Below are positions 1-64,000 of a DNA stretch of 64,000 nucleotides, piece after piece. A program made the translations under genes and the position numbers. Within the stretch, counting starts at the first letter, position 1. Each line of letters begins with the position of its first letter. The DNA lies in IMG/VR virus record IMGVR_UViG_3300035695_000002, positions 1 to 64,000 of that record; one strand, 5' to 3'. The notes beneath the pieces were generated by a model. The model saw nothing but the letters and a program-made list of their open reading frames with translations. It made no database searches and was not told the origin of the DNA. The stretch is from a virus.

Positions 1-26
1 AATCAACTATAATCAAACACAAATAT

Positions 27-72
27 CCCCTCACCTCCTAGATAACTAGGGAGCGAATGCTGTTGTGAAGGG
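27..72 (+). ncRNA. Structured intergenic element 1
   Basis: No ORF covers this stretch. A 5-bp hairpin CCTAG (37-41) / CTAGG (46-50) with an ATAA loop sits inside a longer helix. In that helix 27-29 and 31-34 pair with 70-72 and 65-68, with one C-A mismatch. This is the weakest of five similar intergenic structures on this strand and lies at the window edge, so its left limit is unknown. It could be a small RNA, a leader or merely a fold in non-coding DNA; the strand is inferred from neighbouring genes. Confidence 0.35.
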
Positions 73-336
73 CGTAAGTATTGTTTCATAAAGGCAAATA
101 TATGTAAAAGGATTGACATTTCCAAATATGAATATGTAAAAGGTGGGATTTAGAATAGAGGTTTATTACAGAGGGGTTTTTAGGGGAATTAGGAAATAAA
201 AAATTTTCCAAATTTTGGGGATTTTTTATGTTAAAGAGGGAATGGTGTACCTCCAACTTCCCACCCCTCCTAAGTTTGGGGAGTTGACATCACCCCCGTA
301 GGTCGAAATTAACATAAAACAAAAATTAAAAACAAA
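73..336. other. Non-coding stretch before first gene
   Basis: No convincing ORF. It holds one A/T hairpin (GGAAA 192-196 with TTTCC 205-209), a G-rich run around 160-190 and a pyrimidine-rich then G-rich block at about 250-300. TAAGTTTG at 271-278 matches the Bacteroidota -7 box, but no -33 TTTG sits 19-20 bases upstream, so I do not call it a promoter. Confidence 0.5.
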
Positions 337-732
337 ATGGTAGAATTTAAGAAGTATGAGGCCAGTACAGCAGAGCTTACTGACCTTGGCACAGTTAAAG
401 CCTTAGCTGGAAAAGGTGGAAAAATAGGGCTAATTCGCAAGAATTACAAAGACCTTACAAAGAGAGTGGTAGTTGTTGTTACCAAGAAAGATGGTACTTC
501 TGCTACTGTTCCATGTAGCAAGCAGGTGAGTGATGCTTTCAGGGCAAAACAACTCTCTGTTGCACAACTTGTAGGGTTGAACATCATTGAAACAGAGGCT
601 GAAGATGGTAGCTTGCGTCAATTTATTGCAATGCCAACAACTGGTGGATTGCATGAGATTGCTGTTGATAAGGTGAATGTTGAGGCCATTGAGGCTGAAG
701 CTGTCACCAATCCTGAAGAATTGGCTTGGTAA
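337..732 (+). CDS. Hypothetical protein, 131 aa
   Basis: The product begins MVEFKKYEAS and contains a beta-rich stretch (RVVVVVTKKDG) and an acidic C-terminus. I recognise no family. It is the first gene of the window, stands alone between a long non-coding leader and an intrinsic terminator at 748-774, and so probably forms a single-gene transcript. This differs from the overlapping genes that follow. Its somewhat higher GC and regular codon use suggest a well-expressed early or structural-type protein, but that is inference. Confidence 0.8.
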   Translation: MVEFKKYEASTAELTDLGTVKALAGKGGKIGLIRKNYKDLTKRVVVVVTKKDGTSATVPCSKQVSDAFRAKQLSVAQLVGLNIIETEAEDGSLRQFIAMPTTGGLHEIAVDKVNVEAIEAEAVTNPEELAW

Positions 733-747
733 TTGGGGTTTAGGGGA

Positions 748-774
748 AAGAGAGCTGTAATGGCTCTCTTTTTT
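748..774 (+). terminator. Intrinsic terminator
   Basis: AAGAGAGC (748-755) pairs perfectly with GCTCTCTT (763-770) around a 7-base loop, followed by a T-run. It lies just after the stop of the 337-732 gene. Confidence 0.85.
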
Positions 775-1187
775 ATACACCTATATACTAACACCAAATA
801 ATATTTGGACAACATTAACTTTCCCTATATACAGAATTGTACTTTTAGGCAGTTGATACCAAATAATATTCTGTTTGTTCCATTATTAGGGTTATTTCCA
901 TACACCTATATATAAGGAGTAATATACTAAATAGGATAAATCTAGGAGATTGATGAGATATGACCTACAATAGCTCATTAATTACGACTAGCTCTTTAAT
1001 ATACTACTCTATTATATATGTTTCACGTAGAACATTCACTGTAATATACACTGTTTGATGTCAAAATAGTGCGAAATTAAAGAGATTTGTGTGTTTTTAT
1101 GCGATGGTGTACTACCTCACTAATACACTTCTATTCATTATCAACTATCAAAATCATCATTGTTAATCATTATAATAGCATTAATCC
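775..1187. other. Repeat- and hairpin-rich intergenic region
   Basis: About 410 bases without a supported ORF. It contains an operator-like inverted repeat CCAAAT-aat-ATTTGG (794-808). ACCAAATAATATT occurs twice (near 793 and 861), and ATACACCTATATA occurs twice (near 774 and 900). The motif AGCTCnTTAAT is repeated near 973 and 990. A hairpin near 1048-1070 has CACT/AGTG outer and TTTGA/TCAAA inner arms. This looks like a regulatory region or a minor origin rather than lost coding sequence, but its function is not shown. Confidence 0.5.
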
Positions 1188-1385
1188 ATGAAAAAGCCTA
1201 AGAAATTATATCTCTCTAAGACTAAGAAGTTCTTATTATCCCTTCCTAAGAATAGGGTATTTTATACTTCCTTGAGATATAGAGATGACTATTATAGGCG
1301 TGGATTACATGAGCTTAAAGAACATGGTTATTTTGAGCAATTAGGTAGATTTACCTTTAAACGCACAAATAAACAATTGAATTAA
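1188..1385 (+). CDS. Small basic hypothetical protein, 65 aa
   Basis: The N-terminal half is very rich in Lys (MKKPKKLYLSKTKKF), and the rest carries Arg/Tyr clusters (YRDDYYRRG). The charge suggests nucleic-acid binding, but no fold is recognised. First gene after the long non-coding region; the start follows an A/T-rich leader. Confidence 0.7.
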   Translation: MKKPKKLYLSKTKKFLLSLPKNRVFYTSLRYRDDYYRRGLHELKEHGYFEQLGRFTFKRTNKQLN

Positions 1386-1405
1386 ACACACTAAACTCTA
1401 CACTT

Positions 1406-1663
1406 ATGGACTCATACGAATTAAAGAAATTGGAAGATTGTGAGGTGCTATTGGACAGTGTTAATGTTCATGGGAATAAATGTGTTGGTTGTAAAAAGAC
1501 CAATACAAACATTATGCTAGTCCTTAAGCATGAACATCATCCAAATAGGGGAGAATTGGGCTTGGTTGAGGTATTTATGACTAAAGAGCAAGCTTTACAG
1601 ATTATTCACCTTCTCAATGAGCAGCTTATTAAGAATGGGGATATTGCTGTTTCTGTCCTATAA
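1406..1663 (+). CDS. Hypothetical protein with CxxC motif, 85 aa
   Basis: Residues about 27-31 read CVGCKK and are followed by histidines in LKHEHHP, a possible metal-binding knuckle. The C-terminal third is helical and leucine-rich. Spaced 20 bases after the previous stop in the same direction. Function unknown. Confidence 0.75.
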   Translation: MDSYELKKLEDCEVLLDSVNVHGNKCVGCKKTNTNIMLVLKHEHHPNRGELGLVEVFMTKEQALQIIHLLNEQLIKNGDIAVSVL

Positions 1664-1695
1664 TTATTAAACAAACATTCTAAATTCCAACATTT

Positions 1696-1854
1696 ATGAA
1701 AGCACAAGTGAAACAATTAGCAGCCTATTATGGCTGTCAATGTAGTTATTCTGGCAATAAGAGAATAATGTACATACATGGAGATAATAACAAAGAGGCT
1801 ATTGTGGCCATTAAATCACAATTAAAGCCTGAATTTCAATTGATTGAAGATTGA
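1696..1854 (+). CDS. Hypothetical protein, 52 aa
   Basis: ATG at 1696 follows a typical A-rich leader; TGA at 1852. The product begins MKAQVKQLAAYYG and has a CQCSYSGN segment, then an alternating helix/strand pattern. Short, but the start context and even spacing fit its neighbours. An intergenic hairpin follows directly. Confidence 0.6.
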   Translation: MKAQVKQLAAYYGCQCSYSGNKRIMYIHGDNNKEAIVAIKSQLKPEFQLIED

Positions 1855-1861
1855 TATTAGG

Positions 1862-1887
1862 CAATAAGCTATTGGTTTAGCTTATTG
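1862..1887 (+). terminator. Hairpin after 52-aa gene, terminator-like
   Basis: CAATAAGCTA (1862-1871) pairs perfectly with TAGCTTATTG (1878-1887) around a 6-base loop, 7 bases after the stop of the preceding gene. There is no strong T-run behind it, so it may be an RNA processing or 3'-protection structure rather than an efficient terminator. Confidence 0.55.
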
Positions 1888-1898
1888 TCTCTAAATAA

Positions 1899-1989
1899 CT
1901 AGGTGTTCGATGAAGTATTATGGATTCGCATGTGTTGGTGAGGATTACATCCTACTATTACCTTGCGTTGTAATATGGAGAACACCTAG
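1899..1989 (+). ncRNA. Rod-like structured RNA candidate
   Basis: This 91-base element has no ORF. A perfect 10-bp closing helix joins CTAGGTGTTC (1899-1908) and GAACACCTAG (1980-1989). Nested inside are TATTA/TAATA (1916-1920 with 1971-1975), CGCA/TGCG (1927-1930 with 1964-1967), GGT/ACC (1937-1939 with 1960-1962) and AGGAT/ATCCT (1941-1945 with 1949-1953). A T-rich tail follows and the next gene starts 49 bases downstream. It is not a tRNA: no cloverleaf, T-loop or CCA. It could be a phage small RNA or the structured leader of the 2038 gene. Confidence 0.65.
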
Positions 1990-2037
1990 ATTATTGTTTT
2001 TAAACACATTTATACACACATCTTTATAGCATTTAAT

Positions 2038-2265
2038 ATGAAAAACATACATAATCCTAATAATGTGAGAGTGGGAGACACTGTAATATTGGATAAGACA
2101 TTCAATAATATGAGTAAAGTGGTGATATTAGGAATGACTGATAAAGAGGTGTATTCCACTGTATATGATGCTGAAGACCCAGAATTAAGTAAATCTCTTC
2201 CCAATTGGAATAATGTGCTTACATGGGATGTAATGACATACAGACTATCACAAATCAAATCATAA
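2038..2265 (+). CDS. Small beta-rich hypothetical protein, 75 aa
   Basis: The sequence VRVGDTVILDKTFN resembles the first strands of small SH3/KOW-like beta domains, and similar 'VGDxV' starts occur in several proteins here (7968, 30935). Function unknown. It is the first gene after the 1899-1989 structured element, which may lie in its leader. Confidence 0.7.
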   Translation: MKNIHNPNNVRVGDTVILDKTFNNMSKVVILGMTDKEVYSTVYDAEDPELSKSLPNWNNVLTWDVMTYRLSQIKS

Positions 2266-2289
2266 TCACATTTTAAACCTCTAAATACA

Positions 2290-2490
2290 ATGAAAATATA
2301 TACAATGCCTGTAATATGCTCCATTTGTGGAGGAGAAGGTGCCGCAACTCCTAGAGATGCTGCTAGTGAATGGTTGGGAGTTGAATTAGTACATTCAGAT
2401 CCAAGAGTTTGTAGAGATAATCTAAAAGCTCAAATAGAGAAAGAAAAAAGAGAAGAGTTAAATAAGGGTAAATTTAAGCTTTCTATATGA
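2290..2490 (+). CDS. Small zinc-ribbon-like protein, 66 aa
   Basis: CSICGG near residue 11 gives one CxxC, and another cysteine sits in DPRVCRDNLK. The C-terminal third is a charged helix (AQIEKEKREELNK). This suggests a small zinc-binding or rubredoxin-like knuckle. The stop overlaps the start of the next gene (ATGA). Confidence 0.7.
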   Translation: MKIYTMPVICSICGGEGAATPRDAASEWLGVELVHSDPRVCRDNLKAQIEKEKREELNKGKFKLSI

Positions 2491-2630
2491 AACCAGAAGC
2501 TATTATTCGTATATATTGGCATAAATGTGACTATAATGTTACATGTGTCCAATTGAAGCCTATGAACATGCAGGCTTATTATCTCCTATTAAGGCATAGA
2601 GCTGATAGACTTATTCATCAACCTGTTTAA
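2487..2630 (+). CDS. Hypothetical protein, 47 aa
   Basis: ATG at 2487 overlaps the TGA of the previous gene, implying translational coupling. The product begins MKPEAIIRIYWHKC and is rich in aromatic residues and Arg. No family recognised. Confidence 0.6.
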   Translation: MKPEAIIRIYWHKCDYNVTCVQLKPMNMQAYYLLLRHRADRLIHQPV

Positions 2631-2641
2631 ACACCAATAAC

Positions 2642-2884
2642 ATGAAAATTTTAACAATAGCTAGAATTGTGGTTGTTTGCTTGTTGCTATTCTGCATAGG
2701 AATGGCAATATATGCTTTTAATGTTCCTGTAGAGCAAGATTGGAGGATTGTTCCTGCTTTGATTGGAACAGTTATCATACTTATCATACCGTTAGGAGCA
2801 TGTGTATACTTGTTCTTTATAATATGTGGAGCAATCGTGTGGTTTATAGAATGGTTGATAACAGGAAAATCTGAAATATTCTAA
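2642..2884 (+). CDS. Two-helix membrane protein, 80 aa
   Basis: Two long hydrophobic segments are visible: residues about 4-27 and about 37-68, the second possibly two short helices. Polar loop EQDWR lies between. A small inner-membrane protein in an early operon; role unknown. The neighbouring lipoprotein gene starts 1 base after the stop. Confidence 0.75.
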   Translation: MKILTIARIVVVCLLLFCIGMAIYAFNVPVEQDWRIVPALIGTVIILIIPLGACVYLFFIICGAIVWFIEWLITGKSEIF

Positions 2885-2885
2885 T

Positions 2886-3038
2886 ATGAGAAAATTAGCA
2901 TTTATTATTGTAATAATGCTCCTAATGATGTCATGTGGAGCTATTAAGAATATGCCTCAAAGGGATAAAAATGCCTATAAAATATCATTTGTTGTAGGTT
3001 TTGGGCTAGAAAGAGAATATCACTTCATTAAACACTAA
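2886..3038 (+). CDS. Small predicted lipoprotein, 50 aa
   Basis: A short positive N-terminus (MRKLAF), a hydrophobic core and a lipobox LMMSC around Cys17 predict signal peptidase II processing to a mature peptide of about 34 residues. Downstream of a membrane-protein gene. One of at least three early lipoproteins in this window; phage lipoproteins sometimes block superinfection, which is only a possibility here. Confidence 0.65.
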   Translation: MRKLAFIIVIMLLMMSCGAIKNMPQRDKNAYKISFVVGFGLEREYHFIKH

Positions 3039-3042
3039 TACT

Positions 3043-3156
3043 ATGAAAAAGCATAAATTAGCTATTCTAAAGGAAATATACAAAGAAGTGGTGAAGCATG
3101 GAGATGTTTCCAAGGCTTTTACATTAAGGCAACAGTTAGTAGAACAGTTAAAATAA
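3043..3156 (+). CDS. Hypothetical peptide, 37 aa
   Basis: ATG at 3043 lies 4 bases after the previous stop. The product (MKKHKLAILKEIYKE...) is a Lys-rich amphipathic helix. Very short, so coding status is moderate. Confidence 0.5.
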   Translation: MKKHKLAILKEIYKEVVKHGDVSKAFTLRQQLVEQLK

Positions 3157-3261
3157 ACATGGAATAGGGTTTTATTATCATCACTAAGACTATTCAATTA
3201 GACACTCCTGATGGTATTTATAAAGCTCTATTCCTATTCAAATCTTAAAAGTAAACATTTT

Positions 3262-3819
3262 ATGACACTTAAAAGAATAACAGTAGTTATGCTTCCTACT
3301 AATGAAAAAACAAATTTGTTCATAGATAAAGGACAATTATTATATTTCCCAGATCATAAAAGAAGTTATGTTGAATGGAAAGATGTTCAATATCAACATC
3401 TTTATTTCCTTTCAGATGAAGAAATAAAAGAAGGAGATTGGTATATCTGGTGGACTATAGGTACTTCTGTTCAGTTTGGAACTGTAATACAAGCAAAAAA
3501 CGGAATGTTAGCTAAAGCAGCTAGAGCTAAAATCATAGCTACAACAGATAGTTCATTACAAGACTTTAATTTTGATCCAGAAAAGAAATTGGGTAATTAT
3601 TTACCTCAACCTTCTCAATCATTTCTTGAAGTATTTGTAAAAGAATACAATAAAGGAAATGTGATTAAAGAAGTGATGGTAGAGTATGAGGAAGTAAGAG
3701 AAATTAGAATTACAAACGACCATGATGGACAATATGATAATGATTGCTTAGTAGGATATTCCCCCAAAATCAATCTCAAAGACAATGCTATTACAATAAA
3801 GAGAGTAAAGGATAGTTAG
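3262..3819 (+). CDS. Hypothetical protein cut by amber codon, 185 aa
   Basis: I choose ATG 3262 (MTLKRITVVMLP) because it follows a normal A-rich leader; the upstream in-frame ATG at 3211 would add 17 atypical residues. The protein has a DEEIKEGDWYIWW segment and a C-terminal beta region. TAG at 3817-3819 stops it, but the same frame then runs on for 36 coding-like codons. I therefore suspect a nonsense mutation or readthrough (see the separate entry). The family with 'DEEIKEGDWY' is recurrent in Bacteroidota phages and has no known function that I can name. Confidence 0.7.
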   Translation: MTLKRITVVMLPTNEKTNLFIDKGQLLYFPDHKRSYVEWKDVQYQHLYFLSDEEIKEGDWYIWWTIGTSVQFGTVIQAKNGMLAKAARAKIIATTDSSLQDFNFDPEKKLGNYLPQPSQSFLEVFVKEYNKGNVIKEVMVEYEEVREIRITNDHDGQYDNDCLVGYSPKINLKDNAITIKRVKDS

Positions 3820-3930
3820 ACACGAGAGAAAGTGATTGAATTAATAAAGAGATGGAGTGAAGAGTCTAAAACTCCTTATTCTTTTGCCGATGTACACGGA
3901 ATTGATGAATGGATTGAACAAAATCTTTAA
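3820..3930 (+). pseudogene. In-frame C-terminal tail after amber codon
   Basis: Directly after TAG 3817-3819, the frame of the upstream gene stays open for 36 codons to TAA 3928-3930. It begins TREKVIELIKRW and ends DEWIEQNL. This helix plus W-I-E-x-N-L ending is the kind of tail that closes many small Bacteroidota phage proteins. TAG is one base from TAT/TAC, and Ser-Tyr-Thr-Arg-Glu would read naturally. Either a recent nonsense mutation detached the tail or the amber codon is read through. Confidence 0.6.
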
Positions 3931-3955
3931 AACAACAACAAAAACCAATAAAACA

Positions 3956-4084
3956 ATGAAAACAACAAGAATAGTATTATTATTCCTTGTATTAGGACTA
4001 ATAGCATTGCTTTCTTCATGTAGCGAACATACATGTCCTACATATTCAGGAAGCACTCCTCATCATAACAATGTGTGGAGATAG
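3956..4084 (+). CDS. Small predicted lipoprotein, 42 aa
   Basis: MKTTRIVLLF begins a signal peptide of about 21 residues ending LLSSC, a clear lipobox. The mature part of about 21 residues is polar with His and Asn. ATG 3956 is preferred over the upstream in-frame ATG at 3857, because the latter places a charged 33-residue stretch before the signal. Followed by structured intergenic element 4097-4178. Confidence 0.7.
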   Translation: MKTTRIVLLFLVLGLIALLSSCSEHTCPTYSGSTPHHNNVWR

Positions 4085-4096
4085 TTAATAAATAGA

Positions 4097-4178
4097 GAAA
4101 ATAGATAGTGAGCGAAAACACTTGAGGTTGAGTAATATGAGGTAATACTTATACAACTAGTCGAGGAGACCTATTTTC
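4097..4178 (+). ncRNA. Three-way-junction RNA candidate
   Basis: Closing helix GAAAATAG (4097-4104) / CTATTTTC (4171-4178) is perfect over 8 bp. It encloses hairpin AGTG/CACT (4107-4110 with 4119-4122, loop AGCGAAAA). A second arm has GTTG/CAAC (4127-4130 with 4154-4157) stacked on AGTA/TACT (4131-4134 with 4146-4149). A T-rich tail follows and the next gene starts 32 bases on. No ORF. Possibly a small RNA or leader of the 4210 gene. Confidence 0.5.
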
Positions 4179-4209
4179 CCTGTTTTACACATTTAAATCC
4201 TTAAATAAT

Positions 4210-4389
4210 ATGAAGACATATCCTCTAACAGAACTAATTAAATTCAGACCCAATCAGAAATTCCTCTATAATGAGAAAATATACACTATTTACACTCATG
4301 AAGGGAATATGGTGGAGGTATTTGATGGTGGTAAGTTCTGGGCTTGGCCTAATTGGGCTAAAGTGATTCCTGTAACATTTGATAACTAA
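4210..4389 (+). CDS. Hypothetical protein, 59 aa
   Basis: ATG 4210 follows AAATAAT. The product (MKTYPLTELIKFRPNQKFLY...) ends in a Trp-rich beta segment (GGKFWAWPNWAKVIP). It looks like a small beta-barrel. First gene after structured element 4097-4178. Confidence 0.65.
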   Translation: MKTYPLTELIKFRPNQKFLYNEKIYTIYTHEGNMVEVFDGGKFWAWPNWAKVIPVTFDN

Positions 4390-4400
4390 ACATTAAAATT

Positions 4401-4625
4401 ATGTTTAAAATAGGAGAAAAAATAATTGCTTTAATATCTCAAACAGACGAAGAGCAGCAAATATTTGAATGTTATTGTGGACAAGAGCACCCTCATAGAG
4501 GAAAATGGTGGAGTCACAGTAAGAAATTTGCTAAAATAGACGAATCCTCACTAGAAGAAGCTATAGAACAAGAAAATTATGAATTAGCATCAATTTTAAG
4601 AGACAATTTAAAACAATTAAAATAA
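4401..4625 (+). CDS. Small protein with UVR-like helix pair, 74 aa
   Basis: The N-terminal half has CYCGQEHPHRG, a possible metal site. The C-terminal half, SLEEAIEQENYELASILRDN, matches the spacing of the UVR motif of UvrB/UvrC and ClpC-type proteins (helix, N-Y/F-E-x-A, R-D). That motif mediates protein contacts in those families; its role here is unknown. Overlaps the next start by one base. Confidence 0.7.
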   Translation: MFKIGEKIIALISQTDEEQQIFECYCGQEHPHRGKWWSHSKKFAKIDESSLEEAIEQENYELASILRDNLKQLK

Positions 4626-4822
4626 TGGAAACTCATCCTTTTTACAAATACCGGAGAGAAGACTGCTCTGAAGCATATAGCTACAATCAGCTAATGGAAA
4701 TGGTGACAAAAATTGATTTTGGCTCTATGAGGAGAAAAACTCCTCAAGAAAAGCTAGAATTGAAGAATAGGATGGTAAACTATCCTAATAAGAGACATTG
4801 TCCTGTTCCTCCTAACAACTAA
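4625..4822 (+). CDS. Hypothetical protein, 65 aa
   Basis: Polar protein beginning METHPFYKYRRED, ending in a proline-rich tail (HCPVPPNN). TAATG overlap with the upstream gene indicates coupling. A strong terminator follows at 4839-4866, so it closes an operon. No family recognised. Confidence 0.65.
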   Translation: METHPFYKYRREDCSEAYSYNQLMEMVTKIDFGSMRRKTPQEKLELKNRMVNYPNKRHCPVPPNN

Positions 4823-4838
4823 TCATTAAAATCATTAG

Positions 4839-4866
4839 AAAATGGGTATTAACACTACCCATTTTT
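4839..4866 (+). terminator. Intrinsic terminator
   Basis: AAAATGGGTA (4839-4848) pairs perfectly with TACCCATTTT (4856-4865) around a 7-base loop and runs into T residues. Located 17 bases after the stop at 4822. Confidence 0.85.
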
Positions 4867-4897
4867 CATTAAATTTAAAGAATAAACCCACCAAATT

Positions 4898-5362
4898 ATG
4901 GATATTCGTGTAAAATGCGATAGACCTGGCTATCCTTTAGGAAGGAATATGAAGGGTGCTATGAAGACAATAGATGCTTATATAGCAGCTTTCAGTAAAT
5001 TGGGGTATGACACACATAAAGGAATTAACTTATGGTGTAGAGGCTCTAGTGGGGCTATATTGGCTGGTATGTTTGCTGTTAAATGTCAATATGAATGTAA
5101 AATATGTCATATTAAGAAAGATAATGAAAGTTCTCATAGTGGTAATTGGCAATCTTATGATGATAGGAATATTAATGTTATAATAGATGATTTTGTATCA
5201 TTCGGGCATACATTAATGGCTATTGTTGCTCATATTGAGAATATTAACAGGGAACATGCAGAACAACTTACATTTGATGTCTTAATGATATTAGATTGGG
5301 AAAATGCTCCTGAGACTACAGTAGACCAATTTACACACAGAATAGGAACTAGAATACATTAA
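4898..5362 (+). CDS. Phosphoribosyltransferase-like protein A, 154 aa
   Basis: Two landmarks of type I phosphoribosyltransferases are present. LWCRGSSGAI at about residues 46-55 is in the position of the diphosphate loop, and VIIDDFVSFGHTL at about 90-102 fits the PRPP-binding signature (hydrophobic strand, two acidic residues, T/S-x-G-x-T). In the family these enzymes join a base or other nucleophile to PRPP; the substrate is not deducible. It is a paralogue of the 6132 gene. The hood region is short, so specificity may be unusual. Confidence 0.7.
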   Translation: MDIRVKCDRPGYPLGRNMKGAMKTIDAYIAAFSKLGYDTHKGINLWCRGSSGAILAGMFAVKCQYECKICHIKKDNESSHSGNWQSYDDRNINVIIDDFVSFGHTLMAIVAHIENINREHAEQLTFDVLMILDWENAPETTVDQFTHRIGTRIH

Positions 5363-5373
5363 ACATTACAATT

Positions 5374-5643
5374 ATGCAACAAGTATTATGTATAGAAACT
5401 GGCAGAGGACCAGCAAGAAAAAAGCCAATTAAAGGGAATATTTATAATTCTAAAGGGATATTCCAACAAAAAATATTCTACAAAGGAGTGGATGCATGGC
5501 ACTCCTTAGAAGAAATGATTCCTGGAGATATGGCTCATGTGTGTTTATTTATTGATCTCCCTTCTCAGGAAGGACAATCATTCAAAAAAGAAGAAACTGT
5601 GGAAATACCACAAGAATTAAAACCATTTTACTCACAAAGATGA
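5374..5643 (+). CDS. Hypothetical protein, 89 aa
   Basis: Begins MQQVLCIETGRGPARKKPIKGN, then a compact beta pattern. The 'valuable leader, then GxxY' start resembles small SH3-like phage proteins, but I cannot assign a family. Lies between two phosphoribosyltransferase-like genes; its stop overlaps the next start. Confidence 0.7.
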   Translation: MQQVLCIETGRGPARKKPIKGNIYNSKGIFQQKIFYKGVDAWHSLEEMIPGDMAHVCLFIDLPSQEGQSFKKEETVEIPQELKPFYSQR

Positions 5644-5762
5644 AAAGATATACTGTACAGCAAATAAGGAAATACATAGAATCATGTGATTCTTTAGGAG
5701 ATGTTCTTTATCTTTGTGCCTTCAGAGCACATAAGATTTCTATTATTTACATTGTAAATTAA
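5640..5762 (+). CDS. Hypothetical peptide, 40 aa
   Basis: ATGA overlap with the upstream gene. MKRYTVQQIRKYIESC starts a helix; the C-terminus is hydrophobic. No homology recognised. Confidence 0.55.
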   Translation: MKRYTVQQIRKYIESCDSLGDVLYLCAFRAHKISIIYIVN

Positions 5763-5772
5763 CTTAAAATAT

Positions 5773-5922
5773 ATGAAAACATTCATTAAATGTGCTTCTG
5801 TATTAAGAATAGCTCTTACACGCTCCTCAAGAAAGGAGAGAAGGAGAAAAGTGTGCGAAACCTTGGAGGAATATGTTAGAATACATGAACCTTATGGTAA
5901 TTTAGAATATTGTTTCGTTTAA
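5773..5922 (+). CDS. Basic hypothetical peptide, 49 aa
   Basis: ATG 5773, 10 bases after the previous stop. Contains an Arg/Lys-rich segment (RSSRKERRRKVCE), suggesting nucleic-acid contact. It is followed at once by the structured element at 5926-6107. Confidence 0.55.
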   Translation: MKTFIKCASVLRIALTRSSRKERRRKVCETLEEYVRIHEPYGNLEYCFV

Positions 5923-5925
5923 AAC

Positions 5926-6107
5926 ATTCATGCTTAACGTGAATATCTGTGGAATTCAGAGCCTATATTTGAGTGAGGAACAAGATAGACCTAATATAGC
6001 AGACTAGGAGACCCTCCAGGCTATAATGGGTAGAAGTTCGACAGAGATGTCGATAGAATTAACTCTTAAGTCCTAATTGTGTATATAGTGAGTGAAAGTC
6101 TCTTTTT
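5926..6107 (+). ncRNA. Large multibranched RNA candidate
   Basis: About 180 bases without an ORF carry several stable helices. These are ATTCA/TGAAT (5926-5930 with 5940-5944); a closing CTATAT/ATATAG (5963-5968 with 6083-6088); AGGA/TCCT (5976-5979 with 6071-6074); and TATAGC/GCTATA (5995-6000 with 6020-6025) stacked on GGAG/CTCC (6007-6010 with 6014-6017). A perfect TCGACA/TGTCGA hairpin (6038-6043 with 6048-6053) is capped by a GAGA tetraloop. A T-rich tail follows and the next gene starts at 6132. It lies between the two phosphoribosyltransferase-like cistrons. Confidence 0.6.
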
Positions 6108-6131
6108 ATTTAATTTTAACCCTCTAAATTA

Positions 6132-6653
6132 ATGAAAATTCATACATTTGAAGAAATAAGTAGTTCCATATATCCTGTAGGGGAGAATATGGACATTGCT
6201 AAAGAATTTATAAGGAAAGCTATTCCTGTTTTAAAACCTCTCATTAAGAACAAATTAGTGAATATTTGGGTGAGAGGTAGTTCTGGAGCTATATTGGGAG
6301 GACTGTTAGTAGGAAAACTTACCAATGACTGTATTATATTCCATGTAAAGAAAGAGGGAGAAGATAGTCATCATGGTAATGATTTCTCTAATTGGTATAG
6401 TAGAAAACAAGGAATTAACATTATTTTAGATGATTTCATTCAAACAGGAAAGACAGTAAATGCTATTTGGGAAGAAATGAAAGCAAGAAAAGCTAAAGTA
6501 CATATACTCTTAGTTGTAAACAATAAAAGAGATATATGGTTTGCTGATTTTGTGCCCACACATTTAATCTCTGAAAAAGGAGATGCTCAACCAGGATGGA
6601 ATAAATTGGGTGTAAAGAAGAAAGAAACAATACAGGTAGATATAGACTTTTAA
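6132..6653 (+). CDS. Phosphoribosyltransferase-like protein B, 173 aa
   Basis: WVRGSSGAILGG near residues 46-57 (diphosphate-loop position) and IILDDFIQTGKTV near 98-110 (PRPP signature with paired acidic residues and TGKT) mark a type I phosphoribosyltransferase fold. It shares the RGSSGAI core and layout with the 4898 protein, so the two are paralogues, but about 20 residues of C-terminal sequence differ. The TGKT version looks more canonical. It may be a salvage enzyme or may modify a base; the acceptor is unknown. Confidence 0.75.
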   Translation: MKIHTFEEISSSIYPVGENMDIAKEFIRKAIPVLKPLIKNKLVNIWVRGSSGAILGGLLVGKLTNDCIIFHVKKEGEDSHHGNDFSNWYSRKQGINIILDDFIQTGKTVNAIWEEMKARKAKVHILLVVNNKRDIWFADFVPTHLISEKGDAQPGWNKLGVKKKETIQVDIDF

Positions 6654-6679
6654 AACAATTGAATAAAACAATAAAAATT

Positions 6680-6754
6680 ATGAAAACACAAACACATATA
6701 CTATGTGGAATAATGTTCCTCATAGACCTTTTAATAATTGTAATTGGTAATTGA
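6680..6754 (+). CDS. Hydrophobic microprotein, 24 aa
   Basis: ATG 6680 follows AAAATT, the usual start context here. After MKTQTHILCG a run of 14 hydrophobic residues predicts one membrane helix. Very short, so uncertain, but it starts a run of membrane-associated genes. Confidence 0.45.
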   Translation: MKTQTHILCGIMFLIDLLIIVIGN

Positions 6755-6774
6755 TTAAAAAACATGGACATATT

Positions 6775-7068
6775 ATGAAAACTATAATCATTTTAGTTAT
6801 TGTATTGTGTTCATGTAATACTCCTCAGCCTATTGTTTATTATAAGGAACCTAGAATAAAAATTGTAGAGAGCGGTATTCACCGTCATGGTAGAATGCCC
6901 TCTCCACATTATATTCCTAATAGGGATGAGGAAATGAGTCATTATTTAATAACTAAATACGACTTGTTTTACAGAAATAAACACGCTGAAAAAGGTACAA
7001 AAGCTCATAATTCAGCATGGAGCTGGCTTATAACATATTTATTAACAGTTTTGATTATATCAATATGA
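6775..7068 (+). CDS. Predicted lipoprotein, 97 aa
   Basis: I choose ATG 6775 (MKTIIILVIVLCSC): the signal peptide with lipobox VLCSC then starts correctly, whereas upstream ATG 6751 adds a charged stretch. The mature part is polar with His-rich segment IHRHGRMPSPHY and ends in a hydrophobic helix (about 83-97). It may thus be anchored at both ends. Overlaps the next gene ATGA-style. Confidence 0.65.
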   Translation: MKTIIILVIVLCSCNTPQPIVYYKEPRIKIVESGIHRHGRMPSPHYIPNRDEEMSHYLITKYDLFYRNKHAEKGTKAHNSAWSWLITYLLTVLIISI

Positions 7069-7223
7069 TAACATTAAAAGAAAAGAAGGAATTCCTTAAT
7101 TTCTTAATAGGAATCAGCACTCTTACAACAGACGAAAAGAAGATTCTCAGAGCTATTAAAAAAGATGTTATAGCTTGGAATAAACCATTAAAACTTCCTA
7201 AACCAGATAAAATAACAAAATGA
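7065..7223 (+). CDS. Hypothetical protein, 52 aa
   Basis: ATG 7065 overlaps the TGA at 7066-7068, a better start than the upstream in-frame ATG 7017 buried in the previous gene. Helical, Lys-rich (MITLKEKKEFLNFLIG...). Overlaps the following membrane gene. Confidence 0.6.
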   Translation: MITLKEKKEFLNFLIGISTLTTDEKKILRAIKKDVIAWNKPLKLPKPDKITK

Positions 7224-7429
7224 AAACACATGTAAAAGTAATATATTCTCTATGTATCTTAATGATGATAGCGGGGCTTTTATTAACATGGTTAGGAGCC
7301 ATGTTCTCTAATAGTGAGCTATTAGGATGGGCAGGAGTATCCTTTCTATCATCAATAATTCTCTTTATAATAGGAGATATAGAACAATATAAAGAACCAC
7401 CTAAAGACAATAATCCCTATAGTTTATGA
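7220..7429 (+). CDS. Two-helix membrane protein, 69 aa
   Basis: Hydrophobic segments at about residues 6-27 and 32-51 with a short polar turn, and a polar Pro/Asp-rich tail. Topologically similar to the next gene, suggesting an old duplication. ATGA overlaps on both sides. Confidence 0.7.
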   Translation: MKTHVKVIYSLCILMMIAGLLLTWLGAMFSNSELLGWAGVSFLSSIILFIIGDIEQYKEPPKDNNPYSL

Positions 7430-7611
7430 GAATAGTAACGATTTTAGGATATATAATACTAATCATTAGTGGTATATCTTTATTTATATGTGCTTTTTGG
7501 GCTATTTGGGGAAATTCTCCAGAGCTAATGCTCAAATTTAGCATAACATTTCTTATATGCTCTGTAATAGGATTTATACTCTCACAACTTGAAGAACTAC
7601 TATCATCATGA
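7426..7611 (+). CDS. Two-helix membrane protein, 61 aa
   Basis: Two hydrophobic helices (about 4-27 and 33-53) separated by WGNSPELML; the previous protein has an LGWAG turn at the same place. A tandem duplicate is likely. Part of a cluster of small membrane proteins from 6680 to 7611. Confidence 0.7.
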   Translation: MRIVTILGYIILIISGISLFICAFWAIWGNSPELMLKFSITFLICSVIGFILSQLEELLSS

Positions 7612-7778
7612 AAAAAATAATTAATTTCATCAATAGAACAAGAGAACAACTCTGTTTAGCCCTATATACTTTAAAAATGAGGTATAAGAAGGTACTCATA
7701 CATTTCCATTATTACAATGGATGGTGGTGGGGATGGTTTGAAGTGGAAAAACGAATAAATAAACTAAAAACTATATAG
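7608..7778 (+). CDS. Trp-rich hypothetical protein, 56 aa
   Basis: ATG 7608 overlaps the previous TGA; stop TAG 7776. Basic N-terminal helix followed by aromatic cluster HYYNGWWWGWFEVE, which could lie at a membrane surface. No family recognised. Confidence 0.6.
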   Translation: MKKIINFINRTREQLCLALYTLKMRYKKVLIHFHYYNGWWWGWFEVEKRINKLKTI

Positions 7779-7779
7779 A

Positions 7780-7962
7780 ATGAGACTAAAATCTATAAGA
7801 AACAAGAAAACCTCTATGAAAAAGGGGAGTAAGAAGGTGTTAGCTAGGAAGCCTCATCGTTCGTATGAGAAGGTATTTAGGACAGATAAACCTCCTTTTA
7901 AAGAGGTCTATATTGTGGATGACTTTTGCTATCAACCGAGTTTTAAATCAGTTAAAACATAG
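7780..7962 (+). CDS. Basic hypothetical protein, 60 aa
   Basis: The first 30 residues are strongly basic (RNKKTSMKKGSKKVLARK); the rest is mixed. Starts one base after the previous stop. Internal ATG 7816 is possible. Probably binds nucleic acid, by charge only. Confidence 0.6.
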   Translation: MRLKSIRNKKTSMKKGSKKVLARKPHRSYEKVFRTDKPPFKEVYIVDDFCYQPSFKSVKT

Positions 7963-7967
7963 AAATT

Positions 7968-9662
7968 ATGGAAATAAAAGATTTAAAAGTGGGAATGTGG
8001 ATTACTTTTAATTCATATCAGGTAGAAAGTAATCATAATCTCATTAAAATTGCCGAAATTAAGGCTGATGAAAGTGTCAAAGGCAGCAATTGGATATTTA
8101 AGGACTATAAACATAACACCGGTACATGGGGTAAGCAGTCAATGAGTAATATTCAACCTGCTTCTATGGAACTAGTGTACAAACATTTCCCTGAAGAACG
8201 TCCTAAAGAAGAATACAGATATCATTGTGTAGAATGTACCACAGAAGAACAATGGCTCTTTGTTAAAGGTAAAACTGGTAATAAATCAATTGGTGAATTT
8301 AATAGAGAAACTACAGAAGGTAAAGCCACTACAATATGCTTTGATGGAACAAATAAAGGTGATATAGGATGTTATTGCTCCAAAGAATGGTATTTAGCTA
8401 ATAAAGCTAATATTATCTCATTTGATGAATATTGTCAGAAATTTGGCTTTAAATTAGAAACTATGACACCATCTACAGAACTTTCTTCTCTTCCTAAGAA
8501 ATGGTTTATAGCTCTTAATAATGACAATAAAGAGACTGTTGGTAAATGGAGAACCAAATTAATGCCTGAAGGATTTGTTCCTCCTGTAGAACTGAAAGAG
8601 AAAGAATATATCATTGGAAAGTGGTACAAACAAGGAGGATATTATGGAAAGCTCACAGGACAGAAAAGAAGTAATGGAGAATTTCCTTCTACAGAGTACA
8701 TTGGTAGTACTGGAAAGTATACCAACACCGGAAGTTTCTTCAGTGGATGGTATTCTCCTGAAGAAGCTATGTTAGAGGAAATCCAACAATATCTCCCAGA
8801 GGGGCATGTAGATAAAATTAAAACTATGGAAACATTCAAAGAAGGAGATTGGGTGGTGCTTCAAAAAATGACCCAGAATCATAATTCTAGCGGTATGGAT
8901 TGTGATATTGGTAAATGTGTTCAATTAACAGATAAAAACTTTACTAATTCATATGATAGTCCCACTGTTAATGTACCTAATAAAAATGGAAGTTATTGGG
9001 TGTGGATATTAAAATATGGAGGTTTTAGAAGAGCACACCCTCATGAAATCCCTTCAATGGAACCTAAAGTAAATACACATGTATTTAAAGTGGGAGATGA
9101 AGTAATAGGTAATCATGACACTGCCTATGATATTACGAAGAAAGGTTGGATTGGGAAAGTAACAGAAGTAAAGGATTGGCAATTAGGTAATATATATGTG
9201 CAATCGCTTGATGGAAGACAAGGTCCCTATCCTGTGGAAAGTAAGTATTTTGACTTATATTCTCCTAAAGGAGTTATTTCAGAACAAACAGGTCTTCCTA
9301 AGATGTCAAAGGAAGAAGAGTTGTTGATCGAAGCCAAAAAACGTTACCCTGTAGGGACTATTGTTAAAAAAATGGGAGCAAATGTTGGTGGAAAGTTCGG
9401 ATTTGAATGTAGATTTACAGATTGGAAATATTGGTCAGATAGTGGAAATTTCTTCATAGATAACAATCTGTTAATATATATGAATGGAAAATGGGCTGAA
9501 ATTGTAGAAATGCCAAAAATCCATGTAGAAGAGCAGGAAAGCTACATTAAGAACATAGAACTAAAAGGAAGTAAAAAAGATGGGAGAATTGACACATCTG
9601 TAAATACTATTAATTCCGTAAGTGTACAATTAGTAAAACCAAAAAAAGTAGTGTATTTTTAA
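7968..9662 (+). CDS. Large modular beta-domain protein, 564 aa
   Basis: The protein appears to be a chain of small beta modules. Recurring entry motifs are LKVGMWITF (about 6), KEKEYIIGKWY (about 210), FKEGDWVVL (about 290), FKVGDEVIG (about 370) and RYPVGTIV (about 455). Each looks like the first strands of an SH3/KOW-like barrel, with alternating Trp-Gly residues. Similar modular proteins are common among early genes of Bacteroidota phages; their role is unknown. It has no signal peptide or membrane segment, so it is cytoplasmic or packaged. Gene is followed by A-rich leader of the next cistron. Confidence 0.75.
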   Translation: MEIKDLKVGMWITFNSYQVESNHNLIKIAEIKADESVKGSNWIFKDYKHNTGTWGKQSMSNIQPASMELVYKHFPEERPKEEYRYHCVECTTEEQWLFVKGKTGNKSIGEFNRETTEGKATTICFDGTNKGDIGCYCSKEWYLANKANIISFDEYCQKFGFKLETMTPSTELSSLPKKWFIALNNDNKETVGKWRTKLMPEGFVPPVELKEKEYIIGKWYKQGGYYGKLTGQKRSNGEFPSTEYIGSTGKYTNTGSFFSGWYSPEEAMLEEIQQYLPEGHVDKIKTMETFKEGDWVVLQKMTQNHNSSGMDCDIGKCVQLTDKNFTNSYDSPTVNVPNKNGSYWVWILKYGGFRRAHPHEIPSMEPKVNTHVFKVGDEVIGNHDTAYDITKKGWIGKVTEVKDWQLGNIYVQSLDGRQGPYPVESKYFDLYSPKGVISEQTGLPKMSKEEELLIEAKKRYPVGTIVKKMGANVGGKFGFECRFTDWKYWSDSGNFFIDNNLLIYMNGKWAEIVEMPKIHVEEQESYIKNIELKGSKKDGRIDTSVNTINSVSVQLVKPKKVVYF

Positions 9663-9694
9663 TCAATTATTAACAATTTAAACAAAAACAAGTT

Positions 9695-10054
9695 ATGAAC
9701 ACAGTAAAATCTTTCGTAAAACAATTCACAGCTTTCATTAAAGGTGACGATGCTGAAGCACAAGCTCAAAAAGTACTACGTCAAGCAGATAGTGCTCTGA
9801 AGTCCCAAATAGCCTCCTTAAATGGGGATACCATTACTTATGAGGATGCTGTAACAGCAGCAGAAGAGAAAGAAGGACTTGCTATCATCAATAATGGAAA
9901 ACCCATTACAGATAGGAGTTATTATGTTTCTGGTCTTTTGAATGCTAAAAACCAAGTGACAAGTGCTCAAGAAGCCCTAAAAACCCATTTAGAGAAAATT
10001 GCTTTCTTACAAAGCAAATTGGATGGATTGGGTGAAGAGGAAGCAGCAGCTTAA
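9695..10054 (+). CDS. Helical hypothetical protein, 119 aa
   Basis: Mostly alpha-helical with Ala/Gln/Leu heptad-like patterns (QAQKVLRQADSALKSQ; SAQEALKTHLEKIAFLQSKL), so probably a coiled coil, ending in an acidic EEEAAA tail. A strong terminator directly downstream and relatively regular codon use suggest high expression. Function unknown. Confidence 0.75.
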   Translation: MNTVKSFVKQFTAFIKGDDAEAQAQKVLRQADSALKSQIASLNGDTITYEDAVTAAEEKEGLAIINNGKPITDRSYYVSGLLNAKNQVTSAQEALKTHLEKIAFLQSKLDGLGEEEAAA

Positions 10055-10062
10055 TTTATTAT

Positions 10063-10088
10063 AAAAGGGAGAGAAATCTCCCTTTTTT
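10063..10088 (+). terminator. Intrinsic terminator
   Basis: AAAAGGGAGA (10063-10072) pairs perfectly with TCTCCCTTTT (10077-10086) around a GAAA tetraloop, continuing into a T-run. It closes the 9695 cistron, 9 bases after its stop. Confidence 0.9.
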
Positions 10089-10106
10089 CACTAAAATTTA
10101 AACAAA

Positions 10107-10760
10107 ATGGCTAAAAAGACATATAGAAAAGCGGTGATGAAGAACAAAAAGAAAGAGATTCTCACACCAATACAAGCTAAGCGTGTAGCTATTGCTAAAG
10201 ATGCTCTAAATCAAATAAAGCTTGAGAAATATAAAGTACTATCGGGGAACGGATATGTAGTGAATGACAAACTGGATAAAGAGGTGATTAAATTACACGA
10301 ATCACTAGTAGCAGAAGGAAAAGATGTTGCTAAAGTGGAATTACGTACTCATTTGGATAAACTTTTAGGAAAAGTCAAAAAGTGCGAAGTTTGTGCAAAA
10401 GGTGCGCTGTTCCTCAGTGCTATTAGAAAGTTCAATAATTTCTCATTAAAAGATTCTGTTAACTTCAGTTTTGGAACTGAGTTTTGCGAAATTGATGATG
10501 CTGCTAGTGATGAAACTAGAAAAATATTTGGTAAAGCAAACGCAGATTTGATTGAGAGATATTTTGAAAAATCAGATCCTTACAAAGATTTGAAGGATAA
10601 AGATGGAGATCATGTTGGTTTTAAATGGTCACATGGATACGAAGATGACCAAGAACGTTTAATTGCCATTTTGAAGAATATTATTGCTAATAAAGGCACA
10701 TTTGCTCCCAAAAAACTAGTATGGAAGTCCATAGAACAAATGGAGGCATCAGGTTGGTAA
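10107..10760 (+). CDS. Hypothetical protein, 217 aa
   Basis: A basic start (MAKKTYRKAVMKNKKKE) is followed by helices, a KKCEVCAKG CxxC at about residue 92, and an acidic region. Proteins with 'CxVCAxGALFLS' and a C-terminal 'NKGTFxP' segment recur in phages without known function. It could bind a metal through the CxxC plus His residues in WSHGYEDD. It stands alone between a terminator and a 178-base gap. Confidence 0.75.
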   Translation: MAKKTYRKAVMKNKKKEILTPIQAKRVAIAKDALNQIKLEKYKVLSGNGYVVNDKLDKEVIKLHESLVAEGKDVAKVELRTHLDKLLGKVKKCEVCAKGALFLSAIRKFNNFSLKDSVNFSFGTEFCEIDDAASDETRKIFGKANADLIERYFEKSDPYKDLKDKDGDHVGFKWSHGYEDDQERLIAILKNIIANKGTFAPKKLVWKSIEQMEASGW

Positions 10761-10777
10761 GATAATGAGATTGTTAC

Positions 10778-10873
10778 TTCTCTCAAAGCTGAAGTAAATG
10801 GGCTAAATTAGCCTAAATTAAGAGAAAAAGGTCAAATATTCTGTAATTGTAACGGGAATTCTTAGTACAATTA
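10778..10873. other. Hairpins in intergenic gap
   Basis: The gap 10761-10938 has no ORF. TTCTCT/AGAGAA (10778-10783 with 10821-10826) encloses the hairpin GGCTA-aat-TAGCC (10801-10813). A separate perfect 8-bp hairpin TAATTGTA/TACAATTA spans 10844-10873. They precede the promoter at 10880-10911 and may be the 3' end of the upstream transcript or a regulatory site. Confidence 0.5.
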
Positions 10874-10879
10874 GGTAAA

Positions 10880-10911
10880 TTTGTATATTTCATATAAATT
10901 ACCTACCTTTG
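10880..10911 (+). promoter_or_regulatory. Bacteroidota-type promoter
   Basis: TTTG (10880-10883), 20-base spacer, TACCTTTG (10904-10911). This is an exact match to the Bacteroidota housekeeping sigma consensus TTTG / TAnnTTTG. It sits 27 bases before the ATG of the secreted lysozyme-like gene. Confidence 0.8.
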
Positions 10912-10938
10912 TCTCTTTCTTATTAAATTGAAAAAACT

Positions 10939-11559
10939 ATGAAGAAATTAGTCTTATGGATGATATTAATGTTTTTCTTGGCTATAGGGATAACATCTCC
11001 TAGTCCTGTTAACAAGTTCTCCTGTAAAATAGTGGAGAAAAAAAGGCTGGAAACAAAGAAATTACATATTGACACAACAATGGCTATAAACGATAGCCTT
11101 TTAATACAATATTTGACAATTAAGCAATTTAAGGATACATTAGGGAAATATGAATCCTGGAATACATATAATATTACAAATAAATGGGGATTTAAGGGTA
11201 AATATCAGTTTTCTGATTATATGATTAGGAGGTTTGCTAATGTAAAACCTTCATATTTCCTAAGAAATGCTCAAATTCAAGAGAAATCAATGGACAAAGT
11301 ATGTAAATTTTATGTTGGATACATATATAGATATAATTACACAAAATATATAAATACCGAAGTTGATGGGGTAACAGTGACAATGGAGGCATTAATGTTA
11401 GGTTGTCATTTTAGTCCTTTATATCTAATGTGGTGGCTAGAATCCAATGGACAATTAAATCCCAGAGATGCTAACATTACAATAAAAGAATACATGAAAA
11501 GATTTGAAAACAAGGGAAATATCCTCATATACAAGGAATTACAGTGCAAAAATCTATAA
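10939..11559 (+). CDS. Secreted lysozyme/transglycosylase-like protein, 206 aa
   Basis: Residues 1-20 form a signal peptide or anchor (MKKLVLWMILMFFLAIGI). The core has GKYESWNTYN, then WGFKGKYQF, the pattern in which lysozyme-like transglycosylases place their catalytic Glu and Gly-x-x-Gly-Lys-Tyr-Gln-Phe loop. The later segment ALMLGCHFSPLYLMWWL, then NITIKEYMKRFE, also fits that family. It should act on peptidoglycan in the periplasm. It is far from the M15 endolysin and has its own promoter, so it may serve early entry remodelling or superinfection control rather than lysis; this is inference. Confidence 0.65.
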   Translation: MKKLVLWMILMFFLAIGITSPSPVNKFSCKIVEKKRLETKKLHIDTTMAINDSLLIQYLTIKQFKDTLGKYESWNTYNITNKWGFKGKYQFSDYMIRRFANVKPSYFLRNAQIQEKSMDKVCKFYVGYIYRYNYTKYINTEVDGVTVTMEALMLGCHFSPLYLMWWLESNGQLNPRDANITIKEYMKRFENKGNILIYKELQCKNL

Positions 11560-12149
11560 ATGTGGGAGAAATACTAGTGTATGGTCTCCGTGATCCTAGA
11601 ACAGACGAATATAGATACATTGGTAAAAGTATGTCTGGTTTAAATAGACCAAAAGCTCATTTTACTTATTCACATAATGATAGTGTAAACATATGGGTAT
11701 TAGAACTTAGAGAACAAGGACTTTGTCCAGTTATAGATGTATTAGAGGAATGTCTAGAAGAAGAACTAGTTTCAAAAGAAAAGTTCTGGATTAATTTTTA
11801 TGAATCGACTGGCTGCAAATTATTCAATATTACTAAATATCGAGGATGGCAAAATGAAAAGCTTGCGGAAGAACTTAATAAAGAAAAGAAAAAATTACAA
11901 GAAGAACTTGATGGTATAAGAAAAGAGTCTATTGAAATATCCTCTATTGGAGGTTTTATTAAAAACAGAAGAAAAGAACTCAATATTACTCAAGAGAATT
12001 TGGCTGAAATAGCTGGAATCTCCGAAAATTCCTTATATAAAATCGAGAGAAATAAATCTAATCCTACTTTTGCAACATTAGTTGCTATCTTAGACATTCT
12101 TGGATTTGAACTAAAACCAGTATTTAAGTTAAAGAAATCGGATAAGTAG
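11544..12149 (+). CDS. GIY-YIG nuclease fused to XRE-type HTH, 201 aa
   Basis: Residues about 8-95 form a GIY-YIG nuclease-like domain (LVYGLRDP... YRYIGKS, conserved Arg in GLNRPKAH and Glu in EKFWINFYE). A coiled linker (about 110-132) follows. Residues about 135-195 are a complete helix-turn-helix of the Cro/C1 type (IKNRRKELNITQENLAEIAG, ISENSLYKIERNKSNP). The start is GTG 11544, overlapping the previous gene by 16 bases. The HTH may target the nuclease or repress its own gene. Confidence 0.8.
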   Translation: MQKSINVGEILVYGLRDPRTDEYRYIGKSMSGLNRPKAHFTYSHNDSVNIWVLELREQGLCPVIDVLEECLEEELVSKEKFWINFYESTGCKLFNITKYRGWQNEKLAEELNKEKKKLQEELDGIRKESIEISSIGGFIKNRRKELNITQENLAEIAGISENSLYKIERNKSNPTFATLVAILDILGFELKPVFKLKKSDK

Positions 12150-12196
12150 AAGCAGAATTTAACTCCCTCATGGTATAAATAAAACCAACAAAGAAG

Positions 12197-12430
12197 ATGA
12201 ATAATTTAGAAAAGAAGATTTTTGAGATTTTAACAGATGGTTTTGATTATAATTCTATACATCCAGATCATCTCAACGGATGGAGCGAAGATATTAACCT
12301 TTCTAAAGCCGTCTCTCAGTTCTTACTTGAGAAAATAAAAGAGGCTATGGTATATGCAAGATTGAAAGATTCAAAAAGTCTTGATGAGACTATTGATGAT
12401 TACCTAAAATCAAAATATAACATCCAATGA
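12197..12430 (+). CDS. Hypothetical protein, 77 aa
   Basis: Helical, acidic (MNNLEKKIFEILTDGFDYNSIHPDHL...). Begins a group of genes from 12197 to 14018 with slightly less AT-rich codons. The stop overlaps the next start (ATGA). Confidence 0.65.
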   Translation: MNNLEKKIFEILTDGFDYNSIHPDHLNGWSEDINLSKAVSQFLLEKIKEAMVYARLKDSKSLDETIDDYLKSKYNIQ

Positions 12431-12636
12431 GCAAACACGTTCAGTTCACCGAGATTAAAGAAAACCAAGAAATTTATTGGAGATGGAGAAAAGACTCCGG
12501 TAAGTCAATTAACAAATCAACAGTTCAATCAAAAATTATTACAGAACAAGGGCAAGAAATTTTAGAACTAAGTGATGGAAGTTTTTGGACAAACTATCCC
12601 AATAGAATCTTGTTTAAAGATATTGAAATTTTATAA
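12427..12636 (+). CDS. Hypothetical protein, 69 aa
   Basis: Small beta-rich protein (TEIKENQEIYWRWRKDSGKS... ELSDGSFWTNYPNR), similar in style to the SH3-like modules elsewhere. Coupled to the upstream gene by ATGA. Function unknown. Confidence 0.65.
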   Translation: MSKHVQFTEIKENQEIYWRWRKDSGKSINKSTVQSKIITEQGQEILELSDGSFWTNYPNRILFKDIEIL

Positions 12637-12652
12637 CCCTCACCTCCTAAAA

Positions 12653-12928
12653 ATGGCAACTATGAAAACAGAATGGATAAGCGTTAAAGACAAACTACCA
12701 AGACAGGGTAAAGAAGTTTTGGTTCGTTGGAAAGAATATAAAGGTAATTATCGAACGGTAATCGGTAAGAAATGGAATGAGCCTCAGTATCCTGAAACTC
12801 CTTGGCATTTTAGTTATTATGACTGCGACGGCAATAACATGCTCGATCATTCACAAGTCACTCACTGGATGCCATTACCCGAACCACCAAAACAACGAAC
12901 CTTAAACTCACAGACTCTAAATGGTTAG
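12653..12928 (+). CDS. DUF551-like protein, 91 aa
   Basis: The pattern WISVKDKLPRQGKEVLVRW at the start and VTHWMPLPEPP near the end is diagnostic of the DUF551 family, common in phages and without known function. ATG 12653 follows the upstream stop by 17 bases; ATG 12662 is an alternative. An upstream in-frame ATG at 12572 lies within the previous gene and is less likely. Confidence 0.85.
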   Translation: MATMKTEWISVKDKLPRQGKEVLVRWKEYKGNYRTVIGKKWNEPQYPETPWHFSYYDCDGNNMLDHSQVTHWMPLPEPPKQRTLNSQTLNG

Positions 12929-12932
12929 TAAT

Positions 12933-13136
12933 ATGAAAACAAAACTTACGGACGTTGGATTTAAGCGAGTTATCAATAAGAAAAATCCTCTATCTAAAGG
13001 ACGTGAAAGAGCCTTTGTAAAATGTAGAAAATGCAAAACACAATCTTATTATGATTTCGTGCCATATTCTCTCAGTAATCCAATTATGACAACTCCCTGT
13101 GGTCACAGTTATTATCAATACTATAAATCATTTTAG
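12933..13136 (+). CDS. Zinc-binding-like hypothetical protein, 67 aa
   Basis: CRKCKTQ (CxxC) and TPCGHSYY give four potential metal ligands, so probably a small zinc finger. ATG 12933 follows the upstream TAG by 4 bases (ATG 12921 is also in frame). The gene ends in TAG one codon before the next ATG. Confidence 0.65.
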   Translation: MKTKLTDVGFKRVINKKNPLSKGRERAFVKCRKCKTQSYYDFVPYSLSNPIMTTPCGHSYYQYYKSF

Positions 13137-13139
13137 ACT

Positions 13140-13430
13140 ATGAAAGTAAAATACACCTCTTCCAAATGGTTCTTAGAGAACAATGGAGAGTGGATTGAGA
13201 TTGCAGAAGAAGATAAGGGGAGAGTTAATCAACTAGTCTGCTATACTCTTTTCAATGGCAATAGTCCAACTCCCGACACCGAGTATCAGTTACCGGACGA
13301 TGTTGGGTTTGAGATTGAAACTACATGTATTAACAAAGGAGAAAGATTAAATTGTGCTAACGAAACTTGTTGGGATTTAAACGAGTGTCAGAGAAATCCC
13401 GAATTAAAAATTGCTCACTTAAAACTATAG
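13140..13430 (+). CDS. Hypothetical protein, 96 aa
   Basis: Beta-rich start (MKVKYTSSKWFLENNGEWIEI) and a C-terminal cysteine cluster (CINKGERLNCANETCWDLNEC) that could bind metal or form disulphides. Ends in TAG, and the following gene begins in the same frame one codon later. Function unknown. Confidence 0.7.
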   Translation: MKVKYTSSKWFLENNGEWIEIAEEDKGRVNQLVCYTLFNGNSPTPDTEYQLPDDVGFEIETTCINKGERLNCANETCWDLNECQRNPELKIAHLKL

Positions 13431-13433
13431 TTT

Positions 13434-14018
13434 ATGGAACCACATACTGAAGAATGGATTATGAAAATAAGTAGAGAAGCCGAAGATTATTTTTGGTTAC
13501 AAACTGGATATAGAGATTTACCACGTTTTCACTATAAAGAAAATATTTGGTTCGTAGTGCATGATGATAAATCTGTAACCGTGATTCAAGTACATCAATC
13601 TCATAGTTATGCTAATGGAGAAAGAAGAGGAGTAATGGATGAATGGGAAATATTATGGAAAACTACTATTGATATTAATTCTTGGGAATCTATAATGAAA
13701 TTTACAACTGAAAAGAAAGTTGCTCATTTGGAAGTAGAGCAAAAGCAAGAAGGTGTTAGTGCTTCTTATGATAAAATTCTACAACAGCAGGATTTGAAAA
13801 TAGAGAAGAAAGAAGGACAATATTTCAATTCAAATTTCAAGAAACAGGAACAAAGCGAAGTTGAAAGACTGAGAGAGGAGAACGAGGAACTCAAAAAATG
13901 GAAAGAAGATGCTTTAAAGTTATGGCAAAATTGGTTTGTTGGAAAGGATGTTGACCCTATTAAAAAAATCCGCGAACTCGAAAGCAAATTAAGCCAGTTG
14001 GAGGGAAAGAAATCATGA
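13434..14018 (+). CDS. Hypothetical coiled-coil protein, 194 aa
   Basis: The N-terminal 95 residues look globular (EDYFWLQTGYRDLPRFHY, VTVIQVHQSHSY). From about 110 the sequence is Gln/Glu/Lys-rich, and residues about 140-190 form a coiled coil (EVERLREENEELKKWKED). The pattern fits a small structural or scaffold-like protein, but no family is recognised. Its TGA overlaps the start of a 39-aa membrane ORF. Confidence 0.75.
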   Translation: MEPHTEEWIMKISREAEDYFWLQTGYRDLPRFHYKENIWFVVHDDKSVTVIQVHQSHSYANGERRGVMDEWEILWKTTIDINSWESIMKFTTEKKVAHLEVEQKQEGVSASYDKILQQQDLKIEKKEGQYFNSNFKKQEQSEVERLREENEELKKWKEDALKLWQNWFVGKDVDPIKKIRELESKLSQLEGKKS

Positions 14019-14134
14019 AAATCACTAAGAAATGGGCAAAAAGGGCTATTTATACAGGAATAGCCTTTTTTATTGTCTATATGACTGTATATTTTTATTT
14101 CCTATATAGGATATTATCACCTTTTATACATTAA
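14015..14134 (+). CDS. Single-pass membrane microprotein, 39 aa
   Basis: ATG 14015 overlaps the previous TGA. MKITKKWAKR is basic, followed by a long hydrophobic/aromatic helix (about 12-32). The topology is clear, but a terminator-like hairpin lies within the ORF, so either the gene is real and read through or it is fortuitous. Confidence 0.5.
   Translation: MKITKKWAKRAIYTGIAFFIVYMTVYFYFLYRILSPFIH
14038..14071 (+). terminator. Terminator-like hairpin inside small ORF
   Basis: GGCTATT (14044-14050) pairs with AATAGCC (14059-14065), flanked by A-run and T6. It is a textbook intrinsic terminator for the 13434 gene but lies within the 39-aa membrane ORF. Confidence 0.65.
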
Positions 14135-14138
14135 AATA

Positions 14139-14567
14139 ATGGAAACTCCAGAGAAGAAGAATTGTATTTTTGCTTATTATAAGAATAATGAGTTTATGGG
14201 GATGAGGTGCGACTCTTTTGGCACTCTTAGAAAGGATTTTGCTAAGGTGTACACTTATTCTCCTGAACAAGTGGAAGTTATAAAAGATAACACAAAGCAT
14301 GAATTAGGGATGTCAGGAACAGCTTTTATGAAACTTATTCTCTCAGATGAACCTGAAATTGTAGAAAAAGTGAATAAAGGAGAATTAGAGAAGAGAGAAT
14401 GGGGTGAATTTGAACTCAGGGTATATAATTGGATGAATAGAGATGAATTCTATGAAATGTGTACACCTGGAGAAGAATGGAAAAGAAATAAGATTATAGA
14501 AGATTTCCTCAAAGAAACTCCTTTGGAAGTGCATAAATTTAAGACAGTATTAGGACAGGAAAATTAA
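14139..14567 (+). CDS. Hypothetical protein, 142 aa
   Basis: Begins METPEKKNCIFAYYKNNEF, with alternating charged helices and a C-terminal EMCTPGEEWKRN segment. The N-terminal strand pattern is like other small phage accessory proteins. No catalytic motif is visible. Spaced 11 bases from the next gene. Confidence 0.7.
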   Translation: METPEKKNCIFAYYKNNEFMGMRCDSFGTLRKDFAKVYTYSPEQVEVIKDNTKHELGMSGTAFMKLILSDEPEIVEKVNKGELEKREWGEFELRVYNWMNRDEFYEMCTPGEEWKRNKIIEDFLKETPLEVHKFKTVLGQEN

Positions 14568-14578
14568 CCAATAGAATT

Positions 14579-15400
14579 ATGTTTAAGAATATGATGAAAC
14601 AAGCAGAAAAAGCAATTACTTCTGCTAGCAAACCTACAATAGCTGTAGTATCACAAAAAAAGGTGATAGAAGAGATTCATGAAACTTTCTTTACAGAAGT
14701 AGATAGACTGTTAGCAGAGGCTAAAATAAGCAAATCTACAGAAACTCAATATGAGGATTTGTTGAAAAAACAAGAAAGATTGAAGAATTTAGGCTTTTCT
14801 CAAACAAAAGAGATGATAGCCGCTCAAGCTGAAATAGCCAGATTAGAAGCTATTAATAAGGAAAATGCTAATAAAGAGACTTTAATTAAGGCTATTGAGT
14901 ATTTCTCAATGAAATACCCTACATATAAGTTCATTACAGAGCAATCAGTAAAGAAAATATGTCAAAAATATGGCCTTATATATGGAGGAATTGATAAATA
15001 CAAAGGTACAGTTCCTGATAGGGCTATTGAGGATATGGAGAGGTTTAAAATTGAAGAAGTTGACGAAGCTTGGATAAAATCTAGTGATTTTGTTGGATTT
15101 CGAGGAATAAGTAACGAGAGAACTTTTGTTTCTCATTACATAGGAACTAAGTCAACTTCAACAAGCGGTCATTATTATCATGAAATATTTTATAAAGCTT
15201 CTTTAGAAATAGCTGCTCCTTTAAGTGATTTTGATACAAGAGGAATGGAGACAAAAGACTTCCAATTATGTAGAATAGAAGTACCAGATCCTATTGTACT
15301 ACAGCCTGTAATGTTCAATAATAACAAATATTATTTAATCGTTACAGCTTGGGGATTGGAAGCTAAAGATGAGCTTGTATTTAATCCTAAAATGAACTAA
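14579..15400 (+). CDS. Hypothetical protein with coiled coil, 273 aa
   Basis: Residues about 30-105 form a long helical/coiled-coil region; the second half is globular (CQKYGLIYGGIDKYKGTVP; DTRGMETKDFQL; EVPDPIVLQPVMF). Homologues of this architecture with the 'YGGxxxYxGxVP' and 'DPIVLQPV' signatures recur in large Bacteroidota phages, with no known function. No signal peptide. Possibly a structural or host-takeover protein. Confidence 0.75.
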   Translation: MFKNMMKQAEKAITSASKPTIAVVSQKKVIEEIHETFFTEVDRLLAEAKISKSTETQYEDLLKKQERLKNLGFSQTKEMIAAQAEIARLEAINKENANKETLIKAIEYFSMKYPTYKFITEQSVKKICQKYGLIYGGIDKYKGTVPDRAIEDMERFKIEEVDEAWIKSSDFVGFRGISNERTFVSHYIGTKSTSTSGHYYHEIFYKASLEIAAPLSDFDTRGMETKDFQLCRIEVPDPIVLQPVMFNNNKYYLIVTAWGLEAKDELVFNPKMN

Positions 15401-15428
15401 TTTATGGAAATCAAAGAATTTTACACTT

Positions 15429-15902
15429 ATGGCAACATTAATTATTACATCAGGACTACCTTTTTCCAAAAGGGACTCTTATGTCAGAAACTTAGACAAA
15501 TCATACACCATTATATCCAGAGAAGTAAGTAGAGGGCACTTATTTGGGTATGATAGAGAAACCTCTACAGCTAGAGAGGTGGAAATCACCAGAGACATGA
15601 AATTTAGGCTAGGGAAAGCTTATTTAAGTGGTTTGGACATATGTTATAATTCAACTAATTGTATGGGATGCTTTATTGATAAACTTATAGCTGAATGTCC
15701 TGCCGAATATGAAATAAGGGTGAAATTCTTTGATTGTTCCATATATAGAGCTATAATAGGTAATATTCTCCAATGGCTTAAGAACAGTAAATGGATACCC
15801 ATAGATGTCCTCTTAGCCTTAAAAGGAGGATATGACACTATCGATAAGGATAAATATAGGGTATTTAACAACGAACTTTCTATAGTTCAAAAACATTGGT
15901 GA
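15429..15902 (+). CDS. Degenerate polynucleotide-kinase-like protein, 157 aa
   Basis: The layout follows phage polynucleotide-kinase/AAA_33 domains: an N-terminal strand and P-loop position (TLIITSGLPFSKRDS), a middle GLDICYNSTNC in place of G-x-x-V-I-x-D-x-T-N, then IRVKFFDCSIYRAI and a PIDVLLALKGGYD tail. The P-loop reads GLPFSKRD where active kinases have GLPGSGKS/T, so nucleotide binding is probably lost or altered. It may be a pseudo-kinase with a binding role. Confidence 0.6.
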   Translation: MATLIITSGLPFSKRDSYVRNLDKSYTIISREVSRGHLFGYDRETSTAREVEITRDMKFRLGKAYLSGLDICYNSTNCMGCFIDKLIAECPAEYEIRVKFFDCSIYRAIIGNILQWLKNSKWIPIDVLLALKGGYDTIDKDKYRVFNNELSIVQKHW

Positions 15903-15903
15903 T

Positions 15904-16140
15904 ATGGAAGAATTAGGAATCATTAAAGGAATTAATGTAGGCATGAGGGATGCTTATAGTCCTATCTGTTGGTTTTCTGTAGATACGCTATCTGGAGGGA
16001 GCTTACAAGTACTTTCTATTGAAGAAATGGCTAAATTAATAGAAAAACACAATATCTACAAACTCTCTGATTTGAATGATAAACCTTGTATAATGAAAAG
16101 AGAAGGTTCGATAATGACATTTATAGGTTTAAAAGTATAA
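15904..16140 (+). CDS. Hypothetical protein, 78 aa
   Basis: Compact alpha/beta protein (MEELGIIKGINVGMRDAYSP...). Begins one base after the kinase-like gene stop, so likely co-translated. No family recognised. Confidence 0.7.
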   Translation: MEELGIIKGINVGMRDAYSPICWFSVDTLSGGSLQVLSIEEMAKLIEKHNIYKLSDLNDKPCIMKREGSIMTFIGLKV

Positions 16141-16142
16141 AT

Positions 16143-16334
16143 ATGGACGAAATATATGAATTTATGGAAGATTGGGACCACCCTAATCTACATGGAGAAT
16201 CTTGGGAATATCATATACTAGAAGCAGCTCATATTTACTATGAGAACCATCCTGAAAGGCGTGTAATGAAGGATAAGAACATTATTTCCAATTATAAGTC
16301 TTGGAAAAGAGAGAAATATGCACCAGAAATGTGA
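16143..16334 (+). CDS. Hypothetical protein, 63 aa
   Basis: ATG 16143 (MDEIYEFMEDWDHPNLHGES) begins just after the previous stop; the upstream in-frame ATG at 16086 would overlap it. Acidic N-terminus, basic C-terminus, with His-Glu-rich HGESWEYHILEAAH. Function unknown. Confidence 0.65.
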   Translation: MDEIYEFMEDWDHPNLHGESWEYHILEAAHIYYENHPERRVMKDKNIISNYKSWKREKYAPEM

Positions 16335-16340
16335 AATATT

Positions 16341-16484
16341 ATGAAACCTTATGGAAGTTTAGCCAATAAAGCAAAACAATGGTATTATTGGGGAGACAAG
16401 ATACCTAAGAAATTTAGAAGGTATTTCAATAAAGCTGCTCGTAAACTATTTAAGTTCAAAATATATAAAGAATCATCTATATGA
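16341..16484 (+). CDS. Basic hypothetical peptide, 47 aa
   Basis: ATG 16341, ending TGA over the next ATG. Very basic with aromatic residues (WYYWGDKIPKKFRRYF). Likely nucleic-acid or membrane-surface binding, by composition only. Confidence 0.55.
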   Translation: MKPYGSLANKAKQWYYWGDKIPKKFRRYFNKAARKLFKFKIYKESSI

Positions 16485-17041
16485 ATACATATTTGAATAA
16501 AATCAAGAAAACTCCTTCCATAGAACAGAAAACGTTTGTTAGAGACTATTTGGCTACATTTTTTAGTGGTTATAATGTTCTACATGGATTAGCAGGTCCT
16601 AACATAAATAGTTATATTAAATGGGCTATAGCACATAAATTTAAGGAAATTAACATTTATGAGAAGGATAGGAATATAATGATAAAACAATTAGGGGAAA
16701 TTAGAGGGAAAGTTCCTATTTCCCTTAAATTGGGGGATATTAACAATGTAACGCCTGAAGAAGGCGTTTTTTATGACCTAGACTATTGTTGCACTGTAAA
16801 TGCTGTAGAGGAGGCTGTTAGAAAGTTTGATAAAAACAACTTTATAATGACCTTCTCTAGGAGACTTGTAGGGAATAAGACAATAGACAGGTTTTTTGAA
16901 ATAAGAAATGAAATAGTGAAGGTTAAAAAGGAATTATTATTCCCCATAGAGCATACAAGATATGCTACAAATAGAGGGGGATATATTTATGCTCCTTATT
17001 TCGATACTTCTGCAATGTGTTGTATAGCTAAAATAAACTAA
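16481..17041 (+). CDS. Rossmann/methyltransferase-like hypothetical protein, 186 aa
   Basis: HGLAGPNINSYIKWA followed by INIYEKDRNIMIKQL (about residues 50-75) has the order of a SAM-binding loop and the acidic end of strand 2. GVFYDLDYC at about 95 would be strand 4. The glycine-rich loop is weak (GLAGP), so a divergent or inactive methyltransferase fold is only suggested. A conserved C-terminal GGYIYAPYFD segment follows. No target domain. Confidence 0.55.
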   Translation: MNTYLNKIKKTPSIEQKTFVRDYLATFFSGYNVLHGLAGPNINSYIKWAIAHKFKEINIYEKDRNIMIKQLGEIRGKVPISLKLGDINNVTPEEGVFYDLDYCCTVNAVEEAVRKFDKNNFIMTFSRRLVGNKTIDRFFEIRNEIVKVKKELLFPIEHTRYATNRGGYIYAPYFDTSAMCCIAKIN

Positions 17042-17043
17042 TT

Positions 17044-17283
17044 ATGAATATATTTAAAAAGATAAATATTCCCACAGGAGACACTAAAGAGTTAGTTGCT
17101 TTAGAGAATTGGACAGTAAAATGGAGGTCTAGATATGGTGATTTCAGCCATGAGACTACTGAAGAATGTGAAGTATTTACATCAAGAGAAGATGCTAATC
17201 AATTTGCTGAAGCCTTAAGAGATGCATTTAAATTACTCAAATATTCTAATGGAACTGAAGTAAATGTTAAAAGAACGAAATAA
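17044..17283 (+). CDS. Hypothetical protein, 79 aa
   Basis: Small alpha/beta protein: VKWRSRYGDFSHETTEECEVF followed by a helix (REDANQFAEALRDAFKLLKY). The strand-strand-helix order resembles small phage DNA-mimic or single-fold accessory proteins, but nothing specific is shared. Confidence 0.7.
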   Translation: MNIFKKINIPTGDTKELVALENWTVKWRSRYGDFSHETTEECEVFTSREDANQFAEALRDAFKLLKYSNGTEVNVKRTK

Positions 17284-17284
17284 T

Positions 17285-17551
17285 ATGAAACTAAAATTTT
17301 GGACACCTGAAGAAACTAACAGGCTTACAGAGCTTGTAAGAACATGTAAAACTAAACAAGAAGCTTTTAGAACTCTGTCTAAGGAGACAAAAAGGAGTAC
17401 TGGATGTATTCTACAAAAATACTACTCTATATCTGGAGAAGGAAAAAGAAAACCAGCAAAGCAATCTATACAGCTTCCAGAGGGATTTGAATTTAATTTT
17501 GTCCCTAAGAGAGCAACAATGCAGAAAAATAGTGTAACTTTGTATTTTTAA
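17285..17551 (+). CDS. Myb/SANT-like DNA-binding protein, 88 aa
   Basis: FWTPEETNRLTELVRT, then TKQEAFRTLSKETKRS and TGCILQKYY, give three helices with the aromatic spacing of a Myb/SANT domain (first Trp at about residue 5). The tail is basic. ATG 17285 is chosen over upstream ATG 17264, which overlaps the previous gene. Its 3' end contains the -7-like TAACTTTG at 17535, so it may lie next to a regulated promoter of the replication operon. Confidence 0.7.
   Translation: MKLKFWTPEETNRLTELVRTCKTKQEAFRTLSKETKRSTGCILQKYYSISGEGKRKPAKQSIQLPEGFEFNFVPKRATMQKNSVTLYF
17535..17542 (+). promoter_or_regulatory. Possible -7 box before structured leader
   Basis: TAACTTTG matches TAnnTTTG exactly, 15 bases before the structured element at 17558. 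No TTTG lies 19-20 bases upstream, so only half of the promoter is visible. Confidence 0.35.
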
Positions 17552-17557
17552 AGAAAT

Positions 17558-17682
17558 AAACTACGGGCGGCTCCCTTCCTCCCAAGAAAGTAGAGAGTAA
17601 ATAGGAAGTAATTTTAAATACAACCTATAGAAGAGTTAAGGCTGACCTTAAAGCATCGTATTACAGGGGGCGAAAGTAGTTT
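17558..17682 (+). ncRNA. Structured leader RNA candidate before polB operon
   Basis: AAACTAC (17558-17564) pairs with GTAGTTT (17676-17682), closing a 125-base fold. Inside are CTTCCT/AGGAAG (17575-17580 with 17603-17608) and TTAAGG/CCTTAA (17636-17641 with 17646-17651, CTGA tetraloop). The closing helix runs into T6, so the whole structure has the outline of a terminator or attenuator. It lies in the 170-base gap before the 17722-polB operon and has no ORF. Confidence 0.55.
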
Positions 17683-17721
17683 TTTATTATCTTATTAGAA
17701 ACCAATTAAACAAACAAAATT

Positions 17722-18174
17722 ATGGGAAAATTTAGATTAAATAGAGAGCAATTCAATAAATGGATAAAAGCTCTTAACTCAGGGAGATATAAACAGACAA
17801 CAGGACAATTACAAGATGAACATGGATATTGTTGTCTAGGAGTGGCATGTAAAGTGTTAATTCCTAAAAAGAAGCTTGTATTTGCGGAAGAAGGTGAATT
17901 TAACGATGAAGGAGAAGAAATATTCAAAAATACAGGATTGTTAGAAGGATATGAGCCAAAAGAACAACAATATGCTCCTAAATGGCTTGTAGATATAAAC
18001 AAAGATTTTGAAAATAAATACAGGGACGAGGATGGACATTTAAAAAGTTTAATAAACTTAAATGATGATGAGGGATATTCTTTCAAACAAATAGCAGAAG
18101 CTTTACAATTTACTTATCCTGAAAGAAAGAAAGCTAAAATATCTACTAAAAAACTGGTTAAAAAGAAGAAATAA
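17722..18174 (+). CDS. Hypothetical phage protein, YCCLGV family, 150 aa
   Basis: The signature W-x-x-A-L-x-S-G-x-Y-x-Q-T (residues about 12-27) followed by YCCLGVACKV and a C-terminal LINLNDDEGYSFKQIAEAL marks a family widespread in phages with unknown function. It is a paralogue of the 28754 protein. A Lys-rich tail (KKLVKKKK) is specific to this copy. First gene of the replication operon, directly before polB. Confidence 0.8.
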   Translation: MGKFRLNREQFNKWIKALNSGRYKQTTGQLQDEHGYCCLGVACKVLIPKKKLVFAEEGEFNDEGEEIFKNTGLLEGYEPKEQQYAPKWLVDINKDFENKYRDEDGHLKSLINLNDDEGYSFKQIAEALQFTYPERKKAKISTKKLVKKKK

Positions 18175-18175
18175 T

Positions 18176-20164
18176 ATGGATATAAAGGTTTTTTGCGGAG
18201 ATGTGGAAACATTAAAAGAACAATTTCTAATAGAAATCTTTATTCCAAAAACACAGGAATGGAAGGAGTTTGGTGTAAATAAATATGAGAACACACTAGA
18301 CTCCTTCCTTAAGTTTATAGAAGAATATAAAGAATACTATTTTGTTTCCTATAATGGACTTAGATTTGATAGTATTGTTGTAGAATACATAGTTAGAAAT
18401 CATGATAAATGGATAGATTGTAGCAATTTAGAGATATGTGCTAAAATATGCCAAAAAGCTCAAGATGTCATAGATGATGCCAATTATGAACTATTTCCTG
18501 AATATAGAGAATTTGAGCTATGTTTGAAGCAAATAGATTTAATGCGTGTCTCACATTTTGACAATAAAAACAGACTCGTCAGTCTTAAAAGATTGGAATT
18601 TGAGCTGGATTTAGAGAATATTGAAGAAATGCCTATTCACTTTCTAAAAGAAGGACTTACTATTGAGGAGGTGAATACAGTGAAATCTTATTGTAAGTCA
18701 GATGTTTGGGCTACTTATCAATTTTGGTTAGTATGTATAGGAGAAACCTCACATCCCATGTATAAGGAGAATAACCAAATACAGCTTAGGATGGATATTG
18801 AAACTGAATTTGGCATAAAATGCATGAATTTCTCAAATGCTAAAATCGGTGATGAAATCATTAAAAAATACTATTGTGAGACAAAAGGAATAGAATATAG
18901 AAATCTGCCTAAAAAGGGGATGTTCAGAAAGTCTATATTTTTGAAGAATTGTGTTCCTAAGAGTATAATATTTGAAACCAATCAATTACAGCTCTTTTTA
19001 AAGGAAATTAAAGCTAAAGAGCTTAAAATGAATGAGGACTTTGAGCATACAATTGAATTTTATGGTCAAAAATACACATTTGCTAAAGGAGGACTTCATA
19101 ATGTAATAGATGGTAAAACCTATGTTTCTGATGAAAATAATGATATTGTTGATATAGATGTAAGTGGATTCTATCCTGCTTCTATTATTAATGAAGCCTA
19201 CTATCCATATCATCTAGGAAAAGAGTTTCTAGTAGGGTATTCTAAGGTGTATTACAAAAGAATAGAGCTTAAACCATTAGCCAAGAAAGATAAGCGAATT
19301 AAGGGCATTGTGTTGGGTTTAAAGGAAGCAGGAAATTGTCCCTATGGTAAGAGTAGTGATATGCAAAGTTGGCTGTATGACAAGCAAATGACTCTTAGTG
19401 TCTGTATAACTGGAGAGCTATCCCTTTTGATGCTAATAGAGAAATGTGAATTAAGCGGCATTAAATGCATAATGGCTAATACTGATGGATGCTCATTTAT
19501 TGTTCCTAAGAACAAGTATGAAATATTCACTAATATTAAGAAAAAATGGCTTGAGAAAATATCAAATAGACTTTCCTATGAAACAGAGGAGGTGAAATAT
19601 GAAAAAATGGTGTTTTCTAACGTCAATTCTTATTTAGCTATTAAAGCGAACGACACTTCTGAAGACAGAGTTAAACTAAAAGGGGAATTTTTAAAGGATT
19701 GCGAGCTTCATAAGAACAAATCCAACCGCATAATAGCAATAGCACTAGAAAAGTGGTATGTAGATGGTATAAACATTGAAGAAACCATAAGAAACCATAA
19801 GAATATATACGATTTTTCTGCTAGAGCCAAAAGTAGCAAAGATTTCCATTATGAAGGAATATCCTCCAAAGGAACTAATATTTATAGGAAGCTAATAAGA
19901 TATTACATTTCTAATGAAGGGGAAAAACTCCTAAAAATAAAGAACCCTGAATGTTTAACAAATGCTGCTCCTGTTAGCCAAGTGAATGCAGGAGAATGGC
20001 TAGCTACCGTGTGTAATTTTCTTCCAAAAACAACAAAAATAGAAGATTGTAATTTAAATTACAGCTTCTACATTCAGAAAACACAAGAAATTTTAGATAA
20101 GATCAAATTAGAGGGCAAGAAAGCAGCTAAAAAACAACCAATTAACCAAACATCTCTATGGTGA
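18176..20164 (+). CDS. polB: Family B DNA polymerase with 3'-5' exonuclease, 662 aa
   Basis: Replicative polymerase. The exonuclease domain shows Exo I (FCGDVETL, D9/E11), Exo II (SYNGLRFDS, N60/D65) and Exo III (SYCKSDVWATY, about 167-177). Polymerase motif A is DIDVSGFYPASI (about 325), motif B is KEAGNCPYG (about 382-390) and motif C is ANTDGCSF (about 434). In motif C the first Asp of DTD is replaced by Asn while the second, catalytic one is kept. Its length is short for cellular PolB and typical of the compact phage forms. It overlaps the next gene by 7 bases and leads the helicase/primase module. Confidence 0.92.
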   Translation: MDIKVFCGDVETLKEQFLIEIFIPKTQEWKEFGVNKYENTLDSFLKFIEEYKEYYFVSYNGLRFDSIVVEYIVRNHDKWIDCSNLEICAKICQKAQDVIDDANYELFPEYREFELCLKQIDLMRVSHFDNKNRLVSLKRLEFELDLENIEEMPIHFLKEGLTIEEVNTVKSYCKSDVWATYQFWLVCIGETSHPMYKENNQIQLRMDIETEFGIKCMNFSNAKIGDEIIKKYYCETKGIEYRNLPKKGMFRKSIFLKNCVPKSIIFETNQLQLFLKEIKAKELKMNEDFEHTIEFYGQKYTFAKGGLHNVIDGKTYVSDENNDIVDIDVSGFYPASIINEAYYPYHLGKEFLVGYSKVYYKRIELKPLAKKDKRIKGIVLGLKEAGNCPYGKSSDMQSWLYDKQMTLSVCITGELSLLMLIEKCELSGIKCIMANTDGCSFIVPKNKYEIFTNIKKKWLEKISNRLSYETEEVKYEKMVFSNVNSYLAIKANDTSEDRVKLKGEFLKDCELHKNKSNRIIAIALEKWYVDGINIEETIRNHKNIYDFSARAKSSKDFHYEGISSKGTNIYRKLIRYYISNEGEKLLKIKNPECLTNAAPVSQVNAGEWLATVCNFLPKTTKIEDCNLNYSFYIQKTQEILDKIKLEGKKAAKKQPINQTSLW

Positions 20165-20415
20165 TAAGTAGTAAATTTGTAAGAATTAGAAAACCTCATA
20201 GATGTTGGGGTTGTGCTATAGAATTTCCCAAGAACACCTTTATGGAGGCTCTTAATTGGGTGGAGGATGGAATAACCACCTATTATTGGTGTGAAATATG
20301 TAATGAATATTGGAAGAAGTATATGGATGGAGAATCGGACGGCATTTCTATGGGAGATTTAGCTGGAGAAGACCATTATCGAAATTTCAAAAAAGAAAAA
20401 CTAACTTTAACATGA
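20158..20415 (+). CDS. Zinc-finger protein, 85 aa
   Basis: HRCWGCAIEF (CxxC) and YWCEICNEYW (CxxC) form a two-knuckle zinc ribbon; WVEDGIT lies between. Such small zinc proteins frequently accompany phage replication genes; the role is unknown. It overlaps both polB and the AAA ATPase start, so it is tightly coupled. Confidence 0.8.
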   Translation: MVISSKFVRIRKPHRCWGCAIEFPKNTFMEALNWVEDGITTYYWCEICNEYWKKYMDGESDGISMGDLAGEDHYRNFKKEKLTLT

Positions 20416-21503
20416 AAGAAATAAAACCTCATCACATTGACACATTTAATAATGGAGCATTTATTCCTAATATGTTCCTATTGGATGGAAATCCTACAAA
20501 ATGTATAACAGATGTGACAATTTCAGTAGATTATGACATAGACATTAAAAAGCTTGTAAAAGAGCTTGAAAAACTGTCTTTTTATATATTATTCAATAAG
20601 ATAAATTATGTAAAAAGGGATATTGAGCAAACTTCAGAAAGAGGATGGGTTAATCCTATTGATTCTCTCCCTGAATATCTAGCAAATGAACAGGGAACAT
20701 GTGTAATAGAATTCCATGCTTTTTATGAAGGAAGTAATGACAGTAACATTGTGATATGTTATATTGATAGTTATGATGCAAAGGATGTCACTAGTCTTCT
20801 ATTGAAATATAAGAAGAAAAAAGGAGAAAATCGTCATAATATATCATTCATTATAAAGAACAATAGAGGCCTTAGTCTAATAGAGAAACCTATTAGAAAG
20901 GAAAATATCCCCTTGGAAAACTACGATTTTACATTTTCTTATGAAAAGCTATTAAAATCATGTAATTCTCCAGATGGAGGACTAATATTGTTTTCGGGCA
21001 TACCAGGTACAGGAAAATCATGGTTTATTAGGCACTTAATAAGTGTTGTTAATAAGAAGTTTGTATATATTCCCACTAACACTGCTTCTATACTATCAGA
21101 TGAGGGATTTCTTCCGTTTGCCATTGAAAATTTAAAGGATTGTATATTAGTAATAGAAGATGCTGAAACTGTACTCATAGACAGACAGAAGGATATGAAT
21201 AGTGCGGCCTCTACAATACTAAATGTAACAGATGGTATATTAGGAGAAATATTGAATGCTAAAATATTAGCCACTATAAACGTAGCTGAAAATATAGACC
21301 ATGCTTTATTGAGAAAAGGTAGGCTTTTAGCTAAAGTGAACTTTGACAAACTTCCAACAGACAAGGCTAACATTGTATTAAAAAGGCTGAAAAAGAAGAA
21401 TGTGGTAGAAGAACCCACTATATTAGCTGATTTGTATACAATGGGAGAAGATAATGGAGGAGAGAATAGGAAAGAAAGAAAAATAGGATTTAGAGTAAAA
21501 TAA
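20412..21503 (+). CDS. AAA ATPase, 363 aa
   Basis: Walker A GIPGTGKSW (about 196-204), Walker B CILVIEDAE (about 244-252), a polar sensor ATINVAEN and the basic RKGRLLAKVNF segment define an AAA module with Bcs1-like spacing. The N-terminal 190 residues are a separate beta-rich domain. ATG 20412, overlapping the upstream TGA, is preferred over a long out-of-phase extension from 20310. Located between polB and the DnaB-like helicase; it may load or remodel replication proteins. Confidence 0.85.
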   Translation: MKEIKPHHIDTFNNGAFIPNMFLLDGNPTKCITDVTISVDYDIDIKKLVKELEKLSFYILFNKINYVKRDIEQTSERGWVNPIDSLPEYLANEQGTCVIEFHAFYEGSNDSNIVICYIDSYDAKDVTSLLLKYKKKKGENRHNISFIIKNNRGLSLIEKPIRKENIPLENYDFTFSYEKLLKSCNSPDGGLILFSGIPGTGKSWFIRHLISVVNKKFVYIPTNTASILSDEGFLPFAIENLKDCILVIEDAETVLIDRQKDMNSAASTILNVTDGILGEILNAKILATINVAENIDHALLRKGRLLAKVNFDKLPTDKANIVLKRLKKKNVVEEPTILADLYTMGEDNGGENRKERKIGFRVK

Positions 21504-21505
21504 CT

Positions 21506-21592
21506 ATGGCAACTGTAATATTTTTATTGTTATTTATGCTCCTTCTCACTATATTTACGCATAATAAACCTAAAGGAGGGCTTGAAACATGA
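21506..21592 (+). CDS. Membrane microprotein, 28 aa
   Basis: ATG 21506 follows the previous stop by 2 bases and the TGA overlaps the next ATG. One hydrophobic helix (about 3-18) with a basic tail. The perfect fit between two genes supports coding. Confidence 0.5.
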   Translation: MATVIFLLLFMLLLTIFTHNKPKGGLET

Positions 21593-21843
21593 AGGTGAGA
21601 AGGGAAAATTTAGCCAATCATCTTATTTCTTATCAACTAAAGATGATTGATAAGACTCCTAAAGATGCTTTTAAGGATAAGGAATGGTCATATAAATGGA
21701 CCATTCCTGAAGCCAAATATAAAGAATTTAGGAAATATGCATTAAATACTATTATGAAGGTGCTTAAATGTTCTCCTAGGAAAGCTAGAGGTATATTTGG
21801 AGCATTATATTTTTGTTTTGGACTTAATATTGAAAAATCATGA
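21589..21843 (+). CDS. Hypothetical protein, 84 aa
   Basis: Helical basic protein (MKVRRENLANHLISYQLKM; CSPRKARGIFGAL). The start resembles proteins of the 'first residues contact DNA' type, but no family is known to me. Coupled by ATGA to genes on both sides. Confidence 0.7.
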   Translation: MKVRRENLANHLISYQLKMIDKTPKDAFKDKEWSYKWTIPEAKYKEFRKYALNTIMKVLKCSPRKARGIFGALYFCFGLNIEKS

Positions 21844-22139
21844 AACTGACAAAAAAAGAAAGAAATAAGTATTATAAGAGAGCTATACGAAGAGTAAAGA
21901 AAGGCAAACATTATGAAAGATTTATATGTATAGCTCTTAGAAATATAGTTAATGATGATAAAGATGGATATTTTATATCATCAAGCGAAATTCCTGTAAT
22001 ATTTAAAGAGTTTGGTAAGAGAATAACTAAAATGGGGGAGTGTTGGATAAGTGGAAGATGGTGGCCTGAAGAAGATATTAAAAGCAGAGTTAAAGTACTT
22101 AATCAATGTATTAAAGAAACTAATCCTAAAACCAAATAA
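21840..22139 (+). CDS. Hypothetical protein, 99 aa
   Basis: Basic N-terminal helix (KKERNKYYKRAIRRVKKGKHYERF) then mixed alpha/beta with WISGRWWPEEDIKSRV. Resembles small phage proteins with a C-terminal W-x-x-x-x-x-x-R motif; no assignment. Confidence 0.7.
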   Translation: MKLTKKERNKYYKRAIRRVKKGKHYERFICIALRNIVNDDKDGYFISSSEIPVIFKEFGKRITKMGECWISGRWWPEEDIKSRVKVLNQCIKETNPKTK

Positions 22140-22141
22140 CT

Positions 22142-22342
22142 ATGAGAAATGAAGACTTTCTAGATCAAGAGGACGATTATTATAGAGAACAGGCATATTT
22201 GAATGCAGAAGCCGAATTTGAAGAATGGAAATGGGTTCAGGAGCAGATTAAATTCGATGCTGAAAGAAAACCTGCAAGAATTTTCGTAAAACGTGAAGAA
22301 CAGATAACTATAGAAAATGATAAAACAACAATTGACTTTTAG
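22142..22342 (+). CDS. Hypothetical acidic protein, 66 aa
   Basis: Highly acidic, Tyr/Trp-rich helix (MRNEDFLDQEDDYYREQAYLN). Ends in TAG after overlapping the next start by 26 bases. Small acidic proteins next to helicase genes can act as adaptors; not shown here. Confidence 0.65.
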   Translation: MRNEDFLDQEDDYYREQAYLNAEAEFEEWKWVQEQIKFDAERKPARIFVKREEQITIENDKTTIDF

Positions 22343-22949
22343 CCAGTTTCGGGAATTGCATAAAAAAGGCTATTCTGCCGATATTGCACTTTTTCTGCAA
22401 TATATAGAAGAAGGAGAAGATGTCAATGAAATAGCCAAAGATGTGCCTAAATTAGGGAATATTGTACAATCTCTTCGCAGAAAAGGTCTAATAACAGAAG
22501 ACAATAAGGTTACGCTGGAGGGGAAGGAAATACTATCCTTCCTCTCTACAAAAGAGAGTAAAAAGATAGTTAAAAAGAAAAAGGGAGAAGATCATGATTT
22601 CCTTCTATGGTGGTCACATTATCCTTCTACAGATGATTTTACCCATAAAGGGAGACATTTTGCTGGTACAAGGGGACTTAGGAGTAAAAAGGATGATTGT
22701 AGGATAAAGCTCAATAAAATCCTTGGAGAAGGACAATTTACACTAGAGGAGATGATAAAAGCTCTAGATTTTGAAGTAGAGCAAAAGAAGGAGAATAGTG
22801 TAAAAACAGGTCAAAATAAGCTCTCCTATCTTCAAAACTCAATGACTTATCTAAACCAATACTCCTATGAGAACTATATTGATTTAATTAGAAAAGGTAC
22901 TAAAATGGAGAAATCTCCACAAACGGATTATGATGGAGTCAATATTTGA
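22317..22949 (+). CDS. Winged-helix protein, possible helicase loader, 210 aa
   Basis: Residues about 10-75 form a winged helix (DIALFLQYIEEGEDVNEIAKDVP, then VQSLRRKGLITEDNKV). After a Lys-rich linker comes a conserved WWSHYPSTDDF and a helical C-terminal domain. The gene lies directly upstream of and overlaps the DnaB-like helicase by 20 bases, the usual position of a helicase loader or replication initiator. That function is inferred from context. Confidence 0.65.
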   Translation: MIKQQLTFSQFRELHKKGYSADIALFLQYIEEGEDVNEIAKDVPKLGNIVQSLRRKGLITEDNKVTLEGKEILSFLSTKESKKIVKKKKGEDHDFLLWWSHYPSTDDFTHKGRHFAGTRGLRSKKDDCRIKLNKILGEGQFTLEEMIKALDFEVEQKKENSVKTGQNKLSYLQNSMTYLNQYSYENYIDLIRKGTKMEKSPQTDYDGVNI

Positions 22950-24027
22950 TAAACTTAATAAAGAAATTACAGAAGGTATAGAAGGGAAAAATCAATCTCT
23001 TCCTATAGGGCTTCCTAAACTAGGTAGATATGCTAATATAAGAAAAAGAATTTTGACTCTTATAATGTCCACCACAGGGGCAGGAAAAAGTAGTATGGTA
23101 GATCATATGATGTTAAGTGCTTGCGATAGTTATATGAATAGTCCTTCAGAGTTCAAATTAAAGCCTGATTTTCAGCTATTTTCAATGGAAAGGAATAAAA
23201 CTATTAGAATAGCTAAATGGATATTATATTTCATATTTAAGAATGAGGGAGTGGAAATCGAACTTCCTAAGATGTTAGGTTGGTGGGACGAGAAACTATC
23301 TAAAGAGGAACATTCACTGATCATGAGTCAAAAAAAGTATATTGACTGCCTTTTAAATGATTACATTACTATTTATGAAGGAGCCAAAACACCCAATGAG
23401 ATATATAGAATACTAAAAGATCATTTTGAAGAGATTGGAATATATGACGTTGTAAAAGTTAAAGGGAAAGATGAAAAGATATACATTCCGAATAATTCCA
23501 ATATTGTAACTTCTCCTATATTTGATCATGGAAATCTAACTAAAACCACTCAAGCTCTACCTACTAAGAAACAATCTATAGATAAATTGGTAGAATACGC
23601 TCAAAATTTCAGAGATTTAGAACAGGCTGCTCCTATATGGGTGAGTCAAGTTAATAGATCTATATCAGGAATTAGCAGAATGAAAGATGGGGAACACGAA
23701 CTAGTATTGGAGGATGCTAAAGAATCGGGAGATATAGGCGATGCATGTGATATTGCTATTTCTCTATTTGATGCAGCTAAATATTCTCAATCTTCCAAAA
23801 CTGGCTATAATCCAACAGATTTTATAGATAAAAATAATGGAAAGAATTATTTTAGAAGTGCTCAAATCCTAAAAAGCAGCTACGGAGCCGATTCTTTGCG
23901 CATTCCGATAGCTTTTAATGGGTTTTGTGGGCAACTGAAAGAACTTCCTAAGAAGGCGGATTTGAACGATGGTCAATATCAAGATTTAATCACTTCTATA
24001 CTAAATAAAACATATTTTTTATCTTAG
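22930..24027 (+). CDS. DnaB-like replicative helicase, 365 aa
   Basis: RecA-fold ATPase: Walker A STTGAGKSS at about residues 47-55, FSMERN at about 90 (catalytic Glu after strand 2), Walker B-like PIFDHG, and WVSQVNRS at about 238 as the sensor Gln/DNA-binding loop. It is short because the DnaB N-terminal primase-binding domain is reduced, as in other phage forms. It should unwind the fork. A mobile HNH gene follows at 24068. Confidence 0.85.
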   Translation: MMESIFDKLNKEITEGIEGKNQSLPIGLPKLGRYANIRKRILTLIMSTTGAGKSSMVDHMMLSACDSYMNSPSEFKLKPDFQLFSMERNKTIRIAKWILYFIFKNEGVEIELPKMLGWWDEKLSKEEHSLIMSQKKYIDCLLNDYITIYEGAKTPNEIYRILKDHFEEIGIYDVVKVKGKDEKIYIPNNSNIVTSPIFDHGNLTKTTQALPTKKQSIDKLVEYAQNFRDLEQAAPIWVSQVNRSISGISRMKDGEHELVLEDAKESGDIGDACDIAISLFDAAKYSQSSKTGYNPTDFIDKNNGKNYFRSAQILKSSYGADSLRIPIAFNGFCGQLKELPKKADLNDGQYQDLITSILNKTYFLS

Positions 24028-24031
24028 TTTA

Positions 24032-24063
24032 TTTGGATATTATGCTTTTATTATATATCTTTA
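24032..24063 (+). promoter_or_regulatory. Near-consensus promoter before HNH gene
   Basis: TTTG (24032-24035), 20 bases, TATCTTTA (24056-24063; last base A instead of G). It lies 4 bases before ATG 24068, implying a very short leader if used. Confidence 0.4.
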
Positions 24064-24067
24064 CATT

Positions 24068-24727
24068 ATGATAAGAATAAATTATAATAAAGGAGATATA
24101 ATAGGAAAATTAATCTTCTTGGAAGATGTAAATATTAAAAAAGGGTCTAGGAAGGCATTTTTTCAATGTCCTTTATGTCAAAATCAATTCAAAACAGAGA
24201 TTTCTAGAGCCAAGTCCTTGAGAACCGTATCTTGTGGTTGCTACAGAAAGATAAACTCCTCAATTATCCATACAACTCATGGTCAGGTAAAAGGTGGTAA
24301 AATGTCTCCTGAATATGTATCTTGGCAAAGAGCTATTCAAAGATGTCAAAATCCTAATTATGGAGGATATAAAAATTATGGAGGGAAAGGGATAAAAGTG
24401 TGCGACAGGTGGAAATATTCATTTTCTGATTTTCTACAAGATATGGGTAAAAAACCATTTAAATCAGCTCAAATTGATAGAATAGACAGTAATGGAAACT
24501 ACGAACCTTCAAACTGTAGATGGGTAAGTTGTAAAGAAAATGCTAGAAATAGATCAAATAATTTAGTAATATCATGGAATGGAGAAAATAAGACTCTTTC
24601 TGAATGGTCTGAAATTCTTAAATTGGACAAAAATACATTAAGAAATAGATTATATTCTAAGAATTGGACATTAGAAGAATCTATGACAACCCCTTTATTT
24701 AAAAAAGGACAAAAACGAAACTTATGA
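24068..24727 (+). CDS. HNH-type mobile endonuclease, 219 aa
   Basis: N-terminal CPLCQNQF and SCGCYRK form a zinc site (four Cys). The core is SWQRAIQRCQNPNYGGYKNYG, then VCDRWKYSFSDFLQDMG, QIDRIDSNGNYEPSNCRW and a basic Asn-rich helix. These are the conserved blocks of a phage HNH/AP2-type homing endonuclease family. The C-terminal part (WSEILKLDKNTLRNRL) is a DNA-binding repeat. It sits alone behind the DnaB gene with its own possible promoter, typical of a free-standing homing gene. Confidence 0.8.
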   Translation: MIRINYNKGDIIGKLIFLEDVNIKKGSRKAFFQCPLCQNQFKTEISRAKSLRTVSCGCYRKINSSIIHTTHGQVKGGKMSPEYVSWQRAIQRCQNPNYGGYKNYGGKGIKVCDRWKYSFSDFLQDMGKKPFKSAQIDRIDSNGNYEPSNCRWVSCKENARNRSNNLVISWNGENKTLSEWSEILKLDKNTLRNRLYSKNWTLEESMTTPLFKKGQKRNL

Positions 24728-24746
24728 AAACAATAATTTTATCAAT

Positions 24747-24896
24747 ATGTTCCTAAGAAGTAAGATTAAACAAAAATTCTTGGTGATAAAATATATATTT
24801 CTCTCCTATATTAGGAAAGAATATTGTTTTAATAAATACACCAGACCTAATGCTAAATTGATAGATTTGTATAAAATGATAAAATTACACATATGA
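24747..24896 (+). CDS. Basic hypothetical peptide, 49 aa
   Basis: ATG 24747; TGA overlaps the next ATG at 24893. Lys/Tyr-rich (MFLRSKIKQKFLVIKYIFLSYI). It fills the gap after the HNH gene, which supports it, but composition is close to that of random AT-rich frames. Confidence 0.45.
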   Translation: MFLRSKIKQKFLVIKYIFLSYIRKEYCFNKYTRPNAKLIDLYKMIKLHI

Positions 24897-25144
24897 CTCG
24901 TGAGCAATATATCGAAGCTAGAAAAACAAATTCTATAGAAATCATGTATGATTATTATAGGGAACATTGGACGGAAGAGATTCAAAAGAAACATAAAATA
25001 CTCCTTGAATTTAAAGAATTTGTAGAATTCATACAAATGTATCCAGGTATACAGAATGCATTTAATGTTTCTTGTGAATATTATGATGCTAAATTTGCTA
25101 TTCTCAAGGTATTTCTAAAAGACAATAAAATATTATTTATATGA
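24893..25144 (+). CDS. Hypothetical protein, 83 aa
   Basis: Acidic helical N-terminus (MTREQYIEARKTNSIEIMYDYYREH), then FKEFVEFIQMYP and a beta C-terminus. Part of a four-gene ATGA-coupled chain up to 25655. Function unknown. Confidence 0.7.
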   Translation: MTREQYIEARKTNSIEIMYDYYREHWTEEIQKKHKILLEFKEFVEFIQMYPGIQNAFNVSCEYYDAKFAILKVFLKDNKILFI

Positions 25145-25446
25145 GAAATTTAGACAAAGAATCAAAAAATGAACTAGATGTTAAGTTTAAACCTTATTTC
25201 GATAAGCTTATAACTTACACTAAAAAGAATGGTATAGATACTATATTTGGAGAATGGAATGTGACTTTTACTAAAGAAGGAAAAGGTTTATCTATTTCTT
25301 ATAATTATCTTTATAGACAATCTGGAATATCAAAAGTTCACAAAGAACTTACAGAAAGTATGATTGAACTAGTAGATGTGACAGATGAAATGTTTTATAA
25401 TAATTATATAAAGACAATTATTGACCTAAATTTTCTTAAAAAATGA
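25141..25446 (+). CDS. Hypothetical protein, 101 aa
   Basis: Alpha/beta protein with conserved-looking FGEWNVTFTKEGKGLSISYNY. No motif recognised. ATGA overlaps on both sides. Confidence 0.7.
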   Translation: MRNLDKESKNELDVKFKPYFDKLITYTKKNGIDTIFGEWNVTFTKEGKGLSISYNYLYRQSGISKVHKELTESMIELVDVTDEMFYNNYIKTIIDLNFLKK

Positions 25447-25655
25447 TAACATTTGCATGGATAGTGGTCTATTTAATAGGCTTTGGAATAGTATGGAAAC
25501 TTGACGATGGATCATATACAGGTGCTCCTATATTGAAAAATAGTGTAGAAAACTTAAGAAAAAGGCTAATATTATCACTATTTTCGTGGGTGATAGCACT
25601 TCCTTTCTTCATAATCTACCTCATAGCAGGAATAATTGATAAAGATAATTTATGA
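25443..25655 (+). CDS. Two-helix membrane protein, 70 aa
   Basis: Hydrophobic helices at about residues 3-18 and 40-62 with a polar loop (DDGSYTGAPILKNSVENLRKR). Inner-membrane location predicted. Coupled at both ends. Confidence 0.7.
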   Translation: MITFAWIVVYLIGFGIVWKLDDGSYTGAPILKNSVENLRKRLILSLFSWVIALPFFIIYLIAGIIDKDNL

Positions 25656-25825
25656 AAAGAACTGATTTTTTGAAAATATTAGCAGTTCCTCTTATAGTTC
25701 CATTTATACCAGATGAGAAGAAAGAAGAGGATATTAAACCTGTTTATAAAATGAGAGCAGGGGATATAGCCTATTTTGATGGTAAAATATTTCATCCAGT
25801 AAATACAGCTTATTCAGAACAATAA
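25652..25825 (+). CDS. Hypothetical protein, 57 aa
   Basis: ATG 25652 overlaps the previous TGA. Short hydrophobic start (FLKILAVPLIVPFIP) followed by an acidic linker and a small beta segment (MRAGDIAYFDGKIFHP). Possibly membrane-attached. Uncertain. Confidence 0.55.
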   Translation: MKRTDFLKILAVPLIVPFIPDEKKEEDIKPVYKMRAGDIAYFDGKIFHPVNTAYSEQ

Positions 25826-25836
25826 ATATATAAACT

Positions 25837-26505
25837 ATGAAAATTTGGGCAATTAGCGATACACACGGAATGCATAGGAGAGCTATAGTTCCAGAGAACA
25901 TAGATTGTGTTATACATAGTGGTGATAGTACAAATTACAAAGATTTATTAAGAAATGAGGTAGAATTTAGAGACTTTCTTGATTGGTACAGTAAAATAGA
26001 TGTAAGACATAAAATTCTTATAGCTGGAAATCACGATGCTTGGGCTACTAAACTCTATTTGAAAGAAATGGTGGAGGAAGCAGATATTGTCTACCTAGAA
26101 CACGAATCTCATAATGTAGAGGGAATATCCATATTTGGAAGTCCTTATACACCAAATTTCCGTGATTGGTATTTCATGAAAGATAGAGGAAAATTAGATA
26201 GGTGGTGGCAAGAAATCCCTGAAAATACTGATATTTTAGTAACACACGGTCCTCCACAGGGAATATTAGACCTATCTAGAGATAGATTTAACAATCTTGA
26301 ATATCGCGGAGATAAGTCTCTTTTAAGACACGTTAATAGAGTAAAGCCAAAATATCACATATTTGGGCACTTACATGACTTTGAAGACTGTTTAAATTAT
26401 GGAATCCGTAAAATAGATGATATTACATTTATGAATGTATCTTCTGTCGAAGACGGTCGTTTTGATAAAGGATTGATTCATAATGGTATTGTCTTTGAAA
26501 TATGA
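25837..26505 (+). CDS. Calcineurin-like metallophosphoesterase, 222 aa
   Basis: All metal-binding blocks are present: DTHGMH (about 8-13), HSGDSTN (about 29-35), AGNHDAW (about 66-72), VTHGPP (about 141) and FGHLHD (about 177). This is the two-metal phosphoesterase fold of the MPPED type. It would hydrolyse phosphoester bonds; the substrate (nucleotide, nucleic-acid end or cyclic nucleotide) cannot be read from sequence. Coupled to the following endonuclease VII gene. Confidence 0.88.
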   Translation: MKIWAISDTHGMHRRAIVPENIDCVIHSGDSTNYKDLLRNEVEFRDFLDWYSKIDVRHKILIAGNHDAWATKLYLKEMVEEADIVYLEHESHNVEGISIFGSPYTPNFRDWYFMKDRGKLDRWWQEIPENTDILVTHGPPQGILDLSRDRFNNLEYRGDKSLLRHVNRVKPKYHIFGHLHDFEDCLNYGIRKIDDITFMNVSSVEDGRFDKGLIHNGIVFEI

Positions 26506-26954
26506 AAAAAACTTGTAATAAATGTAATATAGAGTATAATGTAACTAACTTCTTTTGTAGAAACAAGAAGAAAAGATATTATTCTCCTTACTGTAAATTA
26601 TGTTTTATGAGAATAAATAATGATTATAAGGAAAAGAATAAAGAAAAAATAAAAGCAATAAAAAAGAAAGAATATCTGAAAAATAAGAATAGGTATATAG
26701 ATAGAGTGTTATATAGAAAATATGGTATATCTTTAGAAGAATATAATACAATGTTGAAAATTCAAAATTATAGATGTTTTATTTGTAATAAACATCAAGA
26801 TGAATGTTCTAAAAATTTAGCTGTAGATCATAATCATAAAACTGGCAAAGTTAGAAAACTATTATGCAGAGAATGTAATTCCATACTCGGATACTCAAAA
26901 GAGGATATTAATATACTTGAAAATTGTATAAAATATATAAATATAAATATTTGA
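26502..26954 (+). CDS. Recombination endonuclease VII-like HNH protein, 150 aa
   Basis: Two zinc pairs (CNKCNIEYN and YCKLC) precede a basic helix. CFICNKHQ, LAVDHNHKTGKVRKLLC and CRECNSILGY are the His-Me core of endonuclease VII. In T4 this enzyme resolves branched DNA; copies in other phages are often mobile. Lys-rich middle region. Its position, coupled to a metallophosphoesterase, fits either role. Confidence 0.85.
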   Translation: MKKTCNKCNIEYNVTNFFCRNKKKRYYSPYCKLCFMRINNDYKEKNKEKIKAIKKKEYLKNKNRYIDRVLYRKYGISLEEYNTMLKIQNYRCFICNKHQDECSKNLAVDHNHKTGKVRKLLCRECNSILGYSKEDINILENCIKYININI

Positions 26955-26957
26955 AAT

Positions 26958-27239
26958 ATGATAGAATATTTAATTACAGTTTGTGGAATAAACCGTATAT
27001 CTGAAATAAAGGATGGATGGTTTAGATGGAAAGGGAAAATGATGACTAAAAATTGTCAATCTAAGCCTCTAACTAAGGTTAAAGTGAGACATAAAGAGGA
27101 TAGTACAATTACAGGAGTAGCTCAAGAATATGGTTTATTAGAAACAGGCTACCTCTATGTTTATTGGGATAGAATACCCTCAAATAAACCTAGACCTTAT
27201 ACATTTGAACATATTGATAATTTAATATTTGAAGAATGA
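26958..27239 (+). CDS. Hypothetical protein, 93 aa
   Basis: Beta-rich; the order ISEIKDGWFRWKGKM and YLYVYWDRIPSNKPRPYTFEHIDNL suggests a small barrel domain. Overlaps the start of the helicase gene by 4 bases and may assist it. Function unknown. Confidence 0.7.
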   Translation: MIEYLITVCGINRISEIKDGWFRWKGKMMTKNCQSKPLTKVKVRHKEDSTITGVAQEYGLLETGYLYVYWDRIPSNKPRPYTFEHIDNLIFEE

Positions 27240-28306
27240 ATCAAGATGAATTACAAGCTGATGTTATTAAGAAATCCTTAGAGTTCTATAAGGATTATAG
27301 GAAGGGATGGTTGGATTTAGCTATGAGGGCAGGAAAAACACGTATTTCTATTGAAATAATAAGAAATATGTTCCCTCATAGCTGCAAACTTCTTATAGCC
27401 TATCCAGATAATAAGCTAAAAGATACATGGAAAGAGGAGATGATTAAGTGGAAGTATGATAATATTGACATTACCTACACCAATTTCAGCTCTCTAAAGA
27501 AACATGTTAGTGGATGGTGGCAATTCTTCATTTGTGATGAATTTCACTCCTTAAGTGAAAATGAAGCTAGTTTAGTAGATCAAATATCTGCTGGATACAC
27601 ACTCTTCTTATCTGGAACTATAAGCAAGGAAACTAAGCAAAAATGGCCTAAATTTAGAGAAATATACAGATATACCACTTCTCAAGGAATTGATAATTCT
27701 ATTCTGGCTAATTATACTATTACAGTACATTTAGTAGATTTAGATAACACTATCAAAACTCCTAATAAGAAAGGGAAAATGCTCTCAGAGAAACAGAAAT
27801 ATGACAATTATACATACGTTATTCAACAAATGAAATATAATGGTCAAAATTCTATGCATTTGGCTTTAGCCAGGAACAGATTATCCCTATCCTCCATTGG
27901 AAAAGTAGAATATACTAAAAAACTTCTAAATAAATTAAATGATAAAAGAGTATTAGTGTTCACAGGACTTGCCGATGTAGCTGACAGCTTGGATATATAC
28001 TCCTATCATTCTAAAAGTACAGAAGATGGACATTTTAAGGCTTTCCTAGCTAGTAAGTTAAATCATTTAGCATTGGCTGAAATGGGAAAAATGGGTGTAA
28101 CTTACCCTATGTTAGATAGTGTAATTCTTCTCAATTTCACATATAATGCTGAAATGAGCAGTCAACTATTAAATAGAGCTATTAATCTCGACTATAAGGG
28201 AAAAATAGCAGATTTACATGTAATATGTTTAAATGAATCTCCAGAGCTTAAAAAGGTAAAAGAATCATTGAGTATGCTAGATTCATCCAAAATAAAATAT
28301 ATATGA
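27236..28306 (+). CDS. SF2 DNA helicase, 356 aa
   Basis: Motif I AMRAGKTRI (about 26-34), motif Ia LLIAYPDNKLKDTW, motif II FFICDEFHSL (DEFH, about 98-107), motif III LFLSGTIS, and a second RecA lobe with RVLVFTGLADVAD and the motif VI region SSQLLNRAINLDYKG. A compact superfamily 2 helicase. The arginine of motif VI is N-R-A-I rather than Q-x-x-G-R-x-x-R, seen in many small phage helicases. Part of the replication module. Confidence 0.88.
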   Translation: MNQDELQADVIKKSLEFYKDYRKGWLDLAMRAGKTRISIEIIRNMFPHSCKLLIAYPDNKLKDTWKEEMIKWKYDNIDITYTNFSSLKKHVSGWWQFFICDEFHSLSENEASLVDQISAGYTLFLSGTISKETKQKWPKFREIYRYTTSQGIDNSILANYTITVHLVDLDNTIKTPNKKGKMLSEKQKYDNYTYVIQQMKYNGQNSMHLALARNRLSLSSIGKVEYTKKLLNKLNDKRVLVFTGLADVADSLDIYSYHSKSTEDGHFKAFLASKLNHLALAEMGKMGVTYPMLDSVILLNFTYNAEMSSQLLNRAINLDYKGKIADLHVICLNESPELKKVKESLSMLDSSKIKYI

Positions 28307-28464
28307 AATTTGAAGAATTACCTAAAGAAGACTTAGCTTTGGCTTTGATTCTAAAAAGAAATCAAATGAAGAGAGAAACTTGGATAAAAAATGTTCAGAA
28401 AGTGTATCCTGAAATGACATTAGAGGAAATAGAGAAATTACATGATAAAATCTTCAAAAAATGA
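28303..28464 (+). CDS. Hypothetical protein, 53 aa
   Basis: ATG 28303 overlaps the helicase TGA; its own TGA overlaps the next ATG. Helical with WIKNVQKVYPEMTLEEIEKL. The double overlap makes it likely real. Confidence 0.6.
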   Translation: MKFEELPKEDLALALILKRNQMKRETWIKNVQKVYPEMTLEEIEKLHDKIFKK

Positions 28465-28736
28465 ATTACGAAGAAGAAATAAATAAACTAGTAAAGGAGA
28501 AAATACATGATCCTTTAGACGCAGAATTTGAAAGAAAGGTGAGAGATGAACTTTTACCAACTATGTTACTATCAGACTTTGTCACCACTGTAAGCGAAAT
28601 TCGTTGTGATGAATGTAATAAGATAGATAAGAGTTATATGGATGAATGGGAGGCAGCAGAACATTTCCTTGATGAAGGATGGGAGATTGTTGGAAAAAAA
28701 TGTTTGTGTAAAGATTGTATAAGTAAAAAAGATTAA
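28461..28736 (+). CDS. Zinc-binding hypothetical protein, 91 aa
   Basis: IRCDECNKI and CLCKDCIS provide two CxxC pairs, probably one zinc site, separated by an acidic helix. The N-terminal half is an amphipathic helix. Likely a DNA-replication accessory by context; not assigned. Confidence 0.7.
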   Translation: MNYEEEINKLVKEKIHDPLDAEFERKVRDELLPTMLLSDFVTTVSEIRCDECNKIDKSYMDEWEAAEHFLDEGWEIVGKKCLCKDCISKKD

Positions 28737-28745
28737 TTAAATTTG
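28714..28745 (+). promoter_or_regulatory. Candidate Bacteroidota promoter
   Basis: ATTG (28714-28717), 20-base spacer, TAAATTTG (28738-28745). -7 is exact and -33 has three of four bases. It is 8 bases before ATG 28754 and starts a unit with the Sak4-like gene. Confidence 0.5.
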
Positions 28746-28753
28746 TAAAAATT

Positions 28754-29092
28754 ATGAAAAAGTTTAATATACCTAAAAAGGAAAGAAAAGATTGGATAAA
28801 TGCGTTATTGTCTGGAAATTATAAACAAACCACTAACACTTTAGCTCGAAGTGGAAAATATTGTTGTTTAGGTGTGTATGGAAAAGTAGTAGGAATAGAT
28901 GATTATGAAATGACAAATCGTGGTGTACCTGCTGAATTAAATTCTGATAATAGAACTAAATATCCTAGATGTCTTTTAGCTGAAAGTAATCAGAAAAGAT
29001 CATTTACAATGAAATTAGCTAATATGAATGATAACGGTAAAACATTTAAGCAAATAGCAACATATATTAAGAAAAACACTATAGGAGTATAA
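28754..29092 (+). CDS. Hypothetical phage protein, YCCLGV family, 112 aa
   Basis: Shares with the 17722 protein the sequence W-I-x-A-L-x-S-G-x-Y-K-Q-T-T near the N-terminus, then KYCCLGVYGKV, and a C-terminal LANMNDNGKTFKQIATYI. The central region is shorter by about 40 residues. A diverged paralogue of the same unknown family. It is also placed just before a major replication/recombination gene. Confidence 0.8.
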   Translation: MKKFNIPKKERKDWINALLSGNYKQTTNTLARSGKYCCLGVYGKVVGIDDYEMTNRGVPAELNSDNRTKYPRCLLAESNQKRSFTMKLANMNDNGKTFKQIATYIKKNTIGV

Positions 29093-29108
29093 ACAAAACC
29101 AATAAACT

Positions 29109-29966
29109 ATGGCAGTACAAGTAACACTAGAAAGCAAAGAATCTATTCTTCCAGGGGTGGATGAAATTACTCCTGTGACATCTACCAATCCAAGGGATTT
29201 AGTAGTAATTTCTATTCCTAAGATGGGAAAAGGATCAATTTTGGGTGAATTTACCAAGAAATACAACGCTCTTGTATTAGATTTAGAGAAAGGAGGATAT
29301 GAGTTTATAGAGGCTAGAAAGCTCTCCACATACACTTCCCAAGAGGATACTATATGGAATTCCTTTCAGAACTATGTCAAATATCGTAAAGCTCTATTAG
29401 AACAGAAAGGAAAATATGACTATCTTATTATAGATGGTCTTTCTGATTTAGATGAACTTTCTGTGATAGGAGGCACTATAGCTTATATGAACAGCATTAT
29501 AGGAAAGAAGTTTAATAGAGAAGGAGGAAATGAAGCTGGAAGGAAATATGAATTCGGAGAACCAGAATGGAAATCTGTACTTACACTTCCAGATGGTGCT
29601 GGTTATTATCATACAAGACAATGGTTTTTACAGCAAATCGAATTTTTTAGGCAAATTAGCCCTTATAGAATATATGCTGCTCATATAGTTGATAAGCTCA
29701 TTAAAGATAATGGGAAAGAGGAAATAATTGGTAGTGAAATAGCTCTTACAGGTCAATTAAAGCGTATATTTGCATCTAAAATGACCAGTTTAGCTAAATT
29801 AATAGCTGATGAGGATAGTAGATACTTAAATTTTGATGTATTAAATGACAGCATTATAGCTGGAAGTAGAGCACCTCATTTAAAAGGAAAAATTTTGATT
29901 TCTAAACAAGAGAAAGATGGTAAAATAACAACATTTTGGGAGAATATTTATAAACAAACTAAATAA
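29109..29966 (+). CDS. Sak4-like RecA-fold ATPase, 285 aa
   Basis: The order VVISIPKMGKGS (P-loop position, about 34-45), ALVLDLEKGGYEF (about 57-69), YDYLIIDGLSDLDE (Walker B, about 102-115), the His-rich YYHTRQWFLQQIEFF and YRIYAAHIVDKLI fits Sak4-type single-strand annealing ATPases. The P-loop carries PKMGKGS instead of PKxGK[ST]T, so the hydroxyl residue is shifted by one. Whether ATP binding survives is open. The adjacent vWA gene follows by 3 bases. Confidence 0.7.
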   Translation: MAVQVTLESKESILPGVDEITPVTSTNPRDLVVISIPKMGKGSILGEFTKKYNALVLDLEKGGYEFIEARKLSTYTSQEDTIWNSFQNYVKYRKALLEQKGKYDYLIIDGLSDLDELSVIGGTIAYMNSIIGKKFNREGGNEAGRKYEFGEPEWKSVLTLPDGAGYYHTRQWFLQQIEFFRQISPYRIYAAHIVDKLIKDNGKEEIIGSEIALTGQLKRIFASKMTSLAKLIADEDSRYLNFDVLNDSIIAGSRAPHLKGKILISKQEKDGKITTFWENIYKQTK

Positions 29967-29969
29967 ACT

Positions 29970-30929
29970 ATGAAAAAAGACAAGGAACAATTAATTAAGG
30001 ATTTCAAGAAATCTAACAAAGAACGTAGGGAGAAAATTGCTAAAGCTGCTGGATATAGCACAAGTGCTGAATATTTAGCTTCTTTGGAGACTAAAATTAA
30101 AGTGAAGAAAACCACTAAGAAGGCTACAAAAACAGCTAAAAAAGAGATGTTGGATTATGTAGTAGCTTTTGATACCACAGGGAGTATGATGTCATACATT
30201 GATGATGTTAAAAAACACGTAGAAAAGCTCATTCCTGAAATGTTTTCACAGGATATTGATTTAAGGATGAAAATTGTGGCATTTGGTGACTATTGTGATA
30301 TGCCAAGCAAAGATGTCTTTGGATATGCTTATCAGGAAATAGATCTTACAGATAATATTAGCGAACTTACAAATTTTGTAAAAGGTGCTAAAAACACCTC
30401 AGGTGGTGATAGTGAGGAATTCTATGAACTTGTAATTAAGAAAATTGTAGAAGAAACCCCTTGGAGGGAAGGTAGTAAAAAAGCTGTATTATTTATTGCT
30501 GATTATGATCCTCATAGAGTGGGGTATTCTTACAATCAAATAGTAAAAAATGCTCAAATTGACTGGAAAAAAGAGGCTCAAAAAGCTGCTGAAAAAGGTA
30601 TTGCATTTGATACATTAGCTGTACTAGGGGATACCTTCCCTTGGTATAAGGAGCTTTCAGCTATTACCAAAGGTGTATGGTTGCCATTTCAAAGTAGTGG
30701 TAAAACTTCTCACATATTTGCAGCTTCTGCATATGCTAGAGGAGGAGAGAAATCAAGAGCTACATTTATGTCAATGTCAGCTACAGCTTCTATGTCAGGA
30801 GATGCAGAACTCATCGGAACCTATAAATCATTAAGTACATTAATGGATACTCCTGCAACAGCTACAAGTAGCACAGGAACATTTACTAGCAGTACATCAA
30901 CAGGAACACGTAAAACTAAACTAAAATAA
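29970..30929 (+). CDS. von Willebrand factor A domain protein, 319 aa
   Basis: After a Lys-rich N-terminus (about 1-55) a vWA domain starts at VVAFDTTGSM (MIDAS DxTxS, about 66). It continues with KIVAFGDYCD, the TSGGDSEEFYE loop (MIDAS Thr/Asp, about 147) and VLFIADYDPH. It lacks a signal peptide, so it is cytoplasmic. The C-terminal tail is Ser/Thr-rich low-complexity sequence (TSTGT repeats). vWA proteins bind partner proteins through a metal ion; the adjacent Sak4-like ATPase is the obvious candidate partner. Confidence 0.85.
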   Translation: MKKDKEQLIKDFKKSNKERREKIAKAAGYSTSAEYLASLETKIKVKKTTKKATKTAKKEMLDYVVAFDTTGSMMSYIDDVKKHVEKLIPEMFSQDIDLRMKIVAFGDYCDMPSKDVFGYAYQEIDLTDNISELTNFVKGAKNTSGGDSEEFYELVIKKIVEETPWREGSKKAVLFIADYDPHRVGYSYNQIVKNAQIDWKKEAQKAAEKGIAFDTLAVLGDTFPWYKELSAITKGVWLPFQSSGKTSHIFAASAYARGGEKSRATFMSMSATASMSGDAELIGTYKSLSTLMDTPATATSSTGTFTSSTSTGTRKTKLK

Positions 30930-30934
30930 TAACT

Positions 30935-31465
30935 ATGAAGACAAAATTTGATAAGGTAAAGGTGGGAGATGTATTTTCCGAAGTACAACACTATAAAACA
31001 GTGAAAATTGCTGGCGGTAAGGTACAATTGAAGAATGGTTTAAATCAGGATATTGTAGTGGATAGCAAATATGTAGAAGATTGCCTAATTAGTGGTAACC
31101 AGTTTACTACAGAGGAGAAGGTTAATAAAACTGATCTCACTAAGCTATTTTTACAGAATCCTAACACTGTATTCACCGTTTCCTTTAATAAGCAAGTAAA
31201 GGAGGCTGATGTTGTGAAAGAAATCATGGAATCTTACGAAGGTTCTACACCTAAGACTATGGGAGATGCTATTAAGAAGGCTGTAAAACGTGGACTTACA
31301 GGTGAAGAAAGGGTGTTAGTGGGTTATCATACAGGATTGCAGGATGACTTCGGTAGGCTTCAAGTTTGGGATATGAATATCACAGATGGTAATCCAACTA
31401 GATTAGTTGATACGAGATCACTAAATTGGCTTATTTGTAAAGGAATCAAATATATTGTAAAATAA
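30935..31465 (+). CDS. Hypothetical protein, 176 aa
   Basis: Starts with a small beta module (FDKVKVGDVFSEVQHYKTV). A middle helical region with VKEIMESYEGSTPKTMGDAIKKAV follows, then a second beta part (GEERVLVGYHTGLQDDFGRLQVWD). The VGDVF-type module recurs in this phage. It lies between the vWA gene and a GIY-YIG gene; function unknown. Confidence 0.75.
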   Translation: MKTKFDKVKVGDVFSEVQHYKTVKIAGGKVQLKNGLNQDIVVDSKYVEDCLISGNQFTTEEKVNKTDLTKLFLQNPNTVFTVSFNKQVKEADVVKEIMESYEGSTPKTMGDAIKKAVKRGLTGEERVLVGYHTGLQDDFGRLQVWDMNITDGNPTRLVDTRSLNWLICKGIKYIVK

Positions 31466-31468
31466 GAA

Positions 31469-32188
31469 ATGATAGTAGATTCTGGTAAATACTTTCTATA
31501 TCGTCATATTCGTTTAGATAAAAATGAACCTTTTTATATTGGTGTAGGAACTAAAAAATCCTACATAAAGAACTGGGAAGCACCTAGTGCATATTCAAGA
31601 GCTACAGAGAAAGGAGGTAGAAATAAAATATGGAGGAATATTGTTAAGAAAACTAAATATGAGGTCGAAGTTTTGTTAGAGAGCGATAATGAAGATTTTA
31701 TCTTTGAAAAGGAGATAGAGTTTATTAAGTTATATGGTAGAATAAATCTAAAAACAGGTATTTTAGCTAATTTGACAGATGGAGGAAGAGGAACTAAATG
31801 TTTAATTCCATCTCTTAAATCTAAGATAGCTACTTCAATTAGAGCCAAAGGAAATACTTATAGAAGAGGAGTTAAACTCTCTAAAGAAACAAAGGCGATA
31901 ATAAGTGCTTCGCAATTAGGTAGAAAACTATTACCAGAATCTATAGAAAAAAGAACTAAAACAAGACAATTAAAAGGAAATTGGCATACTAAAAATAGTA
32001 AAGATAAAATAGGAAAGAGTAATTCTAAAAAGTTGATGAGACAGAATCTAATTGACAATAATATCGAATATTATGATTCTTGTCATGCAGCATCAAATAT
32101 TATAGGACTTTCTTATCAAAGAATATCCGAACTATGCAAAAATAATATGACTATGAAGGGATATAAATGGAGTTATGTAAAAAACTAG
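31469..32188 (+). CDS. GIY-YIG homing endonuclease, 239 aa
   Basis: The nuclease core runs from FLYRHIRLDKNEPFYIGVG (GIY/YIG positions) through the conserved Arg near AYSRATEKGG and the Glu in FEKEIEFI (about 85). NUMOD3-type repeats follow (SLKSKIATSIRAKG, SKETKAIISASQLGRKL), and a C-terminal helix pair (SCHAASNIIGLSYQRISELC) ends in KGYKWSYVK. This is a free-standing homing nuclease next to the putative SSB gene. Stop TAG. Confidence 0.85.
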   Translation: MIVDSGKYFLYRHIRLDKNEPFYIGVGTKKSYIKNWEAPSAYSRATEKGGRNKIWRNIVKKTKYEVEVLLESDNEDFIFEKEIEFIKLYGRINLKTGILANLTDGGRGTKCLIPSLKSKIATSIRAKGNTYRRGVKLSKETKAIISASQLGRKLLPESIEKRTKTRQLKGNWHTKNSKDKIGKSNSKKLMRQNLIDNNIEYYDSCHAASNIIGLSYQRISELCKNNMTMKGYKWSYVKN

Positions 32189-32209
32189 AAAAAATTAAAC
32201 AAATAAATT

Positions 32210-33085
32210 ATGAGTGAAACAAAAAGTGGAATTGGTGGTAAAGTTAGGGAACAAAGTGATTTCTCAAAAAAAGTTGGATTATTCTGTGCAAAAGTGATTG
32301 CAGTGAATCCTGATAGAGAATCCTTCAAGGAGCTTCTAGGCATAGAGCTTAAAGCAGAAAGTAAGGCAGATGAATATGCTGGAGAGAGTAAAGATGGTAA
32401 TCCTACAATGAGGGTGAATTTCTGGCTGGAAGAAGCTAAATCTAAGCAAAAATTCAATGTTACATTCTTCTTAGAGAATAAAGTGAAAGAAAATAAGGAT
32501 GCTACAAAGAAGCAATATATTAACAATATTGGTGTATGTTCTTGGGCAGATGATGAAAATAACCTTCCTGATTGGTTTAAAAAGAGAGAATATAGAGAAG
32601 CTTATGTAGGAGAAGAGGAATTGTATAGTTTTATGCGTACATGGCTTGGAAAACTGGATTATAAAGATGCAGAAGCCACATTACAGCTAGAGTGGAAACA
32701 TCTCCTTAAAGGGAATATGAAGGACATTAGGAGTCAAATTAATGGAGAATTCTCTACAAATATTGTAGCTTTGGCTGTAGTTAAAAGCGTTGTAAAAGAC
32801 GAAGAAACTAAAGAATACCAAGGAGTGTATAATAGAGCCTTTTTACCTGAATATTCATTAAAACAGTTCAGATTGGTGGATTATAATAAACCTGAAATTA
32901 TTGCTGGTTTGAAAAAGAAGCAAAATAAGGACTTAAAACCACATGAACGATTTGCTGTACAGGTGAGTGATAGTGAATATGGCTGCAAAGATAGTTTTAA
33001 ACTTAAGGATTTAGCAGATTATAACGCTGAAGACTTCCTTGTAGGAACAAATGCTCCTATTAGTGCTGATGGTAGTGATTATTGA
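32210..33085 (+). CDS. Putative single-stranded DNA-binding protein, 291 aa
   Basis: The position between recombination genes and primase, with beta-rich N-terminal half (MRVNFWLEEAKSKQKFNVTFFL), aromatic residues (WADDENNLPDWFKKREYREAY) and an acidic end, fits the SSB-like proteins of crAss-type phages. No OB-fold motif can be proved by eye. A strong terminator follows, consistent with an abundantly made protein. Alternative: another replication accessory factor. Confidence 0.5.
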   Translation: MSETKSGIGGKVREQSDFSKKVGLFCAKVIAVNPDRESFKELLGIELKAESKADEYAGESKDGNPTMRVNFWLEEAKSKQKFNVTFFLENKVKENKDATKKQYINNIGVCSWADDENNLPDWFKKREYREAYVGEEELYSFMRTWLGKLDYKDAEATLQLEWKHLLKGNMKDIRSQINGEFSTNIVALAVVKSVVKDEETKEYQGVYNRAFLPEYSLKQFRLVDYNKPEIIAGLKKKQNKDLKPHERFAVQVSDSEYGCKDSFKLKDLADYNAEDFLVGTNAPISADGSDY

Positions 33086-33111
33086 AGTTTAAATTGTTTA
33101 ACAAAAAAGAG

Positions 33112-33141
33112 GCTAGGGATAGAAATATTCCTAGCTTTTTT
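33112..33141 (+). terminator. Intrinsic terminator
   Basis: GCTAGGGA (33112-33119) pairs with TTCCTAGC (33128-33135) with one G-U, followed by T6. It separates the putative SSB gene from the primase gene. Confidence 0.85.
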
Positions 33142-33155
33142 ATTTATATTGCACT

Positions 33156-34166
33156 ATGATAAAAGGGAAGATTAAGACAGATTTGACGATGGATAGTATA
33201 CTAGGACTCATAAGTCCTTTTGACATCTATATGTATTATATGCCTAATAAGGATTGGAAACTTAATGATGTCACCTATAGCCCATTTAAAGTAGAAAATC
33301 ACCCTAGCTTCCTAATAGGGAATAAGTACGGAAACCTTTCACATATTGCCTTTAATGATACTTCTAAAAGAGGAGATTGCTTTAGTTTTGTAAAACAACT
33401 TTACAATCTTACTAATTTAGATGAGGTGTTAAGGAAAATTGATGGGGATTTTCAATTAGGACTAGGAAATGGTGTAAAAGGAGACTATAAAGTTATTACT
33501 TCCCAATATAAACAACCAGAAATTACCAAGAGAAATAGTCTTATTCAAGTGATTACAAGGAAGTTTCTAAAAGAAGAATTAGCTTATTGGAATGAATATC
33601 ACCAAGATTTACAGGATTTACGTGATAATAATGTTTATTCCATAAAAACGCTATATTTTAATAAACAGAAGTTTCCCTTAAAGGATACAGACTTAAGGTT
33701 TGGATATTATTATCCTAAAGGAGGATTCTGGAAATTATATATTCCTTTTGCTAAAAATAAGAAGAATAAATGGTTAGGTAATGTGCCCTTACAGACGTCT
33801 TGGGGACTAGAAAATCTAAATAAGGAGTATAATACTCTAATCGTAAAAAGTCTGAAAGATTATCTAGTATGTAAAAAGGTATGCCCTTATATATTTGGGG
33901 TGCAAAATGAATCATTAGCTGCTTTTTCTGGAGAGACTATAGATTATACAAAAGAACACTCTAAAGAAGTTTTTTATGGTGGAGATAGCGATGAACCAGG
34001 GAAAAAAGCTAGTTATTTAATAACTTCCACTTTAGGATATAGACATATAAACCCTCCAGATCATCTAAAAAATGAATGTTGTAAAGATTTTGCTGATATG
34101 GGTAAAATTAAAGGATTAGACAGTTTGAAACAACATTTTGTGTCTAAGAACTTATTATCTTTGTAA
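33156..34166 (+). CDS. DnaG-like TOPRIM primase, 336 aa
   Basis: The N-terminal part has a zinc-finger-domain-like beta pattern without cysteines (SPFKVENHPSFLIGNKYGNL, GDCFSFVKQL). The TOPRIM domain shows NTLIVKSLKDYLVC in the motif-1 position and VFYGGDSDEPGKKAS (DxDxxG, about 273-287). In motif 1 the usual catalytic Glu is replaced by the K-S-L-K-D pattern, a known variant among phage primase-like proteins. It should make primers at the fork for the DnaB-like helicase and PolB. Confidence 0.8.
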   Translation: MIKGKIKTDLTMDSILGLISPFDIYMYYMPNKDWKLNDVTYSPFKVENHPSFLIGNKYGNLSHIAFNDTSKRGDCFSFVKQLYNLTNLDEVLRKIDGDFQLGLGNGVKGDYKVITSQYKQPEITKRNSLIQVITRKFLKEELAYWNEYHQDLQDLRDNNVYSIKTLYFNKQKFPLKDTDLRFGYYYPKGGFWKLYIPFAKNKKNKWLGNVPLQTSWGLENLNKEYNTLIVKSLKDYLVCKKVCPYIFGVQNESLAAFSGETIDYTKEHSKEVFYGGDSDEPGKKASYLITSTLGYRHINPPDHLKNECCKDFADMGKIKGLDSLKQHFVSKNLLSL

Positions 34167-34167
34167 T

Positions 34168-34818
34168 ATGAAGATTTGTAAAATTTGCAATTTGGATGAA
34201 ACTAAAATAACTTTTGAAAAAGTTAGAAAAATTTGTACTAAATGTAGAAGCAAGCAATTATTCATTTCTAAACAGAAATGGAAACAAATTAATAAAGAAA
34301 AAGTAATAAATACTTCCAAACTTTATTATATAAATAATAAAGAAAGATTAGATAGAAGGAATACAGATTATTATTTCAATAATAAGGACAAAGTCAAAAT
34401 AGCAAGAAATAAATATAGATCTAAAAATAGAGAAAAATTCAAATTAATAAAAAAGAATAGGTTAATTAATGATATTAATTATAAACTTTCTTTGAATTTA
34501 AGATCCAGAGTAAATTCGGCTATAAAAAGGACAAATTCTAGAAAAATAAGTAATACTACTAAGTTAATAGGCTGTTCAATAGATAAGTTAAAATTGCATT
34601 TACAGTCCAAGTTTCTTCCTACAATGAGTTGGGATAATTACGGGAAATATTGGCATATTGACCACATTATTCCTTGTTCTAATTATGATTTAACAAAAGG
34701 AGAAGAACAGAAAAAATGCTTTAATTACACAAATTTACAACCCTTATTTGCTATTACACAGATAATTAATGAAATTACTTATATAGGCAATTTAAACAAA
34801 AATGATAAAATATTATAA
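34168..34818 (+). CDS. HNH homing endonuclease, altered C-terminus, 216 aa
   Basis: ATG 34168 (MKICKICNLDETKI) follows the primase stop by one base; an upstream ATG overlaps it. Zinc pairs CKIC and CTKC begin the protein, followed by a long Lys/Asn-rich repeat region. The HNH core is SWDNYGKYWHIDHIIPCSNYDLT, then CFNYTNLQPLF. In relatives the last block continues W/F-A-x-x-N-x-x-K; here it reads AITQIINEITYIG, so the terminal Asn helix may be damaged. Free-standing mobile gene. Confidence 0.75.
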   Translation: MKICKICNLDETKITFEKVRKICTKCRSKQLFISKQKWKQINKEKVINTSKLYYINNKERLDRRNTDYYFNNKDKVKIARNKYRSKNREKFKLIKKNRLINDINYKLSLNLRSRVNSAIKRTNSRKISNTTKLIGCSIDKLKLHLQSKFLPTMSWDNYGKYWHIDHIIPCSNYDLTKGEEQKKCFNYTNLQPLFAITQIINEITYIGNLNKNDKIL

Positions 34819-34821
34819 ATT

Positions 34822-35610
34822 ATGAAAATACAAACATATGAAACAACAAAACAACAGCTTATAAATACTACAATTCCTAGTGAAAGTAGGACATATAAGC
34901 CATTTTCACATGAAAATGTGATAGATTTAACTTTAGAAGCTATTAATAAAGCAGGATTTCAACTAGATAGAGAAAGTTATAGTGCTGCAAGAGGAAATAA
35001 TATAGCTACAGGTAAATATACTATCAAAAATGTAGCAGATAGCGAAATGCAATTACAGATTTCTTGGCTTAATAGTTATGATAAGTCTAAAAGGCTTACT
35101 TGGGGCATCGGAAATCAGGTCAGAATCTGTATGAACGGAATGATAAGTGCTGATTTAGGAGCTTTTAAGAAGAAACATCAAGGAGAAATCCAAGATTTTA
35201 CTCCTAAAGCTATTTCTGAATATGTAAAAAGAGCAGGAGATACATTCAAGGAAATGCAGAAAGAAAGAGAAGATATGAAGAAGGTTATTCTTTCAGATAG
35301 AGATAAATCTATCCTTATAGGACGATTGTTCTTAGAGGAGGAACTTCTTACTACTACACAACTTAATATTATAGCTAGAGAGGTTAAAATGTCCTCTTTT
35401 GATTATAAATCCAAGGATAGTGTATGGGAGTTCTATAATCATGTAACTCTATCATTAAAAGAATTACACCCCTCTCTATATATGGAAACATTAATGGGGG
35501 CACATAAGTTTTTTGTGAAGGAAACTGGTATTTCTGTACCCAATTCTCCTATATTTACAGACATATCTCCCAATCAACAAGTGATAGAATTTACTCCTGG
35601 TATAGTATGA
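34822..35610 (+). CDS. DUF932-like phage protein, 262 aa
   Basis: Signature segments YSAARGNNIATGKYTI, WGIGNQVRICMNGMISADLG and YNHVTLSLKELHPSLYMETL correspond to the DUF932 (phage/plasmid-like TIGR03299) family, often found next to replication genes; biochemical role unknown. Domain spans nearly the whole protein. Its stop overlaps the UDG-like gene start (ATGA), implying co-expression. Confidence 0.75.
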   Translation: MKIQTYETTKQQLINTTIPSESRTYKPFSHENVIDLTLEAINKAGFQLDRESYSAARGNNIATGKYTIKNVADSEMQLQISWLNSYDKSKRLTWGIGNQVRICMNGMISADLGAFKKKHQGEIQDFTPKAISEYVKRAGDTFKEMQKEREDMKKVILSDRDKSILIGRLFLEEELLTTTQLNIIAREVKMSSFDYKSKDSVWEFYNHVTLSLKELHPSLYMETLMGAHKFFVKETGISVPNSPIFTDISPNQQVIEFTPGIV

Positions 35611-36365
35611 CAAATTTAGATTGGGATAAATTCTCACCGTTATTTGGTACATGGGCTTCAAAAATCAAACCCTTCTTTGATAGAGGAGGGTTTGATCCTA
35701 TTTATACATTTCTTAAAAAAGAGAGTCTTCGTGGAAAATTACTCACTCCATTGAGTAATTTGGTATTCAGATGTTTCCAAGAGACAGATATAGATAATAC
35801 TCATGTAGCGCTATTATCAATGTGTCCTTATCATACCTACTATAATGGTTCTCCAGTGGCCGATGGTTTGGCTTTTAGCTGTGGTATAACTAATAAATTA
35901 CAACCAAGTTTGGAGAAGGTGTATGAAGGATGGGAGAATGAGTTATATGAAGGAATGAACCTAGATTATTATAAAAGTCCAGATTTAACATACCTTGCGA
36001 AAAGTGGTGTATTATTATGGAATTGCAGTCTTACTTGTGAAAAAGACAAGGCTGGTTCACACATAGAAATTTGGAGTGAATTTACCAAATTTATACTAGA
36101 GGAAGCATTAGCTTACACAGGAATACCTATTGTGTTTATCGGGAAGGATGCCCAGAAATTCAATAAATATGTTACTCCTCTAACTCATGGGCAAATATTT
36201 AATATTGAACATCCTAGTTTTGCAGCAAGAAGTCAGTCTATTTGGTCTACAAATGGTGTTTTTACTAAAATTAACAAAATAGTAAAGGACAATAATCATG
36301 TAACAATACCTTGGTTAGCTTCTAAGGAAGATATAGAATTAATAACAGCAGATTTACCATTTTAA
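35607..36365 (+). CDS. UDG-like protein without catalytic Asp, 252 aa
   Basis: Family-1 uracil-DNA glycosylase landmarks are in order. SMCPYHTYYN (about 71-80) occupies the water-activating loop, ADGLAFSC follows, GVLLWNCSLT (about 133) holds the uracil-binding Asn, KAGSHIEIWSEF follows, and EHPSFAARS (about 199) is the leucine-loop HPS motif. In the first loop the G-Q-D-P-Y-H pattern has Cys in place of the catalytic Asp (TGT codon). The fold and DNA binding seem kept while catalysis may be lost. Confidence 0.75.
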   Translation: MTNLDWDKFSPLFGTWASKIKPFFDRGGFDPIYTFLKKESLRGKLLTPLSNLVFRCFQETDIDNTHVALLSMCPYHTYYNGSPVADGLAFSCGITNKLQPSLEKVYEGWENELYEGMNLDYYKSPDLTYLAKSGVLLWNCSLTCEKDKAGSHIEIWSEFTKFILEEALAYTGIPIVFIGKDAQKFNKYVTPLTHGQIFNIEHPSFAARSQSIWSTNGVFTKINKIVKDNNHVTIPWLASKEDIELITADLPF

Positions 36366-36367
36366 TT

Positions 36368-36598
36368 ATGACAAAAGAAGAATTAGTTAAAGAAGCTTTC
36401 AAATTCGCCAATGAAGAAGCAGACAAAAGAGGAACATTTAATACAAATGACTTAATTATATATGCATATAACCAAGCTATAGAAGATGCTGCAAATAATG
36501 CAATAGCCGACTGTAATATCCTAGCAGGAGATGCTAATTATAATAATATAGAAGTATATGTAATAAAAGGTTCAATTTTACAACTTAAGAAAACATGA
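36368..36598 (+). CDS. Hypothetical protein, 76 aa
   Basis: Helical acidic N-terminus (MTKEELVKEAFKFANEEADKRG) then Ala/Asn-rich helix (YNQAIEDAANNAIADC). The style matches the small 'xxEEV..AF..G' tails common in Bacteroidota phages. Overlaps the next gene ATGA-style. Confidence 0.7.
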   Translation: MTKEELVKEAFKFANEEADKRGTFNTNDLIIYAYNQAIEDAANNAIADCNILAGDANYNNIEVYVIKGSILQLKKT

Positions 36599-36948
36599 TA
36601 CTAGAGTGGAGATTTAAGCTATTAGAGAAATATAAGAGAATAGTGTGCGATGATGGGGATTTTTACACAACTAAGGGTAAAAAGCTTAATTTGAAGCCCT
36701 CTAGAGGAGGATATTTAAGAGTGAGAATATATAATAAAGGAAAAGAAATCTATAAATGGGCACATAGGCTTGTATATACAGCTTTTATAGGTGATTGTAC
36801 AAGCTTACATGTCCATCATATAGATAAAATTCAAACAAATAACTATTATTTAAACCTTTTAGGTCTTCCTCCTGAGAAGCATAGATATTGTCATAAGAAA
36901 AAAGTAAAACAATATACACCAGAGGAACTTAAAGAAGTTCCTTTTTAA
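36595..36948 (+). CDS. HNH endonuclease, 117 aa
   Basis: Compact HNH protein: LKPSRGGYLRVRIYNKGKEIYKWAHRLVYTAF is the N-terminal strand/helix unit (NUMOD4-like), then LHVHHIDKIQTNNYYLNLLGL is the H-N-H core. Smaller than classical homing enzymes (no separate DNA-binding repeat). Mobile element-like; coupled to the upstream gene. Confidence 0.75.
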   Translation: MILEWRFKLLEKYKRIVCDDGDFYTTKGKKLNLKPSRGGYLRVRIYNKGKEIYKWAHRLVYTAFIGDCTSLHVHHIDKIQTNNYYLNLLGLPPEKHRYCHKKKVKQYTPEELKEVPF

Positions 36949-36957
36949 TTATAGAAT

Positions 36958-37557
36958 ATGGAAGAAAATGTAAAATATGAACTAGAAATAGTACAAGATG
37001 AATATGCAGAATCTCCTGATAGTTGGGGTGATGATAATTTGTTTTTGGTATATGATCATAGACAATTTACTATTAAAAGAAAAGGATTTGAACCTAAGGA
37101 TATATTCAACCATTTAGATGCTAAAAGACATATTGAGAAACTAGTAGAAATCAATGGTCGACCATCTATAGAAGTGTATGGAGATGATTTAAATTCAGAA
37201 TATGAGAATTATTGGATATATGTAGTAAATGCTTATATTCATTCAGGAGTGGCTCTATCTTTAGGAAAACAATATCCTTTCAATGATCAATGGGATACGT
37301 CTACAACAGGATATATATTAGTAAGTAAGAAAGAGTGGAAAGATGAGGATAAGGCTAAAGAAACTGCTGAAAATCTTATAGAAACCTGGAATATGTATCT
37401 ATCAGGAGATGTATGGGGATATGTAATATCTAGAATTACCACTTGTAGTTGTTGTAATAAGGAAGATAAACAAGAGGTAGATAGTTGTTATGGATTCTAT
37501 GGAGAAGAGGAATGTAGAAAAGAAGGAGAGGATATGTTAAAACATAAGACTAAATGA
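36958..37557 (+). CDS. Conserved hypothetical phage protein, 199 aa
   Basis: Recognisable recurring blocks are NAYIHSGVALSLGKQYPFNDQWD (in the middle), WNMYLSGDVWGYVIS and DSCYGFYGEEECRKEG near the end. Proteins with this set are widespread among unrelated phages, without a known function. A C-terminal CSCC cluster could bind metal. ATGA overlap with the next gene. Confidence 0.8.
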   Translation: MEENVKYELEIVQDEYAESPDSWGDDNLFLVYDHRQFTIKRKGFEPKDIFNHLDAKRHIEKLVEINGRPSIEVYGDDLNSEYENYWIYVVNAYIHSGVALSLGKQYPFNDQWDTSTTGYILVSKKEWKDEDKAKETAENLIETWNMYLSGDVWGYVISRITTCSCCNKEDKQEVDSCYGFYGEEECRKEGEDMLKHKTK

Positions 37558-38411
37558 AAAAAGTATTCACAAATAGAGAACTTCCTCATATATGGGCTAA
37601 TCAGCTACAAAATGAAGGAAGAGGAAGTAATATGTTTTTTGAAGGACCTATTATATATTCCTATGGAAAGCATTTTCCTATAGCTGAAATATTAGAAAAA
37701 GAAAAAGTTATATTAGTAAACTCTAGTAATTATAGTATTACAACAAGTAAGCATAAAGGATATGTATGGAGAGCTATAAATAGAGAGAAATATAAGAGTT
37801 TTAGTGTTCCTGGTTGTTCTAATAACCATTCAAAGAATATAAGTATTTGGATGGATACATTTAATAATTATGTAGAATCTGCTTCTACAGCAAGGAATAA
37901 TAAAGAACTTTATCTAAATTCAGCTAAATACACCCTATCTACAATAGAAGAATATTTAGAGACTTTTAAACTTAATAAACTTAAGTTTAAAGGACTAAGT
38001 ATTATGCTAAGAAGAAAAGAGAATATTCTTCCTATAGAACTTGAAAATAAGATAAAAGAGCAAAAGAAAAGGAATAGAAGGCTTCTTTTAGAGGAAAAGA
38101 AACAGGATATTAAGGAATGGATAGAGGGAAATAGATCAAATCTTCCTTATAAAATAGATGATGTATTTTTAAGAGTGGTGCATCCTGCTGCTTTTGAGGA
38201 TGAAGATAGTCAAGTAGAAACATCTAAAGGAGCTAGAGTTGGATATAATAGTGCTAAATTGCTATATAGTATGATAAAAGCAGGAAAGGATGTAAAAGGT
38301 CATAAAATAGATGGATACACTGTAATAGGAATAAATGGTGTATTGAAGATAGGATGTCATCAAATAGAAAGAAAAGAAATAGATAGATTCGCAAAATCAC
38401 AAAATTGGTAA
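37554..38411 (+). CDS. Conserved hypothetical phage protein, 285 aa
   Basis: The N-terminal 80 residues match a recurring phage module (VFTNRELPHIWANQLQNEGR, FFEGPIIYSYGKHFPIAEI). The middle is a Lys-rich coiled region (KEQKKRNRRLLLEEKKQDIK) and the C-terminal part has GHKIDGYTVIGINGVLKIGC. I know this as a phage domain of unknown function; it may bind nucleic acid. Coupled to the upstream gene. Confidence 0.75.
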   Translation: MKKVFTNRELPHIWANQLQNEGRGSNMFFEGPIIYSYGKHFPIAEILEKEKVILVNSSNYSITTSKHKGYVWRAINREKYKSFSVPGCSNNHSKNISIWMDTFNNYVESASTARNNKELYLNSAKYTLSTIEEYLETFKLNKLKFKGLSIMLRRKENILPIELENKIKEQKKRNRRLLLEEKKQDIKEWIEGNRSNLPYKIDDVFLRVVHPAAFEDEDSQVETSKGARVGYNSAKLLYSMIKAGKDVKGHKIDGYTVIGINGVLKIGCHQIERKEIDRFAKSQNW

Positions 38412-38477
38412 AAGTTAATAAAGACTAAGTATATTAGAATAATAATTCGTATATTTAGCCTTTTAAATGAGTAAAAA

Positions 38478-38666
38478 ATGAAATTTGAAGTAGATAAAGA
38501 TCAACTAGTAAAGTTGAAAAAATGGCAAGAATCTATAAAAGAAGTATTTGGAGAATATGGAAATTATGATTATATTTTCACACCCACAGGTATAGGAGAT
38601 GGTATAAAAGTAAGAAGTCACCTATCTAATACTATTATAGATTTAACAGATGTAAGTAAATGGTAA
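38478..38666 (+). CDS. Hypothetical protein, 62 aa
   Basis: Short alpha/beta protein (MKFEVDKDQLVKLKKWQESIKEV... GIGDGIKVRSHLSNTIIDLTD). The C-terminal 'GIGDxxxVxSxxxxxxxDLTxxxxW' ending is a recurrent pattern in phage small proteins. The preceding 66-base gap is A/T-rich without clear signals. Confidence 0.65.
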   Translation: MKFEVDKDQLVKLKKWQESIKEVFGEYGNYDYIFTPTGIGDGIKVRSHLSNTIIDLTDVSKW

Positions 38667-38669
38667 ATA

Positions 38670-39092
38670 ATGAATAAGAAAACAAAGAGAATTAAGGCTC
38701 CTAAGACAAGGAAAAGTAAGGTGGAGAAACCATTTAATAGTGGTACAATGAGTGTTAGTGCATTTTGGTCATTTATACGGTCTGCATTACGTCAGAAAAG
38801 TAGGTGGTGGAAACCCATCCTAGAATGTAAAAAGGCAGCTAGAAGGCCATACAAAGGTCCAATAAAGCGTCAAAAATGGGAGTACAAATGTAGTGTATGT
38901 GGTAATTATTTTCCAGAAAAACGTTGTTCTGTAGACCATATACATCCTTTAGGACAATTAAAAGATTATTCTGATTTACCGCATTTTGTAAAAACCTTAT
39001 TTTGCGAGGTAGATAATTTACAAGTGTTACATGATGAATGTCATAATAAAAAAACTAAATTAGAAAAAGATGCAAGAAATAGTGGAAGTTGA
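38670..39092 (+). CDS. HNH nuclease, 140 aa
   Basis: A Lys-rich N-terminus is followed by a conserved SRWWKPILECKKAARRPYKG. Then comes the HNH core: YKCSVCGNYFPEKRCSVDHIHPLG (CxxC and the first His) and LQVLHDECHNKKTKLEK (second His/Asn). This form lacks homing-type repeats and is usually a stable phage gene near replication or packaging genes. It could nick or process DNA. The C-terminus overlaps the next ORF by 23 bases. Confidence 0.8.
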   Translation: MNKKTKRIKAPKTRKSKVEKPFNSGTMSVSAFWSFIRSALRQKSRWWKPILECKKAARRPYKGPIKRQKWEYKCSVCGNYFPEKRCSVDHIHPLGQLKDYSDLPHFVKTLFCEVDNLQVLHDECHNKKTKLEKDARNSGS

Positions 39093-39258
39093 GAATTTTA
39101 ATTACTATACAACAGAGGAGTTGTTTTACTACCTACTGGATAATCTAGTAATACCTCCAGATGAGGAATTTAAACAATGGAAGTACTATAAACAGGATAT
39201 GATTAGATTATGTGAAGAATATTATGATAAATATTATGGAGAAGGAAGAAAAGATTGA
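39070..39258 (+). CDS. Hypothetical acidic protein, 62 aa
   Basis: Tyr/Glu-rich helix protein (NYYTTEELFYYLLDNLVIPP). Overlaps the upstream HNH gene and the downstream one, so translational coupling is likely. No family recognised. Confidence 0.6.
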   Translation: MQEIVEVENFNYYTTEELFYYLLDNLVIPPDEEFKQWKYYKQDMIRLCEEYYDKYYGEGRKD

Positions 39259-39406
39259 TTTTGATGAAAATAATCCTTGTGATTTGCTAGAGGAGGCTCT
39301 ATTTTACCTGAATATGATTCCTAGGAAAAATATAAAGAGTGAAAATACAAAAGATAGCTACGAATTAGCTAGTTTGATAGATAAATACCTTAAAAATACA
39401 GAATAA
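39236..39406 (+). CDS. Hypothetical protein, 56 aa
   Basis: ATG 39236 (MEKEEKIDFDENNP) reduces the overlap with the upstream gene compared with ATG 39212. Acidic helical protein ending at the first base of the nuclease gene start. Confidence 0.6.
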   Translation: MEKEEKIDFDENNPCDLLEEALFYLNMIPRKNIKSENTKDSYELASLIDKYLKNTE

Positions 39407-40452
39407 TGATAAAAGGAAGCACAAAGACAGAAAAGGAATATAGGGCTACAGTAATGGATAGTAGTAGCAGTCTTAAGGAATTTTCCATAGACAGGAGAAA
39501 ATACTATAAAAAGTATGTCTTGGGAGAAAGAGTAACAGATGAAGAAGATACAAAAGCATCAGTTATTGGGCGTTTAGTGGAGACACTTCTGTTTGAGAAA
39601 GACGAATTTGATAATAGGTTTTTCATGAGTAGTACGGCTAAAGCTCCTACAGGTAATATGTTAGCCTTCGTTGAAGCTCTTTATAAGCATTCCAGAGACA
39701 ACAGTGATGAAGAGGGTAATATCACTATGGAATTTGGAGAAATAGTCAAATTAGCCCATAAAGACAGTGAGTATAAATGGAGTGTAGAAAAAGTGCTGGA
39801 AAAGTTTATTGGAACAGATAACGAGATATATTATAAGGAAATAAGAGAAGTGAGAAGTAAAGGACTTACGGTAGTTACAACAGATGATATTACTAACGCT
39901 GAGAGGATTGTAGAAGATCTCCAATCTAATGATATTACAGGTCCTATATTAAGTTTGGTTAATTCTGACAGATATACCATACTTAAACAGTTCCAGATAG
40001 AAGGATATGATATTGATGGGCTGCCATTGAAGTCCATGTTGGACTTGCTTATAATTGACCATAAGAAGAAAACTATACAATTCTATGATTTAAAATGTGT
40101 GTGGGCTGTAGAAAGTTTCTATGAAGAATATTATCTCTATCGTAGAGCATATATTCAAGCTTATTTGTATATGGAAGCTTGTAGAGAGTTAAAAGCAAGA
40201 GAAAATCTTGATTATTACACTGTTTTAGAGCCAAAATTCATTGTATGTGATAGTATCAACTATTACAGTCCATTGATTTATACACTAAATAGCGATGATT
40301 TACAGGATGCATATTTAGGGTTTGAACATAAAGGAAGGAAGTTTCCTGGTGTGAAGTCTATTATAGAGGACTTGGTTTGGGCTAAAAAGGAGAATAGATG
40401 GGCCATAAGCAAAACAAATTATCTAAATGGAGGATTAGTTCCTATAAAATAG
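39406..40452 (+). CDS. PD-(D/E)XK nuclease, 348 aa
   Basis: The N-terminal MDSSSSLKEFSIDRRKYYKKYVLGE and ASVIGRLVETLLFEKDEF resemble RecB/Cas4-type nuclease starts, with the Glu/His position in helix 1. The catalytic core is LKSMLDLLIIDHKKK (Asp, about 210) and IQFYDLKCVWAVESF (D-x-K, about 225), followed by YRRAYIQAYLY (motif with Gln/Tyr). Probably a single-strand exonuclease or recombination nuclease acting with Sak4 or RecA. A GIY-YIG gene follows. Confidence 0.85.
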   Translation: MIKGSTKTEKEYRATVMDSSSSLKEFSIDRRKYYKKYVLGERVTDEEDTKASVIGRLVETLLFEKDEFDNRFFMSSTAKAPTGNMLAFVEALYKHSRDNSDEEGNITMEFGEIVKLAHKDSEYKWSVEKVLEKFIGTDNEIYYKEIREVRSKGLTVVTTDDITNAERIVEDLQSNDITGPILSLVNSDRYTILKQFQIEGYDIDGLPLKSMLDLLIIDHKKKTIQFYDLKCVWAVESFYEEYYLYRRAYIQAYLYMEACRELKARENLDYYTVLEPKFIVCDSINYYSPLIYTLNSDDLQDAYLGFEHKGRKFPGVKSIIEDLVWAKKENRWAISKTNYLNGGLVPIK

Positions 40453-40454
40453 AA

Positions 40455-41207
40455 ATGGATATTTCTGGAATATATACTATCACTTGTTTAATTAATAACA
40501 AGATATATGTAGGTAAAAGTAAGAATCTTTTCACAAGAGAAGATGATCATTTTCAATCCTTAAAAAACAAATCTCATCATAATTATCATTTACAAAAAGC
40601 ATTTGATAAATATGGTGAGAAATGCTTTATATATGAGATTTTGGTCGAATGTGATGAAAATTTATTATATTCAGAAGAGCACTACTGGTGCAACTTATTA
40701 AATGTCCATAATAGAAATTATGGATATAATATTAGACCAACCCATCCTGAAGGTAAATCTGGGGTTTCGGAAAATACTAAAAAGTTAATATCTAATGCTT
40801 TTAAGAAACCGATAATAATTTTGAATCCAAGAGGAGAATTCATAGATAGGTGTGAAAGTATAACAGAAACTCATAATAAATTTAAAATAGGAACTTCTAC
40901 TATATCTAAAATATTACTAGGTAAATATAAAACTTATACTAAATATATTCTTCTTTACGAAAAGGATTATGAAAAAAATAAACAATACTCATTACCTACC
41001 AAACCTAAAGAAAGATATAGAAAAGGAGTAGAAGTTTTAATGTATGATTTGGAAGGAAATCTTATAAGAGAATGGAAAAGTTTAACTGAAGCTGCGAATT
41101 TTATTAGTTCTAAGGTATATAGTTTATTTAGAGTAATAAAAGGAAGAAGAGGTAAGAAAAGTAAAACAAACGAGTTCAAAAATTATGTATGGAAATATAA
41201 ACAATAA
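40455..41207 (+). CDS. GIY-YIG homing endonuclease, 250 aa
   Basis: ATG 40455 (MDISGIYTITCLINNKIYVG) is two bases after the nuclease stop. GIYTI and KIYVGKS are the motif pair; the conserved Arg lies in LFTREDDHF, and Glu in LYSEEHYWCN. A NUMOD3-like helix (GVSENTKKLISNAF) and two NUMOD1-type repeats follow (PIIILNPRGEFIDRCESITE; VEVLMYDLEGNLIREWKSLT). A complete free-standing homing nuclease. Confidence 0.88.
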   Translation: MDISGIYTITCLINNKIYVGKSKNLFTREDDHFQSLKNKSHHNYHLQKAFDKYGEKCFIYEILVECDENLLYSEEHYWCNLLNVHNRNYGYNIRPTHPEGKSGVSENTKKLISNAFKKPIIILNPRGEFIDRCESITETHNKFKIGTSTISKILLGKYKTYTKYILLYEKDYEKNKQYSLPTKPKERYRKGVEVLMYDLEGNLIREWKSLTEAANFISSKVYSLFRVIKGRRGKKSKTNEFKNYVWKYKQ

Positions 41208-41210
41208 TGA

Positions 41211-41762
41211 ATGGAATTAAAAAAATCAATTAACACTATATTCATAGTGCCGACGCTAGGAATAGATAGAGAAAAACTTAGAATTAACGGGTTTTTAAAT
41301 GGATATTCGCGTGATATAGATAAAGAAATAAATTATGAAAATTCGGTATATTTGCTCTTTAGACCTCCGAATATGGATAGGTTTAAGGAGTTTACTGATG
41401 ATGAGTATGATCGAACTTCATCATTAATAGATGATTATGATCCGTGTCCAAAATTCGTTGTTTTGGTATATTCTCTCAATCCTAAGTTTAAAGAGGATTT
41501 TGAGCTAATTAAGCAGGGAAAATATTCTAAGACTTCTCAGGAGTTTAAAGCTTTATTTCCTAAGATAGTGAAGGTGATTAAAAAAGGTGTCCCTAGAGAA
41601 GAAACATCCTTACAATATCAAATATTCAATAAATCTGATAGTTTGAGAGAATATTGGGAGAGTAGGATAGCTATGGATTTTAAGGATGATATGGAGGTAT
41701 GGAATAACTTCGATTTGGAAAAAGAGACATTAAATATAGATAGAGTTAAAGAATTAATATGA
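41211..41762 (+). CDS. Hypothetical protein, 183 aa
   Basis: Begins MELKKSINTIFIVPTLGID and is rich in Lys/Asp/Phe; YLLFRPPNMDRFKEF and VVLVYSLNPKFKEDF alternate as strands and helices. Homologues occur in large Bacteroidota phages near structural or replication genes; no known function. ATGA coupling to the next gene. Confidence 0.75.
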   Translation: MELKKSINTIFIVPTLGIDREKLRINGFLNGYSRDIDKEINYENSVYLLFRPPNMDRFKEFTDDEYDRTSSLIDDYDPCPKFVVLVYSLNPKFKEDFELIKQGKYSKTSQEFKALFPKIVKVIKKGVPREETSLQYQIFNKSDSLREYWESRIAMDFKDDMEVWNNFDLEKETLNIDRVKELI

Positions 41763-42262
41763 AAATGGAATGGAAAGTATTAAAAGAATCTTCAAAAAAT
41801 CCATTACCTACAAATAAGCAAATAATTGAATTTATGGAACAAGAGAAACAAAAAGAGGAAATGAAGGGGTTATTAGAAAAATACCCAAAAGCAGCTAAAA
41901 TAGTGAATGAATACTATTTAGCTAAATTATTAGAGAGTTTGAACGATAAAGGGCTTCCTGATGATTTTAAAGAACATGTAAAACAGCAAGGACTCCCAGA
42001 GACACAAATAGTGAGTTTAATGGAGGTTAATCCTTATGCTCTAGTGGATGTATTTGATCAGAATAAGATACCCATACATATTGTAGTAAATAGTAAATTA
42101 GATGATGATAGGAATGTAAAAAGTGTTACTTTTGGTGTTATTATAGCTATGGGATCTAATGATATGAAAACTGTTACAGAATGGTTTCCTACCAGAAAAG
42201 AAGCAGAGAAAGTAGCAATTATTGAGGCATTTGGAATATTAGAAGAAAAATTAACCAAATAA
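41759..42262 (+). CDS. Hypothetical protein, 167 aa
   Basis: Helical N-terminus with a Lys/Glu-rich segment (EFMEQEKQKEEMKGLLEKYPKA), then alpha/beta C-terminal domain (IHIVVNSKLDDDRNVKSVTFG...TEWFPTRKEAEKVA). Function unknown. Just upstream of the MazG-like gene. Confidence 0.7.
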   Translation: MKMEWKVLKESSKNPLPTNKQIIEFMEQEKQKEEMKGLLEKYPKAAKIVNEYYLAKLLESLNDKGLPDDFKEHVKQQGLPETQIVSLMEVNPYALVDVFDQNKIPIHIVVNSKLDDDRNVKSVTFGVIIAMGSNDMKTVTEWFPTRKEAEKVAIIEAFGILEEKLTK

Positions 42263-42265
42263 ACT

Positions 42266-42583
42266 ATGGGATTTAGAGTGATAGAAGAAGAAAATGAGAC
42301 AATAGTCAAAATGGCATCCACTAATGATATGTGGTATAATTTTGACAAAACTATTGAAGAATTATTTGAATTAGGAGAAGTGTTAATGAAAAAGAAGCTC
42401 AAAAAAGGAGCAGAGAAAGAACCTTCTGATCAAGCAATTATAGAAGAAATAGGAGACGTTTTCATTAGATTGGAAGTTCTTAAACTATTGTTTGGTTCTA
42501 TAGAAGTGGAAAAGAGAATAGAAGAGAAATTAGCCAAATTTGAAGGGTTTTATAAAGAAGGTAAATATATAGGGAGTATATGA
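42266..42583 (+). CDS. MazG-like NTP pyrophosphohydrolase, 105 aa
   Basis: A four-helix all-alpha protein with the metal motifs TIEELFELGEV (E-x-x-E, about 30-40) and IIEEIGDVFIRLEVL (E-x-x-D, about 64-78). This is the MazG/dUTPase-like all-alpha NTP pyrophosphatase signature. It would hydrolyse (d)NTP to the monophosphate plus pyrophosphate; the preferred nucleotide is unknown. Its stop overlaps the thyX start, forming a nucleotide-metabolism operon. Confidence 0.78.
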   Translation: MGFRVIEEENETIVKMASTNDMWYNFDKTIEELFELGEVLMKKKLKKGAEKEPSDQAIIEEIGDVFIRLEVLKLLFGSIEVEKRIEEKLAKFEGFYKEGKYIGSI

Positions 42584-43254
42584 ATGTAAAATTAGTAAGT
42601 GTAACAAAATCATTAATTGAAGGAAAAGAACTAACAGCAGAAGAACTTCTAGTGTATATAGCAAGAGTATCAAATCCTTCAAATCAGATGAATACTGAGA
42701 CTTCTGATAAATTGATTGGTTATTTGATTAAGAATAAGCACTGGAGTCCTTTTGATATGATTAACCTAACAGTAGAAGTAACCACTAGTAAAGCTGTAGG
42801 TATTCAAATCTTGCGTCATTGGAGTATAAAACCACAAGAATTCAGTCAAAGGTATGCTGAAGTAGTGGATATTGAGCCAATTGAGCTTAGAAAACAAGGA
42901 GCTACAAATAGACAAGTAGGAGATGAAGTATTCGATCCTGTTCTTGAGTTAGCTGATGTAGAAACAAATGAGCCACAAAAAGCAAGTAATGTAATAAATG
43001 TTTATTTAAGTTATAGCAAAATGGTTTATCAATCTCTGTTAAAAGCAGGTGTGGCTAAAGAATGTGCTAGAATGATACTTCCTATGGCTACAAGTACAAC
43101 ATTATACTTGAATGGTAGTGTTAGAAGCTGGATACATTATTTAGAGCAACGCACTAGTCAACATGCTCAAAAGGAACATAGGGATGTGGCTAAATTAATA
43201 GAAAACATATTTAAACAACAGTTTCCAGCCACTGTAAAAGCTTTGAATTTATGA
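42580..43254 (+). CDS. thyX: Flavin-dependent thymidylate synthase ThyX, 224 aa
   Basis: Makes dTMP from dUMP with FAD and methylene-tetrahydrofolate. The core motif reads LRHWSIKPQEFSQRYAEV (about 78-95): the ThyX consensus RHRx7S has Trp in place of the second Arg, with the following Gln-Glu-Phe-Ser-Gln-Arg-Tyr intact. The C-terminal YLNGSVRSWIHYLEQRTSQH and AQKEHRDVA complete the active site. Length is typical. Overlaps its neighbours on both sides. Confidence 0.9.
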   Translation: MNVKLVSVTKSLIEGKELTAEELLVYIARVSNPSNQMNTETSDKLIGYLIKNKHWSPFDMINLTVEVTTSKAVGIQILRHWSIKPQEFSQRYAEVVDIEPIELRKQGATNRQVGDEVFDPVLELADVETNEPQKASNVINVYLSYSKMVYQSLLKAGVAKECARMILPMATSTTLYLNGSVRSWIHYLEQRTSQHAQKEHRDVAKLIENIFKQQFPATVKALNL

Positions 43255-44048
43255 AAGAACAAGGACAGCGTTTTAATGAGGGGAAATTGAGGTATGATCT
43301 ATTGGAACCATATGCTATTGAGCAATTAGTGAAAATATTCACTATGGGTAGTAAAAAGTATGCTCCCCACAATTGGATGAAAGGGCTTCCTTGGATGGAT
43401 GTTATTTCCTCTTTAGAAAGACATTTGGCAGAATTCAAGAAAGGGGAAGACTTTGACAAAGAAAGTCAATTATTACACATGGCTCATTGTGCGTGGAATG
43501 CATTGGCTATTGTTAGCTATTATAAATATAGACCAGAATTTGATAATAGACAACATATGTATTTAAAAAGACCTAAAATAGGACTTGATATAGATGATGT
43601 TATCTGTGACTTTTTAGGAGGATATTGTGATAAATTTGGTGTAAATGAATGTAAACACTGGTATTCTCATTATGATACAGGAAAACATTTAGAAGAAGCT
43701 ATTAAAAACAGTGATTTCTATTTAGGATTGAAACCTAGGATTAAACCAGAGGATATTCCTTTTGAGCCTCATTGCTATATCACCTCTCGTAGTATCCCTG
43801 TAGAATGGACAGAAAAATGGATACAGGATAATGGATTTGCTACTAAAAAGGTGTATACTATACCGTTTGGAGCTTCTAAAGTGGAAATAGCCAAACAAGC
43901 AGGAATTGATATATTTGTTGATGACAGATATGAAAATTTCGTAGAATTAAATAATGCTGGTATTTGTACCTTCTTAATGGATGCTCCTCATAACAAAAAA
44001 TACGATGTCGGATATAAGAGGATTTATTCATTAAAAGAATTAGTATAA
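43251..44048 (+). CDS. dNTP diphosphohydrolase-like / HAD nucleotidase fusion, 265 aa
   Basis: Residues about 3-95 (GQRFNEGKLRYDLLEPYAIEQL, GSKKYAPHNWMKG, LERHLAEFKKGEDFD, HMAHCAWNALAI) match the DUF5664 / dATP-dGTP diphosphohydrolase N-terminal domain. Residues about 105-265 are a HAD 5'-nucleotidase (IGLDIDDVICDFLGGY with the DxD nucleophile, CYITSRSIP, DIFVDDRYENFVEL). The two parts would convert dNTP to dNMP and then to nucleoside. Coupled to thyX. Confidence 0.78.
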   Translation: MKEQGQRFNEGKLRYDLLEPYAIEQLVKIFTMGSKKYAPHNWMKGLPWMDVISSLERHLAEFKKGEDFDKESQLLHMAHCAWNALAIVSYYKYRPEFDNRQHMYLKRPKIGLDIDDVICDFLGGYCDKFGVNECKHWYSHYDTGKHLEEAIKNSDFYLGLKPRIKPEDIPFEPHCYITSRSIPVEWTEKWIQDNGFATKKVYTIPFGASKVEIAKQAGIDIFVDDRYENFVELNNAGICTFLMDAPHNKKYDVGYKRIYSLKELV

Positions 44049-44059
44049 CTGAGAATATT

Positions 44060-44146
44060 ATGAGAATACATTTGGAAAAGAGGATAAGGATGCTTAAATT
44101 GTATCCCGTTTTTCTTTTAACAATTAAATTATATAAAATATGGTAG
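44060..44146 (+). CDS. Possible basic microprotein, 28 aa
   Basis: ATG 44060 to TAG 44144 in the 91-base gap before the reductase, overlapping its first codons. Basic and hydrophobic (MRIHLEKRIRMLKLYPVFLL). It may be fortuitous. TACATTTG at 44067-44074 matches the -7 box, but no -33 partner is seen. Confidence 0.25.
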   Translation: MRIHLEKRIRMLKLYPVFLLTIKLYKIW

Positions 44147-46062
44147 ATGTAGAACAGCTTAGTAAAGAGGTGAGGACACCTTGGGGAGAACTTGGTTATA
44201 TTGTATTAAAAAGAACATATAGCCGAAGACTCAAAGAAGATGATCCTAATAGTAAAACTGAGGAATTTTGGCAAATTATTCAAAGGGAGTTAGAAGCATG
44301 TAGAAAACAACTAAAAGTGGGATTTACTCCTGAAGAAGAGGAGAAGTATGCCAGATATAGACTAGGGTTGAAATTTAGTACTGCTGGAAGATTTATGTGG
44401 CAATTAGGCACTAAAACAGTAGATAAATTAGGACTGCCAAGTTTGCAAAATTGCTCATTTGTCACTATCAATCAGCCAATTAGACCTTTTACATGGGCTT
44501 TTGAAATGTTAATGTTAGGAAGTGGTGTAGGATTTAATATTCAGAAAGAAAATGTCTATCAATTGCCCAAATTAAAAGGAAAGGTGAAAGTTGAAAGAGA
44601 AGACACTAATGATGCTGATTTTATAGTTCCAGATAGTAGGGAAGGATGGGTGAAGTTGTTAGGGAAGCTTTTAAAGGCTCATTTCTATAACGGTGAAGGA
44701 TTTACATTCTCCACTGTTTGTGTGAGAGGAAAAGGTGCTCCTATTAAGGGATTTGGGGGTACAGCTAGTGGTCCAGAAGAACTTTGTTGGGGAATCTTGG
44801 AAATTAATAAGCTTTTGAACGCCAGAGCTAATAAAAAACTCAGACCTATAGATTGCCTTGATATAATGAATATCATAGGATATATTGTGGTAAGCGGAAA
44901 TGTGCGAAGAAGTGCAGAAATAGCTATTGGAGACTATGATGATGTTGAATTTTTAAAGGCTAAACGATGGGATTTGGGAACTATTCCTAATTGGAGAAGT
45001 ATGAGTAATAACTCTATATATGCTCCTAGGGATATAGACGACCTTCCTCAAGAGTATTGGGATACCTATGAACAAGGTGAGCCTTATGGGCTTATAAACC
45101 TTGAATTAGCCAAGGCTTGTGGTAGAACAGGAGAAACTAAATATCCAGATATGGGTGTAGAAGGATTTAATCCTTGTGCAGAACAGAGTTTGAATAATTT
45201 TGAGACTTGTTGTCTATCTGAGATATATCTTCCTAATATAGAGAGTTTTGAGGAGCTTTTAGATGTTTTACAGTATACTTACAGAGTGAATAAACATTCT
45301 TTAGCTTTACATTGCTCTATGAAGGAAACTGAGGACATTGTACACAAGAATATGAGGATGGGTATAGGAATGACAGGTATTCTACAAGCTACTCCAGAAC
45401 AAAGAGAATGGCTTAAAGATGCTTATCAGGAACTTAGATATTACGATCAATATTATTCAAATTTAAAAGGATTTCCTACGTCTATAAAGCTCACAACAGT
45501 GAAGCCTTCAGGAACTTTAAGTTTGTTAGCTGGAGTAACTCCAGGTGTACATCCTAATCCTGCTGGACCTCACTATTTTAGAAGAGTGAGAATGAGCACT
45601 AATAGTCCTTTAGTGGATTTATGTAAGAAACACGGTTATCACACAGAGCCTGCTATAGAATTTGATGGTAGTATGAGTAAAACCACTATGGTAGTGACAT
45701 TCCCTTGTAAAATAGGAGAAAATGTCCCTGTAGAGAGTAATTTTACATATACACAGCAATTGAATATGGTGAGGAGGATGCAAAAAGAATGGAGTGATAA
45801 TTCTGTTAGTTGCACTGTATATTATAAAAAGGAAGATATTGATGGTATTAAGGAATATTTGAAGAAATATTTCTCAAATGAGCTTAAAACTGTATCTTTC
45901 CTACTAAGTCAGACACATGGATTTAAACAAGCTCCTTATGAAACTATTACAGAAGAACAATATAATGAAGCCATAAAAGGTGTCATTCCTATTACTTCTG
46001 GTAATATTTCAGAAGATAGTTTTGAAATTCAAGAATGCTTGGGTGCTTGCCCAATTAAGTAA
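44140..46062 (+). CDS. nrdJ: Class II (B12-dependent) ribonucleotide reductase, 640 aa
   Basis: Reduces ribonucleotides to deoxyribonucleotides with adenosylcobalamin, so needs no small subunit or oxygen. Landmarks include LQNCSFVTIN (active-site Cys), MLMLGSGVGFNIQ, VVSGNVRRSAEIAIG, FNPCAEQSL (N-x-C-x-E radical site, about 350) and KPSGTLSLLAGVTPGVHP. The C-terminal CLGAC provides the thiol pair. The length and motifs match the monomeric triphosphate reductase type. No intron or split is seen. It ends the nucleotide-metabolism operon at a strong terminator. Confidence 0.92.
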   Translation: MVDVEQLSKEVRTPWGELGYIVLKRTYSRRLKEDDPNSKTEEFWQIIQRELEACRKQLKVGFTPEEEEKYARYRLGLKFSTAGRFMWQLGTKTVDKLGLPSLQNCSFVTINQPIRPFTWAFEMLMLGSGVGFNIQKENVYQLPKLKGKVKVEREDTNDADFIVPDSREGWVKLLGKLLKAHFYNGEGFTFSTVCVRGKGAPIKGFGGTASGPEELCWGILEINKLLNARANKKLRPIDCLDIMNIIGYIVVSGNVRRSAEIAIGDYDDVEFLKAKRWDLGTIPNWRSMSNNSIYAPRDIDDLPQEYWDTYEQGEPYGLINLELAKACGRTGETKYPDMGVEGFNPCAEQSLNNFETCCLSEIYLPNIESFEELLDVLQYTYRVNKHSLALHCSMKETEDIVHKNMRMGIGMTGILQATPEQREWLKDAYQELRYYDQYYSNLKGFPTSIKLTTVKPSGTLSLLAGVTPGVHPNPAGPHYFRRVRMSTNSPLVDLCKKHGYHTEPAIEFDGSMSKTTMVVTFPCKIGENVPVESNFTYTQQLNMVRRMQKEWSDNSVSCTVYYKKEDIDGIKEYLKKYFSNELKTVSFLLSQTHGFKQAPYETITEEQYNEAIKGVIPITSGNISEDSFEIQECLGACPIK

Positions 46063-46080
46063 AAATTTGTTTTTGTTTTT

Positions 46081-46113
46081 AGGAGGGGAATGCTTGCATT
46101 CTTCTCCTTTTTT
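46081..46113 (+). terminator. Intrinsic terminator after nrdJ
   Basis: A 13-base arm (46081-46093) pairs with 46096-46108 (11 Watson-Crick, 2 G-U) around a 2-base loop, followed by a T-run to 46113. The loop carries the -33 box of the recA promoter. Confidence 0.88.
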
Positions 46114-46124
46114 ATTTACATTTG
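46093..46124 (+). promoter_or_regulatory. recA promoter embedded in terminator
   Basis: CTTG (46093-46096), 20-base spacer, TACATTTG (46117-46124); ATG follows 14 bases later. -7 is exact and -33 has three of four consensus bases. Confidence 0.7.
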
Positions 46125-46138
46125 TAAAAAATTAAACT

Positions 46139-47185
46139 ATGGCAAAAAAAATAGAGAAACTAGAAGGTAAAAGTAAATTACAAGAAGTATTGGATTCTTT
46201 AAATAAGAAATACGGGGAGAATAGTGTACTAACTTTTGATAATAAATCAGTGGGAAATTATGATATTATCTCTTCTGGTAGCATAGGATTAGACTACATA
46301 ACCCTAGGTATCGGAGGTTTTGCTAAAGGTAAAATGTATGAATTAATGGGGTGGGAAGGATCTGGTAAATCAACAATATGTGGTCATGTTGTAGCCGAAT
46401 GTCAAAAGCAAGGAGGTAAGGTACTCTATATAGATGGCGAACACGCAGTTGATAAGGATTATTTTAAAGCTCTTGGAGTAGATACAGAGAAAATGTTAAT
46501 CTCTCAACCCTCTTCAGGAGAAGAAGGTTTTAATATTGCTTTAGAGGTAATAAATAGTGGAGAAATAGACTTAATTGTGATTGATAGTGATAGTTCATTA
46601 ATCCCTAAAGCAGTGCTTGATGGCGATGTTGGAGATTCTTCAATTGGTAAAAAAGCTCGCCTGAATAGTAATGCTTATCCTAAATTGAAAAGTGCATTAT
46701 CTGAGAAAAATGTATGTTTGATTATTGTATCTCAATATAGAGAAAAAATTGGAATAATGTTCGGTAATCCTACAACGACTCAGGGGGGACATGCGTTAAA
46801 ATATTATACAGATTGTAGAATAGAAGTAAGTAAGTCTTTAGCTAAAGAGGGGGATGTGGCTTATGGTAATACAACCAAGTTAAAATCTACAAAAAATAAA
46901 ATGTGTGCTCCTTACAGATTAACATCCTTTGAGGTGAAATTTGGACAAGGAATAGATAGAATGAAAGAAATTATAGAATTAGCCTCTGAGTTTGAAATTA
47001 TCAAAAAATGGGGAAAATCTATCACTGTATCAGAATATAAAGGATTTCCAGAAGCAAAATATACAGAGGTTGAATTTATGGAAAAACTCCAAAATTATGA
47101 AACTTTCAACGATTTACGTCAAAGAATTATAGAGAAAATCCAACAATCGGATTTAAAAGTAGAAGAACCAATAGAAACAGAATAA
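46139..47185 (+). CDS. recA: RecA recombinase, 348 aa
   Basis: The ATPase core has Walker A GWEGSGKST (about 66-74), IDGEHAVD (catalytic Glu, about 99), the L1-region and Walker B LIVIDSDSSLIPK, and L2-region VSQYREKIGIMFGNP with TTTQGGHALKYYTDCRIEV. It binds single-stranded DNA and catalyses strand exchange. Full length for a bacterial-type RecA, except for a shortened C-terminal domain. Has its own promoter after nrdJ. Its coexistence with a Sak4-like ATPase is notable. Confidence 0.93.
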   Translation: MAKKIEKLEGKSKLQEVLDSLNKKYGENSVLTFDNKSVGNYDIISSGSIGLDYITLGIGGFAKGKMYELMGWEGSGKSTICGHVVAECQKQGGKVLYIDGEHAVDKDYFKALGVDTEKMLISQPSSGEEGFNIALEVINSGEIDLIVIDSDSSLIPKAVLDGDVGDSSIGKKARLNSNAYPKLKSALSEKNVCLIIVSQYREKIGIMFGNPTTTQGGHALKYYTDCRIEVSKSLAKEGDVAYGNTTKLKSTKNKMCAPYRLTSFEVKFGQGIDRMKEIIELASEFEIIKKWGKSITVSEYKGFPEAKYTEVEFMEKLQNYETFNDLRQRIIEKIQQSDLKVEEPIETE

Positions 47186-47646
47186 TGAGAAAGATATGTA
47201 GGGAGGAGAAGTGTAATAACTATGTATGGGGAAGTGGTTATTGTATATGTCATCAACCTAAGAAACCATTAAAAAGATCTCCTCTTCCTAAAATAGGAAA
47301 ATCCATATATAAAGCAAAGGAAGAGGAAACGTTTGAAGAAACACTTACAAAAGCAATAAATACTATTTCTGAAAGAAACCTATTCTTTTTGTCTATATGG
47401 CAACAGAGACCTCATAAATCTGAGATTTCTGGAGAATGGTTATCACAAGACTTGGATGGATTACCCTCCTCCTCTGCTTACTTCCATCATATAATTCCTA
47501 AAAGTAAGCTAAAAGAGGCAGAATATGATCCAGACAATATAATATTATTAACTATAAATGAGCATTCGAATGTTGAAATGGATGTCTATAGATATGAAGA
47601 AATTAGCAAAAGACGAGAACAATTAAAAATTAAATACAAATTATGA
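47185..47646 (+). CDS. HNH-like nuclease with zinc N-terminus, 153 aa
   Basis: CREEKCNNYVWGSGYCICH gives a zinc-binding start. The C-terminal part has YFHHIIPKSKLKEAEYDPDNIILLTINEHSNVE, a His-His-Ile-x-Pro-Lys and Asn/His arrangement like HNH/NinG-type phage recombination nucleases. The TAATG overlap with recA argues for a linked recombination role rather than a mobile one. Exact substrate unknown. Confidence 0.7.
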   Translation: MRKICREEKCNNYVWGSGYCICHQPKKPLKRSPLPKIGKSIYKAKEEETFEETLTKAINTISERNLFFLSIWQQRPHKSEISGEWLSQDLDGLPSSSAYFHHIIPKSKLKEAEYDPDNIILLTINEHSNVEMDVYRYEEISKRREQLKIKYKL

Positions 47647-47981
47647 ACAAAAACCAATTTTTCTACACAAGAAAAGAAACAATTAAAATGCCCACAGGAG
47701 AACTTTCTCTTAGCTCCACACCTCCTTATGCGGAAAAGATTGTAGAATTCAAAGATAGCTTTAATTACAACAAGGTTATTAGAACTAGGGAGCTAGAAGA
47801 TCATACAATATTAGTAGTGTTAGACGATTTTCATGAGGAAATGAGGGAAGTACCAGGATTTCATCCTAAAACAAGGAAACCCACAGGTGTATATGTAAAA
47901 GAGCGCAATACATATCAAAGTGAGATAGTGCTTTCAAAAGAAGACGGAGATAGACTTTCTAAAATTATATCAATTGATTAA
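47643..47981 (+). CDS. Hypothetical protein, 112 aa
   Basis: Beta-rich (TIKMPTGELSLSSTPPYAEKIVEF; VIRTRELEDHTILVVLDDFHEE), ending in a helix (LSKEDGDRLSKII). Recurrent in phages of this kind next to a GroES-like gene; function unknown. Overlaps upstream gene by ATGA. Confidence 0.7.
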   Translation: MNKNQFFYTRKETIKMPTGELSLSSTPPYAEKIVEFKDSFNYNKVIRTRELEDHTILVVLDDFHEEMREVPGFHPKTRKPTGVYVKERNTYQSEIVLSKEDGDRLSKIISID

Positions 47982-47982
47982 C

Positions 47983-48270
47983 ATGAAAATACTAGGAAAT
48001 AGGGTGTATTTAAATCTTCCTAAGATAGAGGAGAGTAAATTTAGCATATCTGATGAGCTTAAAAAGGAGCTGCGAGAAAAAGAGATTCAGAAATTTGATA
48101 AACTTACAGTGTATGCTGTGGGAGAAGGTATTCCTGGAATTACAATAAGTGTAAAAGTAGGGGATAAAGTATTTGCAGATCCAGTTGCTATACGTAGAGG
48201 AACCATCTTAAAAATAGAGGATAAGGAATTAATTTGTGTTAATTCTCAAGATATAATGCATGTATGGTAA
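47983..48270 (+). CDS. GroES-like protein, 95 aa
   Basis: ATG 47983 (MKILGNRVYLNLPKIEE). The strand order and segments LTVYAVGEGI, ISVKVGDKVFADP and GTILKIEDKELICVNSQDIMHV follow the co-chaperonin GroES barrel (G-x-R-V, A-V-G-x-G, K-x-G-D-x-V). The mobile GroEL-binding loop is replaced by a charged helix (ISDELKKELREKE). It may act with host GroEL in capsid folding, or only share the fold. Confidence 0.6.
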   Translation: MKILGNRVYLNLPKIEESKFSISDELKKELREKEIQKFDKLTVYAVGEGIPGITISVKVGDKVFADPVAIRRGTILKIEDKELICVNSQDIMHVW

Positions 48271-49022
48271 GTTGGAAATGTACAACAATGGGAAGAGTGT
48301 CAACATTAGAGGAGACACTCTTCTCTTTTTTAAATCAGAGTGATTTAAATGACTGTGAAATGGTGATAGTTAATGACTATCCCTTACAAAACCTTATATT
48401 CAATCATCCCCAAGTAAGGATATTCAATATTAAGGAGCCGTTTAAAACTATTGGTGAAAAGGAGAATTTTGCTATAGAACAGTGTAAAGGGGATATTATA
48501 GCTGTTACAGATGACGATGATGTGTATTTATCCAATCACAATACTAATATAAGGAAGTATTTTACTCCAGAGAGCAGTGTATTACATTGGGATGGAGTAT
48601 ACTATAATGAGCCTGAAATCACATCTCTTGTATTTATAGGGAATTCAGGTATGGTGTATAGTAAAAGAGCTTGGGAAGAGGTGGGAAAATGTCCCATAAT
48701 GAATGCTGGAGGAGATACAACATTTGCTGACAGTATTCATAAATTACACAAATGGACACACGGAAAACCTCCTAGAGGAGAAGAGAGTGCATTTTACAGA
48801 TGGAGTCTTCCAGGTGGGGGCGGTATATATCATCAATCAGGGGCTGGTTTTGATGTAGAGGGAAAGCCTAATATCATCCAGAGACACAGTGCTCATGTAG
48901 AACATCTTAGAAGACTAGGACTTATTCCTACAGGGGATATTGTTCTAAAACCAAATTGGAAGTATGATTATGAACAATTATTAAAAGACTATGTTTCTAG
49001 AGATATTGCTACCAACGTATAA
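48264..49022 (+). CDS. GT-A family 2 glycosyltransferase, 252 aa
   Basis: N-terminal nucleotide-sugar fold: VSWKCTTMGRVSTLEETLFSFLNQ, then MVIVNDYPLQN, and AVTDDDDVYLSNH (about 88-100) carrying the metal-binding Asp cluster. The acceptor half contains NSGMVYSKRAWEEVG. It transfers a sugar from an NDP donor; the acceptor may be virion protein or DNA. ATG 48264 overlaps the GroES-like stop by 7 bases. Ends the plus-strand operon with a second glycosyltransferase. Confidence 0.8.
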   Translation: MVSWKCTTMGRVSTLEETLFSFLNQSDLNDCEMVIVNDYPLQNLIFNHPQVRIFNIKEPFKTIGEKENFAIEQCKGDIIAVTDDDDVYLSNHNTNIRKYFTPESSVLHWDGVYYNEPEITSLVFIGNSGMVYSKRAWEEVGKCPIMNAGGDTTFADSIHKLHKWTHGKPPRGEESAFYRWSLPGGGGIYHQSGAGFDVEGKPNIIQRHSAHVEHLRRLGLIPTGDIVLKPNWKYDYEQLLKDYVSRDIATNV

Positions 49023-49566
49023 TCGCATAAATGAGCTTAAAATGAGCCTTTCCTCATTAATGTGTCAATCTGATGAAGATTGGAAAGCTACTGTTATATT
49101 AGACCATCCCGAACAAGGAGATAGGGCTAAACTACTCAATGTTATACATTCCTTTTATGACGATAGAATTAATTATTTTATCACTCATAGACGATTTAAT
49201 GATTGGGGTCACTCTTTAAGAGAGGCTGGAAAACAAGCAAGTGAAGCAGAATATCTTATAATGACAGGAGACGACAATTATTACACTCCTCATCTTGTAA
49301 AAGAGCTTAAATTAGCTACTACTTCTAAGCCTGGAATGGTATATTGGGATATGGTGCATAGTCATTTTAACTATTCCTATTTTAAATGTTCTCCTGCACA
49401 TGGATATATAGATATGGGAGCCTTTGCTACAAGAACTGATTTAGCCAAACAAATACCTCTAACTACTAATTATGCAGCAGATGGAGATTTTATAGAAGAT
49501 TTCAAGAAAAAGTTCCCTAATGAACAAATAATTAAGATAAATAAGGTTTTATTTGTTCACAACTAG
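48991..49566 (+). CDS. GT-A family 2 glycosyltransferase, 191 aa
   Basis: MFLEILLPTYNRINELKMSL is the donor-binding strand, followed by VILDHPEQGDRAK and LIMTGDDNYYTPHLVKEL (D-D-N metal site, about 91). It lacks a long acceptor domain and is short for the family. Overlaps the upstream glycosyltransferase by 32 bases in another frame. Its stop (TAG) is the last plus-strand stop before the convergence at 49.6 kb. Confidence 0.78.
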   Translation: MFLEILLPTYNRINELKMSLSSLMCQSDEDWKATVILDHPEQGDRAKLLNVIHSFYDDRINYFITHRRFNDWGHSLREAGKQASEAEYLIMTGDDNYYTPHLVKELKLATTSKPGMVYWDMVHSHFNYSYFKCSPAHGYIDMGAFATRTDLAKQIPLTTNYAADGDFIEDFKKKFPNEQIIKINKVLFVHN

Positions 49567-49655
49567 CCCTTTTTTGAAATATTCTCTATCCATTGTCCTA
49601 TTTTGAATAGAACAGAGACAATAACAATACTCAATATAGCAGCTATTATTATCAT
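49563..49655 (-). CDS. Membrane microprotein, 30 aa
   Basis: On the minus strand ATG at 49655 reads MIIIAAILSIVIVSVLFKIG, then QWIENISKKG. One membrane helix followed by a charged amphipathic tail, a normal topology for small phage membrane proteins. It overlaps the last codons of the convergent glycosyltransferase gene and lies beyond the bidirectional terminator, so expression is uncertain. Confidence 0.45.
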   Translation of the reverse strand: MIIIAAILSIVIVSVLFKIGQWIENISKKG

Positions 49656-49666
49656 TTAGACATAAA

Positions 49667-49694
49667 AAAAGCTCTGTAGAAATACAGAGCTTTT
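49667..49694. terminator. Bidirectional terminator between arms
   Basis: AAAAGCTCTGTA (49667-49678) pairs perfectly with TACAGAGCTTTT (49683-49694) around a GAAA tetraloop, with A-runs and T-runs on both sides. It separates the plus-strand (early/middle) arm from the minus-strand (late) arm. Confidence 0.92.
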
Positions 49695-49708
49695 AGTTTG
49701 CAAGGAGG

Positions 49709-49846
49709 TTATTTAGATGTTCTTTTTGACTTCATTGGCCACATAGGACTTTTAAGTCGTAATTTTGTATCAGCTTCCTTCATATAATTGTCCTTTGGAT
49801 GAGGATTCTTTACTTTGGGAGCTTTTTTTGGTTTTCCTGATTTCAT
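49709..49846 (-). CDS. Small basic protein, 45 aa
   Basis: ATG at 49846 overlaps the TGA of the upstream gene. The product is very basic (MKSGKPKKAPKVKNPHPKDN, ending MKSKRTSK) and proline-rich, suggesting DNA binding or a virion-packaged peptide. It ends just before the bidirectional terminator. Confidence 0.6.
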   Translation of the reverse strand: MKSGKPKKAPKVKNPHPKDNYMKEADTKLRLKSPMWPMKSKRTSK

Positions 49847-50031
49847 ATTCCTTTTTTATATTTCTTTATTGGTGTTACTTGTCCTAATACACGTTTTTGA
49901 TAATCAATCCAATTATCGTAGTTTCCAGCTTTACTCACCTTTCTCCAAGCATTTGTTGTAACACTTGTAGAAAGTGGACTGAATGCTTTTGGTGTCTGAT
50001 TTCCATGAAATTTGGACTGTTTCTTTGCCAT
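49843..50031 (-). CDS. Small basic protein, 62 aa
   Basis: Begins MAKKQSKFHGNQTPKAFSPL and ends KKYKKGI; Trp-containing middle (NAWRKVSKAGNYDNWIDYQKR). High positive charge; possibly a minor virion protein. Sits between two late genes and is coupled to the 45-aa gene. Confidence 0.65.
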   Translation of the reverse strand: MAKKQSKFHGNQTPKAFSPLSTSVTTNAWRKVSKAGNYDNWIDYQKRVLGQVTPIKKYKKGI

Positions 50032-50032
50032 A

Positions 50033-50326
50033 TTATTTTTTAACTTCTTCTTTTGATTCTACCGCTATTCCTGCTTCTACAGCCCTAGCTAGAGTGGTTT
50101 CCATAATATCATTGGCCCTTTCTGCTAACATTATTACACGGGCTTCAGGAGTGCTTAAAACACTTCTAAGAGAATGTAGCAATATACCAAAATCATTTCC
50201 TGGAATATAGAAAACATCTGTAGGTTTCCATTTATATTGCTTACTAGGATCATATTCTATCCTAGTTTCTGCTTTTCCTACCAAAGGTTCTTTTTTTACC
50301 TCTTTATCATCTCTTACAATTTCCAT
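50033..50326 (-). CDS. Hypothetical protein, 97 aa
   Basis: Acidic N-terminus, then WKPTDVFYIPGNDFGILLHSLRSVLSTPE and a helix (RVIMLAERANDIMETTLARAVEAG). Similar helical proteins appear next to virion genes in Bacteroidota phages; role unknown. It has its own promoter at 50348-50379. Confidence 0.75.
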   Translation of the reverse strand: MEIVRDDKEVKKEPLVGKAETRIEYDPSKQYKWKPTDVFYIPGNDFGILLHSLRSVLSTPEARVIMLAERANDIMETTLARAVEAGIAVESKEEVKK

Positions 50327-50347
50327 ATTAATTGGTTTAAATTTCTA

Positions 50348-50379
50348 CAAAGATAAAAGGAGTTTTTTATAAATGCAAG
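50348..50379 (-). promoter_or_regulatory. Bacteroidota-type promoter
   Basis: Read on the minus strand: CTTG (50379-50376), 20-base spacer, TATCTTTG (50355-50348); ATG follows 21 bases later at 50326. The -7 box is an exact match. It overlaps the end of the upstream gene. Confidence 0.72.
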
Positions 50380-50667
50380 TTATTCTGTAGAAATTTCGAA
50401 TGAAATGGTTCCTCCACTAGATTTAATCGACTTAGAGAGATCTAAATGTATATGAAAACGATTATTAAGCTTTAATATTTCCTCTAGAAGGAGATTTGTA
50501 TATTGAGGGGTTGATGGGGCTATTCTAAAGTTATAAGCTTTCGGAAGCCTTTTTACCTCTAAAGAACATAATTCATCCACTGATTCTAATACTCCCGATA
50601 AGAGGGTGAGATAAAGCTCTTCGTTATCTGGAATTATTGGGAAATCTCCTACTATCTGAACTTCCAT
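50380..50667 (-). CDS. Hypothetical protein, 95 aa
   Basis: Starts MEVQIVGDFPIIPDNEELYL and ends with a beta strand (GGTISFEI). Contains a helix-turn pattern with FRIAPSTPQYTNLLLEEI. Recurrent in phage late regions; no function. Directly adjacent to the ferritin-like gene. Confidence 0.7.
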   Translation of the reverse strand: MEVQIVGDFPIIPDNEELYLTLLSGVLESVDELCSLEVKRLPKAYNFRIAPSTPQYTNLLLEEILKLNNRFHIHLDLSKSIKSSGGTISFEISTE

Positions 50668-51084
50668 TTACTCCTGTGTTAATAAATACAAAGTGAGAGC
50701 ACATTTAGCACTCAGTTTTTGACTATTTAGTTCTACACCACAATACATCTTATCTTCTCCAAATTCATATACAGCATGGCTATATTCTTCTAATGCTTTC
50801 ACTGTTTCTATAGCTGTTGCTTTTGAGGAAGGGGATTCTGTTTTAAATCCCTCTATAGTTTTCCCTTCATATCCCATTAATTGCTCTATAATTACATCAG
50901 TTTTTCCTACTAAATAATCATATAAATTTCCTAATGCAATATGCTGCGAATTATTCTTAGTTTTCCAATGAATGAGCTTAATCTGGGCCTGAAAAGTGTG
51001 CAATTTACTTGCAATAGACTCCAATGTAAAATTTTCTTCTTTGGGTTTAACCATTCTTTCTGGAAATATAGCCATATCAATCAA
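50668..51084 (-). CDS. Ferritin/Dps-like helical protein, 138 aa
   Basis: LHTFQAQIKLIHWKTKNNSQHIALGNLYDYLVG is close to the first two helices of Dps/ferritin-like proteins (L-H-W, H-x-A-L-x-x-x-Y-D). A long helix (DVIIEQLMGYEGK) and a C-terminal helix pair follow. Ferroxidase residues are not all evident, so it may be a structural relative known among phage proteins of unknown function. Overlaps the upstream gene by 8 bases. Confidence 0.65.
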   Translation of the reverse strand: MIDMAIFPERMVKPKEENFTLESIASKLHTFQAQIKLIHWKTKNNSQHIALGNLYDYLVGKTDVIIEQLMGYEGKTIEGFKTESPSSKATAIETVKALEEYSHAVYEFGEDKMYCGVELNSQKLSAKCALTLYLLTQE

Positions 51085-53020
51085 TTATTTCAAATTTTGG
51101 CAAACATACAATAAATTTCCCTTCATATCCTACATCTTTGGCTCTTTTTATAAGTTCTTCCTTGAAGTTTTCAGCAAGTATTACTAGATAATCAGGAGGA
51201 GTTTTTTGTAAATATCTCTTATGTACAATAGGAATTCCTGTACCAGGACTAAATTTCCCTATTTTTTCACTTGTTTCATCTATAATGACATCCATTATAT
51301 CTGTTGTAACATTACAAGCATTTAGAAGAGTGTTGCCTTTAGCACTTGCACCAAAACCGGACAGTTTATATCCCTTTTTCTTTAAGTTTAAAAGGTTTTC
51401 CCCTATAGAGGATATGCTGTCCTTTACCTTAGATTGCCATTTAGAATATAGTTCTAAGGAGGTATATCCTTTTTCATCCTCATTTTTTATGAATTCATGA
51501 ACAGAAGGAGAAACATCGTATCTGGATTCCTGTTTAGCTATTGTAATTCTTATTGTTCCTCCGTGTATATTATGCTTACTCACATCTATAATTTTCATTC
51601 CTAAAGTATCACATAGACTATTAATTGGAGAAATGGAAATATGAGATAAATGTTCGAAATAACATTGGTTCCATTCATTCTCCTCTATAAAGTCTCTAAG
51701 ATAAGGACATTCTATTATTAATATTCCATTAGGAGACAGAACATTTTTAGCTGTCTGTATAAACTCATTAATATTATCAATGTGAGCGAAGACATTGGTT
51801 GCAGAAATTAATTGAGCATTTCCGTATTTGCTAATAATTTCTATTCCTGTTTTTCTACTCCAAAAATCAGCAATTGTAGGAACTCCTATAGATTCTGCAA
51901 TAGCAGCTAGATTCTCAGCAGGATCTACCCCTAACACTTTAATTCCTATTTCTTCCTTAAACTCTTTTAAAAGAGATCCGTCATTAGAGGCTATATCTAT
52001 ATGGAAACTAGAAGATGACAGATGGTATTTTTCCCTTAAATCTTTAGCCATCTTTCTACAATGCTGTAAATATGGTTTATTTACAGAAGATCTATATGTA
52101 TAATAACTATACATCTCCTTAGGATCAATTACTACAGAAAGTTGTGTCAGAAAACACTGCTCACAAACCATCACTTGTAAAGGAAATCTTTGCTTATTTC
52201 TAGCTAATTTAGAAGAAGTTTCCAAGTTGTTGGACAGGGGCATGAGACCTAAATCTAAATATTTAGTTAGTTTTGTAGAATTACATGCTCTACAATGTGT
52301 ATGAGATTTGGCTATTGGGGAATTTGACTTATAATCTATCCATTTCTGGAGATTGAGAGAGGTATCGTAAGGAGTATTAAAACTTGTTTCTGATAGTTTT
52401 ATAGGAGAAACATCAGGATTGCGCTCTTTAGCATAAGAAAATAAAGTTTTTCTCTCTGTACCTAGATTTAATATCCCTATTAATGGACTTATTGAAGCTT
52501 CGTATATTAATGGGGCTATTTTGTCCACATAATCCTTAGAAGCCCATTTATCAATAAATGCTACAGAATAAGAAAATTCATTCTTTCCAAAGGATGTACG
52601 TATAATTAAATGGTTTTTTACAGCATTTACAGAGGCTTCTCCTCCCACTTTAGTCCAAGTATAGAGATTGAAAGGTAGAATAGGATCAGATTCCTTACAG
52701 TTTCCGTGATTTCCTTGATAAACATAGTCAGTGGATAAATATACAAGCCTAATGTCATATTTGGAGCATATAATAGACAGGTTTGCAGCCCCTATTATAT
52801 TAGTTTCAATGGCTTCTCTAGGATTGGTTTCAATAGCTCTATTATCGATTATAGCAGCACTATTTATAATTATATCTGGAGTATGTAGTTTAATAAACTC
52901 TTCAACCTGGCTTAAATTTCGTATATCCACATCATTTTTAGAAGGACATATTAAATTTCCATCAATTTTCTGTAATTCCTTCCCTAATGTCCCATTTCCT
53001 CCAAAAACTACTATTTTCAT
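51077..53020 (-). CDS. NDP-sugar ketoreductase / C-methyltransferase fusion, 647 aa
   Basis: Residues 1-235 form an RmlD-like short-chain dehydrogenase: VVFGGNGTLGKEL (GxxGxxG), INSAAI, LSTDYVY and catalytic YTWTK (YxxxK). Residues about 243-647 are a sugar C-methyltransferase: CRACNST... CEQC zinc motif, DIASNDGSLLKEF SAM loop, FEHLSHIS and a C-terminal FGASAKGNTLL domain. Known antibiotic-type pathways use these two activities consecutively. This single protein could finish a branched deoxysugar for phage glycans. Confidence 0.85.
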   Translation of the reverse strand: MKIVVFGGNGTLGKELQKIDGNLICPSKNDVDIRNLSQVEEFIKLHTPDIIINSAAIIDNRAIETNPREAIETNIIGAANLSIICSKYDIRLVYLSTDYVYQGNHGNCKESDPILPFNLYTWTKVGGEASVNAVKNHLIIRTSFGKNEFSYSVAFIDKWASKDYVDKIAPLIYEASISPLIGILNLGTERKTLFSYAKERNPDVSPIKLSETSFNTPYDTSLNLQKWIDYKSNSPIAKSHTHCRACNSTKLTKYLDLGLMPLSNNLETSSKLARNKQRFPLQVMVCEQCFLTQLSVVIDPKEMYSYYTYRSSVNKPYLQHCRKMAKDLREKYHLSSSSFHIDIASNDGSLLKEFKEEIGIKVLGVDPAENLAAIAESIGVPTIADFWSRKTGIEIISKYGNAQLISATNVFAHIDNINEFIQTAKNVLSPNGILIIECPYLRDFIEENEWNQCYFEHLSHISISPINSLCDTLGMKIIDVSKHNIHGGTIRITIAKQESRYDVSPSVHEFIKNEDEKGYTSLELYSKWQSKVKDSISSIGENLLNLKKKGYKLSGFGASAKGNTLLNACNVTTDIMDVIIDETSEKIGKFSPGTGIPIVHKRYLQKTPPDYLVILAENFKEELIKRAKDVGYEGKFIVCLPKFEIID

Positions 53021-53026
53021 ATTGGT

Positions 53027-54376
53027 TTAATTATGATTTACAAGGCATCCATTTACCTTCTTCCATCTATCCTCTCCATATTTGTCTATTATTCTTTTAA
53101 AATAAGTCCAATCACTACTATGTGACATATCTCCCCATCCACTACCTACAGCCACATCTTTTCTAATAATAACACAGGCAGAGTCTATATATCCTAATTT
53201 AAGCCTTGTATCAATGATTCCGTATTTATATACTTCCCAATTTATACCATTACAAGTTCTTTGATTATTTTCAATTATTGTAGTTTTCTGCCAACTATCA
53301 TAAGAATGGACAAATTGGCTGCAATAGGAGGCCAAAATATAAGGATTTTCAAACCCTTTTAATAAAAACTCACAAAAATGAGGAGAATGAAAATTGTCCC
53401 CGTTCGTTATACATACAAAGGATGTATTAGGAGAGAGAATTTCTAGATTATCTAAAGCAAACTGACGAATAGGATGGCCCCATTGTTGCTTCCTTTCCTC
53501 TGTTTCTATAAATTTAATTCTTTTGTCATTAATAACATCTATCACTTTTCTTAACCCTGTAGAATTTGGACCATCATGTATTAATAAAAGTTCCCAATTC
53601 TTATAAGTTTGATTAATTAAACTACTTACAATTTCTGGAAAAGTGTCAAAAATAGGGCAAATAAATGTAATTTTGTTCTCTTCTGAAGGGGGATTTAGGT
53701 CTATAACAATAGGAAGTTCTGGAAATATTTCTTTATGTTCTTTTTCCCTTCTTTTAAATCTTAATTTTCCATATATACCATCATGTCCTGAGTCCCATAG
53801 AGGGGAGGTTTCTATATTATCTACCTGAGCTATTCTACCTATCTTGACTATTTGCTCAAATAATGTAACTGTCTTACTCTTCCTTTTATGCTCAAATTCA
53901 TAACATTCTTCTTTATTTGTTATAATAGGAACAGCAAATGTAATATTAACTAAATCTCTTTTTCTAAGCATAAATCCTGTAGTACGTATATGTTGAGTTA
54001 CTTCTTGACTCAATTCATAACATACACAGGATACATCTTCCTTAAAGGGATATAGAAACCTTTGTATAAACTCCTTATTCATAGGGAGTAAATCGTCTGT
54101 ACACCATAAGAGATAGTCAAATTCTGTAGGAAACCCATCCAATCTTCCTCTACATACATCTTGAAAAGCCCCTATATCAAATCCTATATTAACTCTGGGA
54201 ACATATGTGATATTATTCTTTTTGCACAATTTTTCATATTCATTCTTATCGTTAATATTAACATAATTATGAATAATAACTAATTGGGCATCTGTAGTGT
54301 TACATTGATTCCAACATCTTATCCATTCCTGAACATTATTAAGTCTATTATGTACAATAACAGAAACAACCACCAT
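53027..54376 (-). CDS. Tandem glycosyltransferase, 449 aa
   Basis: Two GT-A-like halves. The first (1 to about 215) has VVSVIVHNRLNNVQEW, NIGFDIGAF and LLWCTDDLLPM (D-D site); the second (from about 232) has ITFICPIFDTFPEIVSSLINQ, LLIHDGPNS and FVCITNGDNFHSPHF. Such two-domain proteins add successive sugars. No membrane segment. Neighbour of the sugar-modifying fusion enzyme; together they suggest phage-directed glycan synthesis. Confidence 0.78.
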   Translation of the reverse strand: MVVVSVIVHNRLNNVQEWIRCWNQCNTTDAQLVIIHNYVNINDKNEYEKLCKKNNITYVPRVNIGFDIGAFQDVCRGRLDGFPTEFDYLLWCTDDLLPMNKEFIQRFLYPFKEDVSCVCYELSQEVTQHIRTTGFMLRKRDLVNITFAVPIITNKEECYEFEHKRKSKTVTLFEQIVKIGRIAQVDNIETSPLWDSGHDGIYGKLRFKRREKEHKEIFPELPIVIDLNPPSEENKITFICPIFDTFPEIVSSLINQTYKNWELLLIHDGPNSTGLRKVIDVINDKRIKFIETEERKQQWGHPIRQFALDNLEILSPNTSFVCITNGDNFHSPHFCEFLLKGFENPYILASYCSQFVHSYDSWQKTTIIENNQRTCNGINWEVYKYGIIDTRLKLGYIDSACVIIRKDVAVGSGWGDMSHSSDWTYFKRIIDKYGEDRWKKVNGCLVNHN

Positions 54377-54411
54377 AAAATGTAGTTAGATTGGTTTAGA
54401 ACAAAGAAATA

Positions 54412-54588
54412 TTAAGGATGGGAGGTAGTTGTAGTCAAAGGATCACAACAAGTGTATCCTTGTATCTGTCTCCATTTACCCACCTTGGGCATCTTTAATC
54501 TTCCAATTAAGGAACCAGCTACATCTCTGCCACTACCATCGATTCTCACATAGAAATTAAGTACTCTCTTGTCTACGCTATTTGCCAT
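54412..54588 (-). CDS. Hypothetical protein, 58 aa
   Basis: ATG at 54588 (MANSVDKRVLNFYVRIDGSG) to TAA at 54412. Small beta domain: DVAGSLIGRLKMPKVGKW; ends in a Cys-Cys and Thr-rich CCDPLTTTTSHP tail. It may be a minor tail or adhesin-like part. Between two glycosyltransferase/endonuclease genes. Confidence 0.6.
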   Translation of the reverse strand: MANSVDKRVLNFYVRIDGSGRDVAGSLIGRLKMPKVGKWRQIQGYTCCDPLTTTTSHP

Positions 54589-54589
54589 T

Positions 54590-55246
54590 TTAATTTAAAT
54601 TTATATTATTTATAATCGAATTATCTTTCTTTACATAAGACCACATATATCCGTTTCTAGGTTTTCTTATATTATTACACCATTTACCTATCGCCTCATG
54701 ACTGTATCCTTCAATTCTTTCGGCCTCCATCGCAGATGAATAGGTTTTAATAAGGTTGTAATCATTATCATATTTATATACTTTCTTACTATTAGGATTC
54801 TCATATCCTTTTTTGTATTTTTCTTTCTGAACCTTACTTAAATATTCTTTTCTGATTTCTGAAAATTTAACACCTTTTCTTGTTGTAAATCTTTTAACGT
54901 TGCCTTGAATATTTAATACATTATATCCATTTTTCAGATATTCAAGAATCAGTTCTTTTTCTCTAATTCTAGCTTCTTCTATATTCTTATATTTTTCTTT
55001 TTCCAACACTCTAAACAATACCTTTTTCTTTTGAATTTTGATTACATCATTCATCCATACATATATTGGGTAATGACTCATTTTTCCTTTTCTTGTATCC
55101 CTAGAGTGAGTCCATGCTCTCCCCATAAAATCTTCTGTTATCCCTATATACACAGATTTATCTTTTATATCTTCTGAATACAGTATATATGTGCTATAGG
55201 GGTTTTCGGGGTAATCTAAATTTACTAATCCATTATATTCCTTCAT
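54590..55246 (-). CDS. GIY-YIG homing endonuclease, 218 aa
   Basis: YSTYILYSEDIKDKSVYIGITE carries the motif pair (YILY / YIGIT). GRAWTHSRDTRKG has the conserved Arg, and AREKELILEYLKNGYNVLN-type sequence the Glu. The C-terminal part (KVYKYDNDYNLIKTYSSAMEA... GYMWSYVK) is a NUMOD-type DNA-binding repeat. Inserted in the late operon with ATGA overlap, downstream of a glycosyltransferase gene. Confidence 0.82.
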   Translation of the reverse strand: MKEYNGLVNLDYPENPYSTYILYSEDIKDKSVYIGITEDFMGRAWTHSRDTRKGKMSHYPIYVWMNDVIKIQKKKVLFRVLEKEKYKNIEEARIREKELILEYLKNGYNVLNIQGNVKRFTTRKGVKFSEIRKEYLSKVQKEKYKKGYENPNSKKVYKYDNDYNLIKTYSSAMEAERIEGYSHEAIGKWCNNIRKPRNGYMWSYVKKDNSIINNINLN

Positions 55247-56253
55247 AGGTTATATTTCTGTTTTAATTCAATCATTTTCGATACATAGTACCAATTACAG
55301 AGAGTTTTAGACTGTTCATTATTATACACCAGTTCTAAATGAGAGTCCTCAAAAGGATTAGCTCCCATGTGATATTTTCCTTTATAAAAAACAGGAATTT
55401 CTCCTTGTTTCTCTCCTACAATTCCTGCATTATGAAATATAGGACATGTTTCTAATTTAGAAATAGGATCACTGCTCCATGCAAAGTTAAGTTCTTCTAC
55501 TATTCTAGTTTCCTGATTTCTGTCCCATAATCCCCATAGCACAGCCCACATATCAGCACACCAGCTTTGAAACCCTTTATTTTCATTTTCAAAGAAGTAT
55601 TTATTTATTTCCTGGAGATATTGTCTGATTTTGATAGAATCTGTTATTATTTTGTCCCAAAATTGCCAATCTATATTTTTTAACAGATATTGTGCCCCTC
55701 CCGAATTCAAATTATTCTTTTCTGCTATTTCTCTGGAAACTCCTACTAGTTTACAAGCCTCATTTAATATATCCCTAGTTTTATATTGCTCTAGTTTCTC
55801 CGGAATAACATCCTTTATTTTACTATCAAAATAAGAAGCATTTATATAACTTAATGTATTTGAGAGATAACAGACATCATCATTTAAGAACTTATCAATA
55901 TTAAATTTTTCTGTGAAAAGAACATCACAATCACTATAAAATACAGCTTTTTCCTTTAATTCTGGATGTAATTTGAAATATTTCATAAGAATATACGGTC
56001 TTATAAGAGGTATGTATATTCCTAAGAGTTTAGTTATATTGTCTGTATCTTTGTAAAAGAAAAATTCAGATTCTGGGTATAATTCTTTTAATTTATCCCA
56101 TTTAGGGTTTCTATCTCTATAATTAGGGGTAAATATTAGAGAGACAGCTTTATTTGACTTTCCTATTGATTTTAGGCTTTCCAACCATAAATGGGTTTGC
56201 CACCAGTAGTAATCATCACAAGGGGCACATTGCATAAATACTAAATCTCTCAT
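55243..56253 (-). CDS. Glycosyltransferase, 336 aa
   Basis: Begins MRDLVFMQCAPCDDYYWWQTHLWLE, then AVSLIFTPNY and AVFYSDCDVLFTEKFNID (D-x-D metal site, about 106-111). The C-terminal half has SGGAQYLLKNID and WCADMWAVLWGLW. This composition is typical of phage-encoded GT-A enzymes near tail genes. The acceptor is unknown; perhaps the adjacent fibre. Confidence 0.75.
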   Translation of the reverse strand: MRDLVFMQCAPCDDYYWWQTHLWLESLKSIGKSNKAVSLIFTPNYRDRNPKWDKLKELYPESEFFFYKDTDNITKLLGIYIPLIRPYILMKYFKLHPELKEKAVFYSDCDVLFTEKFNIDKFLNDDVCYLSNTLSYINASYFDSKIKDVIPEKLEQYKTRDILNEACKLVGVSREIAEKNNLNSGGAQYLLKNIDWQFWDKIITDSIKIRQYLQEINKYFFENENKGFQSWCADMWAVLWGLWDRNQETRIVEELNFAWSSDPISKLETCPIFHNAGIVGEKQGEIPVFYKGKYHMGANPFEDSHLELVYNNEQSKTLCNWYYVSKMIELKQKYNL

Positions 56254-56280
56254 GTAATTATTGGTTTTTACTTAAATTTG

Positions 56281-56385
56281 CTATTTTGTAGAAAGAATCT
56301 TTGTCAAAGTCTCAATTTGCATTGATATTCTCTGTAACCATTTCACTTTTCTACTAGATCCTATTTGTTGATTTTGTGTAGCCAT
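56281..56385 (-). CDS. Fibre-N-terminus-like peptide, 34 aa
   Basis: ATG at 56385, TAG at 56281. The product (MATQNQQIGSSRKVKW, then LQRISMQIETLTKIL) aligns with the first 34 residues of the neighbouring fibre. Shared residues are N-x-Q-I-G, W-L, I-S-x-Q-x-E-x-L-T. It has no shaft. It may be a leftover of fibre exchange, a plug for unoccupied fibre sites, or an assembly regulator. Confidence 0.6.
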   Translation of the reverse strand: MATQNQQIGSSRKVKWLQRISMQIETLTKILSTK

Positions 56386-56387
56386 AA

Positions 56388-57893
56388 TTAATCGTTTGTT
56401 GTTTTAGCAGTTAAGAAATATGTAGTTCCTCCTATATTTACAGTGATGGTTCTATTTTGCGCTGTTGGAGAAACAACATTTACAGCACTTTCTGTTATAA
56501 CTCCTTCTCTAGTGGTTCCTGTTCTTGTAAAGAATAAATTAGTTCCATCATATTCCATACATCCAGCCACTGCTGTTGTTAAATTGGTTCCGGAAGTAAA
56601 CTTTAAAGGAGCTAATATTGTTGTTCCTGCTCCTATTACAGCTAGTGCATTTGCTGGCGTTGCTCCTGCTCCTAAACTTGTGATTCCTCGTCTAACTAAA
56701 AGACCGTACTCAATACCAACAACTGCTATAATAGCAGGATTAATATCTAAATATGTGATAGATCCATTTGATCCACCTGTTTGATTTATTGCGGTTGTTA
56801 TTGATACAGCAGTAAATGCTGCAGTACCAGAAGCAGGGCTAAAAAATCCAGCGAAAGATGAACCTGTGATTGCTCCAGAAGTTGGAGTTACTGTATTTCC
56901 TGGGTTAATAGTAATACCGATCCCACTAGTAGCATTCCATGTACTGGGTTGATTAATAATAAACCCTGTATTTACTTGTATTTGATTTGCTACAGCGCTA
57001 GATCCGTTTAGAGTTATACCCCCAACATTACCTAATCCGGCAGCATCATTTATTTTTAATCCGTGAGCTTGAGTTAGTAATATTGCTCCATCTGATGCCA
57101 GTGTCAATCCTCCATTTGTAGAACTACCAGCAACCTTAGATTGAAATATTAAATTAGTAGTAGGGTTTGCAGATCCTTGAACCGGAAGATTATAAATTTG
57201 CCATAATGTTTGAACACTTGCTGTTCCTGTTGTTTTCCACCCCTGACCCTCAAATGTTATTATAGGAGAAATCTGTTGAGCACCTGCTGCTGCTGCTGTG
57301 GAATTTGAAAACCATAAGCCAGCACCATCTACTACAGTAGTTCCTAAAGAAGCAAAGGAATATTTTATAATATTAGTTGTTGTACCTACTATTGTATTTG
57401 GTCCAGATAATGTTCCTCCAGAAGCTAAAAGCCAAGAAAGTCCTGTAGATTGTTTACCATTAAATGTATTCCAATCGGCAGAGGATAAATATCCATTAGT
57501 TGATGTAGTAGCTTGAATAACTTGAATAGTAGTATTTGCTAATAAAGTACTAGATCCTGTTATAGTAAGAACTGCTGAAGTAGCCTCTGTCAAATTACCA
57601 GCAGCAGTGTATGAAGGAGCAGCAGATCCTCCTGTATTATTACCAAACCATGTGTGTGCTCCAGCATTAGACAATGAGAAAGATAGAGATGGAGTAGTGG
57701 TGGGAGTGCCTACAGAAGTAGTAAATAAAGGAGATAGATTTCCACTAGAAAAAGAAGAAACTGTACCTCCTCCACCACCACCTGATATATTAGAAGCTAC
57801 TTGTGTCAACCTTTCCATCTGTTTAGAGATGAAAGATAACCAATATTCTTCTGGTGCTGATTCTGCTCCTATTTGTCTATTAGGTACGGACAT
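56388..57893 (-). CDS. Tail fibre protein, 501 aa
   Basis: The N-terminal 34 residues form an attachment helix (PNRQIGAESAPEEYWLSFIS). A Gly hexamer and a Ser/Thr/Gly-rich shaft with repeated 'TSTNGYLSSADWNTFNGKQ'-type segments follow, then a beta-rich end (NRTITVNIGGTTYFLTA). This composition is characteristic of fibres of aquatic Bacteroidota phages. It should be a virion protein contacting the host surface. Flanked by a tail spike and glycosyltransferase. Confidence 0.82.
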   Translation of the reverse strand: MSVPNRQIGAESAPEEYWLSFISKQMERLTQVASNISGGGGGGTVSSFSSGNLSPLFTTSVGTPTTTPSLSFSLSNAGAHTWFGNNTGGSAAPSYTAAGNLTEATSAVLTITGSSTLLANTTIQVIQATTSTNGYLSSADWNTFNGKQSTGLSWLLASGGTLSGPNTIVGTTTNIIKYSFASLGTTVVDGAGLWFSNSTAAAAGAQQISPIITFEGQGWKTTGTASVQTLWQIYNLPVQGSANPTTNLIFQSKVAGSSTNGGLTLASDGAILLTQAHGLKINDAAGLGNVGGITLNGSSAVANQIQVNTGFIINQPSTWNATSGIGITINPGNTVTPTSGAITGSSFAGFFSPASGTAAFTAVSITTAINQTGGSNGSITYLDINPAIIAVVGIEYGLLVRRGITSLGAGATPANALAVIGAGTTILAPLKFTSGTNLTTAVAGCMEYDGTNLFFTRTGTTREGVITESAVNVVSPTAQNRTITVNIGGTTYFLTAKTTND

Positions 57894-57915
57894 TATATTT
57901 TTTATTTAAATTTTC

Positions 57916-60435
57916 TTAAACATTTTCTATTGTTGCTATCGGTAATCTGGAACTGTTAGTTATACCTGACTGTGTAATCCTCCACTTATAAACTGTAGGA
58001 TTGCCTATGAAATCGGTATTATAAATAATATCCCCCTTTTTATAACCAATTGAGTTTGCATTACTCGCCACAAATACCCCTTGTTCTATTCCTTGCCAAT
58101 CTACCCCAGTAACCTCAACAAGACCATTATCTATTGCATTATTGCTTACAGTTATTGTTGTACTTGTCACAGATATAATATGAGTGCCTTCTGGAAAATA
58201 AGGACTGAATATCGTCATTCTTGGAGCAGCAGAACTAATAGGAGCTTCTCCTACACAATTTGTTATTACATTACTACCACTTATAGCATCTCCTATTACA
58301 AAAAATGGATAAACATTTGGTATTCTACCTATATAAAAATTGTAATTAGTTACAGCATCAATCCCCTTCCCTATATAGGAGAGGGTTATAGTGGATGTTG
58401 CGTCGTTTTTAGCTGTAACTACACCACAACACAAGTACCTATTCGCAATTCCGTATTCATCAAGAATATTAGTTGTTCCATTAAGGAAGATAGTGTCCTG
58501 AATATATACTTTGTTGTAATCATCCCCTGCACTCATCACTATATCTGCTGTAAGATTTATAGCATCTATATTGCTAAAACTTAATGTCCCTGACTTTAAA
58601 GGGAAAAAATACCATTCTTCAGGAGTTCTTGTTGTAGAAGTGGGATTTGTTATATTTGTATTTCTTTTCCTTTTGCGTATCAAAGAACTTGTATTACCAA
58701 GTGGAGTAGATCCATTTCTCCTATTATAACTAATAATCATATCTGATAGTAATAGATATGGAGTATTTTCTGATAATTCTTGTGGTTTAGATACTGTTAT
58801 AATATCAGAACTTCCAAACGGTAAAGTACTTTGAGCACTTGAACAATTAACAAATTCTAATTGTCCTTGTAAATAATAATTAATTGGAAGTTGATTGAAA
58901 TAACATTTATCGAAATAAGCACTTTGACAATCAACTGCTAAAGGTGTATAATAAATAGCTCCGTAAGTAAAGAACATCGAATCAACAACTTTGAGGTAGC
59001 CCCCTTTAAATATTGTATATGCATTATGTATTGCCGGACTTCCGTATACAGGAGCTTGAAAATTGATTCTACAACCCTCTAATGTCATATGACCAAAAAC
59101 AGTAGAACCATTGAGCATATAAAAGCTCTCCAAATGTCCTCTTTTTATAATTATTCCTTTATTTGCAAAAGATGTTAGTTTAGCTATATATCTAACACTC
59201 CCTGCCACATTAAGCCCATCTACTTCAGGATGATCCCCCGTACCGTTACCATAATCAAAAGAATTAAAGATGGTTTCGGTGTGCCCCCAACACTTAAAAT
59301 TATTTATCTGGCATGACCTATTCTGTGATTGTCCAATAGATACTGCACTTCTACAACTATCTCCCCAACAATTATTGATACAGATAGCATCTCCGTTTTG
59401 AGGAGTGATGTGGGGACTTAAGCAATATCCAACAACTAAATTAGCTACTCTACAACTATCGAAAATAATATCTGTAGAGCCTCCATTACCGTCTGCTGAA
59501 TTATAATATGAAGCAAAATCAGGATATATATCAGTTGCTGAAGAATCATTAATAAAAGGATCAACTACAAATCCTGCATGAGGAGAATAAGGAGTATCTC
59601 TACATCCTCCTGAAAAATTAGTTGCTGGATTTTCTAAAACATCATAAACCGATAAGTTAGCAATAGCTGAATTAGCACCATTTAAAAAAATACCATAAAC
59701 CCTCACCCCTTTACATTTATGTAATCCTACCATAAAAGTATTTTTATTGGTTGTAGTTAATTTTGTTTGTCCGGCAGTCCCATCATATACATTCGTCTCT
59801 CCTTCTAATCTAAAACTATTACAGAATTGATTCAGTCCTTGTCTAACCAGTATGCCAATCCCTATTTTATAATTACCAAATGGTAAATAAACATATTTTA
59901 ACTTAGAAACAATAGCACTATCTATTGTCTTTTGAATTGCGGGTTGGTCATCTTGAATACCGTCCCCTAATGCTCCAAACCATCTTACTGACCATTTTCC
60001 TAAAGATAACGCCTCTGGAACAATTGTTAAAGTGGTGTCGAATATTTTACTTCTAAAAGGACCATCAATAATACCACCATTAATAGTTCCTATTCCTGTT
60101 AAATATGTTCCATTTTCAAAAATTAAATATTTTCCAGAAGGAACTGTCACTGTACCACTTATTGTTATTGCTCCTCCTCCTTTTATATCAAATTTAACCC
60201 CTTTTACATTTGAACTTGATAAAATTGTATTTAATTTAGTGGTCATATCAGAGCCATTAGCATAAATACCGGCATTTCTACATGGCACTATACCATTTAA
60301 TTCTAATGCAATCCATTTATTAGTACCGTCATCATAACCAAATACTCCATCATTAGAGTATCCGGCAGGAAATGCAGCCACTTGCATCATTATATTTCCT
60401 CTATCTTGAATAAATGCTCCAGAAGCTACTGACAT
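57916..60435 (-). CDS. Tail spike with beta-helix, 839 aa
   Basis: After a short N-terminal virion-binding region (FGYDDGTNKWIALELNG) comes the pectate-lyase-superfamily motif VRWFGALGDGIQDDQPAIQ (about 146-164). A long right-handed beta-helix follows, with periodic short strands (DIIFDSCRVANLVVGY, INNFKCWGHTE, HMTLEGCRINF). The C-terminal part has a different beta repeat (SNVITNCVGEAP). Such spikes bind and cleave capsular or surface polysaccharide. The active site is not identifiable by eye. Confidence 0.85.
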   Translation of the reverse strand: MSVASGAFIQDRGNIMMQVAAFPAGYSNDGVFGYDDGTNKWIALELNGIVPCRNAGIYANGSDMTTKLNTILSSSNVKGVKFDIKGGGAITISGTVTVPSGKYLIFENGTYLTGIGTINGGIIDGPFRSKIFDTTLTIVPEALSLGKWSVRWFGALGDGIQDDQPAIQKTIDSAIVSKLKYVYLPFGNYKIGIGILVRQGLNQFCNSFRLEGETNVYDGTAGQTKLTTTNKNTFMVGLHKCKGVRVYGIFLNGANSAIANLSVYDVLENPATNFSGGCRDTPYSPHAGFVVDPFINDSSATDIYPDFASYYNSADGNGGSTDIIFDSCRVANLVVGYCLSPHITPQNGDAICINNCWGDSCRSAVSIGQSQNRSCQINNFKCWGHTETIFNSFDYGNGTGDHPEVDGLNVAGSVRYIAKLTSFANKGIIIKRGHLESFYMLNGSTVFGHMTLEGCRINFQAPVYGSPAIHNAYTIFKGGYLKVVDSMFFTYGAIYYTPLAVDCQSAYFDKCYFNQLPINYYLQGQLEFVNCSSAQSTLPFGSSDIITVSKPQELSENTPYLLLSDMIISYNRRNGSTPLGNTSSLIRKRKRNTNITNPTSTTRTPEEWYFFPLKSGTLSFSNIDAINLTADIVMSAGDDYNKVYIQDTIFLNGTTNILDEYGIANRYLCCGVVTAKNDATSTITLSYIGKGIDAVTNYNFYIGRIPNVYPFFVIGDAISGSNVITNCVGEAPISSAAPRMTIFSPYFPEGTHIISVTSTTITVSNNAIDNGLVEVTGVDWQGIEQGVFVASNANSIGYKKGDIIYNTDFIGNPTVYKWRITQSGITNSSRLPIATIENV

Positions 60436-60438
60436 AGA

Positions 60439-60654
60439 TTAATTTAAATTAAATACTGTGAAAGCACTTCCTCCTGAAAATCCTACAACATTTATAGTGA
60501 GATCAGGATAAATCCCTGTGATAGATATATTTGCTCCAGGAAGAATATTAGGAAGAGGACCTATAGTAGATGTAATAAGCCTATCTAAATCAAGATAATC
60601 ATTATATTTCTTCGCAGAAGTTATCCAAAAACCCGTTTTTATATAATGAGGCAT
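60439..60654 (-). CDS. Small tail-associated protein, 71 aa
   Basis: MPHYIKTGFWITSAKKYNDY begins an adaptor-like helix/strand; the C-terminus is beta (GANISITGIYPDLTINVVGF). The N-term resembles start segments of Bacteroidota phage fibre adaptors. Between the spike and spanin-like genes; structural role likely. Confidence 0.65.
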   Translation of the reverse strand: MPHYIKTGFWITSAKKYNDYLDLDRLITSTIGPLPNILPGANISITGIYPDLTINVVGFSGGSAFTVFNLN

Positions 60655-60657
60655 ATT

Positions 60658-61290
60658 TTATTTTTTACCCACTTTTAACTCTAATATTTGAGGAATATGT
60701 ACATGAGGATTAGAAGAGGTCATTTCTGAGAAATATTTCTTCTTTCCTAAAAACCATTTCCTTTTCCAATATAATACTCCATCTATAGGAGCATCTACTT
60801 CGTACTTTAGTACTGCACTGTCTGGAGAAACTTGTTTATAATCGAATTTTGACCATTTGTCTTGTTTTTTCCAATCTTTAGCTACAAATTTGATAGTGTC
60901 TCCTTTTTTATCTATATATGTGATAGTTGTGTCTTTTGGATGGATACGTAAACTATCTATAGATTGAGATTGGACTTGGAAAGCATACTCTAGATTTTTA
61001 TAACTTTTCTTTAATCCTTGGAATTCCTTTAGAAAGGAGAGATTTCCATCTTTTACAAGTTGTTTGATTGTGTTATTTTCAAGAACAACAGCTTGGTTTT
61101 TAGCTACTTCTTCCCCTGACTTATTTTTATAATATTGAGTTTTCATTTGCTCTTTACTAAAAAGCTGTTCTACACCCTGTTTTTGAGCCTTTTCTTCTCT
61201 ATATTTGTTGTAAAATGTATAAAGTAGAACACCAGTTATGATTAGCAATAATACTAACCCTGCTTCTATTTTAAGTCTTAAAGATAACAT
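60658..61290 (-). CDS. Spanin-like membrane protein, 210 aa
   Basis: One N-terminal membrane helix (LRLKIEAGLVLLLIITGVLL) is followed by a coiled-coil region (about 30-110), then a periplasmic beta-rich domain (DTTITYIDKKGDTIKFVAKDW). The topology and position beside holin-like and endolysin genes fit an inner-membrane spanin; homologues in Bacteroidota phages are of unknown function. No lipoprotein partner is seen immediately next to it. Confidence 0.6.
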   Translation of the reverse strand: MLSLRLKIEAGLVLLLIITGVLLYTFYNKYREEKAQKQGVEQLFSKEQMKTQYYKNKSGEEVAKNQAVVLENNTIKQLVKDGNLSFLKEFQGLKKSYKNLEYAFQVQSQSIDSLRIHPKDTTITYIDKKGDTIKFVAKDWKKQDKWSKFDYKQVSPDSAVLKYEVDAPIDGVLYWKRKWFLGKKKYFSEMTSSNPHVHIPQILELKVGKK

Positions 61291-61292
61291 AA

Positions 61293-61490
61293 TTACTCGT
61301 CTATTTTTTCTCCTGATTGTAATTTGAAATATAGAGCTGTTTCATGCCCCACCCATGTAAGAAATAATGATAGAAATACCCACCATTTGTTATCTTGGAA
61401 TAGTAATACAGCACTCATAGCTGATCCCAGTCTACTAACACTGGCTCCTAGGAAAGAATATTCTTTAGGTGTATCAGGAAGATATTTCAT
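61293..61490 (-). CDS. Small holin-like membrane protein, 65 aa
   Basis: Helical hydrophobic segments around residues 13-30 and 36-53 (LGSAMSAVLLFQDNKWWVFL, LFLTWVGHETALYF). Two short membrane helices with charged ends suit a holin or holin accessory. Adjacent to the XhlA-like gene, whose start overlaps its stop by one base. Confidence 0.6.
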   Translation of the reverse strand: MKYLPDTPKEYSFLGASVSRLGSAMSAVLLFQDNKWWVFLSLFLTWVGHETALYFKLQSGEKIDE

Positions 61491-61819
61491 TACTTTACTA
61501 TAAACTTATCTATTATATATATAATAAGTCCCAATGTCATTACAATACCTTGCCAATTACCTTTTAAAGTGTTCATGAAGGATTTATTTTCTTCTACTTT
61601 TGGAGAAATGTCGTCCAAATCTCTATCCAATACTCTAATTTTCTCTCCTACAGTGGCTCTAAGGACAGCTAAGTCTGTTTTTAGGTCATTGTGACTGGTT
61701 TCCAACCCTGTAACTCTACCATTGGTTTTTCTACATTCTGTTAGAGTGTTTTCTCCTGTAATTTTTATTACAGCCAACTGTTCTCTTATTGTTGATAATT
61801 CTTCAGCAATATCTGCCAT
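61490..61819 (-). CDS. XhlA-like holin accessory, 109 aa
   Basis: Residues 1-85 are a long charged coiled coil (EELSTIREQLAVIKITGENT, DLKTDLAVLRATVGEKIRVL), followed by one C-terminal membrane helix (WQGIVMTLGLIIYIIDKF). This is the layout of haemolysin XhlA/phage holin-associated proteins. Likely part of the lysis cassette. Has its own promoter at 61845-61876. Confidence 0.68.
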   Translation of the reverse strand: MADIAEELSTIREQLAVIKITGENTLTECRKTNGRVTGLETSHNDLKTDLAVLRATVGEKIRVLDRDLDDISPKVEENKSFMNTLKGNWQGIVMTLGLIIYIIDKFIVK

Positions 61820-61844
61820 TATTATAATAATTAAGGGATTTATA

Positions 61845-61876
61845 CAAAAGTATGACTAAAAAAGCAAATTTCCAAG
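61845..61876 (-). promoter_or_regulatory. Promoter overlapping endolysin terminator
   Basis: Minus-strand CTTG (61876-61873), 20-base spacer, TACTTTTG (61852-61845), then ATG at 61819, 25 bases later. The -33 box lies in the stem of the terminator for the upstream endolysin gene. Confidence 0.72.
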
Positions 61877-61892
61877 GATTTACTTGGAAATT
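61857..61892 (-). terminator. Terminator after endolysin
   Basis: On the minus strand a perfect 10-bp stem (61892-61883 with 61876-61867, 6-base loop) is followed by TTTGCTTTTTT. It lies about 30 bases past the endolysin stop. Confidence 0.8.
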
Positions 61893-61922
61893 AATGCTAT
61901 AGAGAAATTGAATTATATGGAA

Positions 61923-62429
61923 TTAAACTAATCCATCCCAAGTGGGATCTGTGGATTTAACTATTGAAAATTTATCTAAATTTGGGAGATATTGCCAATG
62001 CCATCTCTCTGATAGTACTGTTCTTACAAAACCGTAAGTTTTAGCATTATGAAACATCCATTTATAGACATCTGGAGGAACATTGAAATCATAAGCATCT
62101 CCGTTTTGATGATTGGAATATCCAGGTTTAGCTGTTCTAGGACTAAATAGTCCATTATCTGCATTTATTAGATATGTCCTATCGTTTATTTTAGTCTTAT
62201 CTATTACATTCCTTTGACGAAATCCATATTGCTCTTCCCAAGTTCTGAATCCTTCATTTAAATGGAGAGTGATATTGTCCTTTTTAGCACCGTTAATGAT
62301 TGATTGTACAAAAGAAAGATAAGAATTAACGACCTTTTTACCATCAATTAAGGAAATCCCCTCATATCTTAGGAGTTTTCCATTGTCATATAAGGCATAT
62401 TCTCCTTTTCCGTTTTGAGATTCTATCAT
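61923..62429 (-). CDS. M15 peptidase endolysin, 168 aa
   Basis: Zinc peptidase of the VanY / L-Ala-D-Glu peptidase group. LNEGFRTWEEQYGFRQR is the substrate-side strand with Arg; YSNHQNGDAYDFN (S-x-H-x-x-G-x-A-x-D, about 114-125) and ERWHWQYL (E-x-W-H, about 151) supply the zinc ligands and catalytic Glu. It would cut peptide cross-links in the murein. No signal peptide, so export depends on the holin-like genes next to it. Confidence 0.9.
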   Translation of the reverse strand: MIESQNGKGEYALYDNGKLLRYEGISLIDGKKVVNSYLSFVQSIINGAKKDNITLHLNEGFRTWEEQYGFRQRNVIDKTKINDRTYLINADNGLFSPRTAKPGYSNHQNGDAYDFNVPPDVYKWMFHNAKTYGFVRTVLSERWHWQYLPNLDKFSIVKSTDPTWDGLV

Positions 62430-62878
62430 TAATAATTTAAAAATAATCGTTCAAATAGATAGATATAATTATAACTTAAGTTTTGTTTGGTTTCTTCTAA
62501 TCTTTTATTCATTATTTCCCAATCTGGGAGTTCTTCAAAAACAATAGTCACTTCACTATCTAACAATTCTTTAGTTTTAGATTGCTTTAAAATACCTAAT
62601 TTTAGATTGTCTTCATCATTTTCCTTATAATCTTCAGGAAGAGTTCCATTATATAATTCAGCAAACCCCAGAAGATTAATAGCTTGAAATTGTTCCCTAG
62701 ACACATTCTCTCCAACTTTCTTAAGGGTTTTATTGGCTATTCTCCTCACTCCTTCACTTATAGATTTTTCATTACAAAACCCTAAAATCTTAACATCTTC
62801 CTTACCATTATTGAAAGATACTCCAGCTAGGAGATTTAAGCATTCATATAATTCTTCTACCTTTAACTTTTTTTCCAT
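62429..62878 (-). CDS. Hypothetical protein, 149 aa
   Basis: ATG at 62878 (MEKKLKVEELYECLNLLAG) is preferred over the upstream ATG at 62902, because that codon lies inside the -7 box of the promoter at 62900-62930. Helical with an EELPDWEIMNKRLEETKQNL C-terminal region. Phages carry this type of helical protein before the endolysin; function unknown. Confidence 0.72.
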   Translation of the reverse strand: MEKKLKVEELYECLNLLAGVSFNNGKEDVKILGFCNEKSISEGVRRIANKTLKKVGENVSREQFQAINLLGFAELYNGTLPEDYKENDEDNLKLGILKQSKTKELLDSEVTIVFEELPDWEIMNKRLEETKQNLSYNYIYLFERLFLNY

Positions 62879-62899
62879 ATTTAATTGGTTTAATTTTCG

Positions 62900-62930
62900 C
62901 AAATATAGTAAAATAATTCAATAATACAAA
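62900..62930 (-). promoter_or_regulatory. Bacteroidota-type promoter
   Basis: Minus-strand TTTG (62930-62927), 19-base spacer, TATATTTG (62907-62900), then ATG 21 bases later. Both boxes match consensus exactly. It also fixes the start of the 62878 gene. Confidence 0.8.
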
Positions 62931-62933
62931 TAG

Positions 62934-64000
62934 TTAGCTCCAATTTCCCACATTTGTTACAGAATTAGTACCTACAGGCCAAATTCTGAAATAAGAATTC
63001 ACTCCCACTATGGCTGCTGAGGCTACACCTAAGCTAACTTGAGGAATTAGTGTTCCTCCTGCATTGATTCTCACAATTCCCCATATTCTAGCATGACCTG
63101 TAGTAGTGGTATTAGCTGCACTTATAGCAACATTGGCTGCCGTATTAAATGATATTAAAGGAGCACTAGCTGTAGCTAAAGTACTTTTAGTAGCTGAAGA
63201 TTGCCAAGTTTGTGAGGTAAATGTAGCCGTTCCTCCAAAAGAAAAACCAAAAGCCCCTGACGTAGAGGACATGGAAGTTAAGGAGAAAAAACACTCAAAA
63301 TAGTAAGATTTTGAACTTGATACTGTTAAAGCCCCATTAGTGGAAGAATTAAACAGTTTTTGTGCTGCTGTTTGAGATGTAAGAGTATATGCTCCTGTTA
63401 AGGATATGAATTGTTCACTGTCTACTACAGATCTTTCACTGGTAGCATGAGTCCAATATCGGATACCGTTAGCATCCACTTCTCCTACACCTGCTATTGC
63501 TGATGTTAATAAAGCAGCACTTGTTAATATAAAAGTTTCTGCTCCAAAAGAAGCAGTTCCAGCAGCATGTATTAATACACCAGGATTAAATGTCTTATTT
63601 CCTGTAACTGTTTGTACAGAGGCTAATACCATATCTCCACTACCACTAGGAGACCCCCAACTTACATTAGATCCATCTGTAGTGAGATATTTTCCTGTAT
63701 TTCCTATTTGAGAAGGTAGAAGATTGGTTATAGCTCCTGCACCGAAAGATGTAAGAGAAGAAGCAGTGACTCCTGATGCTAATGTGATTCCTGTTAATGT
63801 TCCTGCTGCTGCTGCGATAGTAATATTTCCACTACCATCAAAACTTACACCATTAATAGTTCTTGCAGTCTGTAACACTGTAGCACTACCAGCGTTTCCT
63901 GTAATTGTAGTGATTGTTATATTTGATGATAGAGCACTTCCATTAATAGTCCTGGAAGAAGGAACAGCATCTGTAATACCATATCCTCCTAATGTAGTTG
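62934..64000 (-). CDS. Tail fibre protein, partial at window edge
   Basis: The frame stays open to the window end, so the N-terminus lies outside. Visible are 355 codons: a repeat 'RTING...SFDGSGNITI' near the upstream edge, Ala/Ser/Thr/Gly-rich shaft segments, and a C-terminal beta domain (ARIWGIVRINAGGTLIPQVSL). Typical of Bacteroidota phage fibres and similar in style to the 56388 fibre. Probably a receptor-binding or collar fibre. Confidence 0.8.
   Translation of the reverse strand, partial: TTLGGYGITDAVPSSRTINGSALSSNITITTITGNAGSATVLQTARTINGVSFDGSGNITIAAAAGTLTGITLASGVTASSLTSFGAGAITNLLPSQIGNTGKYLTTDGSNVSWGSPSGSGDMVLASVQTVTGNKTFNPGVLIHAAGTASFGAETFILTSAALLTSAIAGVGEVDANGIRYWTHATSERSVVDSEQFISLTGAYTLTSQTAAQKLFNSSTNGALTVSSSKSYYFECFFSLTSMSSTSGAFGFSFGGTATFTSQTWQSSATKSTLATASAPLISFNTAANVAISAANTTTTGHARIWGIVRINAGGTLIPQVSLGVASAAIVGVNSYFRIWPVGTNSVTNVGNWS

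Follow-up and report, generated by a model that had tools for sequence, protein, structure and literature searches.

Do gaps that hold no gene in the genome of a phage carry one family of small structured RNAs, or several elements that have nothing in common? The question arises from five such gaps, which the earlier note on this DNA took to hold strong helices and to represent possibly one family of phage regulatory or processed RNAs. Our analysis partly confirms that observation and partly supports its interpretation. The flagged gaps are, in all likelihood, occupied by several unrelated elements and not by one family. At least two of them, together with an element that had not been listed (E6), hold real, previously uncatalogued structured RNAs.

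The genome and its transcription arms

The record has 120,724 bases with a 127-base repeat at both ends, which indicates a circular genome of 120,597 bp. The stretch of DNA analysed here, the window, is its first 64 kb. Genes were called with a simple script. A late protein gave a match to PF25731, the muzzle family of crassviruses (E 4e-41), and a protein of 4030 aa contains the string GSDFDIDK, which fits the DxDxD motif known from the giant virion RNA polymerase. Muzzle and giant virion RNA polymerase together define membership in the crAss-like phages. Because this genome carries the one and a putative version of the other, assigned by motif only, we place it among them. For comparison we used mainly the close relative G030, and G001 and G002 as further related phages; the genome under study is designated G000.

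Early genes run rightward from position 337, and 22 tRNA genes form a minus-strand array directly left of window base 1. In crAss-like phages the injected virion polymerase has been reported to transcribe the early arm and the host enzyme the late arm (PMC8375218; PMC10136315). Our promoter scan fits this division of labour, as it found many host-type promoters in the late arm and, on the plus strand, none before 10880.

Gene-free gaps and their predicted folds

All five gaps (1-336, 1855-2037, 4085-4209, 5923-6131 and 17552-17721) are indeed free of genes, and the elements within them are referred to below as E1 to E5. As had been described, E2 to E5 end 24-41 nt ahead of the next ATG and are followed by T-rich sequence. 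E1 sits on the other strand and belongs to a transcription unit separate from that of E2-E5.

The significance of each fold was evaluated against 300 dinucleotide shuffles per element. By this measure the strong helices were borne out for E2, E3 and the core of E4, but not for E5, for E4 as a whole or for E1 on the plus strand. E2 (1894..1996, plus strand) is a rod-like hairpin of 103 nt with 40 pairs and has a z of -5.5, with none of the 300 shuffles equally good; a short perfect hairpin (1858..1890, plus strand, z -6.5) stands directly before it. E3 (4089..4183, plus strand) forms a branched fold with an 8-bp closing helix (z -2.5, 4/300 shuffles equally good). E4 (5946..6112, plus strand) is predicted as a multibranch RNA of ~165 nt, whose core at 5988-6055 reaches z -4.3 with 0/300 shuffles equally good; the whole element folds no better than shuffles in G000 (85/300). 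E5 (17555..17688, plus strand), an AT-rich indel with the weak closing helix AAACUAC/GUAGUUU, has no significant fold (z -1.4, 24/300). The plus strand of E1 is likewise not significant (49/300), and its minus strand, taken together with the terminator, is (z -4.3, 1/300).

The original list of structured elements was also incomplete. A local-structure scan detected two elements that it had overlooked: the hairpin E6 (3161..3235, plus strand), a 26-bp rod with conserved loops which has a z of -5.4 and is conserved in G030, and a 42-bp imperfect rod at 907..1021 on the plus strand (z -4.0). In G030 the same arms of this second rod flank a small ORF.

One family or several elements

The reading of the five elements as a single family of small phage RNAs that fold alike draws on the likeness in position of E2-E5, each of which starts soon after a stop codon and ends at the distance from the next gene given above, and on the string ATAGTGAGYGAAA, common to E3 and E4. 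The short motifs on which it had also relied (GAGCGAA, GAGTGAAAG and GGGCGAAAG) are present in E1, E3, E4 and E5. Their generalised form GRGYGAAW, a pattern chosen after the fact, however shows no enrichment: the window has 14 copies where 11.5 would be expected, and among relatives the early gaps of G002 lack it and those of G001 contain it at a level near chance. Among the 7-9 base k-mers common to the early gaps of three related phages there were none beyond translation-start leaders and one promoter-like string.

A shared structural model, which would be expected of such a family, was sought by several routes. Single-sequence covariance models of E2 (R1) and E3 (R2) recovered only their own source when run on 1.26 Mb of DNA from related phages; with filters off, the early arm yielded no convincing match. 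The model of E4 matched E4 and its G030 counterpart only. An architecture of closing helix plus U tract was tried as a common denominator and rejected, showing no excess over shuffles in G000, and a helix test of gap halves gave no excess either. In addition, E1 is opposite in strand, contexts differ, and the elements are present or absent in relatives independently of one another. The one-family reading is thus already largely refuted, and we regard it as very improbable.

Known families do not account for the elements. A search of the whole window against Rfam 15 returned no family above the gathering threshold, and six sub-threshold matches in the early arm (E 0.069 to 4) included none that was plausible and none over E1-E5 as such. 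Searches of phage records gave no significant DNA match. In the literature covered, mostly openly readable papers, we found no report of these RNAs. Neither Rfam nor the searchable papers thus yielded any structured RNA from this group of crAss-like phages.

E1, a leader before the tRNA array

E1 occupies 1..88 on the minus strand and extends beyond window base 1 as far as contig position 120544, the site of an intrinsic terminator ahead of tRNA-Pro. Read along that strand, a Bacteroidota-type promoter (TTTGG..TACATATATTTG, 126 to 95, identified by pattern scan) is followed by a three-way junction of helices P1, P2 and P3, an intrinsic terminator, and the genes for tRNA-Pro, tRNA-Gln and tRNA-His. 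Homologous leaders occur in G001, G030 and G002. A loose 14-base scan for E1 gave mostly chance matches, and a stricter IMG/VR pattern scan for TTACGCCC..ATTCGCTCC found G030. The order leader, terminator, tRNA is kept in all four phages, in G002 with diverged sequence and other tRNAs.

The three helices, which were placed by hand, consist of standard pairs throughout in 4/4 phages, with pairs that differ between them; P3, for example, appears as CCUAG/CUAGG, CCUAA/UUAGG and CCUAU/AUAGG. Promoter, folded leader and intrinsic terminator are all present in G000, G030 and G002, and the string TTTTACATATATTTG is also found upstream of the leader in G030 (L289). G001 has leader, terminator and tRNAs, and its promoter-like site lies upstream of a small gene.

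What might such a leader do? Its layout leads us to propose, tentatively, that E1 is a transcription attenuator of the tRNA array. With the closing helix P1 formed, the downstream intrinsic terminator would form and transcription would stop before the tRNAs; with P1 opened, its G-rich 3′ strand would pair with the terminator's C-rich arm, to which it is complementary, and allow transcription into the tRNAs. The predicted energies of this duplex and of the terminator are roughly equal in G000 (-14.4 vs -13.5 kcal/mol) and in G030 (-18.0 vs -16.0 kcal/mol). In G001 and G002 the antiterminator pairing is weaker than the terminator.

E1 might instead be a free small RNA with a terminator of its own, the tRNA array being transcribed independently. 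The promoter-RNA-terminator unit, complete in both G000 and G030, would suit this alternative. The terminator, however, stands directly before tRNA-Pro in G000, G001 and G030, and the promoter scan detected no host-type promoter between the two in G000. We find the free RNA conceivable, though somewhat doubtful.

As an attenuator, E1 would resemble leader attenuators and riboswitch-controlled terminators in its promoter, folded leader, intrinsic terminator and controlled genes, and in the alternative pairing of leader and terminator arm. It would differ from them in controlling a phage tRNA array, in a three-way junction that matches no Rfam family, and in having no known ligand or leader peptide. 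GOLLD and ROOL are large structured phage RNAs encoded near tRNA arrays. E1 shares with them that it is non-coding, structured, phage-borne and near tRNAs, but it is much smaller and has no Rfam match. An E1-like leader before a tRNA array offers a testable idea of phage control over tRNA supply.

E4 and E6, conserved structures of the early arm

E4 aligns with G030 over 5737-6102 at 73.6% DNA identity. Its parts are P1 (5963-5968/6083-6088), an AGGA/UCCU helix, P2 and P3, linked by the conserved junction strings ACAAGAUAG, UAGAAGUU and AAGUCCUAAUUGUG; the long junction strings are identical in G030. Between the two phages there are five compensated pairs, as P3 has been rewritten with four of them and P2 with one. 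In the alignment 98.1% of cells are paired; when the partners are slid by 1-3 columns this falls to 27-44%, and no compensated pair remains. The shuffle control gave 17/500, a control limited by the use of two sequences only.

For E6, the consensus fold with G030 contains 25 pairs, of which three are compensated, four carry one-sided changes and none is broken. Loop identity (0.89) exceeds that of the stems (0.73), and the shuffle control, again on two sequences only, gave 55/500.

These comparisons of sequences argue strongly that E1, E4 and E6 are real structured RNAs. Conservation together with compensatory changes thus upholds the suggestion of regulatory or processed RNAs for E1 and E4 and extends it to E6, which had not been listed; a single family is not upheld.

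Could the early-arm elements be riboswitch-like regulators of the gene that follows? Their position shortly upstream of start codons would agree with this, as would the phosphoribosyltransferase gene downstream of E4, a gene for which no relatives were found. In G030, however, different genes follow E4 and E6, and no riboswitch of Rfam was matched, which makes such a role improbable. The gene before E4 is kept in G030, while the sequences and genes on both sides of E6 differ there. Since the flanking genes differ in this way, E4 and E6 appear to be independent modules rather than switches for a downstream gene. They indicate that RNA elements, and not small proteins alone, are present in the arm that the virion polymerase reads.

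No further copies of E4 were obtained with the stricter scan, and the loose 14-base scan returned mostly chance matches. A 22-base match to E4 in G002 appears to be coding sequence, and matches to the E6 loop in Flavobacterium coding DNA were about as numerous as expected by chance.

Possible roles of the early-arm elements

Taking conservation, pairing and layout as what was observed, and inferring from them transcription, cleavage, switching and function, we lean slightly towards a combined explanation, in which the elements are unrelated, E1 is an attenuator, and E2, E4 and E6 are separate RNA modules of the early transcript. These modules would lie between the cistrons of the early arm and be transcribed by the giant RNA polymerase that the phage injects. 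The long imperfect hairpins of E2 and E6 may be sites of RNase III-type cleavage, serving processing or stability, and E4 probably yields a free or excised folded RNA. A processing role of E2, E4 and E6, proposed by analogy, is put forward with reserve.

The analogy is with phage T7, in which RNase III processing hairpins lie between early genes. Sites of this type are intercistronic hairpins of about two helical turns with an internal loop. E2 with 40 pairs and E6 with 26, both between early genes, are of this kind, being long, imperfect and provided with internal loops. They differ in that the phage group and the polymerase are others, cleavage of E2 and E6 is a prediction only, and E4 is multibranched.

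Another explanation would make E2-E5 transcription terminators of the early (virion) polymerase. At E2, E3 and E5 a closing helix is followed by a U-rich tract, and E2 lies just before a promoter-like motif at 2025. On the other hand, none of E2-E5 was called by the terminator scan, whose criterion was a short G+C-rich hairpin with a U tract; the combination of closing helix and U tract is, as noted, no more frequent than in shuffles; and no new promoter was recognised for the genes that follow E3-E5. We consider terminators unlikely.

More broadly, crAss-like phages could possess, alongside a conditional attenuator of the tRNA array, a set of rapidly changing genes for structured RNAs in the arm that the injected polymerase reads (E2, E4 and E6, with others in G001, G002 and G030), as RNA-level counterparts of early genes for host takeover or counter-defence. 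This is a speculative extension of the modular reading, to which we give little credence.

Elements without support from relatives

No relative of E2 was found in the related phage DNA searched, a search outside which very near records may lie. E3 is missing from G030, which has a gene at that place. Also absent there is E5, whose two flanking genes are almost adjacent, as in a clean insertion or deletion; at the E5 site of L049 there are other genes, judged by eye to encode a phosphoesterase and an HNH nuclease. E3 and E5 may be lineage-specific and possibly without function.

Probably, the structure of E3 and E5 is in part a chance product of AT-rich non-coding sequence, as suggested by their modest z values and their absence from G030. 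Chance is not an explanation for E1, E4 and E6, whose conservation comes with compensatory changes, and it does not easily account for E2 with its z of -5.5.

E2, E3 and E5 resemble bacterial Y RNAs, the partners of Ro60/TROVE proteins, in having a closing stem and a 3′ end rich in U, and crAss001 encodes a TROVE protein (PMC8375218). We considered such a system here and rejected it: the TROVE family PF05731 was found in 0/28 records (this phage and 27 related ones), and a control genome was matched.

A conserved element upstream of the first early gene

A further element, X (225..326, plus strand), shares the first gap with E1 and lies immediately before the opening gene of the early arm; nhmmer found it at that place in ~27 crAss-like relatives (E 1e-6 to 1e-20). 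As an RNA it was discarded, for there is no covariation in 27 sequences and no proposed helix beats shuffled partners. Because its sequence is conserved and its pairing is no better than that of shuffles, X is most likely read as DNA, and its position and conservation make it a candidate for a promoter or for a region that controls the early arm.

The virion polymerase of phage N4 uses hairpin promoters. X is unlike these in that its pairing does not exceed shuffles and its promoter role is putative. It is like them in heading an arm read by a virion polymerase and in a possible small hairpin, GGAG-NNTA-CTCC, and it marks a candidate control site for that enzyme.

Early arm

Element X, a conserved DNA element, lies 5′ of the first early gene at positions 225-326 of the window and is conserved in about 27 crAss-like relatives. 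It is a candidate promoter or control site for the early arm.

The start of the early arm also carries a promoter-like string, ATAGCATT(A), in two copies at window positions 1175 and 2025 on the plus strand, about 0.9 kb apart. The same two-copy arrangement is present at this place in the related phages G001 and G002 and in the close relative G030.

A 42-bp rod was found at window positions 907-1021, and its arms are kept in G030. There, the arms flank a small ORF, whereas in the window phage they enclose a non-coding loop instead. The rod is possibly a gene-cassette site.

Two phosphoribosyltransferase-like genes are located on the early arm (window 4898-5362 and 6132-6653). Further along, a host-type promoter at 10880 is enclosed by the inverted repeat AAGAGAAAAAGG..CCTTTGTCTCTT (window 10821-10917), the arms of which differ from those of G030 in a compensating manner. 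The genome of G030 has a structured gap without counterpart in the window, in which AAGACTATTGA..TCAATAGTCTT is followed by a T run (L301 19485-19600, minus strand), directly before the structured hairpin E6.

Late arm and early/late junction

At the early/late junctions of the relatives, a conserved promoter, TAACTTTGGGG, is followed by a G-rich start (GGGTGGAGGGTGGG). In the window phage, the counterpart of this promoter has been found inside the tRNA array, on the minus strand at about L079 15732 (contig 118232). One late-arm gap contains the string ATAATATAGCATTA, strongly conserved in nearly all complete relatives; in the window phage it lies on the plus strand at about L079 8333 (contig 110833).
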